A stretch of DNA of 64,000 bases from Candidatus Wallbacteria bacterium (GTDB lineage Bacteria; Muiribacteriota; JAQTZZ01): contig JAQTZZ010000017.1 of the NCBI GenBank assembly GCA_028687545.1, positions 1 to 64,000 on the forward strand, read 5' to 3'. The notes under the pieces were generated by a model that had not been told where the DNA came from, ran no database searches, and saw nothing but the letters and a program-made list of their open reading frames with translations. Position numbers and translations under genes: made by a program. This document shows positions 1 through 64,000 of the stretch, in pieces (position 1 is the stretch's first letter; each line of letters opens with the position of its first letter).

Positions 1-1707
1 TTTCTCAGTATTGACCGCATTCGGATCAGCCCTGTTCCTGATCAGGAGTTCCCAGATTTCGGATGCGTCCATCTGGTAGAAAGAGGGGTTGGCTCTGCCC
101 AGATAATGCAGGGCAGTATTTCCTTCACAGTCAACAGCAGAAGCGCATGCTCCGCAGGCAATAAGGGTTTTCGCTTTAGCCAGATCCCAGCGGCTGAGTG
201 CATGCAGCAGCGGAGTCCTGCCCTTCGAATCCCTGGCCTCCAGGTCTAGCCCCTGACCGGCCAGGAATTTTACCAGTTCCGCGTCGCACAGGTGAAGGGC
301 TGTCTCTCCTGTCGAGTTTCTGGCAAAAGGATCGGCACCCTGATCGATCAACTGCCGCACCGTGCCTGGAGATGAACAGCAGGCATGAAGCAGTGGTGTG
401 TTGCCTTCCCTGTCGGCTGCATTCACGTCTGCACCGGCACTGATAAGTAAGGCGGCCTCTACGCTCCCCTGAAATTCGTTGACCAGCATCAGCGGTGTCA
501 GGCCGCTGCTGTCTGAAAGATTGGGGTCAGCGCCATAGTTCAGCAGCAGCCGGACCAGGGCGGGATCGTTCCTGTAATGATAGTGTCCGTATCTTAAACT
601 GCAGGGATTGTTCATCACGCTGAGCAATGCAGTCGCACCGTTTTTATTGCGCTGATTCACCGAAACCTCGCGGGACAGCATCAGCCCGGCGATCCTGCAG
701 TTCCTGGTCAGCATCAGGGACGTATTGCCGTCCTGATCCACTGAGTTCACATCCGCCCCGCAGGACAGGAGATAGACGAACGACTCATACTTGTTGGCTG
801 CCAGAGTAAGCAGATAAGGGTTGCCGTCCGAATTCACTGCATTGACGTCCAGGCCATTGGAGACAAGTTTTCTGAGCATTTCGCAGCCTTCGATGGCTTT
901 CAGGGGAATCATCTTACCCGCTGATCCGGTTTCTTTGATTCTCTGCAGGACTTTTTTAAAGGTCGCTTCATTGTGTGCGGCTGCTGCATGATGGAGCCCT
1001 GGCCCAGGGTGCCGTTCCAGGAGCAGGTCGACGACAGTGCGGGCTGAGTATCTAGCCAGGGCGATGTACAGTGCGTCTTTCCCCTCTACATCGACCAGGG
1101 AAGGATCACCGCCGTATCGCAGCAGCAGCCTGATATCCTCCTCTTCGCAATATCCCTCTGCCGCAATCTGCATCGGCGTCTCCAGCGTGCCCGGCAGCCG
1201 CAGGTTCGGGTCAGCGCCTGCCCTGAGCAGCATCTCCAGGCAGCAGCAATGGCCATTCATCATGTTTGAAGTCAAAGCGCAATTGGAATATATCTTTCCC
1301 TCATAATTATCGGTGTAACTCAGATTCGGATCAGCTCCGTATCTCAAGAGCAACTGGGCCAGCGGTTTGCCGTTGCTGCCAAAGCAGCAGACTTCCATCA
1401 GAGGAGATGGCGACCTTCTTCCCTGAAATTCTCCCCCGAAATCAGGATCAGCCCCTGTCTTCAGCAGCAGTTCGACGATCTCCAGCTTGTCACCCTCCCT
1501 CCGGTTCGCGCAGGCCATGAAGAGGGGGGAATGGCCGTGGAAATAGTAATCCACTCCGAAATTGAGATTCTCTTTCGTGACTGAGAGCAGGGCCTGCAGT
1601 TCGGCAGTACTGGAATGGAGAACTGCGTCCAGGATAGCCTTCCTCGAATCCTGTGCCTGCAATCCGAAACAGTTGATGAAAAAAATCAGAGCCAGCAGTC
1701 TGGTCAT
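1..1707 (-). CDS. Exported ankyrin-repeat protein, 3' end beyond the window
   Basis: The minus frame is open from the ATG at 1707 to the window edge (569 codons, no stop), so the C-terminus is missing. The start at 1707 is chosen because an AGGAGA ribosome-binding site lies just upstream and the product then opens with a signal peptide (MTRLLALIFFINCFGLQAQD). In-frame ATGs at 1713 and 1731 are alternatives. After the signal there are about 14 ankyrin repeats with the usual pattern of a G-x-T-P/A-L-H turn, LLL helix and G-A-D-P/V-N loop, for example around 20-70, 230-290 and 480-540. Ankyrin repeats bind proteins; the partner is unknown. The signal peptide indicates a periplasmic or surface location. 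It lies 98 bases downstream of the TolB-like gene on the same strand and may share its transcript. No enzymatic domain is visible in the part seen. Confidence 0.88.
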   Translation of the reverse strand, partial: MTRLLALIFFINCFGLQAQDSRKAILDAVLHSSTAELQALLSVTKENLNFGVDYYFHGHSPLFMACANRREGDKLEIVELLLKTGADPDFGGEFQGRRSPSPLMEVCCFGSNGKPLAQLLLRYGADPNLSYTDNYEGKIYSNCALTSNMMNGHCCCLEMLLRAGADPNLRLPGTLETPMQIAAEGYCEEEDIRLLLRYGGDPSLVDVEGKDALYIALARYSARTVVDLLLERHPGPGLHHAAAAHNEATFKKVLQRIKETGSAGKMIPLKAIEGCEMLRKLVSNGLDVNAVNSDGNPYLLTLAANKYESFVYLLSCGADVNSVDQDGNTSLMLTRNCRIAGLMLSREVSVNQRNKNGATALLSVMNNPCSLRYGHYHYRNDPALVRLLLNYGADPNLSDSSGLTPLMLVNEFQGSVEAALLISAGADVNAADREGNTPLLHACCSSPGTVRQLIDQGADPFARNSTGETALHLCDAELVKFLAGQGLDLEARDSKGRTPLLHALSRWDLAKAKTLIACGACASAVDCEGNTALHYLGRANPSFYQMDASEIWELLIRNRADPNAVNTEK

Positions 1708-1804
1708 GGACATCTCCTGTTCCAGTTTCATGATTCAGGTAATCCTACTCTCTTCAATCCCATTTAATCATGACACTAAACCTTCAAATCCTGTCTGCTG
1801 CCGG

Positions 1805-2713
1805 TCAGAGCCAGGCTGCCGTATGCTTGTGAGTTTTATCAGGAGTGGTTACGACCTGTAAACCGGAACCGTCTGCTTTGATTCTGCAAATCTCCATGGT
1901 CCTCGATGGTTTGACAGGCATGGAAAAAATGATGCATTTTCCGTCAGGAGAAAAACGCGGATTCATAACCGCTGTATATGGTTCATATGGGAACTTGTAA
2001 ACTTCGTGAAGGCCTGTGCCGTCAATCTGCACGATGGAGATCAGGTTCTGCTTGCCGGAAAGTCCTTTGAAGACAATTTCCCTGCCGTCCGCTGAAACGC
2101 TTAGATACTCGCAGGAATACATATCTTGAAGGTCAATGATCCTTGTTTCTGATGTTGTTTTCAGGTTATAGGAACTCAATCCGAATCTCCCTTTTCTAAT
2201 GCAGGAAAAAACGATTGTGTCGTTACTGGAAAAACAGGAGAAGCCTTTAAATCCGCCTAAGCAGCATTCCGCAATCATGGTTACCCCGGTGCCGTCGGAA
2301 TTGATCAGATAAATTGAAGCGCGGAAATTTGACATTCCTGTGAAGCAGATTTTTTTCCCGTCCGGTGAAAATCTGGCATCACTAGGGAAGAGGTTTTCGT
2401 GATCCAGGATTGTCACAATATTACTGCCTTTTTTCAAATTCAGGATGCATTTATCGTTTTGCTTTTCAGACGGACAGGTCGAAAAAACTATGCTCCCGTC
2501 ACCCGAAACATCGAAACCGAAAAGTCCGGTTTTACTTTCAAAAAGTGTGGTGACTTTTCCGTTTTCAGGGTCCAGAGATTTGATTGTATCCATTGTAGTG
2601 TCAAACTCTTCAGCACTGTAGTAAATCATTGATTTTTCAGCTGCTTCGCCTTCGTACGGCGGCCTGGCCAGGAAAATAACCAGTATCGCAATCCAGACAG
2701 CATTTTTTTTCAT
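1805..2713 (-). CDS. Exported TolB-like (PD40) beta-propeller protein
   Basis: This 302-residue protein has an N-terminal signal sequence (MKKNAVWIAILVIFLARPP) and repeated PD40/TolB-type blades, seen as R-F-S-P-D-G-K at about residues 115 and 255 and I-N-S-D-G-T-G/I-K-A-D-G-S-G at the blade ends. Such propellers are protein-interaction modules of the periplasm or cell surface. The protein is shorter than TolB (about 430 residues) and lacks the TolB N-terminal domain, so it is not called tolB. A strong ribosome-binding site (GGGGGAGAT) precedes the ATG. It is divergent from the solute-binding protein at 2851 and followed by the ankyrin-repeat gene. The specific function is unknown. Confidence 0.82.
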   Translation of the reverse strand: MKKNAVWIAILVIFLARPPYEGEAAEKSMIYYSAEEFDTTMDTIKSLDPENGKVTTLFESKTGLFGFDVSGDGSIVFSTCPSEKQNDKCILNLKKGSNIVTILDHENLFPSDARFSPDGKKICFTGMSNFRASIYLINSDGTGVTMIAECCLGGFKGFSCFSSNDTIVFSCIRKGRFGLSSYNLKTTSETRIIDLQDMYSCEYLSVSADGREIVFKGLSGKQNLISIVQIDGTGLHEVYKFPYEPYTAVMNPRFSPDGKCIIFSMPVKPSRTMEICRIKADGSGLQVVTTPDKTHKHTAAWL

Positions 2714-2835
2714 ATCTCCCCCTAGACTGTTTTTGTCTTCAACTTACTTATACTTTTAAAACTTCAAGAACCTGTCAGAAACCTGTAAAACAAATGTAAA
2801 TAAAATTTGTCGGATTTTTTTATTTTGATCGGCAA

Positions 2836-2844
2836 TGGTATTAT
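2836..2844 (+). promoter_or_regulatory. Extended -10 promoter, possibly leaderless, for the first solute-binding protein
   Basis: TG-G-TATTAT ends six bases before the ATG at 2851, so initiation seven bases downstream of the hexamer would fall on the A of the start codon. No ribosome-binding site is visible. The assignment is an inference from spacing. Confidence 0.45.
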
Positions 2845-2850
2845 TTTATC

Positions 2851-4602
2851 ATGATTTTATGGCGGCTCTATCTGCTCGGTTTATTACTGGGCCTTTCCTG
2901 TAAAGGAATTTCTTCAGTACCGGATACGCTGGAAAAAGCATTGTTCGAGCATTATGTGCTGGGCGACGGAAAAGCCGCCCGGGCAGATTATGAATCATTC
3001 ATTAGCGGGGCTGGCAGCAGTGAAAACATGATCCTGGAAAAAGTACAAGGCAGTTATCAGAAACTCCTTCAAAAACAGATGTTTGACAGTTCCCCGGCCT
3101 ATGGCGATTCCCTGATCATGAGGCTCTGCGGGAATCCGGATACGCTCAATCCGCTGACTACCATGAATCCTGCATCCCAGGACGTTTTCATTTTGATCTT
3201 CGAATTGCTTCTTCCCTGGGAAGCAGGGTCAGGAACGACCAAGGGTCTTACTGAATCCTGGGAGGTTTCTGCGGACGGAATGGAATGCATACTGCACCTG
3301 CGGAAGAATGTCAAATGGCATGACGGGGTTGAGTTCACCGCTGACGATGTCGGATTCACCTATGAATTTATCATGAATCCGGAATCAGTCAACTTATACA
3401 GACCTCTTTTTAATTTATCGCTGAAGACTCTGGAGATCATAGATCCCTATACAGTCAGGGCAAAATTTGTCAGCAACTCCCCTCGCAATCTGGCAAGCCT
3501 GAGTTTTTATATCCTGCCAAAGCATATTCTGGAAAATAAAACCGTCAAATCCGATGACTTTTTTCAACATCCCATTGGAACCGGCCCTTTCAGTTTCAGC
3601 AGATGGGAATCTGATGAACAGATCGTTCTGGATGCCTTCAAGGAATACTATCGGGGAAGGCCATTCCTGGATCACCTTGTCCTGAAAATTGTCCCAGACG
3701 ATTCCGCGGCTTTCCTGATGATGCTGAGGGACGAACTGGACCTGAAACGGCTTACTCCCGATCAATACTTAAAACAGGCCAACTCAGATGAATTCCGGAG
3801 CCATTTCAATGTTCATGCTTTTCCCACCAATTGCAGATATTATGCGCTCTGGTACGACCTGACCTCAGCTTTTCTCAAAGACAGGAAAATCCGCCAGGCT
3901 CTTGCTGAAGCCATTGATCTGCAGGAGATCATTAACCAGGTTTTCCATGGCTTCGGGAGAACCATCACCGGTACCTTCATCTTCGCTGACTGGGCCTACG
4001 ACAAATCCATCCGGCCATATCCATACGACCCCGGGTCGGCTGCAAAAATCCTGGCTGAAGCGGGTTGGAAAGACGGGAACGGTGACGGCATCCTGGAACG
4101 GGACGGACTCCAGTTCTCACTGGAGCTGGTAACCATCCTTGGCGATCCGATAAACAGGTTCATTGCAGAGATGGTCAGTGAGTATTGGAAAGCGGTTGGG
4201 ATTAAAACCAGGGTGAGCATTCAAGGAAGAGAAAAGGAATCTCCGGTGATTGTCGGCAGCTGCCTGCTGGACGAAGATCAATACTTATGGCATTCCTCCC
4301 AGATCCCGACGAAAGAGAACGGGTTTTCAGGCTGTAATGTTGTTTCATATGCAAATCAGGAGGTCGACAGGCTCCTGGACCTCAAGCGCGTCACCAGTGA
4401 CCGTGAGAGCCTCGCAGCCATTTACCACAAGCTGCAGGCCATAATGTATGAGGATCAGCCTGTGATGTTCATCTGCGCCCCCGACGATCTCTGGGCAGTG
4501 AACAAGCGTTTTCGCGGGGTGACCCGGAAACAGGACGGAGTAGAAATTGATTATTCACTTATCTATGTCCCCCAGGAATTTCAGAAATACGCAATCCACT
4601 AG
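2851..4602 (+). CDS. Family-5 extracellular solute-binding protein (peptide/nickel type), copy 1
   Basis: This 583-residue protein has an export signal (MILWRLYLLGLLLGLSC; the cysteine may be lipidated, though the lipobox is weak). Residues 25-85 form a helical extension unusual for the family (K-A-L-F-E-H-Y-V-L...D-Y-E-S-F), and a DppA/OppA-type SBP_bac_5 domain follows from about 90 to 570. Family signatures include N-P-D-T-L-N-P-L near 105, the H-L-R-K-N-V-K-W-H-D-G-V-E-F-T-A-D-D-V block near 150 and G-T-G-P-F near 240. Such proteins capture peptides or other small ligands for an ABC importer. No permease or ATPase gene is nearby. The next gene is a close paralogue, so this is a tandem duplication. 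It ends with two consecutive TAG codons. Confidence 0.88.
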   Translation: MILWRLYLLGLLLGLSCKGISSVPDTLEKALFEHYVLGDGKAARADYESFISGAGSSENMILEKVQGSYQKLLQKQMFDSSPAYGDSLIMRLCGNPDTLNPLTTMNPASQDVFILIFELLLPWEAGSGTTKGLTESWEVSADGMECILHLRKNVKWHDGVEFTADDVGFTYEFIMNPESVNLYRPLFNLSLKTLEIIDPYTVRAKFVSNSPRNLASLSFYILPKHILENKTVKSDDFFQHPIGTGPFSFSRWESDEQIVLDAFKEYYRGRPFLDHLVLKIVPDDSAAFLMMLRDELDLKRLTPDQYLKQANSDEFRSHFNVHAFPTNCRYYALWYDLTSAFLKDRKIRQALAEAIDLQEIINQVFHGFGRTITGTFIFADWAYDKSIRPYPYDPGSAAKILAEAGWKDGNGDGILERDGLQFSLELVTILGDPINRFIAEMVSEYWKAVGIKTRVSIQGREKESPVIVGSCLLDEDQYLWHSSQIPTKENGFSGCNVVSYANQEVDRLLDLKRVTSDRESLAAIYHKLQAIMYEDQPVMFICAPDDLWAVNKRFRGVTRKQDGVEIDYSLIYVPQEFQKYAIH

Positions 4603-4614
4603 TAGATTCATCCG

Positions 4615-4643
4615 TTCTCAGATTTTGCAGTTTGTGGTAGAAT
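4615..4643 (+). promoter_or_regulatory. Promoter of the second solute-binding protein, possibly leaderless
   Basis: TTCTCA (4615-4620), a 17-base spacer and TAGAAT (4638-4643) preceded by TG-G. The hexamer ends six bases before the ATG at 4650, the same geometry as in the upstream paralogue, and no ribosome-binding site is present. Confidence 0.45.
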
Positions 4644-4649
4644 TCCGGT

Positions 4650-6395
4650 ATGATAAAACTCTCTTTATTACTGTTGTTTTTAGCATCCGCATGTGCGGCT
4701 GCACCGGATTCGCTGGATAAGGCCCTGTTCGAGCATTACGTGCTTTACGACTGGAAAGCTGCTGCCAGTGACTACGATTCCTTTCTCTCCAGCCAAACCG
4801 CAAGCATGGAAAACCAGATCCTGGAAAAGGCGCGGGAAAGTTACCAAAAACTGCTCAGCGATCAGGAATACGACAGCTCACCTGCTTACGGGGATTCCGC
4901 TCTGCTGAAGATCCCCGGAAATCCGCTTACTCTCAACCCGTTGCTGGCGGGTGACGATGCCTCCCAGGAAGTGATCCCGTTTATTTTCGAATGGCTTCTT
5001 TTCTGGTGGCCTGGAGAAGATCCTGCACCAGGTCTTGTGGACTCATGGGAGATTTCAGCAGACAGGCTGGAATGCATACTCCATCTGCGGAATGGAGTGA
5101 AATGGCATGACGGGTTTGAGTTCAGTGCTGAAGATGTCGTATTCACCTATAGAATGATAATGGATCCTGAATTCGTGAGTTATTACTGGACTGACCTGTC
5201 TGTGCTGGAATCCATGGAAATCCTCGACTCTTACACTGTGCGGGCAAAGTATTTCGGAAGTTCCAGCGGCTGTTTTCCTCAGGGCCTGACTTTTCCTGTA
5301 CTCCCGAAGCATCTCCTTGAAGGTAAAAATCCAGCAGAGGCCGAATTCTTTCTGCATCCTGTAGGGACTGGACCTTTCCGTTTCGGGCAATGGCTGTCTG
5401 ATGAGCAGATTGTGCTTGACTCGTTCAAGGATTACTACAGAGGCAGGCCTTTTCTGAATCACCTTATCCTGAAAATTGTTCCTGATGATTCCGCTGCGTT
5501 CCTGATGATGCTGAGAGATGAGCTGGACCTGAAGCTCCTTACCCCTGACCAGTATCTGAAACAGGCCAATTCCGACGAATTCAGGGCGCACTTCAGAATC
5601 TATTCGTATCCCACAGACTGCAAATTTTACTGTCTCGAGTACTTCATGTTCTCCCCCCCGCTTAACGATAAAAAGATACGCCAGGCGCTGGCCCGTGCCG
5701 TTGACCTGCGGGAGATCAAGAGACAGGTTTTCCAGGATAAGGGAAGGATCAACACCAGCCCATTTCTGTTTGCGGACTGGGCTTACGACGAATCGGTAAA
5801 ACCCTATCCGTTCGATCCGAAGGCAGCGGCGGACATACTGGCTGCAGCTGGATGGAAAGACGCGGACAGCGACGGAGTCCTGGAACGCGGGGGGATTGAA
5901 TTTACTCTGGAAGTAGTAATTGTTCCTGGAGATCCGATCAACAGATTCATTGCGGAAATGATCAGGGATTACTGGATAAAAATCGGTGTAAGTGCCACCA
6001 TTGCGATTCCGGGAAGAGAGAGCAGGACCGACGTTCTCATAGGCAGCTGGGCGCCCGGTGATGATCAGTACGATCTCTGGCATTCCTCCAGCATCCCCAT
6101 GGAGGAAAACGGATACTCAGGATGCAACCTGGGAGGATATGCGAATCCAGAAGTCGACAGACTGCTGGAGCTCATGCGCGCGACCAACCCTGCGGAAAAG
6201 GACAAAGTGGGCTTGATCTGCAAAAAGCTCCAGACCATCATTCACGAGGATCAGCCTGTGTTGTTCATCTGTGCGCCCGACGACATCTGGGCTGTGAACA
6301 GGCGCTTCCGTGGAGTTTCACTGGAGCAGGGCGGAGGCGAACTGGATTACTCGCAGCTGTATGTTCCCATGGAGTTTCAGAAATACAGCGACTAA
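4650..6395 (+). CDS. Family-5 extracellular solute-binding protein (peptide/nickel type), copy 2
   Basis: This 581-residue paralogue of the preceding gene keeps long identical stretches, for example L-T-P-D-Q-Y-L-K-Q-A-N-S-D-E-F-R near residue 305 and the W-H-D-G block near 155. The signal sequence MIKLSLLLLFLASAC resembles a lipoprotein signal (A-S-A-C). The same helical extension of about 60 residues precedes the SBP_bac_5 domain. It begins 47 bases after copy 1 ends and seems to have its own promoter. Differences concentrate in the middle of the ligand-binding domain, which is consistent with divergence in ligand, but this is inference. The ligand and partner transporter are not encoded here. 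Confidence 0.88.
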   Translation: MIKLSLLLLFLASACAAAPDSLDKALFEHYVLYDWKAAASDYDSFLSSQTASMENQILEKARESYQKLLSDQEYDSSPAYGDSALLKIPGNPLTLNPLLAGDDASQEVIPFIFEWLLFWWPGEDPAPGLVDSWEISADRLECILHLRNGVKWHDGFEFSAEDVVFTYRMIMDPEFVSYYWTDLSVLESMEILDSYTVRAKYFGSSSGCFPQGLTFPVLPKHLLEGKNPAEAEFFLHPVGTGPFRFGQWLSDEQIVLDSFKDYYRGRPFLNHLILKIVPDDSAAFLMMLRDELDLKLLTPDQYLKQANSDEFRAHFRIYSYPTDCKFYCLEYFMFSPPLNDKKIRQALARAVDLREIKRQVFQDKGRINTSPFLFADWAYDESVKPYPFDPKAAADILAAAGWKDADSDGVLERGGIEFTLEVVIVPGDPINRFIAEMIRDYWIKIGVSATIAIPGRESRTDVLIGSWAPGDDQYDLWHSSSIPMEENGYSGCNLGGYANPEVDRLLELMRATNPAEKDKVGLICKKLQTIIHEDQPVLFICAPDDIWAVNRRFRGVSLEQGGGELDYSQLYVPMEFQKYSD

Positions 6396-6404
6396 CCTTA
6401 ATTT

Positions 6405-6436
6405 CCTGTTTCAGATAATTCATGTTTTGAGACAGG
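6405..6436. terminator. Hairpin between convergent solute-binding protein and hrcA
   Basis: A nine-base stem (6405-6413 with 6428-6436, one U-G pair in the plus transcript) with a 14-base loop, followed by ATTTTAT. It lies in the 44-base gap between convergent genes, so it probably ends the plus transcript and may also serve hrcA. Confidence 0.5.
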
Positions 6437-6439
6437 ATT

Positions 6440-7504
6440 TTATAGTTTCTCTAGAATTTCACTGAGTTTTTTTGAAATTTCAGAAACCGCTGTGATGATG
6501 CGGCCATATTGGATCCGGTTCGGCCCGATAATTCCTATGCTGCCGCAGGTGTTGGGGCTGACTCTGAAGGGAGCTGAGATGAAAGTGAGGTCACGGAATT
6601 TTTCAGCATTCCGTTCGTTGCCTATGATCACCTGCACGCCTTCTGAAGTGATGCAATCGTTAAGCAGCTTGATCAGCTCTTCTTTTTCTTCGATCAGCTT
6701 GAAGATCATTTCCAGCTTCTTTGTATCCTGGAATTCAGGAAGCTTCATCATGCTGGAGGCCCCTTCAAACATGATTTCCTGATTTCCCAGTCCTTCGATT
6801 TTATCTGACAGGGCTGAGGCGATGTTCTGCAGAGCCCGCTGATAATGTTCCTGCTCTTCGTGGAAGATCAGTTCGATCTCGGTTTTCAGTTCAGCCAGGC
6901 AGAAACCGGGTTTCTGATTTAGCCGCTGTGAAAGAACTTCCAGCCGTTCCTGCGAAATTTCACTGTCTATTTTGATGATCAGATTCTCAACGAGGCCTTC
7001 CCTGGTCAGCAGCAGCAACAGGATTTTTCCTTCACCCAGCGTCACCATCTGAAGTTTCTTGAACAGGGTGCGGCTAAAGGTGGGCATCAGTGAAAGGCCA
7101 GGAAGAGAGGTGATTTCAGTCAGAAGGTGAGAGGCGTTCTTCAGGACCTCCTTGATCTTCTGACGCTTGCTCTCGTATTCCTTGCGGATTTCTTCGATTT
7201 TTTTTTCTTCTTCGCGGGTCAGCTCTTCCAGTTCCATCAGATAGTCGATGTAAAATCGATAAGCCTGAGGTGTCGGAATCCTGCCGGCCGAAGTGTGGGG
7301 CTGAGTCAGGTAGCCCTGGTCCTCCAGTTCCATCATCTCATTCCTGATAGTGGCTGAGGAAAAGCTGATCCGGCCAGGTTTGGCGAGATCCCGCGAGGCA
7401 ATAGGCTCCGCACCGGATATATACTCATCGATAATTTCCTTGAGTATGCGTTTCTGGCGCTCGGTCAGGGAGGAAGGAATGTTTTTATCTTTTTCGTTCT
7501 GCAT
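6440..7504 (-). CDS. hrcA: Heat-inducible transcription repressor HrcA
   Basis: This 354-residue protein matches HrcA over its full length. The N-terminal winged helix (residues 10-90) includes L-T-E-R-Q-K-R-I-L-K and the family motif S-S-A-T-I-R-N-E-M-M-E-L-E near 50, followed by Q-P-H-T-S-A-G-R-I-P-T near 70. The C-terminal part holds the GAF-like domain, including F-I-S-A-P-F near 308 and a final G-S-I-G-I-I-G-P-N-R-I-Q-Y-G near 322. HrcA binds CIRCE operators to repress chaperone genes and is kept active by GroEL. It is the third gene of a groES-groEL-hrcA cluster, an order that differs from the hrcA-grpE-dnaK arrangement of many bacteria. A strong hairpin separates it from groEL, so its own expression may be low or separately driven. 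Confidence 0.96.
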   Translation of the reverse strand: MQNEKDKNIPSSLTERQKRILKEIIDEYISGAEPIASRDLAKPGRISFSSATIRNEMMELEDQGYLTQPHTSAGRIPTPQAYRFYIDYLMELEELTREEEKKIEEIRKEYESKRQKIKEVLKNASHLLTEITSLPGLSLMPTFSRTLFKKLQMVTLGEGKILLLLLTREGLVENLIIKIDSEISQERLEVLSQRLNQKPGFCLAELKTEIELIFHEEQEHYQRALQNIASALSDKIEGLGNQEIMFEGASSMMKLPEFQDTKKLEMIFKLIEEKEELIKLLNDCITSEGVQVIIGNERNAEKFRDLTFISAPFRVSPNTCGSIGIIGPNRIQYGRIITAVSEISKKLSEILEKL

Positions 7505-7537
7505 ATACTTCTGCTGAGAAATTATGGTGTTAAAAGT

Positions 7538-7569
7538 AAAAAAGGGGGAGACTGGCTCCCCCTTTTTTT
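7538..7569. terminator. Strong intrinsic terminator between groEL and hrcA
   Basis: A perfect 13-base stem (7538-7550 with 7556-7568; core GGGGGAG/CTCCCCC) has a five-base loop and A/T tracts on both sides, so it can work in either direction. On the minus strand it lies 16 bases after the groEL stop and 34 bases before the hrcA ATG, and should reduce read-through from the heat-shock promoter into the repressor gene. Confidence 0.88.
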
Positions 7570-7584
7570 ATTAATCTTTCTGGA

Positions 7585-9258
<1,674 letters not shown>

Positions 9259-9555
9259 TTACTTTTTGTCGATGATGGCGAGGATATCACTGTCGGTCAG
9301 GATCAGGTAATCTTCCTCTTGGATCTTGATTTCGGTCCCTGCGTACTTGGAAAAAATGATTTTATCGTTTTCCTTGACTTCCAGCGGTTCTCTCTTGCCG
9401 CTCTCCAGAAGTTTGCCGGGACCTACTGCGACTACTTTGCCTTCCTGGGGTCTTTCTTTGGAGGCTGTGTCAGGAAGAACGATTCCGCTCTTGGTGACCT
9501 CTTCCTGTTTCATGGGTTTCACGACGACTCTGTTTGCCAGTGGTTTCAGATTCAT
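9259..9555 (-). CDS. groES: Co-chaperonin GroES (10 kDa)
   Basis: This 98-residue protein begins at the ATG at 9555 ([14 protein letters not shown]), eight bases downstream of AAGGAG. An upstream extension of the frame runs into the CIRCE operator and is not coding. Family features are the mobile loop T-K-S-G-I-V-L-P-D near 22-30, the [10 protein letters not shown] segment near 40 and the K-Y-A-G-T-E-I-K turn near 67. It caps GroEL. It is the first gene of the operon and carries promoter and operator directly upstream. Confidence 0.97.
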
Positions 9556-9585
9556 CTGTCCGAACTCCTTTCTTTCCTCATTTTT

Positions 9586-9612
9586 TTGGCACTCGCTGAT
9601 TCGGAGTGCTAA
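9586..9612 (-). promoter_or_regulatory. CIRCE operator (HrcA-binding site)
   Basis: TTGGCACTC, nine bases, GAGTGCTAA, as read on the plus strand. This matches the CIRCE consensus TTAGCACTC-N9-GAGTGCTAA with one mismatch. It lies between the groES promoter and its ribosome-binding site. Confidence 0.95.
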
Positions 9613-9622
9613 GTTTGGGCTT

Positions 9623-9651
9623 AATCTATCTTTAGCAACATACGATGTCAA
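9623..9651 (-). promoter_or_regulatory. Vegetative-type promoter of groES-groEL
   Basis: On the minus strand TTGACA (9646-9651), a 17-base spacer and TAGATT (9623-9628) end 11 bases before the CIRCE element. HrcA binding would therefore block the region just downstream of the start site. Confidence 0.8.
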
Positions 9652-9808
9652 GTGCTAGCAAAAATCAGTTGTAGCCAATTAAATTAAAATAACTATCTTT
9701 TAAGCGCTTTTTCGGCTGTTATCTGATTTGAAGAACTTCCATTTCAGGACCGCTGACCTTGATGGAGATATTCAGCCGATTGAAATGTATGCTGATCAGC
9801 CGCACGAA

Positions 9809-9891
9809 GTTGGTAGGTTGGTATGTTGGTATGTTTGCATGTTTTTTAAGAAAATATTGTTCCAAACATACTAACATACTAACCTACTAAC
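9809..9891 (+). repeat. Long imperfect inverted repeat upstream of the 228-residue protein
   Basis: Two 29-base arms (9809-9837 and 9863-9891) flank a 25-base loop. The arms are built from short GTTGGTAGG/GTATGTTGG-like units. The only non-Watson-Crick positions pair as G-U in plus-strand RNA, while minus-strand RNA would have A-C mismatches, so a structured plus transcript is favoured. The rest of the 361-base gap from 9556 to 9916 holds only the groES promoter and CIRCE. A related CATACCAGCATACTAAC motif occurs after the gene ending at 26419. Confidence 0.65.
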
Positions 9892-9916
9892 ATATTACTG
9901 CATCAATGGAGATTCC

Positions 9917-10603
9917 ATGCTTAAATTTTATGATTACATCTTACTGGCCTTTCTATTTTTAATGATTACTTATACAGGCGTTTATTACTCATTTGCCAGA
10001 TCTTTTACCAGAGAACTGGATCCGGGACTTTATGCCAGACCCCAAGTCAGAATGCCTGCCGAATCCAGTCAGGGCACTTTTGAAGTAAAATTGAAGGATC
10101 TGAATTTCAAGGCCCCCTGGTCTGGAGGAAGATTATCTCCTGGCGAAGAAAATGTAATTTCATACGAGTTCCAGGATGGAATCCAGATCATGCTGGTGAC
10201 TGATCCTTCACTGAATTACAGGGATCAGCAGGACTGGATCGTAGTATCCAGGGTGCTGAAAGAATTCCCGGACGAAAAGTCATTTAACTGTAATTTCACC
10301 CAGGCTTATTTAAGCGCTACACCTGCAGAAATCCATTATCTGGAATTTCCCTGGACACTTTATTACCAGATTTATCTGCTGATTTTCAAGCAGACTGCCA
10401 ATCAGGGTGTTTCCGGTGACATTTACAGCATCACAAGGAATAACTTGAAAATCTTCCAGATCGGAAGTACTGGGACAACCGGGATCGTGATCCTGGATAT
10501 TTTTGACGACAAGGACAGATTCTATCAGATACTGATCACTGGAAAAACCGTCAAGCAGGAAGAGATTGATTCCATGATCATTAGCCTTAAAATTATTCCC
10601 TAA
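9917..10603 (+). CDS. Membrane-anchored protein of unknown function
   Basis: This 228-residue protein is not recognised. It has one N-terminal hydrophobic segment (about residues 6-28, Y-I-L-L-A-F-L-F-L-M-I-T-Y-T-G-V-Y-Y), then a soluble part of about 200 residues that probably faces outward. The C-terminal region (E-E-I-D-S-M-I-I-S-L-K-I-I-P) resembles the final strand and helix of small lipoprotein-like stress domains, but no family can be named. A TGGAGA ribosome-binding site precedes the ATG. It stands alone, with a long inverted repeat upstream and a bidirectional terminator downstream. Confidence 0.75.
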   Translation: MLKFYDYILLAFLFLMITYTGVYYSFARSFTRELDPGLYARPQVRMPAESSQGTFEVKLKDLNFKAPWSGGRLSPGEENVISYEFQDGIQIMLVTDPSLNYRDQQDWIVVSRVLKEFPDEKSFNCNFTQAYLSATPAEIHYLEFPWTLYYQIYLLIFKQTANQGVSGDIYSITRNNLKIFQIGSTGTTGIVILDIFDDKDRFYQILITGKTVKQEEIDSMIISLKIIP

Positions 10604-10607
10604 AAAA

Positions 10608-10633
10608 AAAGACCGGTATAGAGGCCGGTCTTT
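10608..10633. terminator. Bidirectional intrinsic terminator
   Basis: AAAGACCGG (10608-10616) pairs perfectly with CCGGTCTTT (10625-10633) around an eight-base loop, with an A tract on the left and T-rich sequence on the right. It separates the convergent genes ending at 10603 and 10686. Confidence 0.85.
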
Positions 10634-10685
10634 GTATTAAGTCCTTTTTTTCTAATCTATTGACTTCCGACTTGGTTCCTTAAAA

Positions 10686-11342
10686 TTACTTCACTTCCAG
10701 TACGCTGTCTTCAAACTTGCCGACCTTTTCCTTGGGTGCGTTCGGATCAAGGACGAGGTTCTTGTCATCCACCCAGAAGCTGTAAAAGTACTTGCCCGGC
10801 TTCAGCTTGAGCTTGACGTGGAAAAGGCCGTCTGCTCCCTTTTCCATCGGATTGGCTTTCTTGTCCCACTTGATGCTCTTGTCAGGATTTGTCATCGGTA
10901 CGCAGACTGTCTTGGCATCGCTCTTGAAAGTGAGTTCGACTTCCTTGAGACCCTCTTCAGACTTTGGGCTGACCGCGGTTTCTTTTGTCCCGGCTGCTGC
11001 TTTAGCGGCCTGGATCTCTTCAGGTGTGCCTACGGACAGTAAAGAGTTTTCGAAGTCGCCATTCTTGACTTTGGCTGCATTCGGATCAAGCAGCCATTCT
11101 TTGCCGTTGATCACGAACTTATACTGATATTCACCTGCAGGAAGCTTGATCACAACATGGAAAGCTTCGTCTGTTCCCTTTGCCATAGGGTTGGCGTTTT
11201 TGTCCCATTTGTTGATGTCCATGGGAACTGTCACTGTTTCGGCTGTGGCCCATTTCAGAGAGAGGGCGACATCGTAAGTCTTCGCATCGGCATAAAGCGC
11301 GATGGAGCAGAGAGCGATCATGAGCAGAGCGATCTTTTTCAT
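10686..11342 (-). CDS. Exported protein with two CBM48/AMPK-type glycogen-binding-like domains
   Basis: This 218-residue protein has a clear signal peptide (MKKIALLMIALCSIALYADA). Two E-set/CBM48-like domains follow, at about 22-100 and 128-218, joined by an Ala/Lys-rich linker. Each carries the pattern V-x-V-P-M...W-D-K-x-A-N-P-M-x-K-G...F-H-V-x-x-K-L-x-x-G-x-Y-x-Y-x-F followed by L-D-P-N-A. These domains bind starch-like glucans or pack against glycan-active enzymes, but no catalytic domain is present. A strong ribosome-binding site (AAGGAGG) is seen. It is probably monocistronic. Confidence 0.85.
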   Translation of the reverse strand: MKKIALLMIALCSIALYADAKTYDVALSLKWATAETVTVPMDINKWDKNANPMAKGTDEAFHVVIKLPAGEYQYKFVINGKEWLLDPNAAKVKNGDFENSLLSVGTPEEIQAAKAAAGTKETAVSPKSEEGLKEVELTFKSDAKTVCVPMTNPDKSIKWDKKANPMEKGADGLFHVKLKLKPGKYFYSFWVDDKNLVLDPNAPKEKVGKFEDSVLEVK

Positions 11343-11451
11343 CTTGTCCTCCTTGTGAAAATTTAAACCAGATGAATCATAATGAATCTAAGCTTAATTT
11401 GCAAATCAAGATTACTCCAGATTCAGATCAGATCCTGTTTAGATCTGCTGT

Positions 11452-11481
11452 TTGCTACGGAAGGCTCTGATTTTGTATATT
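11452..11481 (+). promoter_or_regulatory. Promoter of the first cyclase gene, possibly leaderless
   Basis: TTGCTA (11452-11457), an 18-base spacer and TATATT (11476-11481). The hexamer ends six bases before the ATG at 11488, and no ribosome-binding site suits that ATG. Confidence 0.4.
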
Positions 11482-11487
11482 GATAGC

Positions 11488-13560
11488 ATGAGTTCAAAAG
11501 TTCTGACCATAATGATAACTGACATCAAGGGCTATACAGCACGCAGTTCAGAGTCCTCCAGGGAAGACCTGCTTGACCTTCTGGAGAAGCACGAAAAGCT
11601 GCTGATTCCAGTAATCGGACACTTTGAAGGCAAGCTGATCAAGACCATCGGAGACGCCTTCCTCGCCACTTTCGAGTCAGCGACAAACGCGGTTTTATGC
11701 GGAATCATGATGCAGGAAACGCTGAGAAATTACAATTCCATGAAAGCCGAAAACGAAAAGATCGCAGTCAGGGTCGCGATCAACACTGGAGAAGTAGAGC
11801 TGAGGGATAACGATATCTATGGGGATGCTGTGAATCTTACGGCAAGGATTGAGGGCATCACAGTCGCAGGTGAGGTTTATTTCTCTGAGTCAGTTTACAT
11901 GTCGATGAACAAATCAGAGGTTCCCTCCAGCGAAATCGGGTTTCACGTATTCAAAGGCATCCCTGAACAGGTGAAAGTGTTCAGGGTGGTTCAGGACAGG
12001 GATTCAGATGACTATCGCAGGCTGATTCAGAGACTGGAAAAAATCAAGGAGAAAGCCGATTCTGGAATCGCGGATACACCCTTCTGGAAGATCAGGGTTC
12101 CTGTGAAGTTCCTTTATACTGCTTTCGTGACTCTGGCACTGCTGGTTGCTCTTTTCTGGTATGAGTATGTTTTCCGCTCGAATTCCCTGGTTGAGCTGTC
12201 CAGCCAGATTTCTGCGATCAGGGCGAAGACAGGAAACGGATCCGGCAGTTACGAGTGCAGAAGAGCGCTGAAACTAGCCAGAGAAATGCACAGCCGGTTT
12301 CCAGAGGAAAATCTTACTGCAGGTTCGGTGTTTGACGCAGTTGAAATCAATCTCGAGCGGCAGATCAGGGATGGAAGGATCGCAGATGCAGATGCTTTTC
12401 TCAAGAGTTCGGCCAAAGAATTTCGTGATATTGAGTTCAGCAGGCTTGAGATACTTGTGCTGATAGCTGAAGCTGAGCAGCTGGTCGCTCAAAAAAAGTA
12501 TCAGGATGCAGTGATTCATTACCTTTTACTCCTGAAGACTGACAGTGGGAGTGTCAGGGTCTGTCGCTCTCTGGTTGAGAAATTTGAAAACATAGTGATT
12601 GACCAGCTTTCGCAGGAAAACCTCCTCGCGCTGAAAAAAGCGCTCTTTCAATCTGCGCTGACCCTGTGCCGTGCCGGGGAATTTTTCCCCGGAGAAATCC
12701 TGTATCTTTACCTTTCGACCGGATACTGGGACCCTGAGTGCGCAGGCACGGACCTGGCCGAAGAAACTGCAGGGTACCTGACTAAGCTGGATCCGGTTAA
12801 GAGTTATGCCGAAGCCTGCCTCAGGATGCGATCCGAACTGCTCCAGGTAAGGAAAAATGCCCTGGAACTGCTGAATAGGATGAAGGACCAGGACATCAAA
12901 AGCTATTCGGTTTATCTTGCACTTTTCCATTTCATGAATCTGACCAGGCTTTCCCCTGAAGGAGGGGAACTGGAAAAGCAGGCACTTTCAGATTCCGTCG
13001 GTTATTTAAAGACCCGCTCCGGAGCGCCGGACTGGCAGGATTTGAAACAGAGCCTCGAAGTGGCTGTCATCCACAAGGTGGCGGCTCTGAGCTGCGAATC
13101 AGATGGGATCACAGACATTATTGATCTCCTGATTGACAAATTCAGGAAGGAAATGGAACCTTCGCTGACCATCTGGAGCAGCATCGCAGGTGACGGCAAT
13201 CTGGTTTACAATTCCTACCTGATCATGAAAAAGCTTGATCTTCTGAGCAGGCTCGACCTAATGAAATTTTTTCATGAGAGTCTGCTGCGGGGAATCGATC
13301 CTGTCAAGGAGCCATCGAGTTATAGAAAGCTATTCAATGAAGCACTGCCTTTTTTTTTGTCGGAATGTTCAAAAGGCCGGAAAACAGAAGCATTCAATGC
13401 TGCGAAGGATTCTTATCACCGTCTGGAACCGATCTACCGGAATGTGATATCCTCGATCGGAGAGATTGAGGGAGCGGAAAAACATGCAATCGAAGTTAAA
13501 AGCATGCTGGACAGCCTGAACTCATCATTTCCTGAAATCACTGACGGAAACGGAAATTAA
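11488..13560 (+). CDS. Class III adenylate/guanylate cyclase with a helical (TPR-like) sensor region
   Basis: The product from the ATG at 11488 is 690 residues. Residues 1-165 form a class III cyclase catalytic domain, with metal-binding aspartates in M-I-T-D-I-K-G-Y-T and K-T-I-G-D-A-F-L-A-T-F and the catalytic Asn and Arg in Y-G-D-A-V-N-L-T-A-R-I-E. One transmembrane helix follows (about 206-230), then roughly 450 residues of helical sequence resembling degenerate TPRs. The cyclase is therefore N-terminal and cytoplasmic, and the large helical part would lie across the membrane, the reverse of the common sensor-TM-cyclase order. In-frame TTG codons at 11452 and 11473 (the latter after GGAAGG) are alternative starts. 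It converges with a second cyclase gene. Confidence 0.87.
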   Translation: MSSKVLTIMITDIKGYTARSSESSREDLLDLLEKHEKLLIPVIGHFEGKLIKTIGDAFLATFESATNAVLCGIMMQETLRNYNSMKAENEKIAVRVAINTGEVELRDNDIYGDAVNLTARIEGITVAGEVYFSESVYMSMNKSEVPSSEIGFHVFKGIPEQVKVFRVVQDRDSDDYRRLIQRLEKIKEKADSGIADTPFWKIRVPVKFLYTAFVTLALLVALFWYEYVFRSNSLVELSSQISAIRAKTGNGSGSYECRRALKLAREMHSRFPEENLTAGSVFDAVEINLERQIRDGRIADADAFLKSSAKEFRDIEFSRLEILVLIAEAEQLVAQKKYQDAVIHYLLLLKTDSGSVRVCRSLVEKFENIVIDQLSQENLLALKKALFQSALTLCRAGEFFPGEILYLYLSTGYWDPECAGTDLAEETAGYLTKLDPVKSYAEACLRMRSELLQVRKNALELLNRMKDQDIKSYSVYLALFHFMNLTRLSPEGGELEKQALSDSVGYLKTRSGAPDWQDLKQSLEVAVIHKVAALSCESDGITDIIDLLIDKFRKEMEPSLTIWSSIAGDGNLVYNSYLIMKKLDLLSRLDLMKFFHESLLRGIDPVKEPSSYRKLFNEALPFFLSECSKGRKTEAFNAAKDSYHRLEPIYRNVISSIGEIEGAEKHAIEVKSMLDSLNSSFPEITDGNGN

Positions 13561-13577
13561 TTTGACTGCTGAACCTC

Positions 13578-15056
13578 TCAGCCTCTGATCTGATCCACCC
13601 GCCAGACTTTGATCGACTTATTCTTTCCCTTGACCTGGACTTCTCCGATGTCAGAGGCTGCGACCAGGTGTTTAACCAACTCGTAGGTGCTGTTGCTGAT
13701 GAGCAGAAAACATTTGTATTCTCTTGTTAGCGACTGCAGCCTGGCTGCAGTGTTGACAGTGTCGCCGATTACTGTGAAATCCATCCGTTTCTCAGATCCC
13801 ATGTTGCCTGAGATCAGTTCGCCTGTATTCAATCCCATTCCTATGTTGAATGGTTCGATGTTTCTCTGCTTCCAGGATTCCTGAAGTTCGCGCAGCTTCA
13901 CCAGCATCTTGGCGCAGGCCATGATAGCCAGTTCAGCGTGATTCTGGATCTGGGACGGAATTCCCCAGAGCGCCATGATTTCATCTCCCACAAACTTATC
14001 CAGCGTCCCCTGATGTTCCAGGATGATGTCTGTCATGGCAGTCAGATATTCATTCAGTATCTGCACAACCAGCTCAGGTTCGTATTTTTCCGAGTAGGTG
14101 GTGAAATTCACGATATCAGAAAAGAAAACAGTGGCGACTTTCCGCTCGCCTCCGAGTTTCAACATCTTCGGGTTTTTCATGATCTCCTCCACGACCGTGG
14201 GAGAGGTATATTTAGAGAGAATATCGCGGACTTTTTTCTTCTCGGCAATCTGAGACTGGGAAAATTTCTTTTCCGACTGCAGTTCATCCTTTGTGAGCTC
14301 AAAGACGTTCGCATTGTTCATGGCAAGTGACGAGACATTGCAGATCATGGCCAGCAGCTGCTTCTCTTCGGTGGTGACCTTGTCACGTCCGCCTGAAAGT
14401 GATTCAACGTTGATCACACCTACTATTTCCTTGCCTTTTAAAAGAGGTGCGCAGGCAACGGTAGGTACTTTCCCTTTGCCCACCAGGTTTTTCAGAGCGG
14501 GATTTTCAATGGCTTCGCTGCGTGAGATGTACAGTCCCTCCCGGGCTGATCTGGAGAGCAGGGATTCCTCTTTCAGGGAAAATTTGAGCGTGGGGTTGAT
14601 GGATTTGCTGCATTTCACCACAAATCCTTCGCTTGTTTTGCGGTCGATCAGAAAGACAGCCGCACGTTCAGCGCCGAGCCCCTTTTCCAGCAATGAGACA
14701 ATGCCGGAAAAAAGGGCATCCTTATCTATGGTGGAAGCAATATCCTTGATCGACATCATGATCGAAGCTGATCTCACATTTTTTTCCCGGAATTCAGAGT
14801 TCAGTTTCTCCTGCTGCTGGCCCTCGACCATTTTAAGCGAACGCAGAGCTGAAATCTTGGAACTGGTTTCCCAGAAAAAATAAAGGGCCAGACCGGTTGT
14901 CAGGATCAGAAGCGATAGTGCTGCAGGAAGCAGGTAATCTATCAAAGGAGGGAGAAACAGGGGCGCGCAAAACAGATTCAACTGGCTACGAAAAAAAAAT
15001 ATTACTGCAATCACTATCAGGAAAGGTATTGATTTGAGAAGATTGGAACCATTCAT
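13578..15056 (-). CDS. Membrane GAF-domain class III adenylate/guanylate cyclase
   Basis: This 492-residue protein has two N-terminal transmembrane segments (about 8-25 and 38-62), a coiled-coil linker, a GAF domain (about 105-255, with V-A-C-A-P-L-L-K-G-K-E-I-V-G-V-I-N-V-E) and a C-terminal class III cyclase (about 300-488). Metal-binding residues appear in F-F-S-D-I-V-N-F-T and F-V-G-D-E-I-M-A-L-W-G. The Lys before V-G-D (D-K-F-V-G-D) and the Asp in V-I-G-D-T-V-N-T-A-A-R fit an adenylate cyclase. The GAF domain suggests control by a small cytosolic ligand. It converges with the other cyclase gene, the two ends being 17 bases apart. Confidence 0.92.
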   Translation of the reverse strand: MNGSNLLKSIPFLIVIAVIFFFRSQLNLFCAPLFLPPLIDYLLPAALSLLILTTGLALYFFWETSSKISALRSLKMVEGQQQEKLNSEFREKNVRSASIMMSIKDIASTIDKDALFSGIVSLLEKGLGAERAAVFLIDRKTSEGFVVKCSKSINPTLKFSLKEESLLSRSAREGLYISRSEAIENPALKNLVGKGKVPTVACAPLLKGKEIVGVINVESLSGGRDKVTTEEKQLLAMICNVSSLAMNNANVFELTKDELQSEKKFSQSQIAEKKKVRDILSKYTSPTVVEEIMKNPKMLKLGGERKVATVFFSDIVNFTTYSEKYEPELVVQILNEYLTAMTDIILEHQGTLDKFVGDEIMALWGIPSQIQNHAELAIMACAKMLVKLRELQESWKQRNIEPFNIGMGLNTGELISGNMGSEKRMDFTVIGDTVNTAARLQSLTREYKCFLLISNSTYELVKHLVAASDIGEVQVKGKNKSIKVWRVDQIRG

Positions 15057-15062
15057 CTATTC

Positions 15063-15091
15063 AGTTTATCCATAAAATATGATTTAAGCAA
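15063..15091 (-). promoter_or_regulatory. Promoter of the GAF-cyclase gene, possibly leaderless
   Basis: On the minus strand TTGCTT (15086-15091), a 17-base spacer and TAAACT (15063-15068). The hexamer ends six bases before the ATG at 15056, and there is no ribosome-binding site. Confidence 0.35.
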
Positions 15092-15114
15092 AAGTGAATT
15101 GTCTTTCAGTTTTC

Positions 15115-15123
15115 TGCTATAAT
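15115..15123 (+). promoter_or_regulatory. Extended -10 promoter upstream of the ygfK-like gene
   Basis: TG-C-TATAAT, with a consensus hexamer at 15118-15123 and a leader of about 45 bases to the ATG. The -35 region is weak. The leader contains a short CCGGTTG/CGACCGG hairpin. Confidence 0.55.
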
Positions 15124-15174
15124 TTAACCGGTTGTCTAAAGGAATCGACCGGCATTTTCATAAAAGGAGTGCAG

Positions 15175-18100
15175 ATGAGCGAACATTTTACCCCACTGTC
15201 CTTTGAACGATTGCTCGCCTGGGTCTTATCGGAACTGAACCAGAAAAGAACAGTATTTGGCATACCTGAGGAACTTTTTTTCAAACCCTCAGCTGAGGAT
15301 TGTTTTTCAGGCACCCGTTATGGAAAGCTGCTTGAAACCCCGATCGGTGTGGCGGCAGGCCCCCACACCCAGATGGCCCAGAACATCATAGCAGCCTGGC
15401 TCTGCGGGGCACGTTACATAGAGCTCAAGACAGTCCAGACCCTGGATGAGCTCAAAGTGACCAAGCCCTGCATTGACGCGGAGGATGAAGGATACAACTG
15501 CGAGTGGTCTCAGGAACTGAAGCTCGAACAATCCTTTGAAGAGTATCTGAAAGCCTGGGTCATCATCCATATCCTGAAGCACAGGCTGGGGCAGAAAAAG
15601 CAGGAACTCGGTGCTATCTTCAACATGAGTGTGGGATACAATCTGGAAGGGATCAAGAAAAAAAACGTGCAGGAATTCATCTCCAGGATGACCTCTGCCG
15701 GTGATTTTTTGAAAAACTATCTCCAGATTGCCCGGAAGCATTATCCTGCTGTCCGCAATCTCCTGATTCCTGATAAAATCTCCGACAGCATCACACTTTC
15801 CACCATGCACGGCTGCCCGCCTTCTGAGATCGAGAAGATTGCTTCCTATCTGCTCTCTCAAATGGGAATCCACACCACCATCAAGTTCAATCCCACTTTG
15901 CTGGGAGCTGAAATGCTGCGCTGGGCGCTCAACGAGAAACTCGGCTTCACCACGGTCGTGCCTGATGAGGCTTTCTGCCATGACCCGAAATTCGAGGATG
16001 CGCTCCAAATCATCAGGAATCTTAAAGCTGTTTCGAAGAAATGCGGCCGGGAGTTCAACATCAAGCTGACCAACACACTGGAATCCCTCAATCTCAGGAA
16101 TGTTTTCCCGGCCCATGAAAAAATGAACTATATGTCTGGACGAGCGCTGCATCCCCTGGATGCAATTCTGGCTGCCCAGCTGATCGATGAATTCAAGGGA
16201 GAGATCGAGCTGTCATTTTCAGGCGGGGCCGATGCTTTCAATCTGCCTGAACTCGTTGCCTGCAACATCCGGCCGATCACTGTCTGCACCGACATCCTGA
16301 AACCAGGCGGCTACGGCAGGCTCAGTCAGTATCTGGAAAAGCTCGACAAAGCCATGAAATCATTCAAAGCCCCTGATTTCGACTCTTTCGTCGTGGCAAA
16401 ATGCTTGAATGATCAGCAGAGTTCCAGAGTCGCGATCGAGCTGCTCTCCCGGGAACTGAAAAAATCACTTGCCAGGAAGCTGACCGCAGGGTTGACAAAA
16501 CAACCGGAACTGGGTGGAACGATTCTGAAAGCAGTGTCAAAAATATTCCCTGAGCTCAACCTGGAAGACAGGAAATCCCTGGGGATTCTGACTGTCAGGC
16601 AATGCAGCCGGGTGAACGCCACCGCTTACATGGACGAAGCGCTTGAAGATGAACGTTATAATCATTCCAGCCAGGCCGGGATCTCGATCAAAGGGGAGCG
16701 CGAGCTTTCCGCATTCGACTGTATTTACGCACCCTGCACTGAGAAATGCTGTACAGGGCAGAAAGCCCCTGATTACATGTTCAGCGTGGCAGGCCGGAAA
16801 TATCCTGAGGCAATGCAGGTGATCCTGACAGACAACCCTCTGCCCGGAATTGCCGGCCGCGTCTGCGACCATCTCTGCCAGACCAGGTGCCTGCGCGGGC
16901 AGTACGACAGACCGATGCAGATTAGGGAAATCAAGAGATTCGTGACCGACACTGTGAAAACAAAGCCGGTCAAAATGGAAAGAGATTCCAGGAAGATCGC
17001 GGTGATCGGCGCCGGTCCAGGCGGTTTGTCCTGTGCAAGTGTGCTGGCAGCGCACGGCCTGGGAGTGACTGTGTTTGAAGCGAACAGGAAGCCCGGCGGC
17101 ATGGCCGCTTTTACGATACCTTCTTTCAGGCTTTCTGCCGGGAAAATTGCCGAAGATATCCAGCGGATCGAAAAAATGGGAGTGGAGTTCAGATACGGAG
17201 TCAGGGTTGGAACAGACATTTCGCTTGCCCAGATCCGGAAGCATCACGATGCCGTTTTCATCGCTACAGGTGCATGGAGCGGTGTGAAGCTGGGCATACC
17301 CGGCGAAGAATCGTCCGGCGTGATTGATGCGCTTGAGTTTCTCGGAAATCTGCGCAATGGGAAAATGATGGAACTGGGGAAAAAAGTTGGAATTGTGGGA
17401 GGCGGAAATTCGGCTGTGGATGTGGCGAGAGCTGCCTGGAGAATCAAAGGAGTTTCAGAAGTTTATCTTATTTATCGGCGAACTGAGCATGAAATGCCTG
17501 CAGACCGCGATGAGATCAGGGAGTTGAAGGAAGAAGGCATCCGGCTCCTGGAACTGACAGCCCCGGTCAAAATATCAGTAAAAGCTGGGAAAATGAAATC
17601 CCTGGTCTGCCAGCGCATGAAACTCGGCGAACCTGACGAATCGGGCCGCAGAAAGCCTGTGCCTATGAAAGGATCTGAATTCGAGATCAGGCTCGATACA
17701 CTGATCCCTGCCATCGGGCAGCAGACTGTGACCGGATTTGCGGACAAGTCAGGATTGAAGCTGGACAAAAAAGGCTTGATCATCGCTGATCCTGTAAGCC
17801 TGGAAACGAATCTGAGCGGAGTTTATGCCGGTGGCGACGCAGTGCGAGGACCTGCCACGCTGATCGCTGCGGTAGGTGACGGCAAAAAGGCCGCCCTGAA
17901 GATACTTGGACTTATCACCAGAGGAAGCCTGATCGACAAGGGGCTTTCCTATTCCGAACTGATCTGCCGCAAATCGCACCGCGTGTATCCTGAAGCTCTG
18001 AAGGAAATACCTGTGGAAAAGCGGCGGAATTTCAAGGAAGGCACTCTCACCCTGGACGAGGACAAGGCCATGGCTGAAGCGGCGCGCTGTCTATACTGCG

Positions 18101-18600
18101 ACCAGCTCTGCAGCATCTGCGCCACTGTCTGCCCGAACCGCGCCAATCTGACTTACGAGGTTTCTCCGTTCAAGGTGGACTGGAAAACAGGGGACATCGA
18201 ATTGAAACTTGAGGTAGTTCAGGGATATCAGGTGCTGAACGTGCATGATTTCTGCAACGAATGCGGCAACTGCCGGACTTTCTGTCCGAGTTCAGGTGCG
18301 CCTTACAAGGATAAGCCCAGACTTTACCTGGACCGCAAGGCCTTTGACTCAGATAAAGATGACTGCCTGCACTTTGACAAGACTTCAGGGAAGCTCCTCA
18401 GCAAGCATGCAAAGAAAAAGTACTCGATTTTGAAAAAAGGAAAGTCCTTCCTGTTTGAGGGTAGCTCAACCTGTGAAATCGGGCCTGACCTGTCGCTGAA
18501 GAAAGTCACCGGCAAACAGAGCAGGGAAGACTTGGAACTCTGTTTCAAGCTGCTGGTGATTTACAAGGGTATCACCGAGTCTGCAGGGTATTTGTTTTAA
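15175..18600 (+). CDS. ygfK: YgfK-like iron-sulfur flavoprotein (putative selenate reductase subunit family)
   Basis: The ATG at 15175 is chosen because AAAGGAG lies just upstream; it gives 1,141 residues. Residues 1-430 form a dihydroorotate-dehydrogenase-like domain with the YgfK signature G-V-A-A-G-P-H-T-Q-M-A-Q-N near 57 and E-L-K-T-V-Q near 84. A GltD-like reductase follows: cysteine cluster near 516 (C-I-Y-A-P-C-T-E-K-C-C), FAD motif G-A-G-P-G-G-L-S near 611 and NAD(P) motif G-G-G-N-S-A-V-D near 741. Two C-terminal ferredoxin clusters lie near 975-990 and 1027-1040. The plan matches E. coli YgfK, but this protein is about 110 residues longer. YgfK-type proteins have been linked to anaerobic purine breakdown. 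No other purine gene is adjacent, so the electron acceptor is unknown. Confidence 0.87.
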   Translation: MSEHFTPLSFERLLAWVLSELNQKRTVFGIPEELFFKPSAEDCFSGTRYGKLLETPIGVAAGPHTQMAQNIIAAWLCGARYIELKTVQTLDELKVTKPCIDAEDEGYNCEWSQELKLEQSFEEYLKAWVIIHILKHRLGQKKQELGAIFNMSVGYNLEGIKKKNVQEFISRMTSAGDFLKNYLQIARKHYPAVRNLLIPDKISDSITLSTMHGCPPSEIEKIASYLLSQMGIHTTIKFNPTLLGAEMLRWALNEKLGFTTVVPDEAFCHDPKFEDALQIIRNLKAVSKKCGREFNIKLTNTLESLNLRNVFPAHEKMNYMSGRALHPLDAILAAQLIDEFKGEIELSFSGGADAFNLPELVACNIRPITVCTDILKPGGYGRLSQYLEKLDKAMKSFKAPDFDSFVVAKCLNDQQSSRVAIELLSRELKKSLARKLTAGLTKQPELGGTILKAVSKIFPELNLEDRKSLGILTVRQCSRVNATAYMDEALEDERYNHSSQAGISIKGERELSAFDCIYAPCTEKCCTGQKAPDYMFSVAGRKYPEAMQVILTDNPLPGIAGRVCDHLCQTRCLRGQYDRPMQIREIKRFVTDTVKTKPVKMERDSRKIAVIGAGPGGLSCASVLAAHGLGVTVFEANRKPGGMAAFTIPSFRLSAGKIAEDIQRIEKMGVEFRYGVRVGTDISLAQIRKHHDAVFIATGAWSGVKLGIPGEESSGVIDALEFLGNLRNGKMMELGKKVGIVGGGNSAVDVARAAWRIKGVSEVYLIYRRTEHEMPADRDEIRELKEEGIRLLELTAPVKISVKAGKMKSLVCQRMKLGEPDESGRRKPVPMKGSEFEIRLDTLIPAIGQQTVTGFADKSGLKLDKKGLIIADPVSLETNLSGVYAGGDAVRGPATLIAAVGDGKKAALKILGLITRGSLIDKGLSYSELICRKSHRVYPEALKEIPVEKRRNFKEGTLTLDEDKAMAEAARCLYCDQLCSICATVCPNRANLTYEVSPFKVDWKTGDIELKLEVVQGYQVLNVHDFCNECGNCRTFCPSSGAPYKDKPRLYLDRKAFDSDKDDCLHFDKTSGKLLSKHAKKKYSILKKGKSFLFEGSSTCEIGPDLSLKKVTGKQSREDLELCFKLLVIYKGITESAGYLF

Positions 18601-18714
18601 GTTGCAGATGAAGGTGCCTACAGAGTCAGGTAAATTGTTCCTTTGATTTGAGTTCCGGGCAAATCCATTTAACCGGGAACTCTTAGGCAAAGTCAGGTTT
18701 ATCGGGTGTGATTT

Positions 18715-18742
18715 AACTAATGTCACGATCTTGACATTAGTT
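18715..18742. repeat. Perfect inverted repeat between convergent genes
   Basis: AACTAATGTCA (18715-18725) pairs perfectly with TGACATTAGTT (18732-18742) around a six-base loop. It lies in the 199-base gap between ygfK and the convergent HAMP gene. There is no long T tract, so it is a weak terminator candidate or a protein-binding site. Nothing else is recognised in this gap. Confidence 0.5.
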
Positions 18743-18799
18743 GATTTTAGAGTTGATTCCGGGATACTATTTTATGAAAATCTATTGCTTAATCCAGCT

Positions 18800-19465
18800 T
18801 TAGGCTTCATGTTGCGGGTTTTCAGGGGCGGGCTGTTCCTGGCTTTCTGCAGCATCATCACCTTCGAGAATGCCTCCGTCCTGGATCTTGAAAGACCTGG
18901 TGATGGTCTTGAGGTCATCAACTATCTTGATAAGGTTGTCCATCACTTCCTTTTTCTTATTCTCCGGGAAATCGTTGCGGGTAAGTTCCATGGGCAGTTC
19001 CTTGATCACGCAGATGATCTGCTTGATAGTCTGGCGGTCGGTGATTACCAGATTTTCCAGATTTTCGGCCATCAGGTTGAAACATTCTGCCAGATGCTGC
19101 AGTTCGTCGCCCTTTCTCAGTTTTACTCTGAGGGTGAGGTCACCGTTCGCGATGGTCTTGGCTGATACTTCGAATCTGTAGATCGGACCGGCGATGCGGT
19201 GGGAAATGAAGAGGGAGGCAAGGGCCAGCAGCAGCGCGAACAATGGAATCCTGATCAGCAGTTCACCATTGATCATTTCAAAGATCTTGGAAAGGTCGGC
19301 CGCGGATTTGAGATCCCCGGTGGCGAGCCTCGACCAGATGGTGAAATAGATGGTCCAGCAGGCGATCATGGTCAGAAAGAGCATGGTGAGCAGAATCACA
19401 CCCATGTATCTGAATTGAAGCCCCTTCTTGATTACAAACCTGGATCTCCTGTTTTTCGTCTCCAT
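18800..19465 (-). CDS. Two-transmembrane HAMP-domain protein without an output domain
   Basis: This 221-residue protein has two transmembrane helices (about 18-40 and 68-88) flanking a short outer loop. A HAMP domain follows (about 88-145: H-R-I-A-G-P-I-Y-R-F-E...G-D-L-T-L-R-V-K-L-R-K-G-D-E-L), then a helical segment and an acidic Glu/Pro-rich tail. HAMP domains relay signals to kinase, cyclase or methyl-accepting domains, and none is present here. It may act with a separate partner. A strong GAGGAGG ribosome-binding site precedes the start. It is the last gene of the riboflavin-rluD cluster, 10 bases after the pilin-like gene. Confidence 0.85.
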   Translation of the reverse strand: METKNRRSRFVIKKGLQFRYMGVILLTMLFLTMIACWTIYFTIWSRLATGDLKSAADLSKIFEMINGELLIRIPLFALLLALASLFISHRIAGPIYRFEVSAKTIANGDLTLRVKLRKGDELQHLAECFNLMAENLENLVITDRQTIKQIICVIKELPMELTRNDFPENKKKEVMDNLIKIVDDLKTITRSFKIQDGGILEGDDAAESQEQPAPENPQHEA

Positions 19466-19475
19466 CTATCCTCCT

Positions 19476-19811
19476 CTAGTCAGATTGCTTATAATTGTGA
19501 AAACTGCAATAAATCTCTCCATACTGGTTGACCGTGTAAGCCCCTCCGTTCGGGCATTCTTGATATTCCTTCAGATATCCCTGCTTGTACAGATTTTCCA
19601 GGTTGACTATCTGGCCGGGATAATACCGGGACTCAGGATGGCGGAGCTTCTCCTCGGTTACGGCCGACTTGACCATCTGGCGGAGTGCCTCGCAGGAGAT
19701 TATTTTAACCTTTTTTTTCAGGAAAGAAAACTCATAAGTCGCGACCAGCAGAAAAATCACTACCAGTGAGATCAAGGCCAGCATCGGGAGATTATATGGA
19801 CCGGATCTCAT
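19476..19811 (-). CDS. Small single-pass protein with a pseudopilin-like C-terminal half
   Basis: This 111-residue protein has a transmembrane helix at about 10-28. Its C-terminal part (L-E-N-L-Y-K-Q-G-Y-L-K...C-P-N-G-G-A-Y-T-V-N-Q-Y-G-E-I-Y-C-S-F-H) closely follows the pattern of the C-terminal domain of many type IV pilins and pseudopilins, including the paired cysteines. The usual prepilin leader with G/A-F-T-L-I-E is absent. It overlaps the rluD stop by four bases (ATGA), which implies translational coupling. It could be a diverged pilin-related membrane protein; the function is not known. Confidence 0.7.
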   Translation of the reverse strand: MRSGPYNLPMLALISLVVIFLLVATYEFSFLKKKVKIISCEALRQMVKSAVTEEKLRHPESRYYPGQIVNLENLYKQGYLKEYQECPNGGAYTVNQYGEIYCSFHNYKQSD

Positions 19812-20725
19812 GGGTTCCTCAATTTATCCAGGATCGAAGTCATATCCGCAGGAAGCGGGGCGACCAGGTCGAGGGTTTTCTTTAAAAATGGATGTTCAAA
19901 AATAATTCTCTGCGCATGCAGCGCCTGCCCGTCGAGCGGTAGTTTTTCTCCCCTGTATCCATACATTTCATCATTAAGGACCGGATGGCCGAGATGGGAG
20001 AGATGAACCCTGATCTGATGAGTCCTCCCAGTCAGGATCTGAAGGTCAAGCAGTGAAAATCCGGGGAAAGCTTCTTTCACTGTAAACAATGTGACTGCAG
20101 ACTTCCCGTCTGCTGAGATGCCCATTTTTTTTCTGTTGACCGATTCTCTCTTGATGGGATATTCGATCCTGCCCTGCCTGACTTCAAACACTCCTGACAC
20201 AATGGCCTGATAATACTTTTCAATTTTGCGTGCAGCAAATGCTCTGGATAAATGAAGCTGCATCCGGTCAGTCTTGCAGACCAGCAGCAGCCCTGATGTT
20301 CCCATGTCCAGCCTGTGGACGATTCCCGGTCGGCGCACTTCTGTACCCTGGGACAGGTGGCTCTTGAAATGATAAACCAGAGCGTTGACGAGGGTCCCGG
20401 ATTCATGGGAAGTGGCAGGATGCACGACCATGCCGCGTTTTTTGTTGAGTACAACCAGATCCTGGTCTTCGTAAATGATGTCGAGCGGGATGTTTTCACC
20501 CAGGACGCGGGTGGTTTTGTCTGGTGGTGCTTTCACAGTGACCAGATCTCCGATTTTCAGCCTGTAATGGCTTTTTGTCGGTTGAGTGTTGACCAGCACC
20601 AGTCCATTTTCAATCATCCCCTGGAGCGTATTGCGGGAATAGTCGATGATTTTTCCCGCCAGAAAAAGATCCACCCGTCTCGGGGAGTCTCCATCATATA
20701 CAAATGTCATCTCCGGGGTTGTCAT
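19808..20725 (-). CDS. rluD: RluA/RluD-family large-subunit rRNA pseudouridine synthase
   Basis: This 305-residue protein has an N-terminal S4-like RNA-binding domain (about 12-70) and a pseudouridine synthase domain (about 85-295). The catalytic motif is G-I-V-H-R-L-D-M-G-T-S-G-L-L-L near 135; the catalytic Asp is present, but Met-Gly replaces the common Lys-Asp/Glu/Gly after it. The second family motif is L-T-G-R-T-H-Q-I-R-V-H near 237. It isomerises uridines in rRNA; whether the target is the RluD or the RluC site cannot be told from sequence alone. No ribosome-binding site is visible. It begins nine bases after ribH and overlaps the next gene by four. Confidence 0.92.
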   Translation of the reverse strand: MTTPEMTFVYDGDSPRRVDLFLAGKIIDYSRNTLQGMIENGLVLVNTQPTKSHYRLKIGDLVTVKAPPDKTTRVLGENIPLDIIYEDQDLVVLNKKRGMVVHPATSHESGTLVNALVYHFKSHLSQGTEVRRPGIVHRLDMGTSGLLLVCKTDRMQLHLSRAFAARKIEKYYQAIVSGVFEVRQGRIEYPIKRESVNRKKMGISADGKSAVTLFTVKEAFPGFSLLDLQILTGRTHQIRVHLSHLGHPVLNDEMYGYRGEKLPLDGQALHAQRIIFEHPFLKKTLDLVAPLPADMTSILDKLRNP

Positions 20726-20734
20726 TTAAAACGA

Positions 20735-21205
20735 TTATTTTCCGGGAAGGCATTTCAGAAGATTGGCTGATTCGATGGCAGACTGGGCGGCTTCGAAACC
20801 CTTGTTGCCTGATTTGACTCCAGCCCGTTCCAGTGCCTGTTCCAGCGTGTCCGTGGTAAGCACGCCGAACGTGATCGGGACACCTGTTTCCAGAGAAGCC
20901 TGGGCTACACCTTTGCTCACTTCTGAAGCTATAAAGTCGAAATGGGGTGTATCGCCGCGGATGACTGCACCCAGCGCGATCACTGCATCAAATTTTCTGC
21001 TGGACGCGAGTTTTTTTGCGATCAGAGGGATTTCATATGCTCCTGGTACTTTGAAAACCTGGATTCCGGCTTCAGCCACACCATGCCTGGTTAGACCATC
21101 CAGGCAGCCGGAGAGCAGCTGCTCTGAAATCAGGCTGTTGAATCTGGACAGCACAATGCCGATGACAAGTCCTTTCCCGTTCAGGTGTCCCTCGTGAATT
21201 TTCAT
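20735..21205 (-). CDS. ribH: 6,7-dimethyl-8-ribityllumazine synthase
   Basis: This 156-residue protein (ATG at 21205 after GGGAG) condenses 5-amino-6-ribitylaminouracil with dihydroxybutanone phosphate to give lumazine. Family motifs are S-R-F-N near 21, V-P-G-A-Y-E-I-P near 53, [15 protein letters not shown] near 79 (catalytic His included) and [11 protein letters not shown] near 112. Length is normal for the family. It sits directly downstream of ribBA. Confidence 0.97.
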
Positions 21206-21230
21206 GCTTGCTCCCTTCAGAAGGTTGAGG

Positions 21231-22436
21231 TTATAAATAATGTCCCAGTTTTTCTTTTTTTGTTTTGAGGTATTCCCGGTTGAACTTGCTCTCACCGACT
21301 TTGATGGGGAGTGTTTCCACAATTTCCAGGCCGTAAGCCTTGAGACCTACGATCTTCCTGGGATTATTGGTCAGCAGGCGCAGTTTATGCACGCAGAGAC
21401 TCCTCAGAATCTGTGCTCCTGTACCATAATCGCGGCCATCTGCTTTGAAACCGAGCTCCAGATTGGCTTGCACAGTATCCATCCCTTTATCCTGCAGGCA
21501 GTAAGCCCTGATCTTGTTCAAAAGGCCTATTCCGCGGCCTTCCTGACGGAGGTAAACCAGAACGCCGCGTCCGGCTCTGCCGATCTCTGAAAGTGCGTAG
21601 TTAAGCTGGGCGCCGCAGTCACAGCGCAGCGAGCCGAGCGAATCTCCTGTGAGACACTCGGAATGCACTCTCACCAGCACCGGATCCTCAAGGTTCCAGG
21701 ACCCCATTACCAGCGCCAGATGATGCTCATCTTTGTGGTTCACCTGGAATCCGATCAGGCGGAATGTTCCGAATTGAGTCGGAAGTTCGGCTTCATCCCC
21801 CACGCTGACAACACATTCCCTGGAGAGCCTGTAGCGGATCAGTTCTTCAATTGTCAGGATCTTGATCCCGTGTTTTTCCGCAAAAATCTCCAGATCCGGC
21901 ATTCGAGCCATGCTGCCGTCCTGATTCATTATCTCGCAGATGGCGGCAGCCGGTTCCAGTCCGGCCATCCGGCAGAGATCGACAGATGCTTCGGTCTGCC
22001 CGGCACGGATCAGCACTCCGCCCTGTTTCGCCGCCAGCGGGAATACATGCCCGGGCCGCACGAAATCTTCAGGAGAGGAATCAGCCTGGGAAAGTTTCCT
22101 GATCGTGACCGAGCGGTCGCCGGCGGAAATCCCGGTGGAAACCCCTTCCCTCGCTTCCACAGAAACAGTAAAAGCAGTTTTCAGCGGGGAAGAATTTTCA
22201 GGGGTCATCTGCGGGAGACGCAGGCGTTCCACTCGCTCCGGCGAGAGAGGGGAACAGATCAGGCCTCTGGCATGCAATGCCATGAAGTTTATGATCTCAG
22301 GTGTGGCGAACTGTGCCGCGCACATCAGGTCACCTTCGTTTTCCCTGTCTTCATCGTCGACGATGATCACCAGTTTCCCGGCCTGGACATCTTCGATGAT
22401 TTCCGGAACTCCGTGTATATGTGAATTTTTTGCCAT
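21231..22436 (-). CDS. ribBA: Bifunctional 3,4-dihydroxy-2-butanone-4-phosphate synthase / GTP cyclohydrolase II
   Basis: This 401-residue protein supplies both precursors of lumazine. The N-terminal RibB domain (about 1-205) carries [10 protein letters not shown] near 27 and R-P-G-H-V-F-P-L near 126. The C-terminal RibA domain (about 206-400) carries [20 protein letters not shown] near 256, with the three zinc cysteines, and R-Q-E-G-R-G-I-G near 298. No ribosome-binding site is obvious. The ancestral ribE reading frame ends only three bases before this ATG, so translation may be coupled to ribE. Confidence 0.97.
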
Positions 22437-22439
22437 GAT

Positions 22440-22508
22440 TTAATAACCCAGTTGTCTAAGTTTTTCAAGCGAGAGCGGTTTTTTTTCCGATTCTATCCGA
22501 GCTTTCAG
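22440..22508 (-). other. Remnant C-terminal codons of ribE downstream of an in-frame TAG
   Basis: After the TAG at 22509-22511 the ribE frame stays open for 22 codons (L-K-A-R-I-E-S-E-K-K-P-L-S-L-E-K-L-R-Q-L-G-Y) to a TAA at 22440-22442. This resembles the last helix and tail of riboflavin synthases, and the reconstructed length of 206 residues is normal. The tail abuts ribBA. Confidence 0.7.
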
Positions 22509-23060
22509 CTAATTGCGAAACTCCAGATTGATCTCATCCCCTGGTTTCCGCAGTTTCAGGGTGGTTTTATCCAATGTGACCGGGATCAGGCTGACCTCAA
22601 AACAGCCTGTCAGCTTCGCCTGGATGGTGAGTGAAATTCCTGCTACAGCTACAGAACCCTTGGAAACGATCAGTGGAGAATACTCCGGTGGATACGAGAC
22701 AGTGTAGATAATTCCCGGTCGTCCTTTGACGAGTCTAATGATTTTTCCCACACAATCCACATGCCCGGATAAAATATGCCCGCCCAGACGGGAATCAGCC
22801 CTCACCGCGCGTTCCAGATTGAGGTAATCGCCCCTTTTCAGCTTTTTCAGGGTGGTGTTCTGGATTGTGACTGGCATCAGATCAAAGAGAAGGGAATTCC
22901 GGACGACTCCGGAAACTGTCAGGCAGACTCCCTCCAAAGCCACTGAGTCCCCGCGAGAGATTTCCTGGCTGCAGCCGGCTGCGACTTGAAGAATCAGGTT
23001 CCCACCTTTGCGCTTCAGTGAAACCACTGAGCCGGTTTCTTCAATCAGGCCTGTGAACAT
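22509..23060 (-). CDS. ribE: Riboflavin synthase (alpha subunit), apparently shortened by an amber codon
   Basis: This 183-residue protein starts M-F-T-G-L-I-E-E-T-G and contains the two homologous lumazine-binding barrels (about 1-90 and 91-180). Motifs are G-D-S-V-A-L-E-G-V-C-L-T-V near 37, S-R-L-G-G-H-I-L-S-G-H-V-D near 90 and G-S-V-A-V-A-G-I-S-L-T-I near 135. It dismutates two lumazines to riboflavin. The family usually has 200-215 residues; here the frame stops at TAG after N-L-E-F-R-N, just where the C-terminal trimerisation helix should begin. The start overlaps the HEAT gene by 20 bases. Activity of the short form is uncertain. Confidence 0.9.
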   Translation of the reverse strand: MFTGLIEETGSVVSLKRKGGNLILQVAAGCSQEISRGDSVALEGVCLTVSGVVRNSLLFDLMPVTIQNTTLKKLKRGDYLNLERAVRADSRLGGHILSGHVDCVGKIIRLVKGRPGIIYTVSYPPEYSPLIVSKGSVAVAGISLTIQAKLTGCFEVSLIPVTLDKTTLKLRKPGDEINLEFRN

Positions 23061-23820
23061 CGAGCACCGCCAGTTTTTCCCGGGCTGACCGCAGCAGCAG
23101 TTTGGCCAGCGGAGATTTCATTTTCCCCAAAGCATAGATTGCGGATTCAATGGCATGAATTTTCCCGGAAAAAATCATATCCTTCAAGATCCTCAGCACT
23201 GCTTCAAGACCGATGCCGGAAAGAACCAGGGCGGCATTCGATTTGACGCGGGCGTCACTGTCCTGAAGCAGAGGCACGATCTCCGGGTAAGCGCTCTCTG
23301 CTTTTAGTGCGACCAGGGCTTCGATTGCATTTGCCCTGACCCTCGAGTCCTGATGCTGCAGAAATCTGAAAAGTACAGGGCCGTCCAGCTGGTCTCCGTT
23401 TTTTCCCAGCAGACTGATTAAAGCGGCGATGATGAAAATGTCTTTCTCAGTATCAAGAGCTCTGACGAGCCATTCCCTGGAAATTTTCACCCTGGCCTTG
23501 ATCAGTTGTTTTAAAAGCTGGAATTTTTCGGAACTGCTGCGGGTTTCAAATACAATCGACAGATTCTCCTCAATTTTTTGGGCCTGGATCGCATGAATTT
23601 CTGAAGCTGAGGGATGATCGGGAATTGCAGTCTCAACGGAAAAGAGATGAAAGTATTTTCTGGCTGCCGCTCTGATTTCAGGATCAGGGTCGTTCGTAAA
23701 AAGGTCCTTCAAAAGTTCCAGTCTGGAAGTTTCGGATACCAGTTTATCTTTGATCAGATCATCCAGGGCGGCTTTTCGCACTGCGGGATCAGCGCTGGAA
23801 AGATTCTGAAATCCTGTCAT
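23041..23820 (-). CDS. HEAT-repeat protein within the riboflavin cluster
   Basis: This 259-residue helical protein has HEAT/PBS-lyase-type repeats, best seen as D-P-A-V-R-K-A-A-L near 11, D-P-E-I-R-A-A-A near 47, D-S-R-V-R-A-N-A-I-E-A-L near 158 and D-A-R-V-K-S-N-A-A-L-V-L near 189. No signal peptide or membrane segment is present. Such repeats form a solenoid for protein contacts. It overlaps yqeY by four bases upstream and ribE by 20 bases downstream, so it is translated from the same message. A role in riboflavin synthesis is not established. Confidence 0.85.
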   Translation of the reverse strand: MTGFQNLSSADPAVRKAALDDLIKDKLVSETSRLELLKDLFTNDPDPEIRAAARKYFHLFSVETAIPDHPSASEIHAIQAQKIEENLSIVFETRSSSEKFQLLKQLIKARVKISREWLVRALDTEKDIFIIAALISLLGKNGDQLDGPVLFRFLQHQDSRVRANAIEALVALKAESAYPEIVPLLQDSDARVKSNAALVLSGIGLEAVLRILKDMIFSGKIHAIESAIYALGKMKSPLAKLLLRSAREKLAVLDVHRPD

Positions 23821-24251
23821 GCCTGCTTCTGCTCCAGGAGCATTTTTACCAGTCCGCTGGCTGTTTTACCGTCAAACTGGCCTTCATGCTTTGTTTTAAG
23901 CTCTTTCATCACAGCTCCGACATTGGGGTTTTGGAGGGTTTTAGCGATCCCGATGATCGCTTCCCTGAGTTCGGTTTCAGTCATCTGGCTGGGAAGATAT
24001 GAGTTAAGCCATTCAATTTCCTGCACTGCCGCATCTTTTTGAGCGGGATTACCCACCCGCAGAATTTCATCGGCGTTTTTCTTGAATTTTCTGATTACAG
24101 CCAGGGCTTCCTGGTCGGTCGTTTCACGATTGCCGCCGTTTTTTCCTATCATCACGATTTCAGAATAGAGAGTGGAGAGGAAGGTGCACTTATCTTTCTG
24201 ACCTGCCTTAAGGCATTCAAGCTGCTGCTTTTTTATGGTCGCTGCGATCAT
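23817..24251 (-). CDS. yqeY: GatB/YqeY domain-containing protein
   Basis: This 144-residue protein is a typical YqeY-family protein (normal length about 145-150). It has the opening helix and L-S-T-L-Y-S-E-I near 26, E-I-E-W-L-N-S-Y-L-P-S-Q-M near 77 and V-G-A-V-M-K-E-L-K near 111. The fold matches the tail domain of GatB, which suggests tRNA-related binding, but the exact role is unknown. A GGGAG ribosome-binding site precedes the ATG. It is the first of an overlapping chain of genes running to the HAMP protein. Confidence 0.93.
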   Translation of the reverse strand: MIAATIKKQQLECLKAGQKDKCTFLSTLYSEIVMIGKNGGNRETTDQEALAVIRKFKKNADEILRVGNPAQKDAAVQEIEWLNSYLPSQMTETELREAIIGIAKTLQNPNVGAVMKELKTKHEGQFDGKTASGLVKMLLEQKQA

Positions 24252-24296
24252 GGTTTCTCCCTTGACCGATGATTATTAATTTGATTATAACATATT

Positions 24297-24406
24297 CTAG
24301 TGGGCCGTTACATTTGAATTTACCCACTGTAAGTTTAAGGAAACGCTCCCTGGCAGGCGTTTGTCGGAAAGCGTTATTATAAAATTCAAATGATACGGAC
24401 CACTAG
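24297..24406. mobile_element. MITE-like element with 25-base terminal inverted repeats, abutting the ribD stop
   Basis: The arms 24297-24321 and 24382-24406 match at 22 of 25 positions in inverted orientation and begin with CTAGTGG. The interior holds a second inverted repeat (AAACGC...GCGTTT, 24340-24361). No coding capacity is seen. The CTAG ends could be a four-base target duplication of the kind IS5-type elements make, but this is inference. The ribD stop codon TAG (24403-24405) is formed by the element's end. Confidence 0.65.
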
Positions 24407-25539
24407 TTTGGCAAATTGCCCGACAGAGCAGACAGCATTGCTTCCAGGTCACGGCTGTAATAGCGTGCTACTATGTCAGAATCTGATTTTCTGACTTTTT
24501 TCAGAATGAATTGAGGGGAATCAGTGATCCTGATCCTCTGGCCTGTGAAAATGGCGTTGACGCCGAGTTCCCCGAGCAGCCTGGGCGCTGTCATGATCAG
24601 CAGTTCATCTGCCAGCTTTTCCCTGATGAAACTCCCTGCGACTCGTGAACCGCCCTCAACCAGCAGTCTGCCGATCCGGAAAGATTTATAAAGTTCGGCC
24701 AGCATGGTCCCGATCTGCAGAGGATTCAGATCAAGCACTTCTGCGCCGGCTTTTCTCAAATTCAGGGCCTTATTCCTGTCGATTCTGTCACCTACTATGA
24801 TCAGAGGAGCTTCACCCGCACTCTGTACAAGCTTGTATTCAAGAGGGATCCTGCCGGTCCGGTCCAGCACGATCCTGGTGAGAGGTTTGTTTTTATAATG
24901 CAGGCGGATGTTGAGCCGGGGATTGTCAGAGAGAACTGTGTTGATCCCGACCAGCACAGCGTCTGAACGAAACCGCTCCCGGTGTACAAGTTTTCTGGAC
25001 CCTTCCCCAGTTATCCAGAATGAATTCCCGAGAAAGTCGGCGATTCTGCCGTCGATTGTCTGGGCGAGCTTCAGGGTCACATGGGGTCTTTCCAGCATGA
25101 TGGAAGTAAAGAAGGACCTGTTCAGGTCAAGCGCAATTTTGGCCAGGATGCCGGTTTCCACTTCAATCCCTGCCGTATTGAAAATCGCAGCGCTTCTGCC
25201 CCTGGTGAGAGGGTTGGGATCTGCGACTGAGTAAACGACTTTTTTTATCCCGCAATTCCTGATGGCGAGGGAGCAGGGAGGAGTTTTCCCCTGATGAGAA
25301 CATGGCTCAAGATTCACGAAAATCGTGGCGTCATGCAGCAGCGCCGGGTCAGCCTTGGAAATGGCGTCGGCTTCTGCGTGCGCCCCTCCGAAGCAATGAT
25401 GCCAGCCCTCGGAAACGATTCTTCCGTTTTTTACAATGACCGCCCCCACCATAGGATTTGGGCTTACGCAGCCTGCGCCCTTTTTGGCGAGCAGAATGCA
25501 GCGGCGGATGTAATCCTCTGAATTGCAGTTCGAGTTCAT
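24403..25539 (-). CDS. ribD: Bifunctional riboflavin deaminase/reductase RibD
   Basis: This 378-residue protein has an N-terminal deaminase domain (about 1-145) with zinc motif G-G-A-H-A-E near 51 and E-P-C-S-H-Q-G-K-T-P-P-C near 78. The C-terminal reductase domain (about 150-370) has D-G-R-I-A near 162, the G-I-N-T-V-L-S-D-N-P-x-L-N-x-R segment near 198 and L-V-E-G-G-S-R-V near 294. It performs two steps between the GTP cyclohydrolase II product and aminoribitylaminouracil. It is separated from the other rib genes by a MITE-like element that supplies its stop codon; a second inverted-repeat element lies 37 bases upstream. No FMN riboswitch was found. Confidence 0.96.
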   Translation of the reverse strand: MNSNCNSEDYIRRCILLAKKGAGCVSPNPMVGAVIVKNGRIVSEGWHHCFGGAHAEADAISKADPALLHDATIFVNLEPCSHQGKTPPCSLAIRNCGIKKVVYSVADPNPLTRGRSAAIFNTAGIEVETGILAKIALDLNRSFFTSIMLERPHVTLKLAQTIDGRIADFLGNSFWITGEGSRKLVHRERFRSDAVLVGINTVLSDNPRLNIRLHYKNKPLTRIVLDRTGRIPLEYKLVQSAGEAPLIIVGDRIDRNKALNLRKAGAEVLDLNPLQIGTMLAELYKSFRIGRLLVEGGSRVAGSFIREKLADELLIMTAPRLLGELGVNAIFTGQRIRITDSPQFILKKVRKSDSDIVARYYSRDLEAMLSALSGNLPN

Positions 25540-25545
25540 ATTATT

Positions 25546-25573
25546 ATTTTAACTCAGGTATAATGGATTACAA
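25546..25573 (-). promoter_or_regulatory. Promoter of ribD, possibly leaderless
   Basis: On the minus strand TTGTAA (25568-25573), a 16-base spacer and TAAAAT (25546-25551, five of six consensus bases). The hexamer ends six bases before the ATG at 25539, and there is no ribosome-binding site. Confidence 0.45.
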
Positions 25574-25575
25574 AG

Positions 25576-25716
25576 GAGACACTTGCAAAACTCAATTTTA
25601 GATCTGAAAATATTTTTTCCTGTAAGTAGGTTACCGGAGTTTCGCTAGTGCTCCATGAGCCTCTAACAAAATTCCTACCCAAGATATAGCGTAAAAAAGA
25701 ATTTTGCAAGAGGCTC
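25576..25716. mobile_element. Second MITE-like inverted-repeat element
   Basis: The outer arms 25576-25599 and 25693-25716 match at 19 of 24 positions in inverted orientation (core CTTGCAAAA/TTTTGCAAG). An inner hairpin pairs GAGCCTCT with AGAGGCTC and CAAAATTC with GAATTTTG in the right half. There is no open reading frame. It fills the gap between the divergent ribD and the 224-residue exported protein. Confidence 0.55.
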
Positions 25717-25744
25717 AAAGAAGATTTAATGTTCCGGGGGTTAT

Positions 25745-26419
25745 ATGAACAAGGTTTCAGCTGTGCATCTCAGGGATAAAAAAATGAAGTCTGCCTGCCT
25801 GGCATGTGGAATCGTGACCATGGTTCTTGTAATTTTTGCCTGTCCGGGTTTTGCGAAAGGCCCGTTTTATCCGGAGAAGCTTCCGGATGGCTTGAATTTA
25901 AGCGTACCCCGCGACTGGAAGACCGCCAATCAGGAATTCCTTAAAATGCTGCAGGAGAGAACTGAAAAGTCTGCGAAAGCTGCAGGCAAGAGTGTCAGCG
26001 ACCAGGTGATTTTCCTTTCCAAGTCGCCTGCCACCCCTGAAGCCACCGTAATGGTGATCGTTGACAGTAAGGCATCAGGACCTGACCAGAACAAACTGGC
26101 CGGATGGGGAACGACTGAACTCAGCATGGCTGACTCGGAAATCAGGTTTTCGGACGAAATGACATGCCGACAGTCAGGATTCAAGCTTCTGCAGTGGTTT
26201 ACCCTGAAACTGGAAAAACTGGCAGGGAAAAATGTCTTGGTTGAGGAATTCATGTTCGAACAGCCGAATGGACAGAAGATCCACACCAGAACTTACATGC
26301 TCCCCTGGAACGGTAAACTGATCAGGCTCAAGTTCAGCTGGCCGCTGGAGCGGGAAGCAGTCGAAAGCGCTAATGCGGAGAAGATACTCGCAACCTTTTG
26401 TCTACCAGCACAGCAATGA
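25745..26419 (+). CDS. Exported protein of unknown function
   Basis: This 224-residue protein has an N-terminal hydrophobic export signal (about 17-38, A-C-G-I-V-T-M-V-L-V-I-F-A-C-P-G-F-A), probably cleaved after Ala. The mature part (about 185 residues) contains L-P-D-G-L-N-L-S-V-P-R-D-W near 47 and a strand/helix pattern seen in exported proteins of the DcrB/PsbP-like fold, but the match is too weak for a family name. In-frame ATG codons at 25745 and 25784 are both possible; the second would leave a more standard signal peptide. No clear operon partner exists. Confidence 0.7.
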   Translation: MNKVSAVHLRDKKMKSACLACGIVTMVLVIFACPGFAKGPFYPEKLPDGLNLSVPRDWKTANQEFLKMLQERTEKSAKAAGKSVSDQVIFLSKSPATPEATVMVIVDSKASGPDQNKLAGWGTTELSMADSEIRFSDEMTCRQSGFKLLQWFTLKLEKLAGKNVLVEEFMFEQPNGQKIHTRTYMLPWNGKLIRLKFSWPLEREAVESANAEKILATFCLPAQQ

Positions 26420-26508
26420 AAATGCTTACTGACATACCAGCATACTAACTTGCAAACTTCCTGCAGAGTTGAGCGATTAGATGAACATCGCTTATAATCT
26501 ACTCATTG

Positions 26509-26536
26509 TTGACACTTCATACCAGTCTGATATGAT
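26509..26536 (+). promoter_or_regulatory. Promoter of the diaminopentanoate dehydrogenase gene
   Basis: Perfect TTGACA (26509-26514), a 16-base spacer and TATGAT (26531-26536) preceded by TG-A. The leader is about 20 bases and carries GGGGAGG. Confidence 0.8.
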
Positions 26537-26562
26537 AGATGCATATCTTAGGGGAGGTACTG

Positions 26563-27609
26563 ATGCATAAGATTCCTGGCGCGTATGCGCTGACGAAGAA
26601 ACCGGTGAAAGTCATGCAATGGGGGCTGGGGGCGATGGGCTCCGGAATGGCCGACCTGATCCTTAAAAAGAAGGGCATGAAACTCGTGGCTGCTTACAAG
26701 AAGAGACCTGAAGGACAGGGCAAGGACCTCTGCAAAGTGCTCAATTTGACTAAAAAAACCGGCATTATCGTGGGCAATGACCCGATCAAGGAGATCAGGA
26801 AGCACAAGCCGGATGTAGTAATAATGGCAGTCTGCTCCGGTGTGAAGGAAGGTTTTGACGACATCATGTCCGTAATTGAAGAGAAAGTCAATCTGATCAC
26901 GATCGCTGAAGAAATGGCTTATCCCTGGGCATACGACGAGAAGCTCGCTGCCAAACTGGACAAGGCGGCTTTGAAAAACGGCGTCACAGTACTCGGCACA
27001 GGCATCAATCCCGGATTCGTGCTGGATTCCCTGGTCATCATGCTCAGCGGAGCCTGCAGACGCGTGGATTCGATTGAGGCCTCCAGGATCAACGACCTGT
27101 CCCCGTTCGGACCTACGGTGATGAAGAGCCAGGGCGTAGGAACCACCAAGAAAGAATTCGACAGCGGCATCAAGGATGGAAGCATAGTCGGGCACATTGG
27201 ATTTCCGGCCTCCATCTGCATGATCGCAGACGCCATGGGCATCGAGCTTGACGAGATCAAGGAATCCAGGGAACCGATCATGTCCAAGACCGAACGCAAG
27301 ACCAAATATGTGCACGTGAAGCCGGGAATGGTCGCCGGCTGCAAGCATATCGGTTACGGCATCCGCAAGGGAAAGAAAGTCATTACCCTGATTCATCCGC
27401 AGCAGGTGCTGCCTGAGAAGGAAGGGATAAAGACCGGCGATTACATCAAGATTAACGGCGACCCGAATGTGAATGTAGCCAATTCTCCTGAATATCCGGG
27501 TGGAATCGGTACGATGGCAGTCACAGTGAACTGCATCCCGTTCATCGGGAATGCCAGGAAGGGATTAATTTCGATGCTGGACATGCCGGTCCTGCGGATT
27601 GCCAAGTAA
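26563..27609 (+). CDS. ord: 2,4-diaminopentanoate dehydrogenase
   Basis: The ATG at 26563, six bases after GGGGAGG, gives 348 residues. The N-terminal Rossmann domain carries V-M-Q-W-G-L-G-A-M-G-S-G near 19 and the dihydrodipicolinate-reductase-like fold. G-T-G-I-N-P-G-F near 146 and the R-I-N-D-L-S...T-V-M-K-S-Q-G-V-G segment near 173 are typical of Ord. The enzyme oxidatively deaminates 2,4-diaminopentanoate to 2-amino-4-oxopentanoate in ornithine fermentation. Its substrate is the product of OraSE, which is encoded 27 kb away in this window. The thiolase genes ortA and ortB that usually accompany it are not here. A palindromic terminator follows. Confidence 0.85.
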   Translation: MHKIPGAYALTKKPVKVMQWGLGAMGSGMADLILKKKGMKLVAAYKKRPEGQGKDLCKVLNLTKKTGIIVGNDPIKEIRKHKPDVVIMAVCSGVKEGFDDIMSVIEEKVNLITIAEEMAYPWAYDEKLAAKLDKAALKNGVTVLGTGINPGFVLDSLVIMLSGACRRVDSIEASRINDLSPFGPTVMKSQGVGTTKKEFDSGIKDGSIVGHIGFPASICMIADAMGIELDEIKESREPIMSKTERKTKYVHVKPGMVAGCKHIGYGIRKGKKVITLIHPQQVLPEKEGIKTGDYIKINGDPNVNVANSPEYPGGIGTMAVTVNCIPFIGNARKGLISMLDMPVLRIAK

Positions 27610-27635
27610 AATTACGCATCAAAATATCATTGCAG

Positions 27636-27666
27636 GGGCGCAGCATGCTGCGCCCTTACTTTTTTG
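27636..27666 (+). terminator. Intrinsic terminator of the diaminopentanoate dehydrogenase gene
   Basis: A perfect 20-base palindrome (27636-27655, arm GGGCGCAGCA) is followed by TTACTTTTTT. The T tract overlaps the last codons of the convergent nucleotidyltransferase gene. Confidence 0.85.
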
Positions 27667-28105
27667 TGCGGTTAATCAGATCCGTTGTCGAATATCCTTC
27701 TTCAAAAGGCACGATCACGACTTTTTTTACCAGTTCCCGCCCTACGACCTGGTCAGGCTGGTAATCACCGCCTTTGACGAGAATGTCCGGCTTTAATTTT
27801 GAAAGCAGCTCCCAGGGTGTGTCTTCGTCGAACGATGTGACCAGATCGACAAATCGGACTGCATCCAGCACTTCCTCACGGTCTGAAAGCTTGTTTAAAG
27901 GGCGGGATGGCCCTTTCAGGCGTTTCACCGAGTCGTCGGAATTTAGTGCCACGACGAGAAAATCGCCGAGGGTTTTAGCTTCACGTAATACCTTGAGATG
28001 GCCTCTATGCAGAATGTCGAAACAGCCGTTGGTGAAGACCACGGTTTTACCGCTTTTCTGCTGGGCTCTGATGATTCGAATGGCTGCGGCGCTTCCTGCG
28101 ATCAT
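27656..28105 (-). CDS. hldE2: D-glycero-beta-D-manno-heptose 1-phosphate nucleotidyltransferase (HldE C-terminal half)
   Basis: This 149-residue protein is a cytidylyltransferase-fold enzyme with F-T-N-G-C-F-D-I-L-H-R-G-H near 24 (the HxGH motif) and the closing G-Y-S-T-T-D-L-I near 140. It activates heptose 1-phosphate, usually with ATP, for lipopolysaccharide inner-core synthesis. It starts immediately after the stop codon of the kinase gene (TAA-ATG), so the two activities that E. coli carries on one HldE polypeptide are separate here. Its presence implies an outer membrane with heptose. Confidence 0.93.
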   Translation of the reverse strand: MIAGSAAAIRIIRAQQKSGKTVVFTNGCFDILHRGHLKVLREAKTLGDFLVVALNSDDSVKRLKGPSRPLNKLSDREEVLDAVRFVDLVTSFDEDTPWELLSKLKPDILVKGGDYQPDQVVGRELVKKVVIVPFEEGYSTTDLINRTKK

Positions 28106-29134
28106 TTATTTCAATTCTTCCGCGTAATATTCCCCGCATTCATGACCGTTCCTGATATGCTCGGCCACTTCCTCGGCTGTCACTGCGGCTGATCCAAGTT
28201 TGGTCACCTTGATGCCTGCAGCGATGTTGGCGAGTATTGCCGCGTCGACCGGCTCAGCTCCTGCTGCCAGGCAGGCGCTGTAATGCGCGATCACTGTATC
28301 ACCTGCGCCGGTGACATCGTAAACAGCTCTGGCTACAGTTGGAATATGGAAAACATTTTTCTGGGAAAAAAGCGACATGCCTTCTTCGCCCCTCGTAATC
28401 AGCAGGTAATCAGAGTTCATGTCCCGGATCAGCTTCCGGCCGGCTTTGATCAGGCTTTTTTTATCCCTGATCGCGATCCCGCTGGCCTCTTCAGCTTCTT
28501 TTTTATTTGGGGTAATGGTGTTGGCTCCTTTGAACAGACGGAAATTTATCACTTTCGGATCAACTGTGACCGGGATCTTCATCTTCCTGAGAAAGGTGAG
28601 CAGAGGCCTGCTGAGGCTTTCGGTGATTACTCCCTTGGCGTAATCCGAGACGATCACCAGGTCAGATCCGGAGGCTTTGTCTCTGATTTTAGAAAGCAGC
28701 GGACGGTTGATTCCTGATCCGATCGGATCTGTGCTTTCGCTGTCTGCCCTGGCGATTTGATAGCTGTGTGCCATGATCCTTGTTTTGACGGTGGTAGGCC
28801 TCAGTTTGTCGATCTCCAGCCCTTCGGTGTTGATGCCCAGGTCGATCAGCAGCTGCCTGAAAAGTCTGCCGTAACCGTCATCGCCAAGCACGCCGCAGAT
28901 CGAGACCTTCACTCCAAGGGCGTGCAGGTTGTTGGCTACATTCGCTGCACCGCCGGGGGAATAAGTGCGTGAACTGACTTTGATCACCGGCACCGGTGCT
29001 TCGGGTGAAATACGGGTTGCGTCTCCCCAGATGTATTCATCGAGTATCAGGTCCCCTATCACAAGGATTCTCCGGGAGCGGACAGCAGTCAGAATTTTAA
29101 GGAGTCTTTTAGTGGCCTGGGAGTCGTATATCAT
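28106..29134 (-). CDS. hldE1: D-glycero-beta-D-manno-heptose-7-phosphate kinase (HldE N-terminal half)
   Basis: This 342-residue PfkB-family kinase carries V-I-G-D-L-I-L-D-E-Y near 26, the substrate-loop segment R-I-S-P-E-A-P-V-P-V near 41, G-G-A-A-N-V-A-N-N near 61 and the catalytic D-V-T-G-A-G-D-T-V near 274. It phosphorylates heptose 7-phosphate at C1. The frame overlaps the upstream nuclease-fusion gene by four bases and is followed without a gap by the nucleotidyltransferase, so the three genes form an operon. Confidence 0.93.
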   Translation of the reverse strand: MIYDSQATKRLLKILTAVRSRRILVIGDLILDEYIWGDATRISPEAPVPVIKVSSRTYSPGGAANVANNLHALGVKVSICGVLGDDGYGRLFRQLLIDLGINTEGLEIDKLRPTTVKTRIMAHSYQIARADSESTDPIGSGINRPLLSKIRDKASGSDLVIVSDYAKGVITESLSRPLLTFLRKMKIPVTVDPKVINFRLFKGANTITPNKKEAEEASGIAIRDKKSLIKAGRKLIRDMNSDYLLITRGEEGMSLFSQKNVFHIPTVARAVYDVTGAGDTVIAHYSACLAAGAEPVDAAILANIAAGIKVTKLGSAAVTAEEVAEHIRNGHECGEYYAEELK

Positions 29135-30648
29135 TCCAGTGTATTCCTGCCGTCGATTTTTTGATTCAGGTTTTTCCCGTGAAAATATTCCACGAAGAAT
29201 TCCAGATCATTGCAGGCTTTCAGATCGGTCCGAGAGGTATTCCTGAATTCAGAATAACCGTCTCCGCCATGAGCCAGGAAAGAATTCGTTACCACAAAAA
29301 ACAGGTGATCAGGGTTGATTTTTTGACCTTCGTAGAAGGCTTCTTTTACGAAATACCCGCCTTTGTCTTTGGAATAGACTACTTTCAGGCCACTCTGCTG
29401 GAACGCACCGCCCGAGACTTTAGGATTGTTCATGGCTTTGACGAGAATGGCGATTATTTCAGATCCTGTAAGCTTGACAACAGCCAGATCATTTTCCATC
29501 ATGCAGAGCTTAAGGTCTCCAAGCAGGATCATTCCAGGCTGGAACCATTCGCGGAAACCGCGGACATTGTAAAGCGCGATCCCGTTGCCCTTCAGGTAGC
29601 GATCCCGCAGTCCGTCGCAGAACAGCTCGGCCAGGTTGCTTTCCAGGACTGAGTCGGAGTCTGGAACGAAGCTGGCAGATTCCCGCATGGAGCGGCTCTT
29701 GAAAAGATCTGCCAGGTACTCAGGATGTGCGGCATGGATGTGGATTCCATTGATCAGAGTGTTGCTGGTTTCGCAGATCTTTTTCAGGTATGGTTCGTCG
29801 TAGGAGCTTCTCAGAGCAGCAGTCAGATCGAAGCCGGTCCCCTGGGGCAGGGAACTTCCTGCATCCTGGACTGCGCTGAAAATGACTGAGGAGAGAAAAA
29901 TCACTGATTCATGCAGAAGCTCTTCGCAGAAGCCCATCAGGCGGATGTCGCCTGAGCCGAAATCAGGACCTGGATATCTCAGCCTGTCTTTTCCGTAGAG
30001 ACTTTCTTTAATCAGGATATCCTTGATATAGGAGCGATTTTTCATCATCAGGTCGAAAATCTTCCCATGCAGGTCTGTGATCCTCTCAATTCCCGGCAGC
30101 TCGCGCTGGTCGACCCTGGGCCAGAGGGCATCTGCCAGGCCTGATTCAAAGGCGGAATGGATGCCGCGTTGTTTTCTGTTGTAACCGTCGAAATAGTTCG
30201 TCATGTGCAGGGGCTGGAAAAGGTCCCCGCAATAATGCGAGAGAAACCCCAGGTGCTGCTGGGCGGATTGATAATCTTTTCTTTTGAGGCAGTCGACCAG
30301 GGCGGCATACTCATCTTCAATGGCATAAGGGAGGTTGCCGTTTTTTGTAATGAACTCGCGGCTGTATTTTTTGTAGAATTCTTCTTTGGAGGGCAGCCCC
30401 ATCCCAAGATCAGGAAAATTCTCGAAATCCAGGAAATGCCGTGGATACTCGTCTGCTCTTACTTTTTTTACGTCATCCACCAGAGCTGAGAGGAACGATA
30501 TTTTTTCGTGATTCCGGCATAGTCCCGGCAGTGAGGCCGATAAATTCCTGAGTGCAGATTCAGTGATCTGGTAATGGGATTTGAAGCCATAGGAAAAACC
30601 GGATGAAACCCAGAAAATCAAGGCGAACAAAGTTATTTTTTTAATCAT
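29131..30648 (-). CDS. Exported fusion of an S1/P1-nuclease/phospholipase C-like domain and a 5'-nucleotidase C-terminal domain
   Basis: The ATG at 30648 gives 505 residues starting with a signal peptide (MIKKITLFALIFWVSSGFSYG); a TTG at 30675 is an alternative. Residues about 20-260 resemble the zinc-dependent phospholipase C/S1-P1 nuclease fold: A-L-V-D-D near 55, H-L-G-F-L-S-H-Y-C-G-D-L-F-Q-P-L-H near 133 and the H...E pair near 164. Residues about 340-490 match the 5'-nucleotidase C-terminal domain: L-T-G-S-E-I-I-A-I-L near 392, G-G-A-F-Q-Q-S-G-L near 410 and N-S-F-L-A-H-G-G-D-G-Y near 453. The metallophosphoesterase domain that normally precedes it is absent. It may degrade nucleic acids or nucleotides in the periplasm. 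It lies at the head of the hldE operon. Confidence 0.8.
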   Translation of the reverse strand: MIKKITLFALIFWVSSGFSYGFKSHYQITESALRNLSASLPGLCRNHEKISFLSALVDDVKKVRADEYPRHFLDFENFPDLGMGLPSKEEFYKKYSREFITKNGNLPYAIEDEYAALVDCLKRKDYQSAQQHLGFLSHYCGDLFQPLHMTNYFDGYNRKQRGIHSAFESGLADALWPRVDQRELPGIERITDLHGKIFDLMMKNRSYIKDILIKESLYGKDRLRYPGPDFGSGDIRLMGFCEELLHESVIFLSSVIFSAVQDAGSSLPQGTGFDLTAALRSSYDEPYLKKICETSNTLINGIHIHAAHPEYLADLFKSRSMRESASFVPDSDSVLESNLAELFCDGLRDRYLKGNGIALYNVRGFREWFQPGMILLGDLKLCMMENDLAVVKLTGSEIIAILVKAMNNPKVSGGAFQQSGLKVVYSKDKGGYFVKEAFYEGQKINPDHLFFVVTNSFLAHGGDGYSEFRNTSRTDLKACNDLEFFVEYFHGKNLNQKIDGRNTLE

Positions 30649-30743
30649 GGGACAAAGCTTATCATACAAATCCAAAATATTTCAAATCCAAGTTTATTAT
30701 CTCCATACTCCATTTCTCAGTTACTGAAAAGAATTAGAAATTC

Positions 30744-30752
30744 TGGTATAAT
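30744..30752 (+). promoter_or_regulatory. Extended -10 promoter of the giant pilin-headed protein
   Basis: TG-G-TATAAT with a perfect hexamer at 30747-30752, about 50 bases before the ATG. There is no clear -35. The leader is AT-rich. Confidence 0.6.
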
Positions 30753-30802
30753 TAAATTAATCAGAAAATAAACTGATAAAAATATTATTTAACCGGGAAA
30801 AA

Positions 30803-33800
30803 ATGCGGGCATTTACGATCGTCGAGATCCTGGTCACCATGATACTGCTTTCACTGGCTTTGCTGCCAATCTCACTTCTTTTTTCAACTGGAGTGCAGTC
30901 AGGCAAGGAAGTGGAAGGCCAGATGAAGATGCGCATGCTGGCCGAAGATCTGATGCAGGAGATCCTGTCAAAAAGTTTCGACGACCCTGAGAGCATTCTC
31001 TCGATCGGCCTGGAAGAAGCTGCCACAATTGAAACCGTCGTTGACAGGAGGCGTCTCGACGATGTGGACGATTACAGCGATTACGACGATCTGAAAAATA
31101 TTGCCAATCGAAAAAATCAGGCTCTGCCGATGTCGGCTGAAGTTTATCCGATTTCAGCTAACGGTGAAAAGCTAACTCAATATTCAGGGATGAGGCGCCA
31201 GGTCAAGGTAATGGAAGCCGACGGCATCACACCCCTGAAAAACACCGGTTTTGTGCGTACGATTTCGCTTCCGCTCGGATTCACACCCAAAAAATCGCTG
31301 CTTTCCAGATATGCCTCCAGATTTTATGTGATGAACGACAACCTGTTTAAAGCGGTGAATCTCGGGAAAACCAAACTTGACGACATGATCGAGACCACGA
31401 TCTCAGGAACGGATTTCCAGGATTTCGTTCTCTCTCCTACAGACAATGAACTATACCTGATCACATCCGATTCGATTGAAATTTATGCCATCCCCAGTAC
31501 TGATCGGGTAAACCTCGGGCTGCACTATCAGAAAATCGCCGAAATTTCCTCAAACTTTACTGACGGCACAATTGAAGCAATGATCACTGAAGCGGATACC
31601 CCGGCGTTTTCCTGCGGCAATCTCTGGATCCATTATGACGGAGGCACCAATTTCCGCAAAATGCTGCCGGTTTTCCCGGACATGATTACCTGCGCTTATT
31701 ATGCTCCGGACGAGGGGAAGACTTACTTCGGCACACGCACAGGGCTCTGCGACGAATCCAGGAAGGTAATCTGCGGCTCTACAAGAGTCAATCAGATTTT
31801 CAAAGACCTGAGGAATCAGCGCCTGTATTTCTGCACTGAAGGAGAGGGAATCTTTGTGCGCAGGGACGGTGTATTCCAGAACATCGGTTCAGCCAGCGGA
31901 TTGCCTGATCCTACCGGACGGGTGAACGTGCGCAGCCTCGCGCTCGACGAATACAGCGGCTATCTCTATGCAGCCACCGACCTGGGCGCGTATTTCAGCG
32001 TGGATGGGGGGCAGCATTTCGAGTTGATCAGACTTCCATCCGGAGTGATGCAGTCTGCAGATTACAGTAACATTGCTCTTTATTACGCGGACAGGAAAAG
32101 ATACCTGGCACTTGCCAGAGCAGATCAGAATCTCATGATTTTCCGCGAGCTTACCCTGCCAGGCACTATTGCCAATCTCAATCCCTTTGCAACTACTGCC
32201 TCGCTCGCCATGTGCACTTCCCACATCAACCGCTTTAAAAACAGCGGGCAATCCCTTTATGTCTGCTCAGATCAAGGGATGTTTACAATCCAGAAGACCC
32301 CGGCAGCATGGGAAATCAAACAATCATCAACTAAGTACGATTCCCGCAATACAGGTCTCGCTTCAGCCAATGTCCGGGATTTTGCCGGCGACAGCTGCGG
32401 CAGGAACTGGCTGGCCACTTCCAAAGGAATGGCGGTAGATTCAGGGAACGGGATCTATTCTTTTTTTCCGATTTTCAGTAAATTCAGGAAGCTGGTCCTG
32501 AGGGACAACTGGTATCATGTCCTGCAGGCTGTCGACGAGGCAGGCAGGATCATGGAAGTCGACACCTTTTCCAAACGCAAAATTTTCAGGTGCGATGGAA
32601 CAGCAGGCACCATTCCGGGTAATCCCCTCCCGAGAGTGCTCAAGGACGTCACGGGAAACTCCCTGGCGATCACCCTGTCTACAGACGGGGCCAAGGATTA
32701 CCTTGACGACGGCAGCAGCACTTTACAGCTGCCGCGGAATTATGACAGGGTTTACAGGGACCCATCCCGCAGATATGTCTATTGCCTTTCCAAATCCAGC
32801 GAAAGAATTTCCATCTTCAATTCAGCTGAGCGTTACCTGAACGAATTTAATTCGTACGATGGTTTTGAAGAATATGTGATCCTTGATACCAGCGGCACTC
32901 TTGGAGGTTACAACGTAGGAGTGGAATCATCAACCCTGCCGGCTTCGGCAGGGAATTCAGTACTTAAGATAACGAGCGACAGGAAATTCAGAGGATGGGT
33001 CTGGTGTTACAGAGAGTTCAATTTCCAGGAGGAAACGAGGACTATCGAAGTCGGCCTGAATTTTCTCAGCCGGTTTTCACAGAAAGGCACCCAGGCAGCA
33101 TGCAAATTATGGATATATGGCCGCGAAATAGCTCCCTCACTGGATTTAAGCAGCGCAGGGCAGCCTGACTTCGGCAAGGACATCACACTGGATTCAGTGG
33201 AAACCGGGATCATCATTTTGCCTGCCCCTACCCAGAGAGTAACTGTAGCCATAGGCTGCAGGGATATTTGGCCTGAAGACGGACTTTCCATTGAACTGGA
33301 CAGGATGACTGTGGATTTCGACAGAAGTTATTCACCCCTGCAGGGACCATTTCCTCTAGAACTGTCTGTTCCCAATATTCAGAACCCGATTTCCCTGAGT
33401 TTCGGCGTCAATCCGGAAATAGTGATGGTCATTTACAAGGACTCAAATTACAGACTGGGTGTTTTTTACCTGGATACGTCCAGCGCGATCCCCCAATTAT
33501 TACCCAGGGGAAGCGTGCCGATGGAATCCTACGTATCGAACCCGATGGAGATTCTGCTTTCCCCTAACGGAAGAAGAATCTTCATCCTGGATGGGGACAG
33601 GCTGGTTGTTTTCCAGCTGGTGCCTGTCCGTAAAACCATCAGGGTATCTGTCAGCGACCTGATGAACGCTGCCAGCAGCCCGTATGTCATGACCTCCACC
33701 ATGAGCTACTGGCGCAGCCAGAACAAAGGCAGGAAACTGCCTCCATTGATCACTGAAGATCCTGAGTATCTGACTTCAAACCCTAATGGTGATTATTATT

Positions 33801-36800
33801 ATCCATATAGAACCTATATTTATGACACCGATCTCTCCATGACTGGCGGCTGCTATAATTTCCGCGGTCCGCTTGCTTTCAAATCGAACAAGGGAAAATC
33901 AATTTCATTCCAGAATTCCGAACTGATCTCCAGGAGCCCCCAGTTTGCTTCAGTCATTTTCTCTTCATACAACGATGTTTCCTGCGGTTACTCCCCTGAT
34001 GACGCCGACCCCAGCATTTCAAAGGCGTGGCCCGGCCTGAGAATCGGTGCCTGCAGCCTGGATCTTCCCGGGATCCTGATCACCCATGCTGATGAGAACA
34101 TAATTACCGATTTATACGGCGGCACGCTGCGTGACATCTCTCTTCAGAACAACGTGATCGGATTAAGAATCGCAAACGGTGATTTCACGTTCAAACAGGC
34201 GGAATTCGCAGGCAATCTGTCAGGTCTTGTATTCGATACCGGTAAACAGACCATTGAGAATTCAGTTTTCAGGGACAACAGGGAAGCCATCAGCCAGAAA
34301 GCCGGGACCCTGCATCTATACGGGGCAGGCCTGATCCGCAACTATGCCGGGTTATCCCTCTTCGGTACAGACACTGCCGATTCCTGCAGTTTTCTGAACA
34401 ATACTACCGGTCTTGACGATCAGGGTTCGATTCATCTTGCCAAATGTTTTTTTGGAAACAATACTGCAGGCATCAACTGCTCCAGGGACGGGCAGTTTTC
34501 GGGCAGTTTCAACCTGTTTTACGGGAACACCACTGCGATCGACCATTCAGGGCTGAGTATCGGCAGCAGCGCTCTCCCGGTATTCGTTTACAATTATTTC
34601 AATGCCAACCATTTGAACCTGCAGCGGAGAACAGGGTCTGGAAGGGTTTTTGCCAGATACAGTTTTTTCAACGGAGCAAGAGTTGGAGCCGACGCTTTAG
34701 TCAAAGGGGAAGATCAGCAGGCTCAGGCTGAGTCGGATATCCAGCCGCTCGCCCTGTCCGGCTGCGTCAACGGATCAGCAACCTATCCTACTGCCGACCC
34801 ATCCGACCCGATACCTACCGTGATTCTGGACTATGTGCTGCAGGAAACGGGTGAGATCAAAATACCAGCACCCCAGTTGATCGAATTCTTCCCTGGTGAA
34901 GTACCCGGCATTTTCACCAGCAACGGAAGCCTGAGGATCGAAGGAACATCAACTTCTGAAGTAGTGTTTACTACCGGTACGGACCAGATCGCAGGCAAGG
35001 TTCTGCCGCTCCTCTCACCTGGTCCGAAAAATGGGGAATATACCGGAATCGTGCTCAACGGCTGGGATGAGCTCGATATCTGCAAATGGGCGAGGTTCCG
35101 TTACGGTGTCCTTGAAATCCACGGGCACTGCAGCAATCAGGAAAATTTCTATTACAACAGGCTCGAAACTGAAAGCAAAGATGACCTCAAACTGGTGCTT
35201 TCCATCGACGACGGCAAGGAAGCCAACCTGAAGTACAATTACTGGGGAAGGAATGTACCAGATTTTTCCAAGGTTCTCTCGGCTCAGAGCGGCAAAGAAA
35301 CGCATATTCCCTGGGCTTATGCAGGGACTGTGGAAGCGAGCGAGACCTGGCCGTGCTATAATTACGGGGCAGCGATCATTTCCACGATCGAGGCCGCCCT
35401 GGGCAAACAGATCCAGATTGACGCAGGCACTGGTGAAACACTGATCAAGTTCGGCGGTGATTATGCCGTCGAAAACAGCGATGAAATCATCATCACAGGA
35501 AACAAAAACGTTATTTTCACCAGCAAGAACGACAGCCAGCCCCCGATTCCACCTGAGTCGGTTTCCTCTGACCTGTCCCTCGGATGGTGGGGAAGCCACG
35601 GAATCAATGCAGCCCCTTTCGCAGGAATCGGGAAAATCAAAGCTGATGCAGGCAAAAAGCTCGAATTCAGATACGGCTGCCTCAACACTTCGAGCTTCAG
35701 CTCTTTCAAGGCTAATTCCAGCCTTGCCTTCAAGGATTGCTTCCTGTTCCTCAATGAAACTCTGATCAATGAAACTCCAGGCGGACTGCTCATGCAGCGC
35801 TGCCTCGTCAAAGGCAGCGGGAGCGGCGGCGACAGATCTTTGATGACCAATATGATTACTGCAGAAGTGGATCACTGTTTCTTTACCAGTGCGGATGACA
35901 ACGATTTCGACAGTGTGGAGACCTGCGGACTGACAGGATTCAAACCTGAGCGCTTCAACATGCCTTCCGCGGCAGGCAGTGCCTGGGGAGGTCTGAATCT
36001 CGGATCCGGAGCGTTGACCTGTACGGAATCGATTGTAAAAAAGGCTGATACAGGGATCTCTTTCTCAGCTTATTCTTATCTTAATTTCAGCGGCAGGAAT
36101 TACCTGACTGACGACAGTATCGGATTGAATCTGACTTCTTCCGCAGTTCCGACTACTATTACAGGACTTACTTTTCTAAACGACAAAGTCGGGATCAGGC
36201 TTCATTCTGCAGATAATCTCAACCTGGGCAACGGCACCGCAGCCGGTGCCAACAGTTTTCTTTATTCCCAGGACCTTCCGAAAGGGGACAAGGCGCTCTG
36301 GGCCTTGAGCAGCAAGAATCTCGTGGTAGCAGTGAACCTTTTCGGAGCCGACAGTTTCGATTACGCGAGTTCCAGTGCCTTTGGAAATTACACCACAGGT
36401 TTGAAATGCGAGAGTCTCACAAATCCGTCGTTTAAAAAGAATCTGATCGCGAATTATCAGAATATCGGCGCCTGTTTCAATTCCTGCCAGAGCGTGGAAG
36501 TGGCTCTGAACGAGTTCGACAATAACGGGATTGCACTGGAGATCGTCGACGGCGACCGCTATCTGATCGGCCATACAGTCGAAGTCGGAGAAGTGAGCAA
36601 CAAATTTTCTGGCAACGGCACAGGGATCAAGACCAACGGCGGTACCGGAGTAAGGGTGATCTATAATAAGTTCGAGAATCAGATGGATCAGGGCATAGAC
36701 AACAATACTTCACCTACCATCTCGGGAAACCTTTTTACTGCGAACAAGGCCGGAATCATAAGCGGCGGCGGACAGCCGCTGATCATTTTGAATGATTTCA

Positions 36801-39800
36801 ACAACAACCCGACTGGAGTCAAAGCGGAAATGCTCTACGATGCAGTCGGTTACAAGGACAGAATTATCCGCAGCAACAATTTCCGCAACAGCACCCAGCT
36901 GGCCTGCCAGACCAGCGGCGGGGACGTGGAATTCAACCGCTACACGGGGAATATCGGCAATCAGTCCGGAGCTGCTGCAGCTGATGTGGCAAACTTCTTT
37001 AGCTCCGACGCTGACCGCTACCTGCAGTTGCCTGAAGGCAACTTCCTCACAGTCACTGCCAAGGTTTTCCCGGGTTATACGAGCGAAGAAGCAGGCATAG
37101 ACCTTTATCCTGAAGGCCAGATTCCCACCATGGAAGTTGCGCTCAAACTCCATACCCTCAAAAACTCATCCAGCGGCCCATATTCCACTTCTCTGCTGGT
37201 TGCAAGCTATGACGATGCAGGTTCCAGGCTGGACGAGATCGAGTTCGAGCTTAAGACCTCAGGCAGCGCTGGTTCAGAATATGAAGGCCTGTTCGAAGTT
37301 TATGACATCAACGGAGTGCGGCACGGATCTCCTTCCATACCAGCTCTCAAAGCCAAAAAGAAAGGGCATCTCAAGTTCGTCTGGCTGCCGATGGGTTTTG
37401 AGCAGCCGGTTGATTCCCTGGAAACCCAGGCCCCCAACCAGGCGGACCTTTTCATTTCCACTCCCTATGATGCGACAAATCACAGCATGTATGGTCATAA
37501 CCTGGGTAATGGCGATGACACATATTACGATTTTGACGGAATAGTTATCCTGACCGCAGGCATAGGAGACGAGCCCAGGGCAGGCCACGGGACTTCAGGC
37601 GCAGGCATCACCACATTGCTGACTTTCAATGTAGGCGGCGATGTAGCTGCCACAGCCACCAGGTTGAATCTCTCGGATCAGACAGTTACTGCCACCATCA
37701 ATCTGACTAATTTCCCGAGCGGCAAAGCAGGAGTTGACTGGAAGCTGGTGACAGGCGATCCCGGTTTTCTGGAAAGGCATGGTCATGCCAGCGTTGTGTT
37801 TAAAAATAAGATGTGGGTGATCGGCGGTTACTGTCGCGCAGCAGCTGGAAATTACCTGAATGATGTCTGGAATTCCAGTGACGGCAAAAACTGGACCTGC
37901 ATTACGAACAATGCCGGGTTTCCAGGGAGGGATAACTTCACAGCTCTGGTTTTCCAGGACAGGATCTGGGTGATTGGCGGACAAGTCGCATCTCATGTTG
38001 CACAAAACGATGTCTGGTGGTCTACAAATGGAATTACCTGGTACAGCGCACGAGAGAATGGAGAACCCAACGGCTTTTCTGCCAGGTATGGTCATAGCAG
38101 CGTAATCTTTGACAACAAGATGTGGGTAATCGGAGCTGAAAGCAGCAGCGGGCTTAAAAACGATGTCTGGTGGTCTGATGACGGCACCACCTGGAGCATG
38201 GCCAGGGACAGCGGAACACCCAATGGTTTTACTGCCAGAGCAGGGCACGCCAGTGTAGTATTTAACGACAAGATGTGGGTAATTGGAGGGACAACAGGCA
38301 GCCTGATGGCAGATGCCTGGGTTTCACCTGACGGTGTGAACTGGACCTGTGTACGTAAAAACTCTGATCCTGACGGATTCCCGGCAATGAGCGGGCAGAC
38401 AAGCGTGGTGTTCGGCAATAAGATGTGGGTGATTGGCGGAAGTCCGTCAACTCCAAGGAATGTTTACTATTCGGGTGACGGGATAGTCTGGTATCAGGCA
38501 GCCAGCCCTGCGCCATTCCTTACTGAAAATGCTCATACAAGTTTAGTTTTTTCAGGGAAAATCTGGGTAATCGGCGGCATAACTGACGTCAGTCCCTCGA
38601 AGCAATTCAAGGAAATCTGGTGCTCTCCCACTGAAGACAGCTTTGAAATCACTGAAACAGCCAGCAACCAGATCGGAGGGAGTTCCCAGTCCGACAATGT
38701 GGAAGTTCTGCTGGTGGATCCTCCGCTGCTCGATGACAGGATCAAGCTGGGAGACATGACTGAGGGCAAAAAAGTCAAGATCATCACCTTTAAGAACAGC
38801 CAATACAATGATCCTGATTTCCACGGCCTGCAGATCAATTTCATCGACATTCCGCAGGTGCCTGCCGGCATGGTAGGATTCCATGTCGCCTGGTCGCATT
38901 CGCCTGACCTTTCTGATTTCAGCTCAGACTTAGTGATTCAGCCCGGTGAGAACATGAAGGAAACCCCTGCCCTGGACCCTGGAATCTACATGTTCAAGGT
39001 GCGGGCTTTCAGAAAAGACCCGCAGAAACTCGGCACCTATGAATATACAGCCTGGTCTGAACCTGCCTCATTCAGGGTGGAAGGCTGGTATCAGGTGGCC
39101 CTGCCCCCGGTTCCGGCGGGTTTGAATCTGCTGTCCTGCAGCATGGCGGACGGGCGCGTGGCTGTGCTCTCAGACAGGAGCGGCGGAAATTATTATGTGC
39201 TCTCAGCAATCGGATACGGAGACGACACCTGGGAAGTTTTCAAGATTTCAAGCGGCAGCATGACTCCCACCAATGTCAAAGTCCAGGACCATGACCATTT
39301 CATTGTGACAGGCTACAACCTCTCATCAGTGGGAACCTATCGGCTGTATCAGGCTGGGTTACTGAGGCCTGCTGTTGCAGACGCCAATATGAAATCCCTG
39401 CTCGACGCAGAACTCGGTGTGGATAAAAAATATATCTGCGTAGGAGAAGACAGCGGATCAAACGGCGGGATCTGCAACTCCCTGGAAGCAGTTTTCCACG
39501 CTTCCAGTATTCAGGACAATATTGCTGCCTGGGACAGGGAGCATTGGCAGACCATCGGCAACGGTGCAGAGCGGAACATGCTTTACTATCACTGGGATTC
39601 GACAGGCGACACTGCAGAGACGGCTGAGACCGTCGCTCCGGCTTATGCGGTTGATTCCCCCTATTACAGCATTTCTTCGGCAGACAAGTATAACCAGCTC
39701 GTCTGGGCCGGAGGCCTGCACGGGAAACTGCTTTATTCAGGGAACTTCGGCCGCACTTACAATACAGTGGAAGTCATCGGCATCGACGCTCCGGTCAGGG

Positions 39801-42800
39801 GTGTGGAATTTCTGAATTTTTACCTGGGTTTCGCCTGTCTGAGCCGGAAGCGGTCTGACGGATACCAGATCCTCTATTCCGCAAACGGCGGCACTACCTG
39901 GACCGGCCAGAACACCCCTGCTTCATCCTGGAATCTGAATGACGTGGAAATGGACCCTGACACTGATGAAATCCAGCCTGAAGGCATAGTCCGCGGTCTG
40001 GCTGTCGGCGACAAGCAGACGCTGCTGCTTTATTACGGGAAAAATGTCGCAGAACCGGCTGATTTCCCGCTCAAACCCTGGCTGTTCGTCAGAAACATGA
40101 ATCTGATCCCGCCGACTTTCCAGCATCCCAGCGTTTATTATGATCTGGACGGCAGGAATGTGAATTTCAACTGGGACAGCATCCCGATGGCTGACAAATA
40201 CAGATTATCATGCAATGGAACCGGCATTCTGGATACCTGTGAACTTTTCTATACTGTGGAAATACCCGCGCTTCCTGTATCCGGTCCGCTGACAAAGGAG
40301 ATTTCAGACATTTACAGGCTGACTGAATTGCGCACAGGCAGCGGCTCTCTGCCTTCGGTTTACAGCAATGAAATCAAGATAGTCGTACCCATGTTCAATC
40401 CGCACAGGGTGAATTTCTTCAAGGATGTGGTGGAAACATGCCAGCTGCTCGACCTGTCCTTCGCGCAGCTCGGTGATTCCTCGCTTGGCGGAGCCAATGG
40501 TTACAGGGTCGAGAGAACCATCGATACTGAGCCGAACAACTGCCCTGATTTCATGAAAGTTTTCAATACCTCCACCAACCTCTGGAGCGACAATGACAGC
40601 GTGAATCAATTCGGTCTTTATCATTACCGGATTTTCGGCACTTCCGGTTCAGGCACTTCCCTGGACAGCATCGATAGATTCGCATTGCGCAACATGCCTC
40701 CCACCTGCGATGCCGGACCAGACATGGGCGGCATCGAGAACGAGACCATTCATCTGACCGGCACTTATGAAACAAACGATGCAGGCCAGGACATGAAAAC
40801 TTTCCTCTGGCAGATCGTGAACGGCGAACTGGAAGATAACTTTTCCGATAAGTATTCGGCTGAAACAGATATCCTGCTGAAATTACCCGGCACCGGTTCC
40901 GACGATTCAGGGGAAGCCAGGGTGATGTTCCAGGTGCAGGACATGAATCAGCAATACATGCCGACGACTTCTTATGACTTCAGGGATCCGAATTCAATTT
41001 ATTTCAGGAATTACACTGACTCAGACGAAATGAGGATCAGGGTCTTCAGAAGTTTCTGGGTCACACTTGACCTTTCCCGCAATCTGATCGACCAGGCTGA
41101 TCCCAAAATCAGCATCATCAAAGGCCATCACGGCGGAGTACCTCCGGTCCCTGATCCGATCCTCTGCCTGCCGACAGGCACCAACACACCGGCAATGACA
41201 GAGCCTGACCCGAGATTCAGCGTGATCCTGTCGGATGTCAGGTACGCGATTGCCGGTACGAAATACAAATTTTCCTACAACTTTGTCCTGTATTTCGACA
41301 AGCTGGATATAGACACGGCTTATCTCAGGTTTTTCAGCTCCAACCCATTCGAGACACTGGAAACTGCGACCCAGGGCGTCGGACAGGGCTTTACAGGCAA
41401 CCTTAATTTTTCAGCCAAGGACATCCAGGTGCAGGCCTCATCAGATCCAATGATTAATCTCAGATTCCAGGTGATCGGAGTGAAAAACGGTGCTGCGAGC
41501 GTGCTGGCTGAAGGAGTGAAAAACGGCTCTCCCAAGCTTTCGGAAGATCAGTGGTGGGGATTCTACGATTCGCTTACCCCCACTGTTTATTACAAGGGAG
41601 GATCTGCTCCGTCCGGATCAGCTCTGTGCAGCGTGCTGCCGCTCGTGAAGATCCACCGGAAATCCGACCAGAACAGGGAAATATTTTTTAACTTGACAAT
41701 GGATTCGGCCAACCCGTCTGCCTGCGGTACGACTTATGTGCTCGCTGATTATTACGATAACTCGGGTACCAAGTATGAGAAAAAATGGGACAAGATTGAT
41801 TGTCCATTCGACCTCTCAGATGTTGCAGATAAGGATAAAAAGCTGGATGCCAAAAAAGACAAGTTCGTCGGCTCCAGGTTCGTTTATACAATTTATCTGG
41901 GAAACCAGAGCCCCAGAACTTACTCTGGCGTGATCAACAATCTGGAGACAATGCCTGAAGATGTCTGGACCGTCTGCCCGCTGCCTGAAGGCTGGGACTC
42001 AGGCTCCCTGTCGCCTTACGGCGCCAACACACCTGCAGCGCACTGGGTGAAAGTCAGCCCGCAGGGGCAGATCTGGACTTCCCGGGCAGATCAGGTGGTT
42101 TTCGTCTACAATAACAGGATTTACCTGATGGGCGGCTATGACGGCACCACTTTTTTCAATGATGTCTATTCTTCGGCAGACGGTTTCACCTGGCGCAGGG
42201 AACGCGACAATACTGACGACGCCAGTTCCTGGTCCAGGCGCCGTGGTTTTGCCGCTTACGAATGCAATGGCAGGATGTTCATCGCAGGCGGAGAAAGTTC
42301 TGCGGCTCCCACATACAAATCCGATATCTGGAGCACAGCTGACGGAAAAACCTGGACAAACGAAGGAAATCTGCCTAACTCCAACTGCCAGCATAACGTT
42401 TTCTGGCTGAACGGGAAACTTTATCTGACCAGCGGGTACGATAATGTGGTTGTCAGCAGGGTATACGATTCTACAGACGGCAAGAACTGGACCCTGCGCA
42501 CCTCGAACCCTGGCTGGGCTGCCAGATGCTGGCAGAGCGCAGTCGCGTTCGATCCTGGCAGCGGCACTAAGGCCTGGCTGCTCGGCGGCTGGCCCGGCAC
42601 ACCCAGCGGCATGCTTTATGCCAGTGATTCCCCTGGCACAGACAACAGCTGGAACCGGGTAAGTTTATCCGAAGTTCTGGGGCACAAGATCGAAGAACAG
42701 GCGATGGTGGTGTTTGACGGAAAAATCTGGGTGCTGGGCGGGTTTGACGGCAGTTCATGCAACAGCGAGGTCTGGAGTTCCAAAGACGGCAGCAACTGGC

Positions 42801-45800
42801 AGCTTGCCACCAGCAAACCCGGCTGGTCTCCCCGCAGCAGGCTTGCTGCTGCCACATTCAGCAACAGGATCTGGATTTTCTGCGGTTTTGATAACTCCTG
42901 GACTTCCAACCCCACAAATGACATCTGGCATTCACCGCCTGCGATTTCTCCGCCTATGACAATGGCCTGCCAGAAGAGCAACTGGGACACTGAACAGGTT
43001 GATTTCAGCCTGGCTCCGCATGCGCTGGACTGCGGCACATTCGAGATCATACTCAAAGGACAGGATGCAGTCGGGATCGGACTCGGGCATTCGGACTGGA
43101 CCTCTGAGATCATGACCATGCGTCCTCCCAAGCCGGTTTTCGCGTCCCCTGTCCCTGCAGGCGACTTCGCCAATCCTCCGGTCCCGCTTCCTACTCCCAC
43201 TGTCTATTACACTTATCCTCTGGGCGGAAGCAGGACCTATTCCATTACCTTCAGCCTGCCGAGCGGCCCCTGGCTGACAGGCACCACCCAGTATTCCCTC
43301 AAAACCTTCCCTTCAGGTTCTGTGGAGACCGGATTAATGGATTCGACGAGCGGTATATGGAAGGGGAGCCAGATTTATCCCAACGTGACTTCAGCACCGC
43401 CGCGGCATGATTTCAGCTACATTGTCAAAGCCCGGCGGAATGAGATAGATTCCGTCTGGAGCGATACCATGGCAGTTCGATTGAATCAGGTCCCGATCGC
43501 TTTTGTGCGGGACATGAAGCCTACCCTGGAAATGGATGTCAGGCCGGTTTCCAAGGAAGTCTGGACTGTGGGATTGATCGACGACGATACTGAAGGTGTC
43601 TACACATGGGATGACACACATTTCAACTGGGACCAGATCAGCGGCACGATCCCTGTCAAGCCCACCCGAGAAGTCGGGACCAAGCTCCAGTTCAATTTCC
43701 AGGTCACTACCCCAGGCGTTTATAAATACAATCTCAAAATCAAGGACCAGTTCTACGAACCGAATACAAACGAGACCTGGCTGAAATACAATGTTTACGA
43801 CATGTTCCACAATACCCTGAAAATCACTCCTGAAATCACTTATCAGGGCACAGCCTCAGTCACTCTCACCAAGACCATTACCGGCGGGATCGGGCCTTTT
43901 ACAGATCAGACAAATTACGGGGACGGCGGAGGCTATAAGACGATCGAAGTGGATGAACCCAGCTTCAAGGTAGACGTTCATAATTTCAGCACACTCGAAT
44001 GCGGAACAGTCCAGGTCAGCCTGCATGGATTCGATTGTTTCGGGCCTGTCCCCAACCATCAGGACACCAGCACAGTCCAGCTGATCATCAGGCCGACCAA
44101 ACCGCTCTGGGACACTCCTGAATTAGCCTTGGCACCTGGAGAAAAATTGAAATCCATTGGTACTGCTGAAATCAAATCTTTTTATTTCGCCTATCTTGGC
44201 AGCATTTCAGGAAATCCCAAATTAAAATTTCATGAGATTCTCACTGTTTTAACAGACACTGCCGTACCTGACCTGCATACATATTTCCAGATCATGGACA
44301 CTGCCAGCGCTCCATACGGCACAAAAACAACTTCGTACACTGATAAAATGTCGCCAGGCAACCCCTGGACAGGATTCCTGAGCCCGTTCAATTATAATAA
44401 CCTTCCCCACGCCCATACACTTACAGTCAAGGTGTTGCGCAATGGCCAGGAATCGTTCTGGAGCGACCCGCTCTATCTCGAGGTCAATCATATTCCCACT
44501 GCTGAAGTGATCATCGCGCACCAGCAGTATTATCTTAAGGGAGATCCTGCAGGCGGCGGAACAAACCTGCGCCAGTATCTGAACCAGGACTGGCCATGGA
44601 GTGTAGATGTCAGCGACGATGATCTGATCTCAAGCTATGATTATCCTTCGGCCTTTACCTGGGAAGTTGCGGCATCCAGTTCTGAAGTTGCAGCAGGCTT
44701 GTTCAACAGGGGTCTCGGAGTGCCTCTTCCTACAGGCACCAGCCCCAAGTTCCACTTCAGCAATCCCACCTCAAGTGTTTACAAGTTCAAGCTCAAGCTC
44801 ACAGATCCTCGCAATGAGCAGAGCATCAACCGCAACACCATGGAGATCTGGATCTACAATGATCTCTTTGTCACGGTCGAATTGACCATTACTGACGAGA
44901 TCTGTGCTGATACGACACCTGTCACAATCACCAAAAGCTATTCTGGCGGCCTGGAACCTGTGCGGTCACCGTATCTCTGCCTGCCCACTTCAGACAATGG
45001 TTCTACAGCTGATCCCACCAGTGCCTGGACGCAATCTGTCCCCAAAGGAGCTCCCTGGAGCAGCCGCTACAACTTTGGCTGCACAGTATTTAACGGGAAA
45101 ATATGGGTGGCAGGCGGCAGAACAGATGGGGGTTCTCTGAATGATATTTATTCTTCAGCAGACGGAATGCTCTGGGAAAAAGTCTATACCAGCGGACAGA
45201 TCTGGGGTCCGAGAGAAGGGATGATTTTTGTCGGATACAAAGGAAAACTGTGGGTGATCGGAGGAGATGACGGCACCCGCAAAAACGACATCTGGAGCTC
45301 AGCAGATGGAGTGACCTGGCAGCAGAGTGGTTCAACATTCCCGCAACTGATTTGCAATACTGTCTGCCTGGAATACGCAGGTGTGCTTTACATAATCGGG
45401 GGATTCGGCACAACCGGGGCTATTAATGATGTCTACATGACTACAGACGGGGAGCATTGGAACAATCTACCTCTGACTGATACTTACCCTATGCGCAACA
45501 AGCACAGGGGAGTGGTATACAATGACGGCGGGGGAGACAAGATGTGGATCAGCGGAGGTGCTACTCCTTTCCGCAACGATGTTTACTCGTCTACAGATGG
45601 CGCAGACTGGAATACAGCAACCAACGGAGCCGGCTGGGATGTCCGCGAAGGCCATGCCATGATTAATTATAACGGTAAGATGTGGGTAATGGGCGGGCAT
45701 AAAAATGGCTACTCTACCATGTATAATGACTTGTGGTATTCCACAAACGGCAGTGCCTGGACCGAGTCAGGGACCAAGCCCGGCTGGTCTGGCCGCGCCT

Positions 45801-48800
45801 TGTTTGGTGCAGTTGTATTCAGGAACAGGATCTGGGTGCTGGGAGGCTACAATGGCTCGAATAGCCTCAGCGATATCTGGTATTGCGGCACTACCCTGCC
45901 TGCCACATCGGGTCAGGTCAGTTACTTATCTTCTTACGGCGCAGAAAGCAGATCATTCAGTTACCTGGACTGCGGCACTTACGAATTCAGGCTGAAAGGC
46001 GACGATTATTATGCAACCCTGTACGCTCCGACCACCTATCAGCCGCATCACGACGAAGATGCCAAGATACTCACGATCCGGCCGCCCAAGCCTGTCTGGG
46101 ATCCTCCAACCACCTCCTGGACCACTCCCTGCACACTGACTGCTGAATCCACTTATTATTTCCCTTACAGCCACCCCACAGATCATACCCAGAACGGCAC
46201 TGTGGCTGTTACACTCAAATTCCACGACGACCTTGCTGTGCTGACCACTCCTGAAACCTATTTCCAGATCTGGGAGACTACTTCCCCGCCTGCCGCAGGC
46301 GTGAAAACTTCATATTCCGATAAAATGACATCAGGCACACCCTGGACAGGAATATTAACACCATGGTTCTATCCCAATGGAACATACGCCAAAACTATCC
46401 ATGACCATAAATACATAGTCAAAGTGAAGCGCAATTCCCAGGAATCAGCCTGGAGCAATCAGATCACCGCTGAGATCAACCGGATCCCCTGGACCCTGCT
46501 TTCAGGATCTCCATTAGCTACCAGCGAAATCAGGACCATTGAAACAGGTACATACGGCACAGCAGTCAGCTTTGAAGTCAGCGTCTATGATGACGACATG
46601 CCACTCACAAACTCAGCCTACAAGTGGGACACTTCCCATTTCGTCTGGACGCAGATTGAAGGCACTACCAAAGAACTCACTTTCCTCACAAAGCCCAAAT
46701 TCCAGTATCAGGACAGTGTCGGAGTAGAGTCTGTCTGCAGATATAAACTGCAGATCAGGGATCAGTATAATGAGCCCAGCACCAATGAAACCCTGCTCAC
46801 TATAGTCAATTCCAATTCCTTTGTGGTGACCCTCAAACTTTCAGATGATAAAGTTTTTGATACGAATCCGCTCTTCATGGATACTACAGAAGATCATATG
46901 ATTGTGACTCTTAACAAGACCCATACTGGCGGCGTCAAGCCATACTCATGCCGGATAGATTACCGAGATGGGGGAGGATGGCAAACACGAGAAATCGACG
47001 ACATGAACCCGAATAAATATCCGGCAGATCCCCACGATTTCGGCACTTTCGAGTGCGGAACCTTCGCAGTCTCGCTGAACGGCTGGGACAGCCTGGGAAA
47101 GGGCTTCCCAGGCCACGACAATACCAACACCCAGGTGCTGACAATCCAGCCCCAGATCCCGCTCTGGGATTTTCCGGCAGCGAATCTTGCGCCAAAGGAC
47201 TGGCGGTCTGCTTCCAGCTGGAATTCAGGAACCAACTGGGATCATGACATGTATTACTTTACCTATCCGAACCCGGCTACTTCCATGGAAGTCAAGCTCG
47301 TTTTCCATCTCCCGCCTGTGATGCGGTCAGGAGGAGGTGTGACATATGAAGTGACTACAAATGAAGTCGCACTCCCATATTCCGGGGCTATGACGTTTGA
47401 GGTGGGCGACTACTGGTGGGAGGGCACCCAGTCTGTGATCCTGAAGAATCCGCCGACACACGATTACACCTGGGAAGTGCGTGCCAGGCGCAATAAAGTT
47501 GCTTCTCCCTGGAGCACTAAATTCCCTGTGCGCATCAATCGGGTGCCTGATGCCTGGGCCATCAATACAGGTGAGAGCTACACTTATGATCATGTGTCAA
47601 TCATAGCAGGTGCAGGACACACTTATGTCTGGTCCGCAGGCTCCAAAGACGACGATCCTGCTACAAGCTATCCCTATCCCGACAACTTTGTCTGGACATA
47701 TATTTCAGGCATACCTGGATATACACCGACTCAAACTGGCACTAAACCCAAATTTCAATTTTCCACTGATAAGCCTCAAATCTATAAATACAGCCTGCAG
47801 GTGGCTGACCAGTATGGCGAACCCAGCCTCAATACAGCAACTGCAGTCATGACGATCTATGCCTATGACACCATGGACGTCACTCTGAACATCTCGCGCA
47901 CTTGTGAAATCTGGGGAGACAACACTGTCATCACCTTGAATAAATTTTACAACACAACCGGCGCACTGCCGCCTGTCGGAACCCCTCAGATTGATTACGG
48001 TTACGGAGCATTCATCAACACAGCCTATGAGTTAGAAGACAAGGATTTCAGCAGTTATGACTGCAGGAGCGGAGATTATCCGTTGATTCTGAAAGGATCC
48101 GACCAGACCGGTTCATTAGCTATCCCGCATTTTGATTCCAGCTCAAAAACAGTGATAGTAGTCCCGCAGACACCTGTCTGGGACGCTCCACTCTCACCTA
48201 AAACTTATCCCTGGCAGAAGAACGGAGTCGGCACTGTTTATTATTATTATTCCTACACTGCTACGCCTTATAATGCTGCCAATACTCAGAATCAGGTTAC
48301 ATTGAATTTTTACCTTCCTGCGCCGACTCCAGGCGCTCCTGTCGGCGCTGTTGACGGGACAGTGCGTCAGGCTGGTGTAACTTCCAGAACTGAAGCAATG
48401 ACAGTAGAAACCGGGGTCTGGAAAGACAATCAGGTCTGGGACCTGGATGTGGCAAGCCATGTCTGCGACATGTATGTCAAAGCCACCCGCAACACCAAGG
48501 TTTCCACAGAAGAAGTGCAGCATATCTATGTCAATCATGTCCCTAACGCCTATGTAACGACTTCTTCGGGAAACAAGACTCAGGATGTAGTACCATACAA
48601 TTTCAACTGGTCCTGGCAACTTGGTGTGGATGACGACGATCTGATCAGCAGCTATCTCCCCTGGGATAATAATTCAATAAAATGGACGCAGCTCGATCCT
48701 GCACCCCTTCCCATGCCACCGAATGTCACGATCGGTTTTGCCGCAGGCCAGAAATGCACTTTCACTGCTCCCACTGCAGGTACTTATGCTTATCGCCTGC

Positions 48801-51100
48801 AGGTTAAAGACCCTGATGGAGAACTCAGCACAAACGGTCCAACCTACACTATTTATGCCTATGATAATATCTCTGAATCACTCTCGCTGTCTCCTTCTAC
48901 AATCACCTGTTCGAACACATCCGCCAATGTACAAATCGAAAAGAATTCAACTGGTGGACTGCCTGATCTGAATTACTATCTGGATTATGGACTGGGCTCT
49001 GGTCTGCAATTAAACAGCACAGGTACGGAAACAAAAAATTACTTCAACGTTGATTGCAACGTTTATACTGTCAGGTGGCAGACAGTGGACAGCTACCCTG
49101 CAGCGCTCGGCGGCCCCCACCAGCCGATCGTCACCAAAACTCTTTACATCAACCCGCCTGTGCCGGCCTGGAAGGATCCCTCAGGCGCTACTGCAAAAAC
49201 TATCAGCGGCACGCCTTATTATTATTATGTTTACGCAAACGGCGGCAGTACGAACATCACTGTGAATTATGAACTGCCGTCGACCACGCCAAGCAATACT
49301 TACATTCCCAGCATGAGCAGCCAGATTAGGATCAATGGCGGCAGCTACGCAGCCAATGTCATGGCCTGGGACGGCACCATCTGGAAGGCATCCAAAACAT
49401 ATAGCGGCCTGACATCATCTCCCACGCATGCCAGGAGCTTCGACGTTTACGCAGACCGCGGCAATGGCAGGACCTCTTCTGTAATCACTATTCCGAAGTC
49501 GGTTTTCATCAATCAGAGGCCCTGGGCCCAGGCTTATTCAGGCAATGACAATTACACGATCGACGACGTGCGGCCAAGTACGAACAAGGATTTTTCCATC
49601 GGAATACTCGACGATGACGCCTACACTTTCATTTGGGACACTTCCCATGTGATCTGGAAAAGAGAATCAGGCCCCGGATCATCCATACCTGCGCCTTATT
49701 CTTCTCCCAAAACCTGCAGGTACAATGAACCGATTGACGGCACACAGGTTTTCAGCCTACAGGTCAAAGATCCCTATGACGAACCGAGCACAAATTCCGC
49801 CCAGCTCACGGTGTATGTTTATAATGTGGTTTCGATAGACAGCTGGAGCATTTCCCCGTCAACGATCGACGCTAGCACTTCTGCTACAGCGACAATGTCT
49901 TACTCAGCAAGTGGAGGGATCGGCGGGCTCAGTGCCTGGTACAATGACGGAATGGGTGGAAACGTCGGTTTCTCAAGCCCTCTGACCCACAATTTCGGCG
50001 ACCATGACTGTGCAGTTTATACAATCAGATATCATGTCACGGACAGTATTGGAAACAGCGGCGGCGTTACCACCCATGAAAATGAAAAGACCGCTTCACT
50101 CACCATCAATCCTCCTGTACCAGAATGGACCGCACCGTTAGGTCCGCCGCCGACCAGAACAGTCAGCGGTACACCGTATTATTATTATGTCTATCTCGAA
50201 GGAGGAAGTGCGACTGTTACCATGAACTATCAATTACCTTCAGGCACACCCGGGAGTTCTGTGATTCCAAGCATGAGCAGCAAGATCAAGATCAACGGTG
50301 GCACATACGCCTCCACCACAATGTCCTGGAGTGGAGTCGTATGGAGAGCGGCTAAGATTTACTCTGTCACTTCAGGCGGAGGACATGCCAGGAATTTTGA
50401 TGTCTATGCAGACCGCGGTAATGGCAGGACATCAGGAACTGTAAATACGCCGCAGGATATTTATGTCAACCAGAGGCCGCAGGTTGTCGCTAAAACAGTT
50501 AAGGATGATGTAAATGCATATTTCCCATTCAATGTGACCATCAATGATGATGATTCCTCATTTACTTACAAATGGACTCAAATAGATGGTCCATGGTCTG
50601 GCTTCACTACATCCCAGCCATTCTACGGACAATTCAGTGAGATTTGCGGAGGTTCCGCTACCAATCCTGACGCCCATTACAGTTTAGATGCAACTGACTC
50701 GCCTGCAGGTGAAACCGGAAGCGGGACAATCGCTTTCCATATCAATCCCCCGGCATACGGTAGTTTCAGCACTACAGGTAGTGAAGTAGAGAACCAGGGA
50801 ACGCAGGCTATCTTCACAATAGTATACTCTTGCGTGGCAGGGTATCAGACAATGTACAGATGCTCTGACAACGCAGGGAATGAATCTGGCTGGATTACTC
50901 GTTCAAATTCCGTAAACGAAACCTGGACAGATCCCTTTAGCGCAGGCACAACCGAGACCTTTACACTTTTGATTCAGGGCTGGTACCCAAACACAAGCGG
51001 GGATAAAATATTCCATGCCGGTAAAGCAATTACCCCAGTTGCACCAGGAAATAACGGATCTTTCGGAAATATTCCAACTGCCCCTGACTGGACATTCTGA
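30803..51100 (+). CDS. Giant multidomain surface protein with prepilin/pseudopilin N-terminus
   Basis: One uninterrupted frame of 6,765 residues. It begins with a prepilin-type cleavage/methylation segment (M-R-A-F-T-I-V-E-I-L-V, hydrophobic helix to about 30) and the pseudopilin-like L-A-E-D-L-M-Q-E-I-L near 52. Then, approximately: propeller/BNR repeats (170-1000), a right-handed parallel beta-helix (1075-2065), Kelch propeller 1 (2313-2608), a fibronectin-III-like domain (2690-2760), a BNR propeller (2763-3090), a PKD-like domain (3300), Kelch propellers 2 (3746-4044) and 3 (4743-5028), and seven tandem Ig/PKD-like modules (about 4050-6650). There is no sortase or recognised C-terminal sorting signal. 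Export through a type IV pilus or type II secretion assembly is inferred from the N-terminus; a role in adhesion is a guess. Confidence 0.9.
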   Translation: MRAFTIVEILVTMILLSLALLPISLLFSTGVQSGKEVEGQMKMRMLAEDLMQEILSKSFDDPESILSIGLEEAATIETVVDRRRLDDVDDYSDYDDLKNIANRKNQALPMSAEVYPISANGEKLTQYSGMRRQVKVMEADGITPLKNTGFVRTISLPLGFTPKKSLLSRYASRFYVMNDNLFKAVNLGKTKLDDMIETTISGTDFQDFVLSPTDNELYLITSDSIEIYAIPSTDRVNLGLHYQKIAEISSNFTDGTIEAMITEADTPAFSCGNLWIHYDGGTNFRKMLPVFPDMITCAYYAPDEGKTYFGTRTGLCDESRKVICGSTRVNQIFKDLRNQRLYFCTEGEGIFVRRDGVFQNIGSASGLPDPTGRVNVRSLALDEYSGYLYAATDLGAYFSVDGGQHFELIRLPSGVMQSADYSNIALYYADRKRYLALARADQNLMIFRELTLPGTIANLNPFATTASLAMCTSHINRFKNSGQSLYVCSDQGMFTIQKTPAAWEIKQSSTKYDSRNTGLASANVRDFAGDSCGRNWLATSKGMAVDSGNGIYSFFPIFSKFRKLVLRDNWYHVLQAVDEAGRIMEVDTFSKRKIFRCDGTAGTIPGNPLPRVLKDVTGNSLAITLSTDGAKDYLDDGSSTLQLPRNYDRVYRDPSRRYVYCLSKSSERISIFNSAERYLNEFNSYDGFEEYVILDTSGTLGGYNVGVESSTLPASAGNSVLKITSDRKFRGWVWCYREFNFQEETRTIEVGLNFLSRFSQKGTQAACKLWIYGREIAPSLDLSSAGQPDFGKDITLDSVETGIIILPAPTQRVTVAIGCRDIWPEDGLSIELDRMTVDFDRSYSPLQGPFPLELSVPNIQNPISLSFGVNPEIVMVIYKDSNYRLGVFYLDTSSAIPQLLPRGSVPMESYVSNPMEILLSPNGRRIFILDGDRLVVFQLVPVRKTIRVSVSDLMNAASSPYVMTSTMSYWRSQNKGRKLPPLITEDPEYLTSNPNGDYYYPYRTYIYDTDLSMTGGCYNFRGPLAFKSNKGKSISFQNSELISRSPQFASVIFSSYNDVSCGYSPDDADPSISKAWPGLRIGACSLDLPGILITHADENIITDLYGGTLRDISLQNNVIGLRIANGDFTFKQAEFAGNLSGLVFDTGKQTIENSVFRDNREAISQKAGTLHLYGAGLIRNYAGLSLFGTDTADSCSFLNNTTGLDDQGSIHLAKCFFGNNTAGINCSRDGQFSGSFNLFYGNTTAIDHSGLSIGSSALPVFVYNYFNANHLNLQRRTGSGRVFARYSFFNGARVGADALVKGEDQQAQAESDIQPLALSGCVNGSATYPTADPSDPIPTVILDYVLQETGEIKIPAPQLIEFFPGEVPGIFTSNGSLRIEGTSTSEVVFTTGTDQIAGKVLPLLSPGPKNGEYTGIVLNGWDELDICKWARFRYGVLEIHGHCSNQENFYYNRLETESKDDLKLVLSIDDGKEANLKYNYWGRNVPDFSKVLSAQSGKETHIPWAYAGTVEASETWPCYNYGAAIISTIEAALGKQIQIDAGTGETLIKFGGDYAVENSDEIIITGNKNVIFTSKNDSQPPIPPESVSSDLSLGWWGSHGINAAPFAGIGKIKADAGKKLEFRYGCLNTSSFSSFKANSSLAFKDCFLFLNETLINETPGGLLMQRCLVKGSGSGGDRSLMTNMITAEVDHCFFTSADDNDFDSVETCGLTGFKPERFNMPSAAGSAWGGLNLGSGALTCTESIVKKADTGISFSAYSYLNFSGRNYLTDDSIGLNLTSSAVPTTITGLTFLNDKVGIRLHSADNLNLGNGTAAGANSFLYSQDLPKGDKALWALSSKNLVVAVNLFGADSFDYASSSAFGNYTTGLKCESLTNPSFKKNLIANYQNIGACFNSCQSVEVALNEFDNNGIALEIVDGDRYLIGHTVEVGEVSNKFSGNGTGIKTNGGTGVRVIYNKFENQMDQGIDNNTSPTISGNLFTANKAGIISGGGQPLIILNDFNNNPTGVKAEMLYDAVGYKDRIIRSNNFRNSTQLACQTSGGDVEFNRYTGNIGNQSGAAAADVANFFSSDADRYLQLPEGNFLTVTAKVFPGYTSEEAGIDLYPEGQIPTMEVALKLHTLKNSSSGPYSTSLLVASYDDAGSRLDEIEFELKTSGSAGSEYEGLFEVYDINGVRHGSPSIPALKAKKKGHLKFVWLPMGFEQPVDSLETQAPNQADLFISTPYDATNHSMYGHNLGNGDDTYYDFDGIVILTAGIGDEPRAGHGTSGAGITTLLTFNVGGDVAATATRLNLSDQTVTATINLTNFPSGKAGVDWKLVTGDPGFLERHGHASVVFKNKMWVIGGYCRAAAGNYLNDVWNSSDGKNWTCITNNAGFPGRDNFTALVFQDRIWVIGGQVASHVAQNDVWWSTNGITWYSARENGEPNGFSARYGHSSVIFDNKMWVIGAESSSGLKNDVWWSDDGTTWSMARDSGTPNGFTARAGHASVVFNDKMWVIGGTTGSLMADAWVSPDGVNWTCVRKNSDPDGFPAMSGQTSVVFGNKMWVIGGSPSTPRNVYYSGDGIVWYQAASPAPFLTENAHTSLVFSGKIWVIGGITDVSPSKQFKEIWCSPTEDSFEITETASNQIGGSSQSDNVEVLLVDPPLLDDRIKLGDMTEGKKVKIITFKNSQYNDPDFHGLQINFIDIPQVPAGMVGFHVAWSHSPDLSDFSSDLVIQPGENMKETPALDPGIYMFKVRAFRKDPQKLGTYEYTAWSEPASFRVEGWYQVALPPVPAGLNLLSCSMADGRVAVLSDRSGGNYYVLSAIGYGDDTWEVFKISSGSMTPTNVKVQDHDHFIVTGYNLSSVGTYRLYQAGLLRPAVADANMKSLLDAELGVDKKYICVGEDSGSNGGICNSLEAVFHASSIQDNIAAWDREHWQTIGNGAERNMLYYHWDSTGDTAETAETVAPAYAVDSPYYSISSADKYNQLVWAGGLHGKLLYSGNFGRTYNTVEVIGIDAPVRGVEFLNFYLGFACLSRKRSDGYQILYSANGGTTWTGQNTPASSWNLNDVEMDPDTDEIQPEGIVRGLAVGDKQTLLLYYGKNVAEPADFPLKPWLFVRNMNLIPPTFQHPSVYYDLDGRNVNFNWDSIPMADKYRLSCNGTGILDTCELFYTVEIPALPVSGPLTKEISDIYRLTELRTGSGSLPSVYSNEIKIVVPMFNPHRVNFFKDVVETCQLLDLSFAQLGDSSLGGANGYRVERTIDTEPNNCPDFMKVFNTSTNLWSDNDSVNQFGLYHYRIFGTSGSGTSLDSIDRFALRNMPPTCDAGPDMGGIENETIHLTGTYETNDAGQDMKTFLWQIVNGELEDNFSDKYSAETDILLKLPGTGSDDSGEARVMFQVQDMNQQYMPTTSYDFRDPNSIYFRNYTDSDEMRIRVFRSFWVTLDLSRNLIDQADPKISIIKGHHGGVPPVPDPILCLPTGTNTPAMTEPDPRFSVILSDVRYAIAGTKYKFSYNFVLYFDKLDIDTAYLRFFSSNPFETLETATQGVGQGFTGNLNFSAKDIQVQASSDPMINLRFQVIGVKNGAASVLAEGVKNGSPKLSEDQWWGFYDSLTPTVYYKGGSAPSGSALCSVLPLVKIHRKSDQNREIFFNLTMDSANPSACGTTYVLADYYDNSGTKYEKKWDKIDCPFDLSDVADKDKKLDAKKDKFVGSRFVYTIYLGNQSPRTYSGVINNLETMPEDVWTVCPLPEGWDSGSLSPYGANTPAAHWVKVSPQGQIWTSRADQVVFVYNNRIYLMGGYDGTTFFNDVYSSADGFTWRRERDNTDDASSWSRRRGFAAYECNGRMFIAGGESSAAPTYKSDIWSTADGKTWTNEGNLPNSNCQHNVFWLNGKLYLTSGYDNVVVSRVYDSTDGKNWTLRTSNPGWAARCWQSAVAFDPGSGTKAWLLGGWPGTPSGMLYASDSPGTDNSWNRVSLSEVLGHKIEEQAMVVFDGKIWVLGGFDGSSCNSEVWSSKDGSNWQLATSKPGWSPRSRLAAATFSNRIWIFCGFDNSWTSNPTNDIWHSPPAISPPMTMACQKSNWDTEQVDFSLAPHALDCGTFEIILKGQDAVGIGLGHSDWTSEIMTMRPPKPVFASPVPAGDFANPPVPLPTPTVYYTYPLGGSRTYSITFSLPSGPWLTGTTQYSLKTFPSGSVETGLMDSTSGIWKGSQIYPNVTSAPPRHDFSYIVKARRNEIDSVWSDTMAVRLNQVPIAFVRDMKPTLEMDVRPVSKEVWTVGLIDDDTEGVYTWDDTHFNWDQISGTIPVKPTREVGTKLQFNFQVTTPGVYKYNLKIKDQFYEPNTNETWLKYNVYDMFHNTLKITPEITYQGTASVTLTKTITGGIGPFTDQTNYGDGGGYKTIEVDEPSFKVDVHNFSTLECGTVQVSLHGFDCFGPVPNHQDTSTVQLIIRPTKPLWDTPELALAPGEKLKSIGTAEIKSFYFAYLGSISGNPKLKFHEILTVLTDTAVPDLHTYFQIMDTASAPYGTKTTSYTDKMSPGNPWTGFLSPFNYNNLPHAHTLTVKVLRNGQESFWSDPLYLEVNHIPTAEVIIAHQQYYLKGDPAGGGTNLRQYLNQDWPWSVDVSDDDLISSYDYPSAFTWEVAASSSEVAAGLFNRGLGVPLPTGTSPKFHFSNPTSSVYKFKLKLTDPRNEQSINRNTMEIWIYNDLFVTVELTITDEICADTTPVTITKSYSGGLEPVRSPYLCLPTSDNGSTADPTSAWTQSVPKGAPWSSRYNFGCTVFNGKIWVAGGRTDGGSLNDIYSSADGMLWEKVYTSGQIWGPREGMIFVGYKGKLWVIGGDDGTRKNDIWSSADGVTWQQSGSTFPQLICNTVCLEYAGVLYIIGGFGTTGAINDVYMTTDGEHWNNLPLTDTYPMRNKHRGVVYNDGGGDKMWISGGATPFRNDVYSSTDGADWNTATNGAGWDVREGHAMINYNGKMWVMGGHKNGYSTMYNDLWYSTNGSAWTESGTKPGWSGRALFGAVVFRNRIWVLGGYNGSNSLSDIWYCGTTLPATSGQVSYLSSYGAESRSFSYLDCGTYEFRLKGDDYYATLYAPTTYQPHHDEDAKILTIRPPKPVWDPPTTSWTTPCTLTAESTYYFPYSHPTDHTQNGTVAVTLKFHDDLAVLTTPETYFQIWETTSPPAAGVKTSYSDKMTSGTPWTGILTPWFYPNGTYAKTIHDHKYIVKVKRNSQESAWSNQITAEINRIPWTLLSGSPLATSEIRTIETGTYGTAVSFEVSVYDDDMPLTNSAYKWDTSHFVWTQIEGTTKELTFLTKPKFQYQDSVGVESVCRYKLQIRDQYNEPSTNETLLTIVNSNSFVVTLKLSDDKVFDTNPLFMDTTEDHMIVTLNKTHTGGVKPYSCRIDYRDGGGWQTREIDDMNPNKYPADPHDFGTFECGTFAVSLNGWDSLGKGFPGHDNTNTQVLTIQPQIPLWDFPAANLAPKDWRSASSWNSGTNWDHDMYYFTYPNPATSMEVKLVFHLPPVMRSGGGVTYEVTTNEVALPYSGAMTFEVGDYWWEGTQSVILKNPPTHDYTWEVRARRNKVASPWSTKFPVRINRVPDAWAINTGESYTYDHVSIIAGAGHTYVWSAGSKDDDPATSYPYPDNFVWTYISGIPGYTPTQTGTKPKFQFSTDKPQIYKYSLQVADQYGEPSLNTATAVMTIYAYDTMDVTLNISRTCEIWGDNTVITLNKFYNTTGALPPVGTPQIDYGYGAFINTAYELEDKDFSSYDCRSGDYPLILKGSDQTGSLAIPHFDSSSKTVIVVPQTPVWDAPLSPKTYPWQKNGVGTVYYYYSYTATPYNAANTQNQVTLNFYLPAPTPGAPVGAVDGTVRQAGVTSRTEAMTVETGVWKDNQVWDLDVASHVCDMYVKATRNTKVSTEEVQHIYVNHVPNAYVTTSSGNKTQDVVPYNFNWSWQLGVDDDDLISSYLPWDNNSIKWTQLDPAPLPMPPNVTIGFAAGQKCTFTAPTAGTYAYRLQVKDPDGELSTNGPTYTIYAYDNISESLSLSPSTITCSNTSANVQIEKNSTGGLPDLNYYLDYGLGSGLQLNSTGTETKNYFNVDCNVYTVRWQTVDSYPAALGGPHQPIVTKTLYINPPVPAWKDPSGATAKTISGTPYYYYVYANGGSTNITVNYELPSTTPSNTYIPSMSSQIRINGGSYAANVMAWDGTIWKASKTYSGLTSSPTHARSFDVYADRGNGRTSSVITIPKSVFINQRPWAQAYSGNDNYTIDDVRPSTNKDFSIGILDDDAYTFIWDTSHVIWKRESGPGSSIPAPYSSPKTCRYNEPIDGTQVFSLQVKDPYDEPSTNSAQLTVYVYNVVSIDSWSISPSTIDASTSATATMSYSASGGIGGLSAWYNDGMGGNVGFSSPLTHNFGDHDCAVYTIRYHVTDSIGNSGGVTTHENEKTASLTINPPVPEWTAPLGPPPTRTVSGTPYYYYVYLEGGSATVTMNYQLPSGTPGSSVIPSMSSKIKINGGTYASTTMSWSGVVWRAAKIYSVTSGGGHARNFDVYADRGNGRTSGTVNTPQDIYVNQRPQVVAKTVKDDVNAYFPFNVTINDDDSSFTYKWTQIDGPWSGFTTSQPFYGQFSEICGGSATNPDAHYSLDATDSPAGETGSGTIAFHINPPAYGSFSTTGSEVENQGTQAIFTIVYSCVAGYQTMYRCSDNAGNESGWITRSNSVNETWTDPFSAGTTETFTLLIQGWYPNTSGDKIFHAGKAITPVAPGNNGSFGNIPTAPDWTF
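34030..36990 (+). repeat. Parallel beta-helix region of the giant protein
   Basis: About 980 residues (1077-2063) of short strand-turn repeats rich in N/G-I/L-x-F-x-x-N-x-x-G-I, typical of pectate-lyase-like right-handed beta-helices, for example G-L-R-I-A-N-G-D-F-T-F and F-S-G-N-G-T-G-I-K-T-N-G-G. Such helices are common in adhesins and polysaccharide-active enzymes. No catalytic triad was recognised. Confidence 0.7.
37740..38625 (+). repeat. Kelch propeller 1 of the giant protein (six repeats)
   Basis: Six Kelch units of about 49 residues follow the pattern R-x-x-H-x-S-V-V-F-x-N-K-M-W-V-I-G-G...N-D-V-W-x-S-x-D-G-x-x-W. Six blades would close one beta-propeller. A fibronectin-III-like domain follows. 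Confidence 0.88.
42040..42935 (+). repeat. Kelch propeller 2 of the giant protein (six repeats)
   Basis: Six Kelch units, more diverged than in propeller 1 (Y-L-M-G-G-Y, F-I-A-G-G-E, Y-L-T-S-G-Y, W-L-L-G-G-W, W-V-L-G-G-F, W-I-F-C-G-F). It is bracketed by H-H-G-G-V-P-P-V upstream and L-D-C-G-T-F-E-I downstream, two halves of the Ig-like module. Confidence 0.85.
42940..50760 (+). repeat. Seven tandem Ig/PKD-like modules of about 330 residues
   Basis: The segment R/N-P-P-x-P-x-W-D-x-P recurs near nucleotides 43120, 44090, 46080, 47150, 48160, 49150 and 50110. Spacing is 960-1070 bases except for one interval of 1990 bases that contains Kelch propeller 3. Each unit also has Y-Y-Y/Y-F-x-Y, V-K-A-x-R-N-x-x-x-S-x-W-S, I-N-x-V-P-x-A, D-D-D, W-T-Q-I-S-G, K-Y-x-L-Q-V-K-D-Q-Y-x-E-P-S-T-N and H-D-F-x-x-x-D-C-G-T. 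The last two modules are the most alike. Confidence 0.85.
45030..45885 (+). repeat. Kelch propeller 3 of the giant protein (six repeats), nested in a module
   Basis: Six Kelch units (W-V-A-G-G-R, W-V-I-G-G-D, Y-I-I-G-G-F, W-I-S-G-G-A, W-V-M-G-G-H, W-V-L-G-G-Y) interrupt an Ig-like module between Y-S-G-G-L-E-P-V and Y-L-D-C-G-T-Y-E-F. The point of insertion matches that of propeller 2. Confidence 0.87.
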
Positions 51101-51175
51101 TTCTGATTCTTAAGATTCAACGTGGGTCGGTCTAAGGTGTCAGACCTACACAGGCTGTTGATAGAGGAAATTAGG

Positions 51176-51211
51176 GACGCTCTCGTCAGGCTGATGTCAT
51201 TTGACAAAATC
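51176..51211 (+). repeat. Degenerate REP-like sequence, copy 1
   Basis: GACGCTCTCGTCA, an insertion, then TGTCATTTGACAAAATC. It shares the TCTCGTCA...CATTTGACAAA core with the copies at 53288 and 53942. It occupies the 220-base gap between the giant protein and the ATPase gene; nothing else is recognised there. Confidence 0.5.
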
Positions 51212-51320
51212 TGAATTAACTTGATGCTTGGAAAACTAAATTAAAAAGACGAAAATAGACTTGACTATCTAAAATGAAATGATAAAATCATGGCTGGAAA
51301 ACTAAAAGCAGGGAATGTAA

Positions 51321-52628
51321 ATGAAGCGATTAGCTGAAAAACAGATTGCAGATTGGAAGAATTCCAGTCGCCGTAAACCTCTGATAATCAGAGGAGGCCG
51401 TCAGGTCGGGAAAACCTGGCTGGTTGAGAATGCTTTGGCTGAGCAGTTTGAAAACTACGTGAAAATCGATCTGGAAAAGCGGCATGACCTGCATGTCCAT
51501 TTTGAAGGCAACCTTGACCCTGGGAAAATTATCCAGGCTTTGGAGCTGTCCGGTGGACGGATCATCCCAGGCAGGACTCTTTTGTTTTTTGATGAAATTC
51601 AGGCCTGCCCCAGGGCAATTATGGCTTTGCGTTATTTCTACGAGCAGATGCCTGAACTGCATGTTGTTGCTGCAGGCTCGCTGCTGGGATTTGCCTTTTC
51701 TGAAGTTCCCATCCCTGTGGGCAGGGTCCAGTATCTGCAGATGTATCCGATGACTTTCTACGAATACCTTTTAGCGCTGGGAAAGGAAGCAATGGCAGAG
51801 CAGACTCTTAAGCCGCCATTACAGATATCATCTGCGATTCAGCAGATGATCCTCGGCGAATTAAAAAAATACTTTTTTGTCGGCGGGATGCCGGAGTGTG
51901 TCAAAACATACCGCGACAGCAACTCTTTACTGGAAGTGTTCCGGGTTCAATCTGAAATCCTTGATTCTTTTCGGGATGATTTTTCCAAATACAAGCCGCA
52001 GATCGACCCGTCCTGCCTTGACGCCGTATTCCTGCATGTGGCATTGGCAGTCGGCGAACAGATTAAATATACCCGTTTGAACGATGGTCACAGCGGGCCA
52101 ACCAATCGAAAAGCTTTTGAATTATTGACCAAAGCGAAACTGATTCATAAAATTCCGGCCTGCAACCCATCCGGTTTGCCTCTCGGTGCTTCAGCGAGTG
52201 AAAAAAAGTTCAAAGCCAGCCTGCTGGATATTGGAATTTTGCAACGGCTCTGCCAGGTCACTGTCGATCTGGAGATTGCACAGGAAAATCTGCTGGCAAT
52301 TTATCAGGGCAAACTTGCCGAGCAGTTCGTCGCCCAGGAATTGATGGCGTGGCATGGACCGGATTTATTCTATTGGTCACGAGAAGCAAAAAACAGCAAC
52401 GCAGAAATTGATTATCTGGCAGTCCGCGAAGGGAAGATTTACCCTGTAGAAGTCAAGTCAGGAACTGGAGGCAGTCTGAAAAGCCTTCATCTCATGCTGG
52501 AAAAATATCCGTATTGTCCGCAGGGATTGGTCCTCTATAGTGGTCCTTATAAAGAACTATCCAAACAGAAACTGACCTTTCTGCCGCTTTATTATGCGGC
52601 CATCATTGGTGATCAACACATAATTTGA
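51321..52628 (+). CDS. AAA-family ATPase with C-terminal DUF4143 domain
   Basis: This 435-residue protein has an AAA_14 ATPase domain (about 1-200) with Walker A G-G-R-Q-V-G-K-T near 25, Walker B L-L-F-F-D-E-I-Q near 90 and the sensor-like V-V-A-A-G-S-L-L-G-F near 114. A DUF4143 domain (about 225-385) ends with the nuclease-like A-E-I-D-Y-L-A...Y-P-V-E-V-K-S-G near 370. The family is abundant in anaerobes and often found in accessory regions; its function is not established. It stands at the left edge of the island with the toxin-antitoxin pairs. A weak AGGGA ribosome-binding site precedes the ATG. Confidence 0.92.
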   Translation: MKRLAEKQIADWKNSSRRKPLIIRGGRQVGKTWLVENALAEQFENYVKIDLEKRHDLHVHFEGNLDPGKIIQALELSGGRIIPGRTLLFFDEIQACPRAIMALRYFYEQMPELHVVAAGSLLGFAFSEVPIPVGRVQYLQMYPMTFYEYLLALGKEAMAEQTLKPPLQISSAIQQMILGELKKYFFVGGMPECVKTYRDSNSLLEVFRVQSEILDSFRDDFSKYKPQIDPSCLDAVFLHVALAVGEQIKYTRLNDGHSGPTNRKAFELLTKAKLIHKIPACNPSGLPLGASASEKKFKASLLDIGILQRLCQVTVDLEIAQENLLAIYQGKLAEQFVAQELMAWHGPDLFYWSREAKNSNAEIDYLAVREGKIYPVEVKSGTGGSLKSLHLMLEKYPYCPQGLVLYSGPYKELSKQKLTFLPLYYAAIIGDQHII

Positions 52629-52688
52629 TTAATCCCGGAGGAGCTTGTGGCGGGCCACTAAGGCTTCAGGCTTGCTTTTGCACTTGAT

Positions 52689-52952
52689 TCAATATGCGTT
52701 TCCGCGCGGCAGAATGGAAATCACATTGATTGTTTGCCGGTCTTTGACGAATCGCAATATCACCCTGTACGATCCTACCCTTAATCTGCTGAGGCCGGCC
52801 AGATCTCCGGTCAGGTGTTTCACCTGCTTATGAAAATAAGGATTATCAGATGCCGATGAATCCTGCAGGGATTTAATGATCTGCCTGACCCTTTGAACGG
52901 GTGTTTTTTGAAGCTGTTTAAGGGATTCCCGGCTCAGTTCAATCTTCCACAT
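52689..52952 (-). CDS. RelE/ParE-family toxin, pair 1
   Basis: This 87-residue protein (ATG at 52952) has the RelE fold pattern: W-K-I-E-L-S-R-E-S-L-K-Q-L near the start, L-R-V-G-S-Y-R-V-I-L-R-F near 56 and a final V-I-S-I-L-P-R-G-N-A-Y. Basic residues expected for ribosome-dependent mRNA cleavage by RelE are present. The start lies inside the antitoxin gene (14-base overlap) without a ribosome-binding site, which suggests coupled translation. Whether the activity is RelE- or ParE-like cannot be told. Confidence 0.88.
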   Translation of the reverse strand: MWKIELSRESLKQLQKTPVQRVRQIIKSLQDSSASDNPYFHKQVKHLTGDLAGLSRLRVGSYRVILRFVKDRQTINVISILPRGNAY

Positions 52953-53193
52953 GCAGGATTTTTTTTGCCTTTTTGAGTGAGGCCATTTTCCCGGACTTTT
53001 CATCCTCAAGTCCGCGCCTGATCGATTCCATACTGGTCTTGCAGGAAATTATTTCCTGTGTTTCCTTGTGACGTTCAAGGTAATCGTCCAGAAGCTCCTC
53101 GACAATGCGGCTCATCGGCCTGTTTTCGTATCCGGAAATCGCCCGCAGCATTCTCAATTTGTCGTCAGGCAGCCTGATGGTGGTGTTTCCCAT
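52939..53193 (-). CDS. Ribbon-helix-helix antitoxin, pair 1
   Basis: This 84-residue protein has an N-terminal ribbon-helix-helix DNA-binding motif (T-T-I-R-L-P-D-D-K-L-R-M-L, then M-S-R-I-V-E-E-L-L-D-D-Y-L) and a charged C-terminal tail that would bind the toxin. GGAG precedes the ATG. Two copies of a palindromic 12-mer just upstream are probable operators for autoregulation. Confidence 0.88.
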   Translation of the reverse strand: MGNTTIRLPDDKLRMLRAISGYENRPMSRIVEELLDDYLERHKETQEIISCKTSMESIRRGLEDEKSGKMASLKKAKKILHVED

Positions 53194-53202
53194 GATATCT
53201 CC

Positions 53203-53238
53203 ATATCGTGATATTCTGATATTATTATATCGTGATAT
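53203..53238 (-). promoter_or_regulatory. Twin palindromic operator of toxin-antitoxin pair 1
   Basis: ATATCGTGATAT occurs at 53203-53214 and again at 53227-53238, a 24-base period that places both on the same face of the helix. It is directly upstream of the antitoxin ATG and fits tandem ribbon-helix-helix dimer sites. Confidence 0.75.
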
Positions 53239-53287
53239 AGCATGATGTCAATACTGAACTTGAGATTAGTCGGAGATTAGGAGATTA

Positions 53288-53329
53288 GGGGTCGCGTCTC
53301 GTCATTTGACAAAATCAAGGATCAATCTG
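53288..53329. repeat. REP-like direct repeat, copy 2
   Basis: Starts GGGGTCGCGTCTCGTCATTT and matches copy 3 at about 36 of 42 positions. Both copies read in the same direction and flank toxin-antitoxin pair 2. Three GAGATTAG units (53262-53288) precede it. Confidence 0.65.
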
Positions 53330-53340
53330 CCCGGCACATT

Positions 53341-53619
53341 TTAGTAACATTTCTCTCTTTTTACTGCTGTCAGCATGAAAATAATCCGTTCCTGATCGTC
53401 GATTGAGAAGAAAAACCTGTAATCTCCGATCCGGTAACGCCAGGTCTCAGGGCTCAGGGATTTGATCTTCTTGATGTTTCTGCCGAAGTATGGATTCAAT
53501 TTCAATTGGGGATATACTGAATCCGCAAGTTTTTCCAGAAACTGACCTCTTCCTTTAAAAAGATGCTTGAGGTCTTTTCTGAATGTTTCTGTTTCAAAGA
53601 TCCTGAAATCACTCAACAA
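53341..53619 (-). CDS. RelE/ParE-family toxin, pair 2
   Basis: This 92-residue protein has the pattern F-R-K-D-L-K-H-L near 13, W-R-Y-R-I-G-D-Y-R-F-F-F-S-I near 59 and I-I-F-M-L-T-A-V-K-R-E near 77, typical of RelE/YafQ-type toxins. The start overlaps the antitoxin by 11 bases. It differs clearly in sequence from the toxin of pair 1. Confidence 0.88.
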   Translation of the reverse strand: MLSDFRIFETETFRKDLKHLFKGRGQFLEKLADSVYPQLKLNPYFGRNIKKIKSLSPETWRYRIGDYRFFFSIDDQERIIFMLTAVKREKCY

Positions 53620-53851
53620 AGCTTCCCTTTCTTAGAGCAGCATCCTGCCTTCCCTGGTTCAACCTCTTGAGAAGTTTATGGTTGGTAAGAATTTCCTCGG
53701 TCTCAAATTCATCGGTAAAAAAGAATTCTTCAACCTGATGCAGGGCAAAAGTAGTGATCAGATTGGCGATACTGCGGTTTTCTATCCTGGAGGCATCCAG
53801 AAATAGTTTGTAAATATCGTCTTCCAGTCTCAGAGTAACTGTTTTGGGCAT
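53609..53851 (-). CDS. CopG-like antitoxin, pair 2
   Basis: This 80-residue protein has a ribbon-helix-helix-like N-terminus (T-V-T-L-R-L-E-D-D-I-Y-K-L-F, then R-S-I-A-N-L-I-T-T-F-A-L) and a C-terminal acidic/basic tail. Upstream, TTCATTT (53868-53874) and AAATGAA (53892-53898) form a spaced inverted repeat that may be an operator. Confidence 0.82.
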   Translation of the reverse strand: MPKTVTLRLEDDIYKLFLDASRIENRSIANLITTFALHQVEEFFFTDEFETEEILTNHKLLKRLNQGRQDAALRKGSFVE

Positions 53852-53941
53852 AAAAAACCTCTATGCATTCATTTTAATTCTATTATATTCTAAATGAACT
53901 CAAGAATCAAGATCCCAACAGTGTGGAAGGAATGTGGGAAC

Positions 53942-53984
53942 GGGGTCGTTTCTCGTCATTTGACAAAGTCGAGAATCAACGCTG
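53942..53984. repeat. REP-like direct repeat, copy 3
   Basis: Starts GGGGTCGTTTCTCGTCATTT and continues through GACAAAGTCGAGAATCAAC. With copy 2 it brackets toxin-antitoxin pair 2. Confidence 0.65.
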
Positions 53985-54058
53985 AATATTAGCACTTCAC
54001 TTTCTCTGTTTTATGGCTATAATTAATTTATAAGCGAATTCTGCGGAGAAGGTTGTAG

Positions 54059-54409
54059 ATGGTAATCAGTTCAAGATCAATAGATAATGGTGAGCACGGA
54101 CCTGTGACAGTAATCAGCCTGGACGGTGAGCTTGATTATTTCAATGATGAAATGGTGCTCGGATATTTCGACAAAGTCTGTTCTGAAGAAAAAATTAAAG
54201 TCGCCCTGGATTTAGCTGGAGTTACCTATATCAACAGTATCGGCATGGGCACGATCAAGAAATTGTTCGTTGATCTCAAGAAAAACGGCGGCAGACTTGT
54301 GGTTTACAGACCAAACCCGCAGATCAGAAAAGTATTCGAAATCACTAAGATCAACAGGTTCATACCCATTTACCCCAGCGAAACCGAAGCGCTGGAAAAT
54401 CTGATATAA
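54059..54409 (+). CDS. STAS-domain anti-sigma factor antagonist
   Basis: This 116-residue single STAS domain resembles SpoIIAA/RsbV. It has L-D-G-E-L-D-Y-F near 22, V-A-L-D-L-A-G-V-T-Y-I-N-S-I-G-M-G near 48 with the phosphorylatable Ser, and G-G-R-L-V-V-Y near 78. Such proteins bind and release anti-sigma factors. No partner kinase or phosphatase is nearby. A GGAGAAGG ribosome-binding site precedes the ATG and a TATAAT box lies at 54018-54023. The stop lies 29 bases before oraS, but a promoter for oraS seems to overlap this gene's end. Confidence 0.9.
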   Translation: MVISSRSIDNGEHGPVTVISLDGELDYFNDEMVLGYFDKVCSEEKIKVALDLAGVTYINSIGMGTIKKLFVDLKKNGGRLVVYRPNPQIRKVFEITKINRFIPIYPSETEALENLI

Positions 54410-54437
54410 TAATCCCCAATATCCATTTTGGGGGATT
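54402..54437 (+). promoter_or_regulatory. Promoter and ribosome-site hairpin of oraS
   Basis: TG-A-TATAAT at 54402-54410 overlaps the STAS stop codon. The leader can fold so that AATCCCC (54411-54417) pairs with GGGGATT (54431-54437), which contains the ribosome-binding site of oraS (ATG 54439). Confidence 0.45.
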
Positions 54438-54438
54438 C

Positions 54439-54801
54439 ATGGAACGCAAAGACGATTTCGAGAAAAGACGCAAACACCTTGCAAAAATGACTGACGAGCA
54501 GCTCAAGGCCAGATTCTGGGAGCTGGCTGATAAGCTGGTGGAACCGCTTGTCGAACTCGCTGAAACTCATACTTCGCCTTCAATCGAACGCTCAGTTATC
54601 CTGAGAATGGGCTTTTCTTCCCTGGATGCCAGGATAATTGTAGATAAAGTCAGGGAAGCCGGATTGCTTGGCAAAGGGGCCGGGCATGTGGTACTGAAGC
54701 TTTCACAGCAGCAGAAGACCGGGATCGAAGAAGCAGGCCAGGCGATCATCAAAGGTGCTGATCTTTCCGGACTCTTTGCAGAGGAGGCTCCCAATGCTTA
54801 A
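54439..54801 (+). CDS. oraS: D-ornithine 4,5-aminomutase S (small) subunit
   Basis: This 120-residue protein matches OraS in length and in the segments F-W-E-L-A-D-K-L-V-E-P-L-V-E-L-A near 26, T-S-P-S-I-E-R-S-V-I-L-R-M-G-F-S near 45 and L-L-G-K-G-A-G-H-V-V near 75. With OraE it forms the adenosylcobalamin- and PLP-dependent enzyme that converts D-ornithine to 2,4-diaminopentanoate. Its stop overlaps the oraE start by eight bases. Confidence 0.93.
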   Translation: MERKDDFEKRRKHLAKMTDEQLKARFWELADKLVEPLVELAETHTSPSIERSVILRMGFSSLDARIIVDKVREAGLLGKGAGHVVLKLSQQQKTGIEEAGQAIIKGADLSGLFAEEAPNA

Positions 54802-56974
54802 AAAAGACGAAAAGCTGAATATCCCGGAAATCCTCAAGGATCTCGATCAATACAGGCCGAGACGCAAAGGCTGGACCTGGAGGAAGAAGAAACCAGGCCT
54901 TAAAATGCACAGATTCGTATTCCACGAGTGCTCAGAGCCGCTCAAAAATTCCATCCCTCTTCCTGCTGCCAAGCATTTTGAAGGAATCGACCCGCAGCCT
55001 GACTGCGTGATCACCACTGAGATCGCTTCAGGACGTTTCGAGGACGATATCAGGAGAATGCGGATGGCTGCCTGGCATGGAGCAGACCATCTGATGGTGA
55101 TCCGAACTCTCGGCCAGTCCCATTTTGACGGACTGATCGAAGGCAGTCCCGAAGGCGTGGGAGGAGTGCCGATTACCCGGAAACAGGTCAGGGCAACCCG
55201 CAAAGCGCTGGACATGATAGAAGACGAGGTCGGCCGCAACATCAATTTCCATTCCTATGTCTCAGGCATCGCAGGTCCTGAAATCGCGGTGATGTATGCT
55301 GAAGAAGGAGTCAACGGCGCGCATCAGGACCCTCAATACAATGTGCTTTACCGGAACATCAATATGTACCGCTCCTTCGTGGACGCGGCTGTCGCCAAAA
55401 AACTGATGGCAGACGCAGGCATTTTCCAGATCGACGGTGCCCACAATGCGAACGCTACAGCCAAGCAGGCCTGGTGCGTGATGCCTGAGCTGCTTGTCCA
55501 GCACGGCATCAATTGCGCCTATTCGGCAGCTGTCGGCATGCCGAAAGGGCAGATCGGGCTTTCCACTGTGCCGCCCAATTCCCCTCCTGCACCTAAAATG
55601 TGGTATGACCTGCCTTATGCAGTAGCCTTGCGCGAACTGTTCAGCGAATACAAGATGCGTGCCCAGCAGAACACCCGCTACATGGAATCAGACATGGAAG
55701 AAGCCACTATCACCCATGTGATCGACACTCTGATCTCCAGGCTGACCAGCGTTGACATCCAGTCCACAATCACACCCGACGAGGGAAGGAACGTGCCCTG
55801 GCATTACAACAATATCCGCGGCACTACCACGGCCAAGCAGACTCTGGTGGCTCTGGACGGGCTGCGTGAACTGGTCAAGCTGGATTTCGACGGGCCATTG
55901 GGAGCCATGGTGCGCGAGCTCAAGGAGCGGGCAGTGCTCTTCATGGAGGAAATGATCGAACTGGGCGGCTATTTCGCCACAGTGGAAGCCGGATTTTTCG
56001 TGGATTCAGGCAAATACCCTGAGCGGCACGGAGACGGGATTGTGCGGAAATCCGACGGAGGGGTAAGTTCAGATACTATTTGTAAACGTGACAAAGATTA
56101 TCTGGCGCCTGTCTGCAGCCATTTCGGTTACAACACCGCAAAAAAGAAGGATCCCTGTAAAGCAATCGGCGGCTGCACTCTCTGCGACCCTGATAAAATC
56201 AAATATATCGATGAGCTGGACCAGAACGACAATGCAGGGAAGAGGCTTGCAAAAAAGATCGAGGACGAAGCGAAGAATCTCTTGAAGCCTGAAGTGGAAT
56301 GGCATGGAGATGGAATTGTGACGGTCAGCATTTTCCTGCCTGAGCGGGAAGAAGTGGCTCGCGAAGCTGCGCTCGAGATCGGCAGAAAAATGAATCTGAT
56401 GGACCCTCAGGTGATACATACGCAGGTGCTTCACCCTGCCGAAGGCACATACCTGGAAATCAAGGGGGTGGTGCCGTTCGCTGTGGACAAGACCAAGCTC
56501 AAGATCCCGCAGAAAGTCGAACTGCTCTCAGACGCTGTGATCGAAACTGAGACCAAGAAGCGCAAGCTGAAGGTTGTCGGCGGAACTGTAGGCGAAGACG
56601 AGCATTCGGTCGGCATGCAGGAAATCCTGAACATCAAGCACGGAGGCATCGAGAAATACGGATTCGAATGCCATTATCTGGGCACATCCGTCTCGATCGA
56701 GAAGATGATCAATGCTGCCATAGAAACCGGCGCCAGTATCATCATGATTTCAACCATCATCACCCATAACGACGTGCATGTCTCAAACATGAAGAAGCTG
56801 CACAACCTCTGCATTGAGCGCGGCATCAGGGACCGCGTTTTCCTGATCGCTGGCGGCACTCAGGTGACAGATGAAGCAGCCAGGGAATGCGGGATGGACG
56901 CCGGTTTCGGCCGCGGCACAAAGGGCAACATGGTGGCGAGCTTCATCATAAAAAAAATGATGGGAATGACTTAG
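54794..56974 (+). CDS. oraE: D-ornithine 4,5-aminomutase E (large) subunit
   Basis: The ATG at 54794, seven bases after GGAGG, gives 726 residues. The N-terminal two thirds form the PLP-binding TIM-barrel part; the C-terminal part is a Rossmann cobalamin-binding domain with the base-off signature D-E-H-S-V-G near 605 and the later T-H-N-D-V-H and A-G-G-T-Q segments. It uses both coenzymes to migrate the terminal amino group of D-ornithine. It is translationally coupled to oraS. Ornithine racemase and the OrtAB thiolase are not encoded here, so the pathway is split across the genome. Confidence 0.94.
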   Translation: MLKKDEKLNIPEILKDLDQYRPRRKGWTWRKKKPGLKMHRFVFHECSEPLKNSIPLPAAKHFEGIDPQPDCVITTEIASGRFEDDIRRMRMAAWHGADHLMVIRTLGQSHFDGLIEGSPEGVGGVPITRKQVRATRKALDMIEDEVGRNINFHSYVSGIAGPEIAVMYAEEGVNGAHQDPQYNVLYRNINMYRSFVDAAVAKKLMADAGIFQIDGAHNANATAKQAWCVMPELLVQHGINCAYSAAVGMPKGQIGLSTVPPNSPPAPKMWYDLPYAVALRELFSEYKMRAQQNTRYMESDMEEATITHVIDTLISRLTSVDIQSTITPDEGRNVPWHYNNIRGTTTAKQTLVALDGLRELVKLDFDGPLGAMVRELKERAVLFMEEMIELGGYFATVEAGFFVDSGKYPERHGDGIVRKSDGGVSSDTICKRDKDYLAPVCSHFGYNTAKKKDPCKAIGGCTLCDPDKIKYIDELDQNDNAGKRLAKKIEDEAKNLLKPEVEWHGDGIVTVSIFLPEREEVAREAALEIGRKMNLMDPQVIHTQVLHPAEGTYLEIKGVVPFAVDKTKLKIPQKVELLSDAVIETETKKRKLKVVGGTVGEDEHSVGMQEILNIKHGGIEKYGFECHYLGTSVSIEKMINAAIETGASIIMISTIITHNDVHVSNMKKLHNLCIERGIRDRVFLIAGGTQVTDEAARECGMDAGFGRGTKGNMVASFIIKKMMGMT

Positions 56975-56983
56975 GGACGCGAT

Positions 56984-57505
56984 TTAGAGCAATCGATTCA
57001 GCAGCTTTTCAGGTACCATTTCCTCTAATTCCGGAGCAGTTTCAAGCAAACGCTGAATATCTGCCAGATCCTTCTGCCTTTTGCTCGATCTGCGCGAATC
57101 ATCCGAAGCTGCCCAGATTTTACCCTGCAGAACGTCTCTGATGTCTGCAACAGGCAGCAGATAGCCAAGAGTACGCTTTTTTTGGGCTCTGGAAATGAAA
57201 TTCTGATACCTTGGATCTGTCTGGATCTGGATTCTGAGGTCCGAGCCTTTTACCGAGATATTGACGCTGTTTTCAAATTCAGTCAATGCATATTTTTTTT
57301 TCAATACTTCCAGCAGTGTTTCTATTCCATCAGCAGTGATCACAATATCCAAGTCCAGGCTCACAACCGGTTCGGCATAAGCATTCACCGCCAGTCCGCC
57401 GATGACGCAGAAACTAATTTTCCGGCTTTTCAACAAGCCGATGAAGGATTTGACAAAATCCTTTTTGCATCCTGAAGCGCGCTGATAAAATTCCTTAGCT
57501 GTCAT
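56984..57505 (-). CDS. Nucleotidyltransferase-fold protein
   Basis: This 173-residue protein has the N-terminal pattern of small nucleotidyltransferase-like proteins (F-C-V-I-G-G-L-A-V-N-A-Y near 32, S-L-D-L-D-I-V-I near 50 with the paired acidic residues) and a helical C-terminus (K-R-Q-K-D-L-A-D-I near 142). Related proteins include AbiEii-type and other toxin-like nucleotidyltransferases, often found in accessory regions. No partner antitoxin is adjacent. It converges with oraE, the two ends being nine bases apart. Confidence 0.82.
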   Translation of the reverse strand: MTAKEFYQRASGCKKDFVKSFIGLLKSRKISFCVIGGLAVNAYAEPVVSLDLDIVITADGIETLLEVLKKKYALTEFENSVNISVKGSDLRIQIQTDPRYQNFISRAQKKRTLGYLLPVADIRDVLQGKIWAASDDSRRSSKRQKDLADIQRLLETAPELEEMVPEKLLNRLL

Positions 57506-57581
57506 TGTTAAAGCATATTATGGCGCAATCAGATTGTCAAATGCCAATATAGTGGAGTAGACGCAAGCCAAGAAAATTATC

Positions 57582-57609
57582 CAGTCAATTGACATATGTC
57601 AATTGACTG
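57582..57609. repeat. Perfect 28-base palindrome
   Basis: The half-site is CAGTCAATTGACAT and the palindrome has no central spacer. It contains two copies of the shorter palindrome GTCAATTGAC. It lies in the 181-base gap between the nucleotidyltransferase-like gene and the second giant protein. Confidence 0.7.
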
Positions 57610-57639
57610 ACAAGACGCGCTCCCGGAAACACACAAAAC

Positions 57640-57676
57640 ACAGGAAATGTGCAATGTTCAGGTCTGACCCCGTTCT
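57640..57676. repeat. REP-like sequence after the second giant gene
   Basis: Contains AATGTGCAATGTTCAGG and CAGGTCTGACCCCG, a motif of the type seen at REP/RAYT-associated repeats in uncultured bacteria. This is recognised from general experience and was not searched. Confidence 0.35.
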
Positions 57677-57686
57677 TCGTTAATCG

Positions 57687-60600
57687 TTAATATCTCAGCC
57701 TGACCATGCTCATCCAGGCGGCTGCACCGGCACCGGAATTTTCCTGTATTCTGACCGTATTTGATCCTGTGGTGAAATTCGAGGCTGGAATCGTGTAATC
57801 CATAAAGGTATCTGATTCGGCATGATGGTTGTTCCAATACATTGGACTCGTGTTGCCATTGATGATGATATCAGTGTAGGTCTTGTTCACCCCGCCACTT
57901 ATTACACCACATAATGTGAAGATAAAATCATGCTGGCCAGTGAAAGTGAAATCAATGTATTTGCCGGCAGGGATTGCCCAGTGATTGCCGTAACTTGTGC
58001 TGTAGGTGACACCGCTGCCCATTGCACAGGACATACCTGTAGCGACAGCTGGATTCTGATTCAGCTGCACGCTCATGATGTTGACTGTCAGTTTGCGACT
58101 CACTGTGACTTCGTTTTCCGCATAGCGAGCAACAAGGATAGAGGGCCCCAGATCCGACTGTGCAGTGAATGTGCCGTCATCATTCAGCACCGCATTGCCG
58201 CTCGCCACTGACCAGATGAAGCTCCTGCTGATGAATGATCCATCATTGTACTGGACCTCACCGGTCGGAAGCAGGTAAACCTGGCTCATCCCGAGAAACA
58301 GGTCTGTATACCACAAGCTGATGTCGACTGGGGTGTTGTCTGCAGTGAAAGTGGTTCCCCAGATGGTGTTCATCGGACCCGGATCTCCGCCTGCAATGTA
58401 CAGCCTGTTGTTAAGAATAAAGGAACTTGGTCTGGCTCTCTGTGTGAAGACAGAGGTTGGATCGAATTTGGTCCAGTTGACGCCATTGCTGGAATACCAG
58501 ACATCTGATCCTCCTGAACCAGTCAGGACCCACATCTTGTTGTCGAACACGGCTGCGGTGAAATCGGTTCTTGCCCCCCAGTAAGGAGCAGCAGGTGTGA
58601 CGGTATTCCAGGTTATGCCGTCTTCCGAATTATAGATGTCTCCAAGATTGCCGCCGCTGTTCCTGCCTCCCATGACCCAGAGTTTGCCATCGTAGACCAG
58701 GCACTGATGCCCGACTCTGCCGGGGAATTTTCCGCTCGCCATGGACGTCCAGACCTGGCCGTCCGGAGAGCTGGAGACATCGGACAGGAAACTGGATCCG
58801 TCGTATCCGGCGATCACCCAGAGCTTGTTGTTGAAAGCCAGGGCAAAGTCATAGTTGTCGCGCTTGGTAAAAGGAGTGGTCTGGCCCATTGAAGTCCAGC
58901 CTGCACCTGTCGAACACCAGACACTGTTGAGCTGGCCGCTGTTGTTTCCGCCCAGCACCCAGATTCTGCCCTTGAAGCTTACGCTGCCGAATCCACCATT
59001 TTTAGAGGGCAGGTTTGAACCAGCAGTCCAGGCAGTCAAATTTGAAGAATGCCAGGTATCATTTCCTGCGGATGAAACTCCGCCTATCACCCAGACTTCG
59101 CCGCTGTGGACCGGCGTACCGAAAGCGCTGCGTCCGCCCCAGGCCGGGTTTGCCATCTGCGCCCAGTTGGAAAAATGAAGCACTAATCTGCGACTGACTG
59201 TGACGGAATTTTCCGTATAACTGGCAGAGAGTTCTACGGTGCCGCCGAGCGTTCCTCTGGTATAGGTGGTTCCTTCAAGGCTGCCTTCGCCTGTGGTAAA
59301 GCTCCAGGCAAGATCATGGGGTGCGAAAGTCCCTTCGTTGTATTGGATTTCGCCTGTTGCAGGTAGAGAATACGAATTCACTTCCAGCGTGACTTCAGTG
59401 GTGGGCAGGTTGATGTCTACTGGCGTGACTTCGGCTGTGGAGACAGAGTACCAGACGTCTTTGCGGTCGGTTGTGTCATAACCTGCAAGCACCCACATTT
59501 TCCCGCCTCCGGAAATGGCTTTATGCCCGAAACGGGAGGGGAAATCCGCATGGGTAATAGCAGAAAACCAGCTGCTGCCGTCTGCCGAATACCAGACATC
59601 GTTCAGATAGTCTGCTCCTGTGTGTGAACCGCCGATCACCCAGAGATTATTGTTGAAGACAAGGCCTGAATGTCCGTAACGCGTAGAAAAACCGGTTCCT
59701 GTAGCTGGATTCCAGGTAATGCCGTCAGTAGAAGACCAGACATCGTTCACAGGCGCAGTGCCGTTGTAACCGCCGATCACCCACATCCTGCCGCCAAAGG
59801 TCAGGCTGATATGGCCATGTCTGGCTGTAAAGTTTGGTGTGGCTGCAGCCTGGTACCAGTTTGTTCCATTGCTGGAATACCAGACATCCCTCTTCTCGCC
59901 GCCATTGTAGCCGCCGATCAGCCACATCTTGTTGTCATAGACCAGGCTGGAATGGGCATATCTGCCCGGCAAGGCAGCAGTGGCCTGGTACCAGTCGGAA
60001 CCGTTGCTCGAATAAAAGACATCTGTCTTGACACTGGTGCCGTTATAACCGCCGATCACCCACATCATGTCGTGGAAGACAACGCTTGTATGCCAGTGCC
60101 TGGCTGTGAATCCTGCACTGCCTGTGACCTGGCTCCAGGTTACACCGTCTGTTGAGGAATAGACGTCATTTTTACTGACTCCTGCAACCTGTCCGCCGAT
60201 CACCCAATACTGATTGTTGTAGAAAAGTGTGGTCTGATAATGCCGCGCAGCGAACGCTGGAGAAGCAGCGGCCAGCACCCATTGCGCACCTTCAGGAGCA
60301 ATGTGGATTACAAGTTTTTTGCTTGCTGTCACACCGTTCAGGAAATAGGATGTAGTGAGTTCAGTTGTGCCTGCTGTATCCGGTGCAGTGAAGGTAATGT
60401 TCTCCACAGTCCCGCTGCCTGAAGTTCTTGTCCAGTTCAGATTCGAAGTTGTGAAAGTCCCGTCATTATATTGGATCTCGCCTGTCGAGGGTAAAGTATA
60501 GGTGGAACTGATTTCAATTGTGACTTCAGTAGTGGGAAGGCCGATGTCCACTGGCGTGATCTCCGTTGTGGCGGTTGAGTACCAGACATCGTAATGTCCG

Positions 60601-63600
60601 CCTGTGCCGTCTCTCCCTGCGATCTGCCAGATCCTGTTGTTGAATATGAATCCTGCCTGACAGTCACGGGCTGAAAATGTAGAAGTTCCGGCTTGAGTCC
60701 AGCTTGTTCCGTCTGCCGAAGTCCAGATGTCTTGTTTATAAGTGCCGTTGATATTTCCATCGACCATCCATATTTTACTGTTGAATACAATGCATGAAGC
60801 ATTGAATCTGGTTCCGAAACCTGCAGTGTTTGTTTCCCTGACCCAGTTTATGCCATCGCTCGACGACCAGGCATCACTGATGCCTGGGGTGCCGGCCGTG
60901 TCTATACATCCACCGATCACCCACATTTTTCCGCCAAACACACATGCCTCGTGACCCCAGCGTGCCGGGGTGAAAGGGGTGCCTGAGGCCTGGAACCAGT
61001 CTTTACCGTTGCTTGAATACCAGACATCATTCCTGAGGGTGTTTGTGGAGTCATTGCCTCCGATCACCCACAGCTTATTGTCAAAGACAAGTCCTGCATG
61101 ACCTTGCCTGGCTGCAAAGCCGGCTGCTCCAGTGATCTGAGTCCAGGTCCTGCCGTCAGGGGAAGAGTAGACATCATTAATTGCACCAGAAGCACATAAT
61201 CCGCCGATTATCCAAAGCTTGCCCTGAAATGAGAGGAGAACCTGATTGTAACGGCCAGTAAAGCCGGCAGCAGTTTCCTGATCCCAGGTTGTTCCGTCTG
61301 CAGATGACCAGACATCGTTCATGCAAGTCGTAAAATCCCAACCACCGATCACCCACATCTTGTCCTTGAACGATACTCCCTTATGAGCAAATCGTTTTGT
61401 AAATCCCGCATTGTCAGCGGCCTTGATCCAGTCTGAAACATGGAGTACAAACTTGCGGCTGACTTTTACTGAGTTTTCAGTATAGCTTGCCAAGAGTTCG
61501 ACAGTTCCGCCATGCGTTCCCCTGTTATATGTGGATCCTGCCAGGCTGCCTTCGCCTGTGGAAATGCTCCAGGTAAGAGCCTGTGCAGCTAAAGTCCCGT
61601 CATTATTCTGAACCTCGCCAGTGGGTGTCAGAGAGTAAGAAAGTACTTCCAGGGTGACTTCAGTGGTGGCTAGGCTGATGTCCACAGGCGTGACTGGAGA
61701 TGAAGCGACTGAATGCCAGACGTCACGGGCATATGAAACATTGACGTTCCCGCCGATCTCCCACATTTTGTCGTTCCAGACGAGCGAAGTATTGTCAAAC
61801 CTGCCGGGAAATTCAGCATGGTCTGTGGCCAGAAACCAGTCAGCGCCATTCGAGGAATACCAAACGTCATTGGCGAAAGTGACTGATACATTGCCTCCGA
61901 TCACCCACATTCTGTTTTTGAATACTGCACCTGTGTGCGCCAGACGGTCCGGGAATGCCGCGTGATCCTTGGCAGGATACCATTTCGCGCCGTCTGTAGA
62001 ATACCAGACGTCATTGCTGAAAGCTGTGGAGATGTTGCCTCCGATCACCCACATTTTGCCGTCATAGACAAGTACCTTGTGATTCAGGCGGCCAGGGAAA
62101 TCAGCATGGTCCTTCACCAGATCCCATTTTATGCCATCCGCTGAAGACCAGACATCATTTCCGAAGGCATTGGAGATGTTGCCGCCGATTACCCACATTT
62201 TTCCGTTGAAAACGACGGCAGCGTGCTGGGTTCTGCCTGGAAAATCCGCATGATCCTTGGTCAGATACCAGTCTGCGCCGTTCGAGGAAGACCACACGTC
62301 ATTGGCATAAGTGGAAGAGATGTTGCCGCCGATCACCCACATTCTGCCGTTAAAGGCAACTGCAGCGTGCTGAGTCCTGTCCGGAAAATCCGCATGGTCT
62401 TTGGCCTGGGTCCAGTTGATGCCGTTTGAAGTATACCAGACGTCATTGTTATAAGTGGCTGTAATGTTGCCGCCGATCACCCACATTTTTCCGTCAAAGT
62501 TGACACTGGCAAACTCGGTTCTGCCGGGAAACTCGGCAGTCTGAGCAGCCAGCACCCATTCAGCTCCGACATTGATCACCTGCACTGTCAGCACCCTGCT
62601 GACAGTGACGCCGTTTCCTGTATGTTCAGCCTGCAGCTCCACTGTGCCGTATGTTCCAGGGCTTGTATAAGTGTAACCGTCCAAACTCAAATTGCCGTTG
62701 CCTGATTTTTTCGACCAGATGATGTTTCCGCTGCTGAAACTGCCGTCATTAAACTGGATCTCTGCAGTCGTCGGTAGAGTGTAAGTTTCATTCGTGACCA
62801 AGCTGATCAGCGTATTCTGCAGATTGATGTCCACAGGTGTGTTGTTTGCAATGGCGGTTGAATGCCAGACATCGTTCAGGGGAGTTTGCAGATTTGGACC
62901 ATTGTCACCGCCTGTGACCCACATCCTATTCTGGAAAACCACCCCGCTCTGCACCCATCTTGAATCCCAGGTTGCATTCTCTACTGCTTTTACCCAGTTT
63001 ATCCCGTCTGCTGAATTCCAGATGTCATTATTAATACTATATGGAATGGATGGGAAGTTGTCGCAACCACCCATGATCCAGAGTTTGTTGGAAAATACGA
63101 GACAGGTGTGCCCGGTTCTGGCGCTCCAGGGAGCCGCGGTCTGTGTCCATTGAACACCGTCTGAAGATGACCATACATCATTTTCCAAGGTGGAACCGGA
63201 ACCGCCAATTGCCCACATTCTGCCGCCGAAAACCAGACACTGGAAAGTATTTCTTATGCTCCAGGGAGCTGCTGAGGTAGCCTGAATCCAACTAGTTCCA
63301 TTCGCCGAATACCAAACGTCATTTTTCTTGTTGCCAGTGTTGTCTGAACCACCGAGCACCCACATCCTGTTATCGAAAACCAGGCTGCTGTGACCGTATC
63401 GTTTGGACCAGGCTGCATCCGCATTTTGCAACCAGTTGTTCCCGTCCGTTGTATGCCATACATCGTTTGTCTGATTAGCTCCGTTGGGACCCCCACCCAT
63501 TACCCAGAGTTCGTTTTTAAAAACCAAGCAGGTCAAACTTCTTCGCGGGCTCCAACCAGGGACAGCAGATTGTGTCCAGTTGACTCCGTCAGCAGAAGAC

Positions 63601-64000
63601 CAGACTTCGTTGTTAGCTGTGGTATAGTCGGTTCCTCCAAGAACCCAGATTTTACCATTGAATTGAAGGCTTGATTGGCACCATCTCTTGCTCCAGGGCG
63701 CATTTGCCTTCGCCAGCACCCAGGTCGTACCCTCAGGGATCAGGTGGATTTTTAGTTTCCTGCTTACTGCCTCCCCGTTTTCCTGATAAGAGGCAGTCAG
63801 TTCAGTTGTTCCGACAATGACTGGTGCATGGAAAATATTGCTTTCTACGCTGCCGTTGCCGGCAGTAATCGACCAGTTCAGATTCTGAACAGCGAAATTC
63901 CCGTTGTTGTACTGGATCTCGCCGGTTGAAGACAGAGCATAGGTGGAACTGGCTTCAATCGTGATTTCAGTAGTGGAAAGATTGATGTCCACAGGCGTGT
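57687..64000 (-). CDS. Giant Kelch-propeller surface protein, N-terminus beyond the window
   Basis: The minus frame is open from the window edge to the TAA at 57687, at least 2,104 residues; the frame continues upstream of 63992, so no start is seen. It consists of repeated blocks: an Ig-like linker of about 90 residues opening T-P-V-D-I and containing T-G-E-I-Q-Y-N-D-G and V-S-R-K-L, followed by six Kelch units (F-x-x-K-M-W-V-I-G-G...N-D-V-W-x-S-x-D-G-x-x-W). Linkers start near 62840, 61694, 60560, 59430 and 58340, with a further one at the window edge. Five complete six-bladed propellers are present. The protein ends with a jelly-roll-like domain of about 125 residues. Its Kelch units resemble those of the other giant protein. 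It is probably extracellular; the ligand is unknown. Confidence 0.9.
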   Translation of the reverse strand, partial: TPVDINLSTTEITIEASSTYALSSTGEIQYNNGNFAVQNLNWSITAGNGSVESNIFHAPVIVGTTELTASYQENGEAVSRKLKIHLIPEGTTWVLAKANAPWSKRWCQSSLQFNGKIWVLGGTDYTTANNEVWSSADGVNWTQSAVPGWSPRRSLTCLVFKNELWVMGGGPNGANQTNDVWHTTDGNNWLQNADAAWSKRYGHSSLVFDNRMWVLGGSDNTGNKKNDVWYSANGTSWIQATSAAPWSIRNTFQCLVFGGRMWAIGGSGSTLENDVWSSSDGVQWTQTAAPWSARTGHTCLVFSNKLWIMGGCDNFPSIPYSINNDIWNSADGINWVKAVENATWDSRWVQSGVVFQNRMWVTGGDNGPNLQTPLNDVWHSTAIANNTPVDINLQNTLISLVTNETYTLPTTAEIQFNDGSFSSGNIIWSKKSGNGNLSLDGYTYTSPGTYGTVELQAEHTGNGVTVSRVLTVQVINVGAEWVLAAQTAEFPGRTEFASVNFDGKMWVIGGNITATYNNDVWYTSNGINWTQAKDHADFPDRTQHAAVAFNGRMWVIGGNISSTYANDVWSSSNGADWYLTKDHADFPGRTQHAAVVFNGKMWVIGGNISNAFGNDVWSSADGIKWDLVKDHADFPGRLNHKVLVYDGKMWVIGGNISTAFSNDVWYSTDGAKWYPAKDHAAFPDRLAHTGAVFKNRMWVIGGNVSVTFANDVWYSSNGADWFLATDHAEFPGRFDNTSLVWNDKMWEIGGNVNVSYARDVWHSVASSPVTPVDISLATTEVTLEVLSYSLTPTGEVQNNDGTLAAQALTWSISTGEGSLAGSTYNRGTHGGTVELLASYTENSVKVSRKFVLHVSDWIKAADNAGFTKRFAHKGVSFKDKMWVIGGWDFTTCMNDVWSSADGTTWDQETAAGFTGRYNQVLLSFQGKLWIIGGLCASGAINDVYSSPDGRTWTQITGAAGFAARQGHAGLVFDNKLWVIGGNDSTNTLRNDVWYSSNGKDWFQASGTPFTPARWGHEACVFGGKMWVIGGCIDTAGTPGISDAWSSSDGINWVRETNTAGFGTRFNASCIVFNSKIWMVDGNINGTYKQDIWTSADGTSWTQAGTSTFSARDCQAGFIFNNRIWQIAGRDGTGGHYDVWYSTATTEITPVDIGLPTTEVTIEISSTYTLPSTGEIQYNDGTFTTSNLNWTRTSGSGTVENITFTAPDTAGTTELTTSYFLNGVTASKKLVIHIAPEGAQWVLAAASPAFAARHYQTTLFYNNQYWVIGGQVAGVSKNDVYSSTDGVTWSQVTGSAGFTARHWHTSVVFHDMMWVIGGYNGTSVKTDVFYSSNGSDWYQATAALPGRYAHSSLVYDNKMWLIGGYNGGEKRDVWYSSNGTNWYQAAATPNFTARHGHISLTFGGRMWVIGGYNGTAPVNDVWSSTDGITWNPATGTGFSTRYGHSGLVFNNNLWVIGGSHTGADYLNDVWYSADGSSWFSAITHADFPSRFGHKAISGGGKMWVLAGYDTTDRKDVWYSVSTAEVTPVDINLPTTEVTLEVNSYSLPATGEIQYNEGTFAPHDLAWSFTTGEGSLEGTTYTRGTLGGTVELSASYTENSVTVSRRLVLHFSNWAQMANPAWGGRSAFGTPVHSGEVWVIGGVSSAGNDTWHSSNLTAWTAGSNLPSKNGGFGSVSFKGRIWVLGGNNSGQLNSVWCSTGAGWTSMGQTTPFTKRDNYDFALAFNNKLWVIAGYDGSSFLSDVSSSPDGQVWTSMASGKFPGRVGHQCLVYDGKLWVMGGRNSGGNLGDIYNSEDGITWNTVTPAAPYWGARTDFTAAVFDNKMWVLTGSGGSDVWYSSNGVNWTKFDPTSVFTQRARPSSFILNNRLYIAGGDPGPMNTIWGTTFTADNTPVDISLWYTDLFLGMSQVYLLPTGEVQYNDGSFISRSFIWSVASGNAVLNDDGTFTAQSDLGPSILVARYAENEVTVSRKLTVNIMSVQLNQNPAVATGMSCAMGSGVTYSTSYGNHWAIPAGKYIDFTFTGQHDFIFTLCGVISGGVNKTYTDIIINGNTSPMYWNNHHAESDTFMDYTIPASNFTTGSNTVRIQENSGAGAAAWMSMVRLRY
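58340..62840 (-). repeat. Four internal Ig-linker plus Kelch blocks of about 375 residues
   Basis: The blocks span about 61694-62840, 60560-61694, 59430-60560 and 58340-59430 (1,090-1,146 bases each). The block at 61694-62840 is exceptional: its six Kelch units are nearly identical, sharing H-A-D-F-P-G-R and M-W-V-I-G-G-N-I-S, which points to recent duplication. Confidence 0.88.

Follow-up and report, generated by a model that had tools for sequence, protein, structure and literature searches.

Usual I-type minor pilins end after approximately 130-200 residues. Larger, modular pilins are already known from Raynaud 2021 and from PilB and PilC of S. sanguinis (PMC8179133, PMC9934059). Processed S. 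sanguinis PilB comprises 454 residues, PilA of the same species is an I-like subunit (PMC8179133, PMC9934059), and the most extreme multi-domain case in the modular-pilin survey has 860 residues (PMC8179133). The statement in the initial annotation of the DNA analysed here that pilins normally have 100-250 residues is true as a norm, but larger modular pilins had already been described (PMC8179133). Prepilins carry a class III signal, i.e., a short leader ending in Gly or Ala followed by ~21 hydrophobic residues, usually with Glu at +5 (PMC10191384). Minor pilins have been located at the pilus tip (PMC8179133, PMC9934059, PMC7541494), and a priming complex of PilY1 and minor pilins has been reported in M. 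xanthus (PMC7541494).

The window, i.e., the whole stretch of 64,000 nucleotides that was analysed, contains a gene at positions 30803-51100 of the + strand that runs from an ATG start through 6,765 codons in a single frame with 0 internal stops, encoding a protein of 6,765 aa and 744 kDa. The initial annotation had described this 20-kb frame as uninterrupted, and we found it intact and reproduced both in a paralogue and in relatives from other genomes. Given the base composition of the window, the probability of 6,765 stop-free codons is ~10^-141, and codon-like positional GC extends along nearly the whole frame. The protein begins with MRAFTIVEILVTMILLSLALLPISLLF, followed by MLAEDLMQEILSKSFDDP; along its full length, a membrane-length hydrophobic stretch occurs only at residues ~1-31.

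The first three residues, M-R-A (30803..30811, + strand), form a prepilin leader with a predicted cleavage site after Ala (-1), Phe at +1 and Glu at +5, so that the start MRA/FTIVE (the slash marks the cleavage site) fits the class III signal. Additionally, Pfam N_methyl (PF07963) matches with 22.6 bits, above its cutoff of 21.2, and both the signal and the HMM search of the N-terminus agree with the prepilin start first proposed. The leader is followed by the pilin alpha-1 helix (residues 4-58; 30812..30976, + strand), which consists of the hydrophobic part, the sole TM-like stretch of the protein, plus AEDLMQEILSKSF. AlphaFold2, run with a 6-sequence alignment of the head, predicts a helix at residues 3-56 (block pLDDT 54-85), and most of the remaining head scores <50. 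The module continues to residue 165 (residues 59-165; 30977..31297, + strand); this part, supported by alignment with MshD-like and Wallbacteria heads and by hhalign, carries the I-type pilin motifs FDDP (as SFDDP) and DDVDDY. The alignment shows that the giant head, a gammaproteobacterial MshD-like pilin and the Wallbacteria heads share Ala or Gly before the cleavage site and Phe after it, Glu at +5, F-DP and DD[VI]DDY.

The first 200 aa match the NCBIfam model of PilV (TIGR02523) with E=7.9e-6 and 26.4 bits, below its equivalog cutoff of 52.2. In a profile-profile comparison with hhalign, six giant heads matched two I-type pilins with 98.7% probability (E=1.7e-16, 122 columns), and when the giant-head profile was compared with the 44 small pilins of the examined loci, I-type pilins ranked at the top, above the H, J and major-type pilins from the genome of the giant. 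Because of the PilV match, the shared motifs, the profile comparison and this ranking, we interpret residues 1-165 as a full I-type minor-pilin module of the PilV/GspI/MshD kind, and the comparison with I-type pilins lends support to the GspI/PilV-type head on a giant ectodomain that the initial annotation had proposed.

The ectodomain begins with a propeller-like stretch followed by a beta-rich module (residues 166-1000; 31298..33802, + strand), both recognized by collinearity with the paralogue at 36-57% identity. No Pfam family exceeded its cutoff in these residues of the window protein, and the paralogue gives a weak Reg_prop match there; sequence searches of the PDB returned no match for residues 160-866 and 1000-2200. 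A parallel beta-helix region (residues 1001-2150; 33803..37252, + strand) is assigned from the collinear region of the paralogue, which matches Beta_helix (PF13229) with E=9e-19. The beta-helix of the initial annotation is thus supported by way of the paralogue, although the window protein has no Pfam match of its own in this region. The Kelch propellers that the annotation had claimed are matched by Pfam at three places. Propeller 1 (~residues 2300-2640; 37700..38722, + strand) matches PF24681 with 94 bits and Kelch_1 with E=1.4e-28; propeller 2 (~residues 3740-4050; 42020..42952, + strand) lies within the beta-sandwich chain, with E=3.3e-19 for PF24681; and propeller 3 (~residues 4735-5040; 45005..45922, + strand) matches PF24681 with E=2.4e-27, self-alignment also identifying the last two. 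Propeller 3 breaks a tandem array of 7 beta-sandwich units of ~330 residues (Ig/PKD/FN3-like; 42983..50719, + strand), which makes up the C-terminal third and was defined by self-alignment, unit alignment and matches to PKD (PF22352). The PKD-like modules sit in the last third of the protein, and the PF22352 matches support Ig/PKD-like modules such as the Ig-like ones first noted.

The AlphaFold2 model of a tandem unit is all-beta with a mean pLDDT of 62, and Foldseek weakly matches it to cadherin repeats with TM about 0.2-0.3. Given these TM values and the moderate model confidence, we call the array simply a beta-sandwich chain. As in modular pilins, Kelch, PKD and, through the paralogue, beta-helix domains lie C-terminal to residues 1-165 on one polypeptide. 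The ectodomain would hold roughly 20-30 beta-sandwich domains, and from the domain counts its contour would measure 100 nm or more.

The paralogue, encoded on contig C11 of the same genome, has 3,777 aa, a TTG start and the leader MKA/FSFVE. Two blocks of the window protein, residues 1-2259 and residues 2593-3275, align collinearly with it; apart from one propeller, the collinearity starts at the leader and covers ~3,200 residues. Between these blocks, window residues 2260-2592 form a Kelch propeller, while the paralogue has a PD40 (TolB-like) propeller (E=1.1e-29). Judged by the alignment, a Kelch/PD40 propeller cassette is exchanged between the paralogues at this position of the ectodomain, which suggests that the propellers are interchangeable, putative binding cassettes drawn from the large propeller pool of the genome. 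This pool comprises 122 Kelch matches, many of them in frames >1,000 aa (up to 4,765 aa) behind lipoprotein or ordinary signal peptides; it is an unusually large set of propeller-bearing exported (surface) proteins. A Kelch protein encoded immediately downstream of the paralogue (L032:1-1479) contains an FGE-sulfatase-like domain.

A first contig scan with the window protein and its paralogue as the query pair yielded no further relatives. Prepilin-headed frames of 1,830-2,621 aa were found in four other assemblies, ADurb.Bin243, JPNA_metabat.86, Ca. Wallbacteria GWC2_49_35 and UBA6123, at least one of which is named Ca. Wallbacteria; 2 of the four frames end at a stretch or contig boundary. 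Where the upstream region of these relatives is available, a PilB/GspE-like ATPase gene is followed by H-like, J-position and PilX/K-like genes, and the giant comes as the final prepilin; the J and K assignments in this ATPase-H-J-K-I operon are made partly by position. Between the two closest of these giants, dN/dS is 0.085 over 2,446 codons (dS 0.68), with the lowest value in the head (0.04) and values of 0.06 and 0.11 in two parts of the ectodomain; by these ratios, head and ectodomain are both under purifying selection. BLAST of the window protein against the Wallbacteria giants gave a match confined to the head, with ectodomains that could not be aligned; the large ectodomains therefore probably arose more than once, or else diverged very far. 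Apart from the giants, the giant-head and I-type matches listed for 37 genomes of the phylum lie in frames <500 aa. These genomes have 25-107 N_methyl matches each, which marks a very pilin-rich lineage. One Wallbacteria giant prepilin (L041:5440-12702) has an FGE-sulfatase-like domain in its C-terminal part. Ca. Muiribacterium halophilum (L036, G002:C14; L045) has a third kind of large prepilin-headed gene, whose head contains an in-frame TAG that reflects either a sequencing error or a broken gene.

The source genome (4.54 Mb, 97% complete) contains 30 N_methyl reading frames, two prepilin peptidase genes (PF01478) and 15 T2SSF matches. One cluster brings together genes for PilB, PilM, T2SSF and a secretin, and three unassigned genes in it occupy the usual positions of PilN/O/P; a PilT-like ATPase is encoded at a separate locus, and the assembly-gene set also includes PilC. 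Our search of the genome thus recovered both the peptidase and the assembly genes on which the initial annotation had made its reading depend. Both giant genes of this genome lie outside any pilin operon, and the arrangement of an I gene with H, J and K, which is seen in the Wallbacteria homologues, is absent from both loci. Ordinary-size I-type pilins are encoded in the same genome as well; therefore, the giants are not its sole I subunits.

Next to the giant gene, the window contains the 3' part of a gene for a 4,765-aa lipoprotein (57687..64000, - strand, continuing to about C17:71984), recognized by its lipobox (FITAC-GGGG) and Pfam matches and a probable partner of the giant prepilin. Its domains are hydrolase-like, PD40, Kelch (in a long array) and Big_4; a match to Palm_thioest is weak (E=2e-4, under the cutoff). 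A second giant lipoprotein adjoins the paralogue (L032:5906-8386) and shares 48.5% identity with the copy of the window over the first 836 residues. Both start with a lipobox and carry a GYSxGG hydrolase-like motif (GYSTGGL/GYSCGGL) and a PD40 propeller, and each lies <=7 kb from its giant prepilin, these two being the only full-length-type matches in the genome. An obligate pairing was rejected, given a sister genome that has the lipoprotein and in which a giant prepilin was not detected; therefore, the pairing may reflect the duplication of one locus. The window also encodes D-ornithine 4,5-aminomutase (54439-56974) and 2,4-diaminopentanoate dehydrogenase (26539-27609), which together suggest ornithine fermentation.

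Based on these data, we consider it reasonably probable that this frame codes for a giant modular type IV pilin, in which an I-type module (residues 1-165) bears an ectodomain of ~6,600 residues and carries it at the pilus tip; the tip location and the ligand of such a protein are inferred. SRP/Sec would insert the protein with its leader staying in the cytoplasm, PilD would cut after Ala3, and the ectodomain would fold within the periplasm. The I-type head would then enter a pilus-priming complex of minor pilins of the H-I-J-K type, and the ectodomain domains, each presumably narrow enough for the secretin channel, would leave ahead of the filament and hang from its tip. There the ectodomain would serve as a long chain for multivalent binding, in the role that PilY1 fills elsewhere.

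A Planctomycetota genome (J022; L046:5696-7201) encodes, within an H-J-I-K operon, an I-type pilin of ~500 aa that has the motif DDIDDYDGW and bears a grafted laminin-G/ConA-like lectin domain; its K-position neighbour has a carbohydrate-binding module. I-type heads therefore serve as carriers elsewhere, and this lectin-bearing pilin illustrates the principle at an intermediate size. In M. xanthus, fusing the bulky sfGFP to PilY1.3 and PilW3 prevented the pili from extending (PMC7541494); therefore, passing ~740 kDa through a secretin is a genuine problem for a tip location. The gene location outside a pilin operon, the presence of other I pilins, a fold that is not confirmed (pLDDT 50) and a PilV match below its cutoff also count against the giant-pilin reading.

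The same location away from pilin operons would suit a prepilin-processed giant that stays anchored in the inner membrane or joins a short T2SS-like pseudopilus, its ectodomain remaining periplasmic or exporting the giant Kelch proteins. Such an arrangement would fit the many T2SSF proteins and the need of many giant exported Kelch proteins for an export route, as well as the position of a Kelch-bearing giant lipoprotein beside the gene and of its relative beside the paralogue. We consider it unlikely: a contour of at least 100 nm, as derived from the domain counts, would be too long for the periplasm, the binding-type, cassette-swapped domains suggest changing external ligands, and in Wallbacteria the gene lies alongside genes for a PilB/GspE-like ATPase and for H, J and K pilins.

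The head could instead be a relic that acts as a membrane anchor or signal alone and has no role in assembly, with the ectodomain cell-bound or released by cleavage. In this genome, Kelch-type ectodomains of the same kind follow signal peptides of both the lipoprotein and the ordinary type, and the anchor may therefore be interchangeable; but the pilin module is better conserved between the paralogues than any other part, with 60-67% identity in residues 1-100 and mostly 31-57% in the remainder, dN/dS in Wallbacteria is lowest in the head, beyond the hydrophobic helix too, and the DDVDDY motif would be unnecessary for a mere anchor, which together make this account improbable. That the fusion is an assembly or frameshift artefact made from a small pilin gene and a giant gene unrelated to it is scarcely credible. 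The frame is known from an assembly alone, a draft of 108 contigs; nevertheless, the collinear paralogue shares the junction, and a similar fusion occurs in four other assemblies with purifying selection across head and ectodomain. The paralogue and the independent relatives therefore argue for a real gene rather than an assembly error.

Within the giant-pilin reading, a more speculative and rather doubtful extension is that these proteins form a distinct class of pilus tip, in which the I subunit of the priming complex is itself the adhesin, an interchangeable propeller string perhaps >100 nm long replaces PilY1 in a lineage that apparently lacks it, and the whole works with the hydrolase-propeller lipoprotein encoded next to it. 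Should the chain leave the cell on a pilus, it would be a hard test of the passage of a folded-protein load through a secretin. The paired copies with an exchanged propeller provide a natural experiment in the acquisition of new ligands by pilus tips. The hosts are uncultured bacteria, about whose pili little is known.

PilC/PilY1 tip adhesins resemble the giant in their proposed role, as large modular propeller-bearing proteins of the tip. PilY1 is exported separately and carries a C-terminal propeller (PF05567), whereas the ectodomain of the giant is covalently part of the pilin. PF05567 is absent among the Pfam matches of the giant; it was also unmatched in 37 genomes of the phylum, the source genome included, in a search whose controls were silent too and which is therefore not proof of absence. 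Huge bacterial surface proteins of >5,000 aa (PMC11573180) are similar to the giant in size, in their repetitive chain of domains and in a probable role in attachment; the giant differs in being anchored by a prepilin head, and the text of that survey makes no mention of pilins (PMC11573180).

PilV, GspI and MshD share the sequence and motifs of the head, and the Wallbacteria giants additionally share their position in the ATPase-H-J-K-I order, whereas the matches of the giant to named families fall below equivalog cutoffs. A literature search, which was not exhaustive, found no description of giant prepilins. The modular pilins of S. sanguinis, PilB and PilC, have in common with the giant an N-terminal prepilin module, C-terminally grafted binding domains and a proposed display at the tip. 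In contrast to them, the giant has 6,765 residues, ~8x the length of the 860-residue extreme of the survey, and combines three Kelch propellers, a beta-helix and a beta-sandwich chain on an I-type carrier, an I subunit thus being used to bear a very large ectodomain. Modular pilins as such are known; the scale, the I-type carrier and the exchange of propellers appear to be new.
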